This document shows, in pieces, positions 1-25,537 of a stretch of 25,537 nucleotides of DNA (the first letter of the stretch is position 1; each line of letters begins with the position of its first letter). Made by a program: the position numbers and the translations under genes. The DNA comes from a virus. Under the pieces are notes generated by a model. It saw nothing but the letters and a program-made list of their open reading frames with translations, made no database searches and had not been told where the DNA came from. The stretch covers positions 1 to 25,537 of IMG/VR virus record IMGVR_UViG_3300010368_000096; one strand, written 5' to 3'.

Positions 1-20
1 ATAAACAAAACTATAAGAAA

Positions 21-308
21 ATGAGTGTAAATCAAAACGATGCAATCCCGGCAAACAAAAGACATAACAGATGGGGAAGAAACTATTATGAAATTGACTT
101 TGAATTAAGTGATAATATTTCTAATAAAGAATATGAAAACCAATATGAAAAAGGTGCAGTTAGACCTATCATTGGTACATTACAAATTGGTAAAAACAAA
201 ATACCGGTTACACAGAAAGAACTAGAACGTATTCGAGAAACAATCGCAAGTGGTATTCAAACTACTGAAATTGCATATCGTATTGGTAAATTTAATAGAA
301 CCGTATAA
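21..308 (+). CDS. Hypothetical protein, 95 aa
   Basis: I do not recognise this protein. It is soluble and charged, with no membrane segment. The N-terminal half has an aromatic and acidic patch (WGRNYYEIDFEL, about residues 18-29). The C-terminal half looks helical (KELERIRETIASGIQTTEIAYRIGKF, in part like a short helix-turn-helix, though too short to claim one). The start lies after an A-rich leader (CTATAAGAAAATG) without a clear Shine-Dalgarno site. The stop overlaps the next start in a TAATG junction, so the two genes are probably translated in a coupled way. The 20 bases before it contain no feature beyond a possible TAA stop of an upstream gene at 2-4. Confidence 0.7.
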   Translation: MSVNQNDAIPANKRHNRWGRNYYEIDFELSDNISNKEYENQYEKGAVRPIIGTLQIGKNKIPVTQKELERIRETIASGIQTTEIAYRIGKFNRTV

Positions 309-526
309 TGGGACACTTAGATATAATGGTTGCGTTATTCGCTGGATTATGTGGTGCTATTATTATGATGTATATCGATCGAACTTTATGTGATATGTTA
401 AAATCAGAAAATATATCATTAAAGGAACAACTTGAAGATAAACGATTAGTTATAAAAAGTTTACGACAATATATTGACGAAGGTCCACTTGAAGAACCCA
501 AAGAAGAAGATGGACAAGAGGGATAA
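308..526 (+). CDS. Small single-pass membrane protein with coiled coil, 72 aa
   Basis: One hydrophobic segment spans about residues 5-23 (IMVALFAGLCGAIIMMYI) with almost no residues before it. It is followed by a charged helical stretch with heptad-like spacing (about residues 30-57) and a very acidic C-terminal tail (EEPKEEDGQEG). This architecture, an N-terminal anchor plus an exposed coiled coil, is shared by many small phage membrane proteins, including holins of some types and inner-membrane spanins. Nothing here decides between them, and a lysis role is only a possibility. It starts in a TAATG overlap with the preceding gene and its end overlaps the start of the next gene. Confidence 0.7.
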   Translation: MGHLDIMVALFAGLCGAIIMMYIDRTLCDMLKSENISLKEQLEDKRLVIKSLRQYIDEGPLEEPKEEDGQEG

Positions 527-884
527 TGCTTTTGAAAAATTTATTAATAACTTATTAAATACGCATGATGGTAGTGATAGGTTACGTAATATAGTGCTCA
601 ATTCAGACAAGTTATATGACTCAGTTGACAAGTTATTACTAGAATCTCATTTAGAAGCTTTCTTTATACCAGCTACAGAAGTAACAGATTTCATGTACAC
701 AGAAACGATGCTTCGTTTAGGTAAATTACGTAATACTATTAGTAATAATTTAATAATACGTGACCGAAATACGGATTACGAAATGGTTGAACTTATTAAA
801 AGTAGGTTCTCAGAACGTAATTGTGTATTATCCAAAGAAATATTATTATATCTAAACGACCTTTATAAAAAATATAAAAAGTAA
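510..884 (+). CDS. Hypothetical helical protein, 124 aa
   Basis: Unrecognised. The protein is predicted to be mainly helical, Leu/Asn/Lys-rich and soluble, ending in a Lys/Tyr-rich tail (LYKKYKK). The reading frame also has an ATG at 474, but the ATG at 510 is preferred. It follows a purine-rich AAGAAGAAG stretch, it overlaps the upstream gene by only 17 bases rather than 53, and the extra residues from 474 are a basic run produced by the out-of-frame acidic codons of the upstream gene. No catalytic motif or Cys/His cluster is visible. Confidence 0.65.
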   Translation: MDKRDNAFEKFINNLLNTHDGSDRLRNIVLNSDKLYDSVDKLLLESHLEAFFIPATEVTDFMYTETMLRLGKLRNTISNNLIIRDRNTDYEMVELIKSRFSERNCVLSKEILLYLNDLYKKYKK

Positions 885-920
885 ATTTATGAAAGTAGTC
901 GGTAAAATCATTAAAAATTA

Positions 921-929
921 TATTTATAA
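921..929 (+). promoter_or_regulatory. TATTTATAA motif, candidate late promoter
   Basis: The sequence TATTTATAA ends 24 bases before the ATG at 954. It is one of seven copies of TATTTATWA found just upstream of genes in this window. If it acts like the -10 box of T4 late promoters, transcription would start near 934 and leave a 20-base leader containing the ribosome site AGAAGGAGA. It is also part of a short palindrome, TTATA-TT-TATAA (918-929). Confidence 0.4.
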
Positions 930-953
930 CAAATGACACCAGAAGGAGACCTT

Positions 954-1268
954 ATGATGGAAGAAGTATTATACCAATCGTTTGTTAGTTTAACAGACAT
1001 GAAAAAACTTGAATACCTATATACGTATTTAGTTGAGGATGATAGTAAAAAATTAGAAAACAAATTTGGTCCTAGACAAGCCAGAATATTAATAACAGAA
1101 AACTTAGTTGTATTACACGTAAAACAATTAAAAGATGCATTGGCAATTAAGGACGGTTTAATAATGGATGGAATGATATTACTAGACAGAAGAACCTCAA
1201 AGAATAAAGACGGATACATTGTAACGTATAAATTCGAAGGACAAGAAAACCCAATTTGCTTAAATTAA
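954..1268 (+). CDS. Hypothetical protein, 104 aa
   Basis: Unrecognised soluble protein. The frame is open from an ATG at 933, but AGAAGGAGA (941-949) sits inside that extension and is ideally placed for the double ATG at 954/957. The 954 start is therefore chosen; 957 is nearly as good. The N-terminal half is helical and acidic (SLTDMKKLEYLYTYLVEDD). The C-terminal part looks like beta strands ending in an ARG/LYS-rich turn (LLDRRTSKNKDGYIVTYKFEG, in part). The alternation LITENLVVLHVKQLKDALAI suggests a small alpha/beta domain. No known catalytic motif is visible, and it sits among other small unknown genes. Confidence 0.65.
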   Translation: MMEEVLYQSFVSLTDMKKLEYLYTYLVEDDSKKLENKFGPRQARILITENLVVLHVKQLKDALAIKDGLIMDGMILLDRRTSKNKDGYIVTYKFEGQENPICLN

Positions 1269-1281
1269 AAAACAAAACATT

Positions 1282-1452
1282 ATGAGATATAAAGAAGGAA
1301 TATTAACTAGAATTGAAAGTTTAGAATTACAATTAAGCTTTTTAGTTAAGAATATAAGTTCAGCAACAATTAGTGCTGAAGAAGCTGTAAAACTATTAGC
1401 AGAAAATCTACGTAAACTAGAATCAATAAAAGAATTGATCGAAGCGGAGTAA
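1282..1452 (+). CDS. Small coiled-coil protein, 56 aa
   Basis: This short open frame fills the gap between its neighbours: ATG at 1282, stop TAA at 1450-1452, one base before the next ATG at 1454. The product begins MRYKEGILTRIESLELQLSF and ends ESIKELIEAE. It is almost entirely amphipathic helix with Leu/Ile at heptad-like positions and many Glu/Lys, so a short coiled coil or helical hairpin is likely. The leader is A-rich (AAAAAACAAAACATTATG) with no Shine-Dalgarno site. Supporting evidence is the tight fit between genes, consistent codon use and the near-contiguous junction with the membrane protein downstream, with which it may be co-translated. Function unknown. Confidence 0.6.
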   Translation: MRYKEGILTRIESLELQLSFLVKNISSATISAEEAVKLLAENLRKLESIKELIEAE

Positions 1453-1453
1453 T

Positions 1454-2626
1454 ATGAAAACAGTACTTAAGGTATTAGTTGCAATAGTTGCATTAGGTCT
1501 TACCATTAGTGCTGCATATTTTTCTGTGCTTGGACTTACTAAGATGTATGCAGGTGCTGTATTAGGTACCGCCATTGTTTGTAGTTTTGCAGAAGCTAGT
1601 AAATTAATAATCGCATCTGTGTTACATCAGTTTAACGATAAGTTAAATTGGTTATTAAAGGGTATATTAGGTATATTCCTGATTGGTGTAATGACAATAA
1701 CAAGTATTGGTGTATATGGGTATTTAACTAGTGCGTTCCAATCAACAGCGGACCAATTAGAGATAATGGATAAGCGTACGAATGTAATTGAAATGAAACG
1801 AGATAGATTTCAGGAACAATTGGATGGATATACAGCTGAGAAAAAACAACTAGCAGAATCTATTACTGAATTATCAAAAGGATTATCAAATAACGTTATA
1901 CAGTATAAGGATAAAGAAACGGGTGAAATAATCACAACAACATCTTCATCTACCCGTAAAGCGTTACAAGGTCAATTAAATGATTTTAAGGAACAGCGAG
2001 ATAAAGTATCGTTAAAGGTAGAAGCCCTTGTTGATTCGGTTACCCGATTTGATTTACAAATAATAGACGTACAATCTAACGACGAACTAGCTCAAGAAAT
2101 TGGGCCATTAAAATTTATAGTTAGTGTATCTGGTTGGAGTATGAATAAAGTTGTAAATGTATTAACTCTAATTCTTGTTATATTAATTGACCCACTTGCA
2201 ATTATACTTGTAATTGTATTTAATAAGATTAATGATAAAGACGAACATACCTACACACCAGAAATGCATGTAGAGATGATGGATAAACAAACTGAAGCAA
2301 TGGAATGGGAACCTGTTAAAGAAGATGACGAAGACGTAAATGAAACTGAACATCTAACTTCCACAGAAGCAAATGTAGAAAATTTAGAAGAATCCATAGA
2401 ACAACTTGAATCCGACGAAACAGTATCAGTCGAATTGACTCCACAAGAAAAAAATTGGAGAAATACACTAAAAGAAAAACTATCGGGTAAACCAAAACCA
2501 ACAATCAAAGTAACAGATTTACCAATAGAAAAACAACCACACTCAGAAGGTAAACCTATACACCCACAAACCCAAGATGATTTTTATGGCGAACATAAAT
2601 CCAATAGACCAAAAAGAATTGGTTAA
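1454..2626 (+). CDS. Four-helix membrane protein with large coiled-coil domain, 390 aa
   Basis: Four hydrophobic segments are visible: about residues 4-28, 32-57, 66-92 and 233-257. Between helix 3 and helix 4 lies a hydrophilic domain of about 135 residues with two coiled-coil blocks (about 95-145 and 165-208), separated by a polar Thr/Ser loop. The last membrane helix contains an unusual central Asp-Pro (LVILIDPLAIILVIVFN). I recall this pattern in uncharacterised membrane proteins of marine T4-like phages, but cannot verify that here. After residue 260 comes a long, strongly acidic tail and then a Pro/Lys-rich end, both probably disordered. Topology suggests that the coiled coil and the tail lie on opposite sides of, or flank, the membrane. 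Possible roles include membrane remodelling, superinfection exclusion or lysis control; none is supported directly. Confidence 0.75.
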   Translation: MKTVLKVLVAIVALGLTISAAYFSVLGLTKMYAGAVLGTAIVCSFAEASKLIIASVLHQFNDKLNWLLKGILGIFLIGVMTITSIGVYGYLTSAFQSTADQLEIMDKRTNVIEMKRDRFQEQLDGYTAEKKQLAESITELSKGLSNNVIQYKDKETGEIITTTSSSTRKALQGQLNDFKEQRDKVSLKVEALVDSVTRFDLQIIDVQSNDELAQEIGPLKFIVSVSGWSMNKVVNVLTLILVILIDPLAIILVIVFNKINDKDEHTYTPEMHVEMMDKQTEAMEWEPVKEDDEDVNETEHLTSTEANVENLEESIEQLESDETVSVELTPQEKNWRNTLKEKLSGKPKPTIKVTDLPIEKQPHSEGKPIHPQTQDDFYGEHKSNRPKRIG

Positions 2627-2630
2627 AAGC

Positions 2631-2659
2631 TTGGCTAGTTAGAAAATTATTCGTATATT
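2631..2659 (+). promoter_or_regulatory. Candidate sigma70-type promoter
   Basis: In the 66-base gap before the gene at 2693, TTGGCT (2631-2636) and TATATT (2654-2659) are separated by exactly 17 bases, matching 4/6 and 5/6 of the bacterial -35 and -10 consensus. Transcription would start near 2666. In such AT-rich DNA a -10 match is common, so the support is modest. If the host is a Bacteroidetes, its different -33/-7 consensus would weaken this call. Confidence 0.3.
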
Positions 2660-2692
2660 AGTACTATATTAATTAACCATAAACTAAGTTGT

Positions 2693-3232
2693 ATGACAAA
2701 AGTCAAAGTAAAAACTAAAGTAAAAAAATCAAAAGTTAAAGAAGAGTACAAATCATTTATAGATAAGGGAGACGGACTCCGGTATATGATTTGTAGAAAC
2801 AGTAAAGAAAGTAGTCCTTTTTTCAAGGGTATATTATGTGGTACGTATCAATCTGTACCACCTGATGTTGTAGCCATATTATGTAGTAGATGTACATCTA
2901 AACTAGTTGGATTTGAAGAACCTAAACGTAGAGTTAAATCAGACAAACCACGTGGATGGGCATTTATGAAAGAATACGTTCATAAAGACGGTAAAGTATT
3001 TCATAAGGGAGTAGAACAACCTGAATTATTTGGTACAATAGACCCAACGGTTATAGAAACAACAAAAAAGAAAAAACTTACTAAGTACGAACGACAAACT
3101 GCAAGAGCTGCATTGTTTGTTGAATTTAATAAACTCAAAAAAGAACATATAAAAGAAAAACGTAAAACATATAAGTCAAAGATTAAATCTGCAATGAATA
3201 AAATTCAACGTGAAATTAAAAAGATAAAATAA
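2693..3232 (+). CDS. Basic protein with four cysteines, possible zinc-binding, 179 aa
   Basis: Not assigned to a family. Both ends are extremely Lys-rich (N-terminal KVKTKVKKSKVK; C-terminal region from about residue 120 with many KK pairs and a long helix), suggesting nucleic-acid binding. The centre has Cys at 34, 49, 64 and 67; the final C-x2-C pair (CSRC) and the spacing could form a zinc site, though this is not a textbook zinc finger. A compact segment (about residues 87-118, containing RGWAFMKEYV and FHKGVEQPELFGT) has the look of a conserved domain that I associate with hypothetical proteins of marine phages. Its stop overlaps the next start as TAATG, coupling it to the lytic enzyme gene. 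Confidence 0.7.
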   Translation: MTKVKVKTKVKKSKVKEEYKSFIDKGDGLRYMICRNSKESSPFFKGILCGTYQSVPPDVVAILCSRCTSKLVGFEEPKRRVKSDKPRGWAFMKEYVHKDGKVFHKGVEQPELFGTIDPTVIETTKKKKLTKYERQTARAALFVEFNKLKKEHIKEKRKTYKSKIKSAMNKIQREIKKIK

Positions 3233-3774
3233 TGACAAAATATATTATAATGTCTTCCATATTATTGTTTACAAAAACAGTAGCTAAGTCGGAAGTAGAA
3301 TTTAATACACATAAACAATCTGTTGATGTTATTGATGTAATACCACAAAAGACAACTAAACAATTTATGGATTCAGTCGCGTTTAAAGAATCTAGTATGA
3401 TAATTGACATAGTTAATAAATATGGTATGTTAGGTAAGTATCAGTTTAGTAGAACAACACTAAATGGAATAGGTTATGAGAATGTATCAAGTAAAGAGTT
3501 TCTTAGTGATGAAACATTACAAGATAAAGCAATGTTAACATTGATGAAACGTAATGAAAAAACTTTACGTAACTTGATTACAGAACACGACAATGACACT
3601 ATTAACGGAATACACATAACACACTCAGGTATTTTAGCAGCTGCACATTTAGCAGGAGCAGGAGGTGTTAAACGTTGGTTCCGTACACAAGGTAAACAAA
3701 CACGTATTGATGGTTTCGGTACATCAATAGAAACTTACATGAAAAAATTTGCAAACTATAAAATTAAAATATAA
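3232..3774 (+). CDS. Exported lysozyme/lytic transglycosylase-like enzyme, 180 aa
   Basis: Probably cleaves the glycan strands of peptidoglycan at lysis. The N-terminus (residues 1-19) is hydrophobic with a Lys at position 3 and resembles a Sec signal peptide or signal-anchor. The catalytic domain follows from about residue 42. FKESS supplies the likely catalytic Glu53. It is followed by NKYGMLGKYQF (62-72), typical of the SLT/lysozyme-like fold in which a Gly-x-x-Q-F segment follows the catalytic acid, and by GILAAAHLAGAGGVKRWF (133-150), which matches the late Ala-Ala-His-Leu-x-Gly-Gly region of phage transglycosylases. The assignment rests on these motifs. It could instead act during infection, but the leader-like N-terminus and position outside the tail block favour a role as endolysin. 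Small membrane proteins nearby (308-526, 4542-4856) could help it reach the wall. Confidence 0.75.
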   Translation: MTKYIIMSSILLFTKTVAKSEVEFNTHKQSVDVIDVIPQKTTKQFMDSVAFKESSMIIDIVNKYGMLGKYQFSRTTLNGIGYENVSSKEFLSDETLQDKAMLTLMKRNEKTLRNLITEHDNDTINGIHITHSGILAAAHLAGAGGVKRWFRTQGKQTRIDGFGTSIETYMKKFANYKIKI

Positions 3775-3777
3775 AAA

Positions 3778-4536
3778 ATGAAAGAATTAACACCAGAACA
3801 AATAGAAGCCAATTGGAAAGAGTTTTTGGGATATATAGAAACATATATTACCGGAGACCGTAAAAAACAATTATTAAAGTTTTACACAGACAGAGATGAA
3901 CGTTTTATGTTCATGCCAGCATCTGCAGTAGATTTTCATCACTCAGCCTTTCCAGGTGGATATGTAGACCATGTAAATAGAGTAGTTAGGTTATCATTAC
4001 AAACATTACAAATGTGGAAAGATGCCGGAAGTCCTATTAATGCAAGTGACGAAGAAATTGTGTTTACTGCATTGAATCATGATTTAGGAAAATACGGTAA
4101 CGATGATGAACCTTATTACATTCCAAATCCAAGTGATTGGCACAGAAAGAATCAAGGTAAGATTTATGATTATAATACTAATTTACCTAAAATGGATGTA
4201 CCACTTAGGGGTATTATGTTATTAACACAAAACGGTATCACACTTACAGAAACTGAATTCATTGGAATTAAAACTCACGATGGTTTATATGACGAGTCTA
4301 ATAAATATTATTTAATGGGATTCAATTGGGCTCAAAAATTAAAATCATCATTATCGTACATTGTACATCAAGCAGATATGATAGCTGCAAGAGTTGAGTT
4401 TGAAGAATGGAGAGATAACTACCGTGATGGTGCTGAATTAAAACCTAAAAAAGCAAAAGTAGTATCAGAAGTATCTACTGCTCAACAACCAATTTCGGAT
4501 AGTGCTAAAACAGCATTTGACGACTTATTTAAATAA
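3778..4536 (+). CDS. HD-domain metal-dependent phosphohydrolase, 252 aa
   Basis: Contains the ordered metal-binding residues of the HD superfamily: His65 (GGYVDH), the His101-Asp102 doublet (ALNHDLGKYG), His167 (IKTHDG) and Asp200 (VHQADMIAAR). Members hydrolyse phosphate esters of nucleotides or cyclic nucleotides, and the fold contains one or two metal ions. The upstream segment PASAVDFHHSAFPGG (47-61) before the first His recalls the TraI_2/relaxase-linked HD branch, in which a Pro-Ala-Ser and paired His precede a Gly-Gly; this is from memory and not tested. The C-terminal 45 residues are Lys/Ser-rich and probably flexible. It starts 3 bases after the lytic enzyme. The substrate is unknown; host nucleotide or signalling-nucleotide turnover is plausible. 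Confidence 0.8.
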   Translation: MKELTPEQIEANWKEFLGYIETYITGDRKKQLLKFYTDRDERFMFMPASAVDFHHSAFPGGYVDHVNRVVRLSLQTLQMWKDAGSPINASDEEIVFTALNHDLGKYGNDDEPYYIPNPSDWHRKNQGKIYDYNTNLPKMDVPLRGIMLLTQNGITLTETEFIGIKTHDGLYDESNKYYLMGFNWAQKLKSSLSYIVHQADMIAARVEFEEWRDNYRDGAELKPKKAKVVSEVSTAQQPISDSAKTAFDDLFK

Positions 4537-4541
4537 ACACA

Positions 4542-4856
4542 ATGATGAACTTTACAACACCAGAAGGAATTATAGTAATACTATTAAGTATATATGCAGT
4601 TATTACATCATTTGCATTAACAAACTTAGTAAAGAAACTAGAAAATCAAGAAGAGTCTGTTGAAGAAGCCGATGTGTATGTTACTAATATGGAAGATTAT
4701 GTTACTGACATCAAACTTCGTATTGAGAATACATATACAGAAATGAAAGCAATAGATACTAAAGGGGCATTTGAATCGGACGACGAAGTTGGAGGAACAT
4801 TTAAACAACTTTTGGAATTAATAGAATTATTAAATAAAACAACAGATACAAAATGA
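4542..4856 (+). CDS. Single-pass membrane protein with coiled coil, 104 aa
   Basis: A hydrophobic segment at about residues 9-28 (IIVILLSIYAVITSFALTNL) is followed by a long acidic coiled coil (about 29-70). Near the C-terminus is a Asp-x-Lys-Gly-x-Phe-x-x-Asp-Asp-Glu-Val-Gly block (about residues 72-84). I recall similar blocks in small conserved phage proteins of unknown function, which would mark this as a real family rather than a random membrane peptide. The start is one of a tandem ATGATG (4542/4545) behind an A-rich leader. Its stop overlaps the sigma-factor start as ATGA. Possible roles are lysis accessory or membrane-tethered regulator; neither is established. Confidence 0.7.
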   Translation: MMNFTTPEGIIVILLSIYAVITSFALTNLVKKLENQEESVEEADVYVTNMEDYVTDIKLRIENTYTEMKAIDTKGAFESDDEVGGTFKQLLELIELLNKTTDTK

Positions 4857-5656
4857 GTTTAAAACCAATCAACCCACCACAGGAAGCACAAGTAGTTACA
4901 ATTGTAGACGGTAAGAAAAAACGTGGACGAAAGAGAATCCACAAAAGATATTTTACGGACATTACTGAAATGGCAATTAGCTGTTATAATAAGTTGGGTG
5001 ATGAGGATAGAGCTCTAAAGAATAAAATATACAATCGATTTATACATTACCCGTTTTACAAACTAGCAGAGATTGTATATAACACAGGTAGATATGGCTA
5101 TATTAATTTACACCCAGAGGATATTAAACATGAAATAATTGCATATATGATTGATAAGATTCATATGTATAAACCGGAAAAGGGAAAAGCATTTAGTTAT
5201 TTCAACCGTATGGTAAAAAATTGGTTAATTGCTGCTAATCAAACTGCATATGAAAAAGTAAAAATTACAACAGATGTTGCCGCAATGGATACGTCAAGAA
5301 ACATATCCGTAGAAGAATCTACAAATGATATACTATCAGACCAAAAGGAGTTTATAGATTTATTCTCAGATTATATTGATGTACACCTCGGAACATTGTT
5401 TAACAACAGACGTGATATATTAATTGCAGATAGTTTTGTTTTTATATTCAGAAACAGAGCTTTGATAGAAAACTACAACAAAAAAGCTTTATATGTATTA
5501 GTACGAGAACGTAGTAGATGTGAACAACAATATGTAACTAAAGTAGTAAATACGTTAAAAGGTCTATACGAAGAAATGTTTGGACATTATCAAAAAACAG
5601 GTAGAGTAGAACGTTTTCCTAAACAAGAAACAAATAAAAATAATAAATTTTTCTGA
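4853..5656 (+). CDS. 55: Late transcription sigma factor, T4 gp55-like, 267 aa
   Basis: Likely directs host RNA polymerase to the phage late (structural) genes. Residues about 55-135 resemble sigma70 region 2 and T4 gp55: an acidic helix (HPEDIKHEIIAYMIDKI), then YKPEKGKAFSYFNRMVKNWL, the core-binding and -10-reading helices in which a Pro-x-Lys and a Phe-x-Tyr-Phe/aromatic cluster are typical. A very basic N-terminal patch (KKKRGRKRIHKR, 21-32) resembles an AT-hook and may add DNA contacts. T4 gp55 is 185 residues and lacks region 4; this protein has about 80 extra residues including a helical, helix-turn-helix-like part (about 205-240) that could replace region 4. It sits immediately before the tail genes and starts in an ATGA overlap. 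Assignment is good for a sigma-like protein, moderately good for gp55 orthology. Confidence 0.75.
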   Translation: MSLKPINPPQEAQVVTIVDGKKKRGRKRIHKRYFTDITEMAISCYNKLGDEDRALKNKIYNRFIHYPFYKLAEIVYNTGRYGYINLHPEDIKHEIIAYMIDKIHMYKPEKGKAFSYFNRMVKNWLIAANQTAYEKVKITTDVAAMDTSRNISVEESTNDILSDQKEFIDLFSDYIDVHLGTLFNNRRDILIADSFVFIFRNRALIENYNKKALYVLVRERSRCEQQYVTKVVNTLKGLYEEMFGHYQKTGRVERFPKQETNKNNKFF

Positions 5657-5665
5657 TATTTATTA
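5657..5665 (+). promoter_or_regulatory. TATTTATTA motif, candidate late promoter
   Basis: TATTTATTA begins at the stop codon of the sigma gene and ends 12 bases before the ATG at 5678, at the boundary where the structural block begins. With T4 late-promoter geometry the RNA would start near 5670, giving a leader of about 8 bases and removing much of the AGGAG (5668-5672) ribosome site that read-through transcripts would carry. Confidence 0.4.
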
Positions 5666-5677
5666 ATAGGAGATTAT

Positions 5678-6118
5678 ATGAATCAAGAAGATGAAGTATT
5701 TAAAGGAAAGAAATTAGGGGATTTGTTTAAAGACATTTATGATAAGTCACAAACAAAAGATAGACAAATCAAAATGCTAATTGGAGAACTAAGACCGTTA
5801 ATTAAAAACATTGGTGATGCAACTGTCATCGTACCATTAATAAAAGAATATATGGATGTGTCTATTAAGAACGACGACCATATAATTAAAATGACTGCCA
5901 TTGTACAACGATTAATATCTGGTGCACAACGAACAATTGCTAATGGTGGTGGTTCAGGTGCTATATTAACACAAGAAGAAAAAGATCAATTGTTATCTGA
6001 TTTAGATGATGTTGTAGCTGGTGTAGAAGATACACCTACAGAAGATGATAGTGTTAAAGATAAAATCGACGACATTAAAAACAAGTTAAAACCAGACGAC
6101 GAAGACGAGGATATCTAA
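5678..6118 (+). CDS. Hypothetical protein in tail block, 146 aa
   Basis: Unrecognised. The first 85 residues look like a compact all-helical domain (KKLGDLFKDIYDKSQTKDRQ at the start, then amphipathic helices). A Gly-rich linker (NGGGSGA, about 89-95) leads to an acidic helical tail with a run of Asp/Glu at the end (DDEDEDI). It has a clear AGGAG ribosome site and ends in a TAATG overlap with the gp5-like gene, so it is probably produced together with it. A chaperone or connector for the hub is conceivable, but nothing in the sequence proves this. Confidence 0.7.
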   Translation: MNQEDEVFKGKKLGDLFKDIYDKSQTKDRQIKMLIGELRPLIKNIGDATVIVPLIKEYMDVSIKNDDHIIKMTAIVQRLISGAQRTIANGGGSGAILTQEEKDQLLSDLDDVVAGVEDTPTEDDSVKDKIDDIKNKLKPDDEDEDI

Positions 6119-7356
6119 TGATAGAAGCTGCAGAAGTAGTTTCAGTATCGTATAAAGACGATAGTATTGAAGGACTATATCAATTAAGATGTAGACTTCT
6201 TTCTGATCGTAATGCAATTAGTAAAGATTATGCTCCAATAGTTGCAAGACCAATTAATTCTTCATTTAAACAACCACCACTCAAAGGTGAAGTTGTATTA
6301 TTACTAAAAGGTCCTTCTAACATATCTAGTAAGAATTTAGTAATTCCTGAGTGGTATTATTTACAACCACTAAACATACAATCATCAATACATCACAATG
6401 CATTACCATCTATAGGTTCTGTAGAATCTAAATCAACACAAGGTTCCAAATCAACAACAGCAAATTACCAACAAACACAAGCTGGAAATCCTGATAGAAA
6501 TGGAGAAAGTGAACAACAAGACTTAGGAACATTCCAAGATAATGATGAGATACGACCATTACAACCATACGAAGGTGATGTGTTAGTTGAGGGTCGGTTT
6601 GGACAATCCATAAGATTTGGTAGTACAATTGATGATGACAGTGAAAAATATTCAACAGAAACACATTGGGAAAAAACTAAAGGTAGGTTAGGTGACCCAA
6701 TTACTATTATACGTAATGGACAGAAAACAGAATTTTTAATAAAACCGGATAGTAATCATTTTATTAATGAGAACATAAATTTTGACGATAGTTCTATATA
6801 TTTCACATCAACACAAGAAATTCCATTAGCAAAAGCAAGTGGAGATACAATTGCTTTAGATTCATTAGGTTTAACTAAAAGTACATTTGATGGTAAACAA
6901 TTACTATTATCGTCTGATAGAATTGTACTTAACTCACGAGAAAAGGATACACTAATATTTGCCGGTGGTGGTATTGGATTAAGTAGTCCACAAGGTATTA
7001 CCTTTGATAGTAGTGGTAAGGGAATTAATATGGCAGGAAGTGTTATTAACTTAGGTTCTAATGCTAAGGAAGATGGTGAACCTGCAGTATTGGGTGAAAC
7101 ACTTAATGAACGATTAGATGCAATGGCAGATACAATTGCTCAATTAGCAGATGCGTGTGGTGCCTTAACAGTTGGGACAGGTACCGGACCATCAACACCT
7201 CCAATTAATTTAGCTGATTTTAATAAAATATCTAAGACAGACGTAACAAAATTAAAACAAAAACATCCAGATGTAAAATCGAAATATGTCTACTTAAAGA
7301 AGGAAAAAGATTATAATTCGATTCCGACGGCAGATACTCCTAAAAAGAACCGTTAA
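6118..7356 (+). CDS. Baseplate hub/spike protein, gp5-like, 412 aa
   Basis: Probably forms the central spike beneath the tail tube. Residues 1-95 begin with a beta-rich segment (QLRCRLLSD, then PPLKGEVVLLLKGPSN and PEWYYLQPLNIQSS) that looks like an OB-fold. A low-complexity Ser/Thr/Gln linker (about 100-140) follows, then a second beta domain with EGDVLVEGRFGQSIRFGS (about 155-172) and GDPITIIRNGQ (192-202), a pattern I associate with baseplate hub proteins of T4-like marine phages. Residues about 260-325 have short repeating strands (SDRIVLNS, DTLIFAGGGIGLSS) like the beta-helical end of gp5/VgrG spikes. Unlike T4 gp5 (575 residues), no lysozyme domain is present. The end is Lys/Pro-rich. 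Confidence 0.65.
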   Translation: MIEAAEVVSVSYKDDSIEGLYQLRCRLLSDRNAISKDYAPIVARPINSSFKQPPLKGEVVLLLKGPSNISSKNLVIPEWYYLQPLNIQSSIHHNALPSIGSVESKSTQGSKSTTANYQQTQAGNPDRNGESEQQDLGTFQDNDEIRPLQPYEGDVLVEGRFGQSIRFGSTIDDDSEKYSTETHWEKTKGRLGDPITIIRNGQKTEFLIKPDSNHFINENINFDDSSIYFTSTQEIPLAKASGDTIALDSLGLTKSTFDGKQLLLSSDRIVLNSREKDTLIFAGGGIGLSSPQGITFDSSGKGINMAGSVINLGSNAKEDGEPAVLGETLNERLDAMADTIAQLADACGALTVGTGTGPSTPPINLADFNKISKTDVTKLKQKHPDVKSKYVYLKKEKDYNSIPTADTPKKNR

Positions 7357-7370
7357 TTTCCATTTTTTTA

Positions 7371-7379
7371 TATTTATTA
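7371..7379 (+). promoter_or_regulatory. TATTTATTA motif with overlapping dyad
   Basis: TATTTATTA lies 31 bases before the ATG at 7411, in a 54-base gap after the gp5-like gene and just behind a T-run (ATTTTTTTA). It overlaps a perfect inverted repeat, TTATTAC-AAAA-GTAATAA (7374-7391). Candidate late promoter; the dyad could be an operator or an RNA hairpin in read-through transcripts. Confidence 0.4.
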
Positions 7380-7410
7380 CAAAAGTAATAACATTAAACA
7401 CTATAACGAT

Positions 7411-7962
7411 ATGGATGCAAAAACATTAGCAAAAATTATACAATTAGTCGTAAAGGAAGAAGTAACGAAAATTGTGAAGAAAGAGATGACTATTCTTAAG
7501 AAAGAAGTTATCACCGAAATTAGAAAAACAACTCCAAAACAGAGAATTGTAGAAACAAGTCCTACACCAAGTAACCTTGATGACATTGTTAGTAATGTAC
7601 TAGCAGATGAAAGACGACAACCTACAACTAAAAAAAACAATTCAGGTGGTACAACCGCAATTGAAGATATTTTAAACGAAACAAAGGGTTTTAACCAACG
7701 TGAGGAGTATGACGAATACCCAACAATGGGTAAACCAATGCAAGCATCTGATGCACCTGGTGTTGGTAATTATCGAGATATGATGTCAAGGGAAATGGGT
7801 ATTCCACAACCAGGACAAGGTAAAACAACAGCACAAGAAATGTTACCGGACACGGATATAAATGGAAGACCTATGAACAAAGCGTCAATACCAGATCCCG
7901 TAGCAAAAGCATTAACACGTGATTATAGTGACTTAATGAAAAAAATGAATTTAAAAAAGTAA
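7411..7962 (+). CDS. Hypothetical tail-block protein, 183 aa
   Basis: Unrecognised. The first 40 residues are a strongly amphipathic, Lys/Glu/Ile-rich helix (AKIIQLVVKEEVTKIVKKEM and onward), a likely coiled coil or oligomerisation helix. The middle is polar, Pro/Gly/Asn-rich and probably disordered (about 45-150, with repeated Met-Gly-x-Pro segments such as PTMGKPMQ and EMGIPQPG). A short helical C-terminal motif (VAKALTRDYSDLMKKMNLKK) closes it. This layout, two interaction helices joined by a flexible linker, fits a small scaffold or assembly chaperone. Its placement between the spike and gp25 genes suggests a baseplate role, but that is inference. Confidence 0.65.
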   Translation: MDAKTLAKIIQLVVKEEVTKIVKKEMTILKKEVITEIRKTTPKQRIVETSPTPSNLDDIVSNVLADERRQPTTKKNNSGGTTAIEDILNETKGFNQREEYDEYPTMGKPMQASDAPGVGNYRDMMSREMGIPQPGQGKTTAQEMLPDTDINGRPMNKASIPDPVAKALTRDYSDLMKKMNLKK

Positions 7963-7974
7963 GGAATTAATTAG

Positions 7975-8439
7975 ATGGCTAGGCAACGAGAAGAATTTAG
8001 ATTTAACCCGATTGATGTTGATAATGATACAGCTGTTGGTATTGGGTTACCATTTAGTGGTAAATCAGGTTTCTTCCATCTTAATTATACAACAACAGAC
8101 CAAGCAGTTTCCAATTTAAAAAATTTAATATTAACACGTAAAGGTGAACGATACATGCAACCTCAATTTGGTTGGAGTGGTTGGGATTTACTATTTGATC
8201 AGAATACACCCGATTTAATTGATAAATTAAAGATTTCTATTAACACTGATATTGAATTTTGGTTACCTTACATTATAATCGACCAAGTTAATATCAAACG
8301 TAAACTAGATGGTGAACCTGGACAAGTTGGTCATGGAATTACAATATCAGTAAACATATCAATAGAACCAAGTTTAGCAAATAGGGTAATAACAATTGAA
8401 TTATCCGAAACAGGTGGTGTAACAGTACAAGAAGGATAA
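7975..8439 (+). CDS. 25: Baseplate wedge protein gp25 (GPW/gp25 family), 154 aa
   Basis: Member of the GPW/gp25 family found in contractile tails, phage-like tailocins and type VI secretion systems, where it forms the core of the wedge and links to the sheath. The hallmark is residues about 45-64: AVSNLKNLILTRKGERYMQP, followed by QFGWSGWDLLFDQ; the Leu-Leu/Ile-x-Thr-x-x-Gly-Glu-Arg-x-x-x-x-x-Phe-Gly pattern is diagnostic. The remainder contains the expected helix (PDLIDKLKISINTDIEFWLP) and beta strands (VNIKR, ITISVNISIE). T4 gp25 is 132 residues, so the length is normal with a slightly longer N-terminus. A TAAGGAA ribosome site precedes the ATG. The gp6-like partner lies 0.7 kb downstream, as expected for a baseplate cluster. 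Confidence 0.9.
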   Translation: MARQREEFRFNPIDVDNDTAVGIGLPFSGKSGFFHLNYTTTDQAVSNLKNLILTRKGERYMQPQFGWSGWDLLFDQNTPDLIDKLKISINTDIEFWLPYIIIDQVNIKRKLDGEPGQVGHGITISVNISIEPSLANRVITIELSETGGVTVQEG

Positions 8440-8441
8440 AT

Positions 8442-8747
8442 ATGAAATTAAGAGATTTATTAAACGAGGGGTACAGTAGTCAAACAAAACTACAAACATT
8501 AACTCCCAAGATTCAAAAACTGATAGACGGATTAATCAAATCATTCTCAGATTTTAATATTACAGTTGCTGATAATTATAAATGGTTACGCCGAGACGAC
8601 TTACGGGGAACATATACATTAAGTATAAGTGACAAGAGTACGTTTGGTAATCCAATTAATCCGGATAAGGCCAGATTAAAGAAATTAAACATACTTGTTA
8701 AAAAAATACAAGATTTATCGTACACGGAAGCTAAGAATAAAAAATGA
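8442..8747 (+). CDS. Hypothetical protein, 101 aa
   Basis: Unrecognised. It begins MKLRDLLNEG, an N-terminal helix that I have seen on various small proteins of T4-like marine phages; its meaning is unclear. The centre is alpha/beta (KIQKLIDGLIKSFSDFNITVADNYKW, in part; then GTYTLSISD), and the end is helical and Lys-rich. It starts 2 bases after gp25, so it is probably translated with it, and ends in an ATGA overlap with the nuclease-like gene. Confidence 0.65.
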   Translation: MKLRDLLNEGYSSQTKLQTLTPKIQKLIDGLIKSFSDFNITVADNYKWLRRDDLRGTYTLSISDKSTFGNPINPDKARLKKLNILVKKIQDLSYTEAKNKK

Positions 8748-9112
8748 AACCATTACCAACAAATATAAAGAAGAACACAAAAAATATGAGATTAGCTGCA
8801 ATAAAACGGATAGAACGTACCGTATATAATGGTGGACAAATGTCACCAAATTATAACCCAAATTCTATTCCAATATTAGAAGCCAAAGCATTAGAATTTG
8901 GAATAACCGATTTACAACATGCTGAGAACGGTGGTGAATTTTATATTAAAGATTTGGGTTATTGGGTAGATGGGTACAGTAAAGAGAAAAACATTGTATT
9001 TGAATATGATGAAAAACATCACAAATACGTTAAAGAAAAAGATGCTAAACGACAAAAAATAATTGAAGAACATCTTAATTGTATATTTATAAGAATAATG
9101 GAGGAAGTATAA
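8744..9112 (+). CDS. Probable endonuclease of Vsr/PD-(D/E)XK-like fold, 122 aa
   Basis: Residues about 70-118 carry the pattern LGYWVDGYSKEKNIVFEYDE, then KHHKYVKEKDAKRQKIIEEHL and FIRI. An Asp in a strand (WVDGY), a second acidic strand (VFEYDEKHH), a downstream Asp-x-x-Arg-Gln-Lys helix and a final beta strand are the order of the Vsr-like/PD-(D/E)XK nuclease core, also seen in free-standing phage homing nucleases. The N-terminal 40 residues are basic and may bind DNA. It is inserted between gp25 and gp6, two genes that are usually close neighbours, and overlaps both flanking genes (ATGA and TAATG). A homing endonuclease or a nuclease recruited for another DNA task are both possible; DNA cleavage itself is inferred. 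Confidence 0.6.
   Translation: MKPLPTNIKKNTKNMRLAAIKRIERTVYNGGQMSPNYNPNSIPILEAKALEFGITDLQHAENGGEFYIKDLGYWVDGYSKEKNIVFEYDEKHHKYVKEKDAKRQKIIEEHLNCIFIRIMEEV
9084..9092 (+). promoter_or_regulatory. TATTTATAA motif, candidate late promoter for gp6
   Basis: TATTTATAA lies inside the last codons of the nuclease-like gene and ends 19 bases before the gp6 start. A promoter here would start RNA near 9097, leaving a 15-base leader that retains the strong GGAGGAAG ribosome site (9100-9107). It would allow gp6 to be transcribed independently of the nuclease gene. Confidence 0.35.
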
Positions 9113-10992
9113 TGGGTGAATTAATACGCAAGGACGTTTCGTACTTAGGAAGGGACTTTGGGGATTTACGTAAGAATCTAATAGATTTTAGTAAGAACTA
9201 CTTTCCACAGACATATACTGATTTTAACGAAGCTTCTCCTGGAATGATGTTTATTGAAATGTCAGCGTACGTAGGAGATGTATTAAGTTATTATACAGAT
9301 CATAATTTAAAAGAATCAATGTTAAGTCAAGCATCTGAAACTAAAAACATAATGGCACTTGCATCAACAATGGGGTACAGTGCTAATAATACAGTAAGTG
9401 CAACAGCTACATTAGATGTATTCCAAATATTACCTGCTAGAGGAACTGGAACTGATATAACACCCGATTGGTCATATGCTTTAATAATTAATGATAATAT
9501 GGTTGTAAAGTCTGATAATTCAAATGCTGAATTTAGAACAGTAGAACCAATTGACTTTGCGTTTTCAAGTAGTATGAGTCCAACAGAGGTAACTGTTTAT
9601 TCAGTTAATAATACAACAGGTGAACCTGAGTGGTACCTACTTAAAAAACAAGTAAAAGCAGTTTCAGGAAAGATTACTACGGTTGATTATGATTTTGGTT
9701 CACCTAGGATATATGATAAAATAACAATTACAGATGAAAATCTAATCGAAATTATTGATATTGTTGATGCCGATAATAATAAATGGTATGAAGTTCCTTA
9801 CTTAGCTCAAGATACAATTTTTGAGTCAGTACAAAATATTGCTAAGAACGATCCCGAATTTGCTGGGTATCGTGATGAAGTACCATATCTATTAAAATTA
9901 CGTAAAACAGCTAAAAGATTTAAAACAGACTTTAAGGATAACAACAGATTAGAAATACAATTTGGTGCTGGAGTAAGTGAAGACTCCGATGAACTATTAA
10001 TACCTAATCCAGATTTAGTAGGTTCTGCATTACCAGGTCGAGACAGAGATATTGACTTTGGAATAGACCCGAGTAACTTTTTATATACACGTACCTATGG
10101 ATTAGCTCCTGCTAATACAACATTGACAGTTAGATATTCAACAGGTCAAGGTATTGGAGATAATGTTTCAGCGGGTGTATTGACAGACGTATCATCTGTT
10201 AGTATTATTTTAGATAGTGCTGGTTTAGATACAGCATTAGTTACACAGGTAAAACGTTCAGTTGCAACAACAAATCCACTTCCTGCAGGTGGTGGTGCTA
10301 GTAAAGAAACTGACGAACAAATTAGAAATAATGCAATGGCTAACTTTGCATCACAGAATAGAGCTGTAACTAAAGAAGATTACATAGTACGTGCATATAG
10401 TTTACCTGTACGATTTGGTAATATAGCAAAAGCTTATATAGTACAAGATGACCAATTATCATCAGCAGAAGCAGGTGGAAGAATATCTAACCCATTTGCA
10501 ATGAACTTATATTTATTAGGATTTGACGGAGCAACTAGATTGACACAATTAAATCCTGCAATAAAAGCAAATCTAAAAGAATACTTATCATCATACAGAT
10601 TATTAACGGATGGTATTAATATTAAAAATGCACATATTATTAATATTGGGATAGATTTTGAAATAGTACCATTACCAGATTACAATGCAAATGAAGTAGT
10701 GTTAAAATGTATGGCTAGATTAAAATCGATGTTTGATATTAAGAAATGGCAAATTAATCAACCAATATTATTATCAACTATATCAGTTGAATTAGATAAG
10801 ATTGAGGGTGTACAGACTGTTAAGAAAGTAGAATTGAATAACAAATTTGATACTAACGAAGGTTATTCGGGTAACATATATGACATAGAACAAGCAACAA
10901 AAGAGGGAGTTGTTTATCCATCATTAGACCCATCAATTTTTGAAGTAAAATATCTAGACAAAGACATAAGAGGACGTTCAACCGGACTATAA
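9112..10992 (+). CDS. 6: Baseplate wedge protein gp6 (baseplate J-like), 626 aa
   Basis: Core wedge protein that forms the inner ring of the baseplate and joins gp25 and gp7-type subunits. The N-terminal region (SYLGRDFGDLRKNLIDFSKN, about 9-28; then NEASPGMMFIEMSAYVGDVL, about 43-62, and a helix ending ASETKNIMALASTMGY) is typical of gp6 of T4-like phages. The baseplate_J-like core is seen at about 390-440 (KETDEQIRNNAMANFASQNR, TKEDYIVRAYS), followed by IVQDD and a C-terminal domain with IGIDFEIVP and LLSTISVELDKIEGVQTVKKVEL (509-580). Length is close to T4 gp6 (660). An in-frame ATG exists at 9079, but the ATG at 9112 has GGAGGAAG upstream and a TAATG overlap, so it is preferred. Confidence 0.88.
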   Translation: MGELIRKDVSYLGRDFGDLRKNLIDFSKNYFPQTYTDFNEASPGMMFIEMSAYVGDVLSYYTDHNLKESMLSQASETKNIMALASTMGYSANNTVSATATLDVFQILPARGTGTDITPDWSYALIINDNMVVKSDNSNAEFRTVEPIDFAFSSSMSPTEVTVYSVNNTTGEPEWYLLKKQVKAVSGKITTVDYDFGSPRIYDKITITDENLIEIIDIVDADNNKWYEVPYLAQDTIFESVQNIAKNDPEFAGYRDEVPYLLKLRKTAKRFKTDFKDNNRLEIQFGAGVSEDSDELLIPNPDLVGSALPGRDRDIDFGIDPSNFLYTRTYGLAPANTTLTVRYSTGQGIGDNVSAGVLTDVSSVSIILDSAGLDTALVTQVKRSVATTNPLPAGGGASKETDEQIRNNAMANFASQNRAVTKEDYIVRAYSLPVRFGNIAKAYIVQDDQLSSAEAGGRISNPFAMNLYLLGFDGATRLTQLNPAIKANLKEYLSSYRLLTDGINIKNAHIINIGIDFEIVPLPDYNANEVVLKCMARLKSMFDIKKWQINQPILLSTISVELDKIEGVQTVKKVELNNKFDTNEGYSGNIYDIEQATKEGVVYPSLDPSIFEVKYLDKDIRGRSTGL

Positions 10993-11006
10993 AAGGAAAT
11001 AATTAA

Positions 11007-13148
11007 ATGATTTATCAAATCTTTAGCAACAAGGATGCAACTATATACGAAGGAACAAGTTCTTTAAATACCGGACTTGACCAAATTCTTGAGCTGGAAC
11101 ACCACGTAAAAAGTGGTAGTATTAATTCAGTATCACGTATATTAACTCAATTTGATTTAACTGATGTTAGTGCAAGTATCGTTGATGGTACAATTACAAA
11201 TCCAAAATTTTATCTAGTATTAAGTGCAGTAGAAGGAACGGAAATCCCAATAGATTATACATTGGACGTACATGCAGTTTCTCAATCATGGGATATGGGT
11301 TTTGGTAGAAAATTCAATTTTCCAATTACAACAACAGATGTTACTTGGGTAAACAGAACAGATACAAGTGAATGGTTAACAAGTTCATTTGCACCTAATT
11401 CAACGGGTGCAAGTCAACTTACTGATGGTGGTGGTACTTGGTATATAAATTCAACAGCTTCTTATGGAGCTCCAATAACAATAACATCAATCAATAAGAA
11501 CGACAATTTCTACGTAACTTCATCAGCAGGAACAATTTATACATTTAGTATGTCTGGTTCAACTGAAACATCAAGTAGTTTTGTAAATGTAAATAAAGCA
11601 ACGGGGTCTATTGAAATTACAAATATATCACAAAACGATACTTTTATAGTTTCAGCTTCACTTAGTGCAAGTTTTGTAAATGTGGACAATCCATTTTTAT
11701 TTAACGATATAACAGCATCAAACGTTTATTACTTTAGTGGTGATGGAACATTACTTGGAACACCGTCAAACATATCATATTTATCCGAAGGAATTTCAGA
11801 AGGAGATCAATTTATTATTTCAGATGGGTCAATATATACATTCATAGCAGCAGATTTACCTGTTCCAGCAGATGTACCAACATCAAATGTATATTATTTT
11901 CCAATGTCGGAATCAGCAGTTAATAGTGCAATTGCTTCAATGTCAATTGAGATAAATAATGTAACATCATTAAATGTAACATCTTCGTTTAGTGGTTCTA
12001 TATTACAACTTTCATCAAGTATTCCTGGAGTTGTTGGGAATGAATATACATTTAATACAGTTGCTTTTAGTGGTGGAACGGATGGAGAAGTACAAGCATT
12101 ATCGGATAAGATTAACAGTATAGACGGTATTGAATATTCATTAGTAACAAGTGCAAGTATAATAAGTTTAACAGCAAGTTTAGCTGGTACTGATGCTAAC
12201 ACATATACGTTCACTAGTGGTTCAACAGTAACGACATTATCAGGTGGAACGATATTAACTACAATATCATCATCATTTACATTAGCAACAGACAACACAA
12301 CGTCTAACCTATATTATTTTATAACAGGTTCAACACTTAGTGATTCAGTAAGTGTATTGACTAATAAAATAGACGAAGTAACTACCTTTATAAATGTAAC
12401 ATCGTCCGATGATATATTATACATAACAGGTTCGGGACATGCAAACGATCAATTACAAGTTGGATTCCAATCGGGAAGTACAAATACATTACTAACGGTG
12501 CCGGTAGAGAAATACGAATTAATAGGTTCTGAAAGATTTAATTTTACAGACCCAGATACTAGAATAGATGTTAGTAATATCGTTAACGATTGGATATATG
12601 GTAATATTAAAAATGATGGATTCATTATAAAACGACCAGATACAGCAGAAGGAAATGGAACTTCGTTAGGAAATATTAAATTCTTTTCACAAGATACACA
12701 CACAATATACATTCCTAAATTACAAGTGGCTTGGGATAATCACGAATTTAATACAGGTAATTTATCAGCACTTGATGCAGAAAGTAAAGTATTATATGTA
12801 TCTGGTTTAAAGAAACGTATTAAGACAGATAGTAAAGTTAGAATGAGAGTACGTGGTAGATCAAAATATCCACAGAGAACATTTGCTACATCATCTGCAT
12901 ATTTAGATATAAACTATTTACCAGAAACTACGTATTATGCTGTAAAGGATACAGTTACAGAAGATTACATTATACCGTTTGACGATAACTATACAATATT
13001 AAGTTGCGATGAAGAAGGTAACTATCTTGATCTTTGGACAGCAGGATTTTTACCGGAACGTTATTATAAGTTAGTATTTAAAGTAATATCTGCAGATGGT
13101 ACAGAAGAATACTTTGATGATAGTAATTATTTTAAAGTGGTTAGATAA
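11007..13148 (+). CDS. Baseplate/tail structural protein with DNRLRE-like fold and repeat insertion, 713 aa
   Basis: The first 140 residues (KDATIYEGTSSLNTGLDQIL at 9-28; later SRILTQFDLTDV) resemble DNRLRE-type carbohydrate/adhesion-associated beta domains: a D/E-rich start, an Asn-Thr-Gly turn and a hydrophobic beta core. The same fold appears to resume at about 509 (RIDVSNIVNDWIYGNIKNDG, then GNIKFFSQDTHTIYIPKLQV), where homologs that I recall pass almost directly from a Gly-Gly-Thr-Trp-Tyr motif (about 141-147) into this region. Between them lie about 360 Ser/Thr-rich residues of beta repeats. The C-terminal domain (RMRVRGRSKYPQRT, ISADGTEEYF) is basic then acidic. It follows gp6 by 14 bases with an AAAGGAAA ribosome site. 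A wedge-attached or fibre-connecting role is probable. Confidence 0.65.
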   Translation: MIYQIFSNKDATIYEGTSSLNTGLDQILELEHHVKSGSINSVSRILTQFDLTDVSASIVDGTITNPKFYLVLSAVEGTEIPIDYTLDVHAVSQSWDMGFGRKFNFPITTTDVTWVNRTDTSEWLTSSFAPNSTGASQLTDGGGTWYINSTASYGAPITITSINKNDNFYVTSSAGTIYTFSMSGSTETSSSFVNVNKATGSIEITNISQNDTFIVSASLSASFVNVDNPFLFNDITASNVYYFSGDGTLLGTPSNISYLSEGISEGDQFIISDGSIYTFIAADLPVPADVPTSNVYYFPMSESAVNSAIASMSIEINNVTSLNVTSSFSGSILQLSSSIPGVVGNEYTFNTVAFSGGTDGEVQALSDKINSIDGIEYSLVTSASIISLTASLAGTDANTYTFTSGSTVTTLSGGTILTTISSSFTLATDNTTSNLYYFITGSTLSDSVSVLTNKIDEVTTFINVTSSDDILYITGSGHANDQLQVGFQSGSTNTLLTVPVEKYELIGSERFNFTDPDTRIDVSNIVNDWIYGNIKNDGFIIKRPDTAEGNGTSLGNIKFFSQDTHTIYIPKLQVAWDNHEFNTGNLSALDAESKVLYVSGLKKRIKTDSKVRMRVRGRSKYPQRTFATSSAYLDINYLPETTYYAVKDTVTEDYIIPFDDNYTILSCDEEGNYLDLWTAGFLPERYYKLVFKVISADGTEEYFDDSNYFKVVR
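11439..12530 (+). repeat. Coding repeat region: Ser/Thr-rich beta-repeat insertion
   Basis: Covers residues about 145-508 of the 713-aa protein. Two repeat types are visible. Type 1 has an I-x-x-x-D-x-F/Y-x-V/I-x-S core (INKNDNFYVTSS, ISQNDTFIVSAS, ISEGDQFIISDG), two copies followed by IYTF. Type 2, about 60-70 residues, combines SNVYYF or SNLYYF, a stretch with LSDKIN or LTNKID, a strand pair and NEYTF or NTYTF, ending in SGGT (around residues 292-505). Repeats are diverged at the DNA level. They probably form stacked beta domains projecting from the baseplate. Confidence 0.55.
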
Positions 13149-14758
13149 TGAGAAAAGATAATAAACAAAATACAAACGGTGGAATTGATTACACTAATAT
13201 AAAATTGGATGAAGATGCAATTAGACAACGTATTCTTGATAATACAAATCTGGACGAACAATTAGACCAAACTTTAATTGATAGAGGGATTACAAAAATA
13301 TCACCTGAAACACGTGATAAAATGCGTATTACTAGATTATCAAATGAACTTGCTCCTGATGATTTTGATGATAATATCCTAAGAAAATTACTAGGTGGTC
13401 CATTACAAAAAGATTTAGATGGGAGTACAATACTTACAAGTAAAGACGGACAATTAACACCAACAGAAAACTATCAAGTAACACGTAACTCACAAGGTTA
13501 TATTGTTTCTGACGAATCCAAAACAGAAAATCTATTAGATATTACGTTATCGGATAAATTAATACAACGCTCTATTTTTAAAAATGTTGTTAATACTGAA
13601 TTTGAACAAATTGAATTACCGTTTAAAACTGTAAACGAAATAGAAAACTTAGAAAATCAATTGAGAATATTAAATAACGAAATTGCTGATTTAAACGGTA
13701 CAACGGAGGGATTATTAAATGAACGTTCTACATTAAGTGTTGATAATGAAACTCAGGAAGAATTAATAAATACATTACAAGATACGATTACTACATTAAA
13801 TTCTAGATTTTCAGTAACACCACCCGAAGGTACAATTTTTAGTATAACACCTAAATACCCAGATAAACAAAAAGAAGATTTAGATTATTGGATTATTGAG
13901 AATGGAGAACGAAGACGTATTAAAAATTATGCTATGGTGCAATTAATGTTAGATCAGGATGATAGAACAGTAAATTCAGTTGAACATATAGCAGCATCTA
14001 ATATCCAAAAGATAACACGTGGTATGGATATGACAGTTGATGAGATGACAGGAAATAACAGTTCAGTTAAATCAGCAGTAGATAATAATATATATGTACC
14101 AGATGGTGCATTTGATTCACCCGGTACATTTAAAATCTTTTGGCCAGATATGCAAGGTGATAGTGTTAATGATAATATTAAAATTGCAGCTGTAATGGAA
14201 TGGATGTGGGGTGTTGGTCAATGGGCTGCACAAGATGAAATTCCTGATCTTGCTGGTACCGGTATTACATTTAGTTATGCAAGGGAATTACGATATTATT
14301 TAGCTAAGCATGCACTATGGGGTGCTGCAAGAGCAATTAATCCAAAAGAATTAGCTGCTGAATTAGTACGTGCCGCGGAGTTGAAAAAAGCGAAAGAATT
14401 ACTTTCAGCATCAACAGTTGCACAGTATGACAGAATTATTCCTATATTAAATCAATTAACTGCATTAGTTGATAATGTAGATGAAAATGTACTTAGATTA
14501 AGTTCCGCGGAATCACGTAATTTAATAAGTTTAGCTCAAAGGGTAACAGACGCTAAAGAAAATGCTGTATTAGGTTATACACCACAACAAGAGTATTTAA
14601 CTCAACTATTCCTGGATACACTTATAAGAATATTCCCACGTATGGATGAAACATTTGAATATACGGAGTTAAACGGTCCGAATAATGGTTACGCATCATA
14701 CCCAAATAAGTTAGCCGATATTAGATATGGTATTCTAAGACTACCATCATTATTTTGA
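13148..14758 (+). CDS. Tail/baseplate structural protein, 536 aa
   Basis: Not matched to a named family. Residues 1-160 are polar and mixed. A coiled coil occurs at about 162-222 (NEIENLENQLRILNNEIADL and onward). The second half has a distinctive Trp-rich block at about 330-395 (FWPDMQGDSVNDNIKIAAVM, EWMWGVGQWAAQDEIPD, ARELRYYLAKHALWGAARAI) followed by Ala/Lys-rich helices (400-480). The C-terminus (RMDETFEYTELNGPNNGYAS, YGILRLPSLF) is compact and hydrophobic, as in proteins that lock into a larger assembly. It starts by a TAATG overlap with the previous gene and precedes the giant gp7-like gene. It is expected to be a wedge component by position. Confidence 0.6.
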   Translation: MRKDNKQNTNGGIDYTNIKLDEDAIRQRILDNTNLDEQLDQTLIDRGITKISPETRDKMRITRLSNELAPDDFDDNILRKLLGGPLQKDLDGSTILTSKDGQLTPTENYQVTRNSQGYIVSDESKTENLLDITLSDKLIQRSIFKNVVNTEFEQIELPFKTVNEIENLENQLRILNNEIADLNGTTEGLLNERSTLSVDNETQEELINTLQDTITTLNSRFSVTPPEGTIFSITPKYPDKQKEDLDYWIIENGERRRIKNYAMVQLMLDQDDRTVNSVEHIAASNIQKITRGMDMTVDEMTGNNSSVKSAVDNNIYVPDGAFDSPGTFKIFWPDMQGDSVNDNIKIAAVMEWMWGVGQWAAQDEIPDLAGTGITFSYARELRYYLAKHALWGAARAINPKELAAELVRAAELKKAKELLSASTVAQYDRIIPILNQLTALVDNVDENVLRLSSAESRNLISLAQRVTDAKENAVLGYTPQQEYLTQLFLDTLIRIFPRMDETFEYTELNGPNNGYASYPNKLADIRYGILRLPSLF

Positions 14759-14803
14759 ATATAATTATTTACCCAGATTTTTGGTGAATATTCTTATTTT
14801 AAC

Positions 14804-14812
14804 TATTTATAA
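14804..14812 (+). promoter_or_regulatory. TATTTATAA motif, candidate late promoter
   Basis: Sits in the 78-base gap between the 536-aa gene and the giant structural gene and ends 24 bases before its ATG. A start near 14817 would leave a 20-base leader with AAGGAAG as ribosome site. The rest of the gap (14759-14803) is AT-rich with no convincing hairpin. Confidence 0.45.
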
Positions 14813-14836
14813 GTGAATTAAGGAAGATCCTATACT

Positions 14837-17800
14837 ATGCTTAAAGATTATAAAAATTCAGACGAAATATTAAAGAATTCAGGACCTATAGAGGGTGAGT
14901 GGATTACCTCAGAAGATAAACAATTACTTAATTTACAATTCGAAGAGAAGAATGTAAAATTTGGTGAAAGTAAAACTGATGCTGTTGAGTTACACGTTTA
15001 TGACTTGAACGGTAATCTATTAGCTAGTAATCATGTAGTTGACAAATGGAAGGCTACAAAACCAGAAGAACAACAAGCAACAGGTGTTCCAAGACTATTC
15101 TTAGATCCACATTCAAATTTACGTGATTTAGGATTTAAACGTGGGGAATATAAATTTGTTTACAATTTTGTTAGACCTTTACTTGGTGAGTATAATTCAA
15201 ATCGTCAATTATTTATAAAAGAAATAAAATCAAATAAAACTGAATTAGTTTTATCTACTAATATTGTACGTAGTGATAGTGAACCTCTTAATCAAGAATT
15301 TGAAAAAGTAAAAGCTCAAATTGATAAATTCTTTAATATTCAAAATAGAGTAGCTGATTTAACGGCTAACTTAGATTCCACGCAATTACCAACAATTACT
15401 AAAGAAAACAATAAGATAGTTTATAATAAATTTGTTGATATAAAACAAATTATAGATGATAATGTACTTCGTTATAATCTAGACAGAAACGCTTATATAG
15501 AATACCTAGTAAATGACACAATTGAAAAACGAAGTAATTCGTTTGAATATGGTATAAATGAGGATTTACGAAACATAGTATCAAAAGCTGATTTATTAAA
15601 TTATTATGTACATACAATACCCAATGCAAAATGGTTAGAACTTAGGGATGAAATATATTTTTTACCAAATGCATCGGATGGAAGTTCACAACTACCTACA
15701 GGTGTAAATAACACTTTACAAAAAGACCATCCAGACTATCAATCTATAGTAATTGCTAATGCTACATTAAAAAGTTTTATTAATAATATACTTATAGACC
15801 CAGATTTCTCATTACTAACTGACCGTGATATATCTGAAATTGAATCTGTTATAACAACACCAAATACAACAATTGCAACTGCAACAGGTAATGCTCACTT
15901 GAGTATGCAAACATTCTTAAATAATCCAGAATTTGTTCCTAGAGGCAGTAACTTATTACAGAACAATCAAATATTTAGTACAGTACTTGATAATGTAACA
16001 ATTAAATATAACACGGACATTCAACGTTTAGAAAAGGATTTAATTGCATATGGTAATGAAGATTTTAATACTGATGGTATAACACCACATATAAATGTTA
16101 ATGCAACTGAAATTAGTTTAATTAAAAAACAGCTTGAGAATTCAAAACTAATCCTGCAGGAGATTGAAACACTTCGTACTCTATTTGTTACAAGAAAAAC
16201 ATCTGTAACACAAGACGAAATTGCAAAAGCATTAAAAGATGCTAAAGAACATTTAGATAATAAAATATTATTAAATACGATTAAATTAACAAATGAAGAT
16301 TTTAATTATGTTGTACAACCTGCAGATGATTATTTTGAATTATTTGAATTAAATTTTGGTAATAATAATATATTAAAAATTACTAATATAATTCGTTTAT
16401 CGGATACGGACATTGGTGTAAAACTATACGAACCAATACCAAAGACAATTTCTACAAAACAATCTTGTTGGATAAATAAAGATATCCGTAGAGCTTATAC
16501 TGATAATATTATATTATTACCGGCAATAGATGGTAATGTTGCAAATACATTAAGTGGTCCTAATTTTCACATAGAAACACATGACTTAGATTCAAAGGAT
16601 ACTGACTTCCAAACTTGGACGGAATTACTAGGAACAAATGCAAATACATCACAACAGATAATTGACAATTACTTTAGTGGTAGTATTGGTGATGTAAAGC
16701 TTAATGTTAATTATTGTGAATTAGAAAACTTTGTTCACTTTAGTTCAGCAACAGAACGTGTTAAAAACTTTCATTACAAACTAGAACTTCTAGAGTTTTA
16801 TGATGCTAGAATGGATGTGTTATTATTAGCGGCTCAATCAGGGTCTGTATCAACTAACATTACAGATACAATAACTAAACAACGTGAAGTTGTTTCTGGA
16901 TTTGATGATTTTGAAAAATGGATGTACTTTGAATCGGGTTCACAAGAATTATATACATTTGACTCGTGTAGTATTACACCATGGCCAAAAAACGTAACTC
17001 AAACAATTACAACACCATTAACTTGGTTGGAGGCTTATAATGCTTGGGTAAGTGCAAGTTATACGTGGGTAAGTGGAGCAACAACGGATATACAAACGGC
17101 ATTCAGACCTTATACATTAGTTGCAACTTCTGGTAGTTTAGATTATTATCAAAATCTATTAGAAAAGGCAGAAGAATACGATAAAACAAACCCTCATGCA
17201 TTATACAGGTCTATTCCAGATCATGTACGTGCTGATAAGTTTAACGAAGATTATGAATTGTTCGTTAATATGGTTGGACAACATTTTGATATTATGTGGT
17301 CATACATAAATCATTTAACACGAATTAATACAAGAGAAGAACATCCTAAAGATGGAATTCCGGATGATTTAATTTTTGATGTTGCAAAATCTATGGGTTG
17401 GCATTTAGCCAATGGTAACTATGATGCTAAATTATGGGACTATGCGTTAGGTACAAACGAGAACGGAGTTGTTCAGTCGTCAGGAAGCTTTATGCCTTCC
17501 AAATCAAAAGATAAAATTACTAAGGAAATTTGGAGAAGACAACTTAATAATTTACCGTACTTATTAAAAACAAAGGGTACTGAACGTTCTGTACGTGCTT
17601 TGGTTGCATGTTACGGTGTACCTCAAAGTATATTAACAGTACGTGAATACGGTGGACCAAGTAGAAGTAATAAAAAACCAACATATAATAAAAATCAATT
17701 TGATTATGCATTAAACTTAGCAGATAGTAGACACGTTCAAACAGAATGGGCTCCAATACTTTCTTCTACAGGTTCTACATATTCATACCCTGATACAATT

Positions 17801-20800
17801 ACATTAAGATTTAAAACACATAATAATACCGAATTTAATTACGGTGGTTATGGGAAACATACATTATTACAAGTTGATTCAGGTAGTGATACACGAATGT
17901 TTGTAGAGTTAGAACCAACAAGTTCAGCAGGACAAGGAAATTTACATTTTTATATGTCAGGTTCAGGTGGGTATTTAACTGCAAGTATTTTAGATGAATG
18001 TATTTTTGATGATGAATTTACAAGTATTATGATACAAAGAGCTACGTCAAGTGATGCAACTCTAATAGATAATACTTATAATTTTTATGTTAAAAAACAT
18101 AAATGGAATAAACTTACAATTAACGCAAGTGCAAGTATTAATATATCATCTCCTGGTGATAGTAGTTATAATGATACGTGGACAACATCAGGTAGTATGT
18201 ATTTAGGGTTAGCAAACAACCCAAGCAATACTACATATTTTACAGGTTCTGTACAAGAATTAAGATATTGGAATGTTCCGTTAGACGAAAGTATATTTAA
18301 TAACCACGTAACATCAGTTGGCTCTTATAACAGTAATAACCCAACAGGTAGTTTCTATGAATTACAAACACGTTTTAATTTAATAGATAATATTGATATA
18401 GATGCAACACCATATATATCATCAAGTCATCCAGATCAAACACAAAATACGTTTGAGAATGGAAATACTATTATTGCAAACTTTGAAGGAACTTGGCCAA
18501 GTTCATCAGTTTCTTGGTTGCCTTGGGAAGAAAAACAATATATTGAAGGAGCTTCGTTAGGTGGGAATAACTTATATGCGGATAAAATTCGTATTGAAGG
18601 AACATCATTACGTGGAACTTTAAATCCAAAAAGTAGACAAGAAGTAAGTGCTTTTGATAGTGCACCATTAGATGGGAAACGTCTTGGAGTTTACTTTTCA
18701 CCACAAAGTATTATTAACGATGATATATTTAGACATTTAGGATTCTTTGAACTTGACGATTATATTGGAAGTCCGGGTGATTTATATAAAGATTCATATC
18801 CTGAACTAAAAGACATTGCTCAAGAGTATTGGAAAAAGTATTCAAACAAAAATGATATAGCAGAATACATTAGATTATTTAGTGTATTTGATTTTACAAT
18901 GTTTAAGCAAATTAAACAATTGTTACCGGGTCGTGCTAATGCCGTAACAGGTTTAGTCATAGAACCAAATGTATTAGAACGAAATAAAGTATTAACTAGA
19001 CGTCCAAACAAAACGGAATTAGATTATAAAGCCGAATTTGAATACGTATATCCAGATCCAGATGTTGTGGAAACAACTCATGTGGGTGAAGTGATAATAG
19101 AAGAAGAAGAACTTAGCGCAGAAGAAACTACTTACAAAGGACAAGTAGATTCTACAGAAGTTATAGATTTATCAGTACAAGAAGACAGTATTGCTGATAC
19201 TGAAAATAGTGATTATGAATTACACAATCATGAAGGTGAAGTTGCAATTAATAAAATTGATATTATAGATATAGATTACGTACAATCACAATCCGCATTA
19301 ATAATAACAAAAGATTATAGTAAACCATCAATATATTCTCACGACTATTTATTGGTAGATAAGAACGGAACACCGTCAATTTTTAGTACGGGTTCAAGTG
19401 CACCATGGTTAAGTTCACCAACACAATCAATTATACTAGGTGTCCATACACCAACTAGTAACCAATCAAGTAATTATTGGGTTCATGAAGAAACGGGTTG
19501 GTTAAGTCCAACATCAGCAAGTACCTTTAGTTCAAGTCTTATAGATTGGGCAATACCAAGTGGAACATTGTATCCAGCAACATCAAGTGGTACTGATGCC
19601 GATACTTATACAATTGTATATAGTGGGTTCGGTGCACAGATAGGTGCTAAACCAATTGGATTTAACGACCCTTATAATTTTGTATTTAGAGGTGTTGCAA
19701 CAACACTTGGTAGATATTCGGATGATAACGATGCAAATTATGTTATTGATAAGACGGTAACAATTGGAACAGATTTAATAACACATACAGGTACAAATCT
19801 AGCACAAGATGTTGTTAGTGAAACATTAGACAAACGTAGTTTACACGAACCAACTACAACCGGAACAAGTGGATCAATAGCAGGAATTTATGGTGCTTTT
19901 GATTGGAAGGATACACAAAATGTAACTGCATCAAGTACAGAGTTTGCATACGTAACAGGTTCTACAATAGCTGGATTTCCAGGATATTCTGAATATTTGG
20001 TTACGGGTAATTATGGTTTTAATATACCATCGTCATCTTTGATTAGTGGTATCGAAATGAAAGTATTAAGAAAAGGATTATATTCATCAGGTGATGCATA
20101 TATAACGAGTGCATCCATATATTTGTCAAAAAATTCTGGTAGTGTCCATCCTCCTTTTGATGGAACAATTGAAACAATAAATACACCATGGTCATTAGAC
20201 GTGTATCCAGGAACAACATCATCATATACGACTGATACTTATGGTGGTAGTACTAGTTTATGGGGAACAACGTGGACACCGGCAGAAATAAACTCTACGG
20301 ATTTTGGTGCTTACTATCAAGTACGATTAGAAACTATCCCATCGGAATATGTTTGGGCATATGTAAACGACATAACCGTAGAAGTATTTTATGTAGATTC
20401 AGGTTCAGGTGGGTGGAGAACATCATCACAAAAAGTAATATACGGTGATAATCATAATGATTGGGGTCAAACATTTACTAGAGAGGATTTAGTTAGTGAT
20501 GACTTTAATTTTAAATTACAAGCAGCAATTACAGGTTCTACAACAGCAAATGTGGATGATGTTAAAGTGAAATTATTTTATAGTTATTTTGTGACAGGTT
20601 CAGACAAAAGCTTCCAAGAGTATGTTCCTTTGGGTATCTCAAATCACAGATACAATGGGTGTAAAGTTACTTCACCAGACATCAACGAACCAAGTCAGGA
20701 TACCTTTGATAAAGGTCCGGTTGTGGAATCAACAGCAGCAAATCCTAATGGATTAATACTAAAAAGAAAAAATGCAGCTAGAGGAGTATTTGATATTGGG

Positions 20801-20833
20801 GAATCTCCAATAAAAATACAAAATAGAAGCTAA
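14837..20833 (+). CDS. Giant baseplate wedge/adhesin protein, gp7-like with LamG domain, 1,998 aa
   Basis: The largest gene, almost a quarter of the window. Residues 1-180 hold a beta domain (AVELHVYDLNG, GEYKFVYNFVRPLLGEY), then long helical stretches to about 500. Residues 800-940 (NEDYELFVNMVGQHFDIMWS, DLIFDVAKSMGWHL, EIWRRQLNNLPYLLKTKGTE, RALVACYGVP) match tail-protein-I-like segments of baseplate wedges. A LamG/concanavalin-like domain follows at about 984-1155 (ITLRFKTHNN, FTGSVQELRYWNVPL). Residues 1280-1382 (LGVYFSPQSIINDDIFRHLG, FFELDDYIGSPGD, FTMFKQIKQLLPGRANAV, GLVIEPNVLERN) are a conserved block I recognise from marine phage structural proteins. After an acidic linker (about 1405-1480) the C-terminal 500 residues are beta-rich and Ser/Thr-rich. 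T4 gp7 is only 1,032 residues; this seems to be a wedge protein with adhesion modules added. Gp7 equivalence is by position. Confidence 0.7.
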   Translation: MLKDYKNSDEILKNSGPIEGEWITSEDKQLLNLQFEEKNVKFGESKTDAVELHVYDLNGNLLASNHVVDKWKATKPEEQQATGVPRLFLDPHSNLRDLGFKRGEYKFVYNFVRPLLGEYNSNRQLFIKEIKSNKTELVLSTNIVRSDSEPLNQEFEKVKAQIDKFFNIQNRVADLTANLDSTQLPTITKENNKIVYNKFVDIKQIIDDNVLRYNLDRNAYIEYLVNDTIEKRSNSFEYGINEDLRNIVSKADLLNYYVHTIPNAKWLELRDEIYFLPNASDGSSQLPTGVNNTLQKDHPDYQSIVIANATLKSFINNILIDPDFSLLTDRDISEIESVITTPNTTIATATGNAHLSMQTFLNNPEFVPRGSNLLQNNQIFSTVLDNVTIKYNTDIQRLEKDLIAYGNEDFNTDGITPHINVNATEISLIKKQLENSKLILQEIETLRTLFVTRKTSVTQDEIAKALKDAKEHLDNKILLNTIKLTNEDFNYVVQPADDYFELFELNFGNNNILKITNIIRLSDTDIGVKLYEPIPKTISTKQSCWINKDIRRAYTDNIILLPAIDGNVANTLSGPNFHIETHDLDSKDTDFQTWTELLGTNANTSQQIIDNYFSGSIGDVKLNVNYCELENFVHFSSATERVKNFHYKLELLEFYDARMDVLLLAAQSGSVSTNITDTITKQREVVSGFDDFEKWMYFESGSQELYTFDSCSITPWPKNVTQTITTPLTWLEAYNAWVSASYTWVSGATTDIQTAFRPYTLVATSGSLDYYQNLLEKAEEYDKTNPHALYRSIPDHVRADKFNEDYELFVNMVGQHFDIMWSYINHLTRINTREEHPKDGIPDDLIFDVAKSMGWHLANGNYDAKLWDYALGTNENGVVQSSGSFMPSKSKDKITKEIWRRQLNNLPYLLKTKGTERSVRALVACYGVPQSILTVREYGGPSRSNKKPTYNKNQFDYALNLADSRHVQTEWAPILSSTGSTYSYPDTITLRFKTHNNTEFNYGGYGKHTLLQVDSGSDTRMFVELEPTSSAGQGNLHFYMSGSGGYLTASILDECIFDDEFTSIMIQRATSSDATLIDNTYNFYVKKHKWNKLTINASASINISSPGDSSYNDTWTTSGSMYLGLANNPSNTTYFTGSVQELRYWNVPLDESIFNNHVTSVGSYNSNNPTGSFYELQTRFNLIDNIDIDATPYISSSHPDQTQNTFENGNTIIANFEGTWPSSSVSWLPWEEKQYIEGASLGGNNLYADKIRIEGTSLRGTLNPKSRQEVSAFDSAPLDGKRLGVYFSPQSIINDDIFRHLGFFELDDYIGSPGDLYKDSYPELKDIAQEYWKKYSNKNDIAEYIRLFSVFDFTMFKQIKQLLPGRANAVTGLVIEPNVLERNKVLTRRPNKTELDYKAEFEYVYPDPDVVETTHVGEVIIEEEELSAEETTYKGQVDSTEVIDLSVQEDSIADTENSDYELHNHEGEVAINKIDIIDIDYVQSQSALIITKDYSKPSIYSHDYLLVDKNGTPSIFSTGSSAPWLSSPTQSIILGVHTPTSNQSSNYWVHEETGWLSPTSASTFSSSLIDWAIPSGTLYPATSSGTDADTYTIVYSGFGAQIGAKPIGFNDPYNFVFRGVATTLGRYSDDNDANYVIDKTVTIGTDLITHTGTNLAQDVVSETLDKRSLHEPTTTGTSGSIAGIYGAFDWKDTQNVTASSTEFAYVTGSTIAGFPGYSEYLVTGNYGFNIPSSSLISGIEMKVLRKGLYSSGDAYITSASIYLSKNSGSVHPPFDGTIETINTPWSLDVYPGTTSSYTTDTYGGSTSLWGTTWTPAEINSTDFGAYYQVRLETIPSEYVWAYVNDITVEVFYVDSGSGGWRTSSQKVIYGDNHNDWGQTFTREDLVSDDFNFKLQAAITGSTTANVDDVKVKLFYSYFVTGSDKSFQEYVPLGISNHRYNGCKVTSPDINEPSQDTFDKGPVVESTAANPNGLILKRKNAARGVFDIGESPIKIQNRS

Positions 20834-20861
20834 AAAAAATAGTGAAAATATGAAAAACATA

Positions 20862-20870
20862 TATTTATTA
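20862..20870 (+). promoter_or_regulatory. TATTTATTA motif, candidate late promoter
   Basis: Lies in the 65-base gap after the giant gene and ends 28 bases before the ATG at 20899. RNA starting near 20875 would have a 24-base leader carrying AAAGGAAAAG. The context is ATATTTATTAACGAC, close to the copy at 22997 (CTATTTATTAACACT). Confidence 0.45.
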
Positions 20871-20898
20871 ACGACAACAAAGACTAAAGGAAAAGACA

Positions 20899-21603
20899 AT
20901 GGGATATTTAAATAATGCATCTGTAACAATAGACGCAATACTTACAAACAAAGGGCGTGAGTTATTAGCTATGGGTAAAAGTGAATTTAGAATTACTCAA
21001 TTTGCATTAGCAGATGATGAGATTGATTATGATTTATGGAATCCAGCACATACATTAGGTACAGCATATTACGGTTCAGTAATAGAAAACTTACCAATGG
21101 TGGAAGCACTTCCGGATGAAACTCAAATGATGAAATACAAATTAGTAACATTACCTAAGAAAACAGCAAGAATACCAATTGTTGAATTAGATACAGGTAA
21201 CATTTCATTAAGAACAGGTGGACAGGTAGCATTAGTTAAACCATCAACACCAACATTTGAAAATGGTAATGCAACATTAGGATATACAGCAATATTATCT
21301 GATTCCGATGTAGCAGATTTAAGAGTAGCACCTGGAGCACAGGCAAATACAGGAATTAGTCCATCAGTTCCAAGATTTATTGGAGATACTGATTCACCAC
21401 AAAGTATAGCAGTAACAGGTAGATCTTTTGAAATTATTGCAAAGACACAAATTAAAGGTGATAAGACTGCAACGTTAACTATTATTGGTAACGAAACGGG
21501 TGGAAGAAAACAAATTACAGTAACCGTTAAACAAGCACAAACATTTACTACTAGAGGATTTCCAATAGAAGATGGTGCAAGAGTAAGACGACCAGTATTT
21601 TAA
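20899..21603 (+). CDS. Structural protein, baseplate-periphery, 234 aa
   Basis: Residues 1-100 (GYLNNASVTIDAILTNKGRE, FRITQFALADDEIDYDLWNP, DETQMMKYKLVTLPKKTAR) resemble a conserved N-terminal domain of phage structural proteins that I have seen near gp7/gp8-type genes; no activity is known. Residues about 170-215 (SFEIIAKTQIKGDKTATLTI, NETGGRKQITVTVKQ) have the alternating strands of an Ig-like beta sandwich. The C-terminus (RGFPIEDGARVRRPVF) is basic. The ribosome site is AAAGGAAAAG. An outer baseplate adaptor to which fibres attach is the most likely role. Confidence 0.6.
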   Translation: MGYLNNASVTIDAILTNKGRELLAMGKSEFRITQFALADDEIDYDLWNPAHTLGTAYYGSVIENLPMVEALPDETQMMKYKLVTLPKKTARIPIVELDTGNISLRTGGQVALVKPSTPTFENGNATLGYTAILSDSDVADLRVAPGAQANTGISPSVPRFIGDTDSPQSIAVTGRSFEIIAKTQIKGDKTATLTIIGNETGGRKQITVTVKQAQTFTTRGFPIEDGARVRRPVF

Positions 21604-21628
21604 TAATATTAAATAAGAAAAACAAACT

Positions 21629-22921
21629 ATGGGATTAAATAGATTTAGTGGAACTGCACCAATTAATGCAGCTGCAGGTGAAGTACAACCAATTGTACCG
21701 GTTGCGGCACCGGATACCGGAAATTCAAATTCGGTTGATTTTGCTTCGGCAGTAGAACAACGAGCTCAAGAAATTGCAGAAAGACTTTTACAAGAAAGAC
21801 TACAAGCAATACGTCAAGTAAATACCGGAAGAATATTTACTGCGTTTGATGTTGTAAATGATGTAGTATCCAATCAAAAGGAAGTTGTTACTAAGGGATT
21901 ATGGACAGGTGATAAAGGTGTTCTACAATCATTCTACACGTCATCAACACAGACATCTACCCAACAACAATACTATTATGAAATTTGGAATAGTGGTTCT
22001 ACTGAAATAGGAGCAGAAGCTCAGTTTTCTGTTGCATGGGGTCATAGACAAGGTTCAGGTTCTGATTTTAGTGGAAATGATGCCGATAGCCCAACACGTG
22101 CTATTTATAGTCAATATAGATTATTATTACTAGAACCAGACGACAATACATTTACATTTGCTAATAGTACAAACTCTGATAATATTTATATTATTAATTT
22201 CAACAGAGCAAGAATTAGACAAAAACTAGATCCAGGAAATTGGGAAATTTGGTTAGGAGAATTAACAGGTTCAGGATATACTAATGCTGAATTTACGGGG
22301 TCAGGTGGACAAGTTGTTGTATCTGGAACAGGTGCACTAGTTAAGATAACTGATGATTCGGGTGATACAAATGAAGAGAAACAAGGTAATGCCGGTAGAA
22401 TACACAATGTAGTATCAGGTACTATATCACAAGGTATATATAAAGCTGATGGAACAAATCCTACATATTACGGATTAAGTTATCCTGATATGGGTATGAT
22501 AATATTAAACGGTGATGCACTAGATGCTTCAGCAAGTTTTAATACATCAACAGGTTCAGACGTTAACGGAAACAACGCATATAAATTATATGCATCAATT
22601 CAAGGTGGAGGAACACTAGCTTCTAATAGTGGAGAAGAAGACTCAGGTTTTATTGCAAGAAACTCAGAAACAGTAACATCAACATATTACTTTGCAAGAG
22701 TTAAAAATGCAGAATATAACTTCTCAAACAACCCTACGTTTATAACGGGTGGACTTGGAGAATTTTCACAACCACAGTTTATTGGAGATCCTAAAGTATA
22801 TGTTACAACAGTTGGACTATACAATGAAAGACAAGAATTACTAGCAGTAGCCAAATTAAGTAAGCCTATTTTAAAGTCGTTTACTAATGAAGTTACAATG
22901 CGTGTAAAACTTGATTATTAA
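21629..22921 (+). CDS. Tail-fibre or baseplate structural protein, 430 aa
   Basis: The N-terminus is Ala/Pro-rich, then a helix (about 38-66: FASAVEQRAQEIAERLLQER and continuing) that probably trimerises. The body is beta-rich with many Gly/Ser/Thr/Asn (STEIGAEAQFSVAWGHRQGS, NWEIWLGELTGSGYT). The last 78 residues (353-430: ARVKNAEYNFSNNP, then YVTTVGLYNERQELLAVAKL) are clearly related to the C-terminus of the next gene's product. The start is preceded by AAATAAGAAAAACAAACT without a Shine-Dalgarno site. A strong terminator follows directly. Confidence 0.6.
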   Translation: MGLNRFSGTAPINAAAGEVQPIVPVAAPDTGNSNSVDFASAVEQRAQEIAERLLQERLQAIRQVNTGRIFTAFDVVNDVVSNQKEVVTKGLWTGDKGVLQSFYTSSTQTSTQQQYYYEIWNSGSTEIGAEAQFSVAWGHRQGSGSDFSGNDADSPTRAIYSQYRLLLLEPDDNTFTFANSTNSDNIYIINFNRARIRQKLDPGNWEIWLGELTGSGYTNAEFTGSGGQVVVSGTGALVKITDDSGDTNEEKQGNAGRIHNVVSGTISQGIYKADGTNPTYYGLSYPDMGMIILNGDALDASASFNTSTGSDVNGNNAYKLYASIQGGGTLASNSGEEDSGFIARNSETVTSTYYFARVKNAEYNFSNNPTFITGGLGEFSQPQFIGDPKVYVTTVGLYNERQELLAVAKLSKPILKSFTNEVTMRVKLDY

Positions 22922-22947
22922 AATAAACTACATATAATAATTACATT

Positions 22948-22977
22948 AAATACTCACTCAACAAGTGGGTATTTTTT
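22948..22977 (+). terminator. Intrinsic (rho-independent) terminator
   Basis: Stem TACTCACT (22951-22958), loop CAACA, stem AGTGGGTA (22964-22971), 8 base pairs including one T-G pair, extended by AAA/TTT (22948-22950/22972-22974), followed by a T-run (22972-22977). It ends 33 bases before the next start codon and should stop transcripts coming from the 430-aa gene. Confidence 0.85.
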
Positions 22978-22996
22978 GTATAATTTAAAAAATCAC

Positions 22997-23005
22997 TATT
23001 TATTA
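22997..23005 (+). promoter_or_regulatory. TATTTATTA motif, candidate promoter of near-leaderless mRNA
   Basis: It is the only promoter-like sequence I see between the terminator and the ATG at 23011 and ends just 5 bases before the ATG. With T4 late geometry, the transcript would start at about 23010, one base before the start codon. Confidence 0.45.
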
Positions 23006-23010
23006 ACACT

Positions 23011-24678
23011 ATGGCACACTCGTTAGTTTTCAAAAATATACCAACTGCTGATATCAATATCACACCATTTCTTGTGTTCAAAAATTGGAGTATTACACAT
23101 GCTGACTATTCATCTATTTATGATGTAAAAATCAAACGTGGTGTAATGGATACGGATTGGGCCATTTATGATTTTCCAGAAGGATTCGCAGAAGGTAAGG
23201 AAGATAACTTAGATGGGTCAAGTCAAGAATCCACATGGTATCATGTTAATGGTATGTATTACAAAAAAGATAAGAGTAACTTAGATATTGAGTATTCTGC
23301 TTATATGAGAAGAAACATTCATGCCACAGCAAGTTATATACAAATACCACAACAAATATTTGGTGAGGGAATTAAATTACGTTCAGTAGAAATTACGAAT
23401 GGGGATATTACATTAAAGGATGATGGTTTTGGACATTTAGTAGATACATCATTAGTTACAGGTTCCATGCCTAGACCAGAATATTTAGCTGGATATTGGG
23501 GGTTTAATGATACCTTCAAATACAGAACATCAGTAAAACAAAGTGGTGGAACAATTGTCGATGGGTTAGGTAACAATCCATTATTATACAAAAATGTTAG
23601 TTTCTTACCAGGTTTAACAACAACAGGTGCTCAAACCGTTAACACCGGATTAAAAGTTCAATTGGATGGAACGGGTTGTATTTGGAAAAATGATGCAACT
23701 GATTTTAACTACAAACATGATGAAGACTTTGCTATATCAATTTGGACTGAATTACCTGTAACACAAAGTATGGTATCTAGTAGTTATAATTTTATTGTAT
23801 CTAAACAAGGTGATATTGAACAAGCATATCGTAATAAAAAAACAAAAGAATTAGAAACATTTTTTGTAGAATATAACGGTGTTAAATATCCATACGCAAT
23901 TAAAGTACATAATCAAACATCACCAACACCTGGTAAGGTTGAAGTATCAAGATGTGATATTGCATACACACCAACAATAATATCAACAACAACAATAAAC
24001 GATAATAACCAACATCATATATTATTTAATAAAACCGGTAGTACTTTAGAATTATGGATTGATAGTGTAAACGAAGGTAGTACTCTTGATACAACATTAG
24101 ACAATACACATAACCCAGCTATATTAACAGTTGGTAGTAATGGGTATGATAATGGTACAGGTTTAGTTGGTAGTTTAGATGAATTTAGAATTTATAATAA
24201 AGGTTTATCACCAACTGAAATAGCAAGTCTAAGTAATATGGATTATGCAACAGGCAGCGCATATAATACTAATATTGTAGGTAATGTATTTTATCCACAA
24301 GGTACAATGGTAGTAAGTGACCCAAGACCTAAGTATCAAAACGTATTAGTAGGTAATGCTTTTGATTATACAAGTTCAGTAGATGATAATTTTAATTTAA
24401 AGTTTAGGTCTACATTAACATTGTACGAAAATGAAATATTATGTAGAGTAGCACCAGGAGAATTTAACTTTACAGCAAATCCAAGTATAAGACAATATAA
24501 TGATCCAAACTCACAATTTGCAAAACCATTTGTAACCGGATCTAATTGGCATCCATACGTTTCATCAATTGGATTGTATGACCAATACGGTAGATTATTA
24601 GCAGTAGGTAAAACAGCACAAGCAATTCCATTAAAGGATGATATAGAAACAACATTTATAGTTAGATACGACGAGTAA
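23011..24678 (+). CDS. LamG-domain tail adhesin, 555 aa
   Basis: N-terminus SLVFKNIPTADINITPFLVF (4-23) is probably the baseplate-attachment domain. A concanavalin-A/LamG-like jelly roll occupies about 158-410: YLAGYWGFNDTF, DFAISIWTELPV (239-250), HHILFNKTGSTLELWIDSV (about 334-352) and LVGSLDEFRIYNKGLSPTEI (386-405); the ending is very typical of LamG-like domains, which bind glycans. Residues 473-555 (CRVAPGEFNFTANPSIR, HPYVSSIGLYDQYGRLLAVG) are homologous to the end of the 430-aa product upstream. No Shine-Dalgarno site lies before the ATG. It likely contributes to host receptor binding. Confidence 0.72.
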   Translation: MAHSLVFKNIPTADINITPFLVFKNWSITHADYSSIYDVKIKRGVMDTDWAIYDFPEGFAEGKEDNLDGSSQESTWYHVNGMYYKKDKSNLDIEYSAYMRRNIHATASYIQIPQQIFGEGIKLRSVEITNGDITLKDDGFGHLVDTSLVTGSMPRPEYLAGYWGFNDTFKYRTSVKQSGGTIVDGLGNNPLLYKNVSFLPGLTTTGAQTVNTGLKVQLDGTGCIWKNDATDFNYKHDEDFAISIWTELPVTQSMVSSSYNFIVSKQGDIEQAYRNKKTKELETFFVEYNGVKYPYAIKVHNQTSPTPGKVEVSRCDIAYTPTIISTTTINDNNQHHILFNKTGSTLELWIDSVNEGSTLDTTLDNTHNPAILTVGSNGYDNGTGLVGSLDEFRIYNKGLSPTEIASLSNMDYATGSAYNTNIVGNVFYPQGTMVVSDPRPKYQNVLVGNAFDYTSSVDDNFNLKFRSTLTLYENEILCRVAPGEFNFTANPSIRQYNDPNSQFAKPFVTGSNWHPYVSSIGLYDQYGRLLAVGKTAQAIPLKDDIETTFIVRYDE

Positions 24679-24680
24679 TT

Positions 24681-25355
24681 ATGGCAAGACATAAAGGACC
24701 TAAAATAACAACAAGAGGATTAATATTTGCAGTAGATATTAATAACCCACAATCATATGATTCCGAAAGTGCACCATTAGACGTAGTTAATATAGTAGAC
24801 CCATCAATTACAGGTTCATTAAAGAATGGAGTACTAATTGAAAATGGTGGATGGGGATTTACTAATAATACAGAAATTATTGATTTCGGGACATCTCTTG
24901 GTGATGTATTGGGGAATTCAAATACGGGTGTTTCTGTAGAACTTTGGGTTTATCGAAATTCTACACCAAATGCTGGATATTTTTCTTTTACTAATTATGT
25001 AAATAGCCATGGTGAATTTGAAACTAAATCTGTTAATACTGTATATAATCTAGCTATGAATAGTGCAGTAACATTAATAACTACACCAACTGCGTTTCCT
25101 GTTAATAATTGGGACCATGTTGTGTGTACATATGACGGGGTTAATGGTAGTTTGTATGTTAATTCTGTATTAGAAAAGGAAGGTGCTGACGCTACTGCCT
25201 TAAACTTCATAGGACTAAAATTCATATTAGGTGGTTATTATGGTACACCATATTCAATGGATGGGCAAATTAAAGCATGTAATGTCTACAATACCACGTT
25301 AACATCAGACGAGATAAAACAAAATTATAACTCGATGAAAAGTAAATACATTTAA
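24681..25355 (+). CDS. LamG/concanavalin-like adhesin, 224 aa
   Basis: Short protein made almost entirely of one LamG-like domain. Start ITTRGLIFAVDINNPQSYD (about 10-28) is a common opening of this phage family; then GVSVELWVYRNS (83-94), NNWDHVVCTYDGVNGSLYVN (142-161), and MDGQIKACNVYNTTLTSDEI (193-212) ending KQNYNSMKSKY. The strand order equals that in the upstream adhesin, but the protein lacks the shared C-terminal domain. It starts 2 bases after the previous stop, so it is probably translated with it. Candidate glycan-binding tail component; a decoration role is also possible. Confidence 0.7.
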   Translation: MARHKGPKITTRGLIFAVDINNPQSYDSESAPLDVVNIVDPSITGSLKNGVLIENGGWGFTNNTEIIDFGTSLGDVLGNSNTGVSVELWVYRNSTPNAGYFSFTNYVNSHGEFETKSVNTVYNLAMNSAVTLITTPTAFPVNNWDHVVCTYDGVNGSLYVNSVLEKEGADATALNFIGLKFILGGYYGTPYSMDGQIKACNVYNTTLTSDEIKQNYNSMKSKYI

Positions 25356-25364
25356 AATACATAT

Positions 25365-25537
25365 ATGAAAGATAGTCATTGGATATACAATGGTGTTCCA
25401 TTTACGGAAGCACCTGATAAAGCTTTTGGTTTTGTTTATAGAATAACAAATACTAAAACAGGTAAAAAATACCTCGGAAGAAAACAATTTGAGAGTAGAC
25501 GTAGAAAACCACTAACAAAAAAACAAAAAGATGCCGG
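25365..25537 (+). CDS. GIY-YIG-like nuclease, N-terminal part (cut by window end)
   Basis: The open frame runs from ATG 25365 to the window end (57 codons, incomplete). It begins MKDSHWIYNGVPF and has AFGFVYRITNTKTGKKYLGR (20-39), which reads as the GIY-YIG core strand pair (F-V-Y ... K-Y-L-G-R-K), followed by a basic segment (ESRRRKPLTKKQKDAG). I recall similar proteins in cyanophages and other T4-like phages, probably homing-type endonucleases, but the catalytic remainder (Arg, Glu) is outside the window. No ribosome site is obvious (AAAATACATATATG). Confidence 0.55.
   Translation, partial: MKDSHWIYNGVPFTEAPDKAFGFVYRITNTKTGKKYLGRKQFESRRRKPLTKKQKDA

Follow-up and report, generated by a model that had tools for sequence, protein, structure and literature searches.

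In the T4 lineage, late elements have been proposed in silico for cyanophage S-PM2 and for KVP40, 44RR and Aeh1, which have gp55 homologues, and the Aeh1 element carries a/gC at -13/-12, a small shift from the T4 word (PMC2988020). T4 itself was taken here as a yardstick: a scan of 50 kb including the late region revealed 14 copies of the late element TATAAATA on the plus strand versus 4 on the minus strand, and this element sits 14-28 nt before nine starts of the late block.

Far-T4 phages are frequent in water and Bacteroidota hosts are predicted for them, the promoters of Bacteroidota being unlike those of E. coli. In the literature collection searched, nothing turned up on late transcription in far-T4 phages and no earlier report of a TATTTAT late motif. 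The window analyzed in this work is the whole stretch of 25,537 nt shown above. A sequence-only reading had proposed that TATTTATWA, present at seven gene starts of the window, is the late promoter of this phage. This proposal is supported by the enrichment of the motif in related phages, by its association with late genes in Flavobacterium phage immuto and by its retention before orthologous genes. On these grounds, the motif is likely to serve a far-T4 lineage as the -10-like element of its late promoters, used by a phage gp55-type sigma factor on the host core polymerase. The host group of the lineage is probably Bacteroidota.

The TATTTATWA motif in the window

Seven plus-strand copies of TATTTATWA were located exactly where the sequence-only reading had placed them, with gaps to the named start codons inside the claimed range of 5-31 nt (Table 1). 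Six copies are intergenic, and the copy at 9084 falls within the last bases of ORF 8744-9112, also as described. Two further plus-strand copies within genes, previously spotted by eye, start at positions 10510 and 15210, and the whole-window scan revealed three copies on the minus strand (3414, 4299 and 13764). Considering both strands of the whole window, 12 copies were observed versus 5.4 expected. The 45 nt upstream of 23 starts contain seven copies and none of the reverse complement, versus a mean of 0.257 and a maximum of 3 in 2000 dinucleotide-preserving shuffles of the same upstream sequences, and 4% of the window holds seven of the nine plus-strand copies (P = 6e-9). The two copies within genes and the three on the minus strand fit chance occurrence. 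The T4 late element TATAAATA is absent from the plus strand of the window.

When the sites of relatives and of immuto were included, the core of the proposed motif stood in the form [A/C]TATTTAT, whereas the trailing WA was found to be a preference and not a requirement. Just 3 nt past the nine-base motif at 921 there is an in-frame ATG (933), but ATG 954 is favoured as the start codon because it is preceded by AGGAG. The tail block also has a single ORF (14837-20833) encoding 1998 aa. A gene resembling metal-dependent phosphohydrolases (3778-4536, PHROG 5889/28876) lies shortly 5' of the sigma gene, and immuto has a phosphohydrolase at the matching position. A possible early promoter, TTG-N20-TATATTAG with TTCG in front, was noticed at 2631-2661 before ORF 2693, and its spacing is that of the immuto early class TTG-N20-TATATTTAG.

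Table 1. Motif copies, neighbouring genes and a terminator-like hairpin in the window. Gaps run from the last base of the nine-base copy to the start codon.
Feature	Position	Strand	Remarks
Motif copy TATTTATAA	921..929	+	24 nt before ATG 954
Putative gp55-like late sigma factor gene, 267 aa	4853..5656	+	Profile comparison
Motif copy TATTTATTA	5657..5665	+	Immediately follows the stop codon of the sigma gene; 12 nt before ATG 5678
Gene after the sigma gene, 146 aa	5678..6118	+	No family match; counterparts in relatives start like MNFDQELFGNKK
Motif copy TATTTATTA	7371..7379	+	31 nt before ATG 7411
Function-unassigned gene behind the 7371 site	7411..7962	+	
Baseplate wedge gene, gp25-like, in tail block	7975..8439	+	PHROG 261/43
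Motif copy TATTTATAA	9084..9092	+	19 nt before ATG 9112
Baseplate wedge gene, gp6-like, behind the 9084 site	9112..10992	+	PHROG 219/6
Motif copy TATTTATAA	14804..14812	+	24 nt before ATG 14837
Motif copy TATTTATTA	20862..20870	+	28 nt before ATG 20899
Intrinsic terminator-like hairpin, 11 pairs, T-rich tail	22948..22974	+	Shortly 5' of the 22997 motif
Motif copy TATTTATTA	22997..23005	+	5 nt before ATG 23011, nearly leaderless geometry
Gene behind the 22997 site	23011..24678	+	Tail family, weak match

Motif density and late genes in related phages

Two largely independent sets of relatives were collected. The first one comprises 80 IMG/VR loci obtained through the putative sigma gene, with 38-70% identity in an aligned sample, and the second one comprises 80 loci fetched with the immuto sigma plus two genome contigs. 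The sequence-only reading had named a lack of enrichment in related phages as an outcome that would speak against a promoter; the motif was found enriched before genes in both sets. In these sets of about 80 phage contigs each, the density of TATTTAT immediately before genes is approximately 12-fold that within genes, with most of the upstream copies in sense orientation. In the first set, its density per kb was 3.47 in the 45 nt upstream, 0.28 on the sense strand of genes and 0.68 for the reverse complement upstream, with TATAAATA at 0.22 upstream versus 0.11 in genes; after removal of near-duplicate genes, ATATTTAT was present in 79 upstream regions versus 4 for its reverse complement. In the second set, [AC]TATTTAT reached 1.98 per kb upstream, 0.46 for the reverse complement and 0.085 in genes. 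There, TATAAATA was also denser upstream than in genes (0.67 versus 0.07), but its own reverse complement reached 1.26, and therefore the sense-strand signal of this set is TATTTAT.

In the Mel-JY01 genome, the motif shows no clear strand bias genome-wide (51 versus 39), with 19 versus 2 copies just upstream of genes, and it precedes, among others, terL, the gene that follows it and the tail tube gene. A sigma-locus relative (SHWW01000027.1) was found inside a Flavobacteriaceae MAG from deep Lake Baikal, a setting in line with a Bacteroidota host or with a binned virus contig.

The association with late genes was analyzed in the complete genome of Flavobacterium phage immuto (MW353176), an isolate on Flavobacterium sp. 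LMO8 in which the sigma gene adjoins baseplate genes. TATTTAT sites precede terL, gp20, PhoH and the sheath, tube, hub, tape-measure and other structural genes, while an exact motif copy is missing upstream of gp23 and of some further late genes. When the count was limited to genes preceded by a gap of 25 nt or more, the motif was found before 19 of 31 late genes versus 5 of 52 early genes (Fisher P = 8.5e-7), the two late blocks and the early blocks being drawn by the authors from the annotation. The consensus of 21 immuto late sites is [AC]TATTTATAA, followed mostly by an A about 4-5 nt past TATTTAT (fifth/sixth bases), and no -35 element is conserved across these sites.

A second class of sites, found before small early genes of immuto, is bipartite (AGTTGC-N19-TATATTTAGGTA or AGTTGC-N19-TATATTTAGGTATCAATAATTAAAA) and resembles the Bacteroidota housekeeping promoter TTTG/TAnnTTTG (PMC6847099, PMC9723704). 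About 18 copies of AGTTGC-N19-TATATTTAGGTATCAATAATTAAAA are present in immuto (loci L089/L090, about 22-76 kb), and pieces of it are frequent in relatives too. An upstream TTG was found in 18 of 18 early sites versus 5 of 21 late sites. Because all the early sites have this TTG and the late sites have no -35 element, the late class is, as judged from these alignments, distinct from the host-like early class, despite the similar appearance of their cores.

Site anatomy and the adjacent sigma factor

T-runs of at least 6 nt within the 60 nt upstream were found at 31 of 75 motif sites (41%) versus 56 of 555 control starts (10%; P = 1.6e-10). Such runs, typical of terminators, would be expected before the motif if promoters resume transcription behind terminators. 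A strict hairpin test was too insensitive, with 2 of 75 motif sites versus 1 of 555 controls.

Of 65 relatives, near-duplicates included, 46 carry the motif before the gene that directly follows the sigma gene. The usual form at this gene is TATTTAT-N4-ATG, the N4 being variable in sequence. The window and the relatives L071 and L074 have a similar gene at this place (M-N-x-E-x-E-V-F-K-G), with the motif 14-15 nt before the ATG and AGGAG in between, and L009-L011 carry a TAATTATTAAT-like sequence in place of the motif. Two of these near relatives, L009 and L011, have kept the 7371-type site before the same gene as in the window. More than 30 loci of the immuto clade have the N4 spacing before a gene that starts with MKLDQLRKIIRE and occupies the position of immuto gene 156, directly ahead of gp25. 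A peak of A/purine is located 4-5 nt after TATTTAT, and its distance is constant relative to the motif, not to the ATG. If transcription starts at this conserved A, the TATTTAT-N4-ATG messages would be leaderless, and this spacing predicts leaderless late mRNAs in many relatives. Only a minority of Flavobacterium mRNAs are leaderless (5.5% in F. psychrophilum, PMC9723704).

The assignment of the sigma gene to the gp55 type was upheld by the alignment of a 26-sequence profile with one built from nine gp55 proteins, covering residues 34-135 (hhalign E 4.3e-6, 87% probability). An initial profile comparison had given a weak match (E 3.9e-4, 35%), and it took the broader alignment to obtain a convincing one. 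Single-sequence searches of Pfam and PHROGs at the default cut-off gave no match, and PDB profile searches gave nothing useful. The sigma profile also aligns to Bacteroidota ECF sigma factors across sigma region 2 (E 1e-3), and bacterial and phage sigma factors lead the results of a whole-chain structure search, nearly all with weak E-values.

The sigma-2 domain occupies about residues 35-135, and a three-helix, HTH-like C-terminal domain is predicted at about residues 183-250, with some 70 extra residues where sigma-4 would be. Members of the gp55 family are small, with a sigma-2 domain, a short clamp-binding C-terminus and no sigma-4, whereas the window sigma aligns in sigma-2 and has a longer C-terminus. 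That the predicted C-terminal domain is sigma-4-like is offered as a hypothesis only, because the sequence comparison fails (E 0.19) and the isolated domain, compared by fold, hits only DNA-binding helices of a generic kind and unrelated proteins. No gp33 or gp45 partners were identified within the 25.5-kb fragment. A review of T4 late transcription asked why a fused late sigma (gp55 plus gp33) is absent in nature (PMC2988020), and for this reason a further hypothesis is worth stating, tentative and rather doubtful as it is: a natural single-chain late sigma, with a gp55-like sigma-2 and a C-terminal sigma-4-like domain replacing the separate gp33 of T4, may read TATTTAT and give many leaderless late mRNAs.

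In the proposed mechanism, the phage gp55-type sigma (Table 1) would bind the host RNA polymerase core, and the resulting sigma-polymerase would open the DNA at [A/C]TATTTAT(A/T)A, without a -35 contact. Transcription would start at an A about 4-5 nt past TATTTAT, and every site would begin a new late transcription unit, frequently right behind a terminator. A start codon 4 nt past TATTTAT would give a leaderless message. The transcription start, the pairing of sigma and motif and, for the window phage, the temporal class are all inferred from sequence.

Alternative explanations and comparison with known promoters

A promoter for the host primary sigma factor (Bacteroidota TTTG/TAnnTTTG), and not for the phage sigma, would agree with the word TATATTTA, which is common to the immuto early promoters (TATATTTAGGTA), and with the likeness of the cores. 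This is nevertheless unlikely, considering the difference in upstream TTG between the two immuto classes, the lack in late sites of the final G of TAnnTTTG, the C that often precedes them instead of TA, and the lack of any TAnnTTTG enrichment upstream of late genes in immuto. A role of the motif in RNA or translation, such as repression or ribosome binding around the start codon, would account for its position close to start codons and for the common gap of exactly 4 nt to the ATG. However, the distance to the ATG varies by clade (14-15 nt with AGGAG in between for the window and L071/L074, 4 nt for many others) with a constant motif, the distance of the A/purine is set from the motif, and terminator-type T-runs precede the sites. 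As the motif keeps its place while the ATG distance shifts, a promoter fits better than a translation signal, which is regarded as very improbable.

Even less credit is given to a real promoter on the opposite strand, TWATAAATA, similar to the ATAAATA of T4 and cyanophages and driving antisense RNA. The reverse complement of the motif does include ATAAATA, which is near TATAAATA, but the called genes of the window are all on the plus strand and downstream of the motif, and the sense orientation is favoured upstream of genes by about 2- to 20-fold, depending on the set and the core. The composition of the window (68% A+T), with intergenic DNA that looks richer still, could suggest chance occurrence, the least probable explanation of all, which is refuted by the shuffles and by the conservation of the motif in two large sets of relatives.

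A late promoter element defined in this way would allow sequence-only annotation of late transcription units over many contigs, and it would provide a clear example, inside the T4 lineage, of a sigma and its promoter being re-specified. Fused late sigma factors and leaderless phage mRNAs become testable questions in the isolate immuto.

The motif is best read, from its sequence context, as a variant of the late promoter of T4 with a re-specified element. A single -10-like element, no -35, a phage gp55-type sigma and the same geometry are common to both systems (gp55/gp33/gp45 in T4; PMC2988020). Late promoters of the T4 type also depend on gp33 as co-activator and gp45 as clamp, and initiation there takes place about 5-6 nt past the element. 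The difference from the T4 word pointed out in the sequence-only reading was upheld: the T4 core is TATAAATA and here it is TATTTAT, with TATAAATA lacking a clear sense-strand enrichment. Unlike that of T4, the sigma is longer and has an extra C-terminal domain, and many sites are predicted to give leaderless mRNAs. The elements of S-PM2, KVP40, 44RR and Aeh1 stay near TATAAATA, whereas the centre of the element described here is TTT, that of T4 being AAA. The sigma-A promoter of Bacteroidota (PMC6847099, PMC9723704), the likely host group, also has an AT-rich -7 element with TTT, but it includes a -33 TTG and a final G, and the late motif has neither of them.
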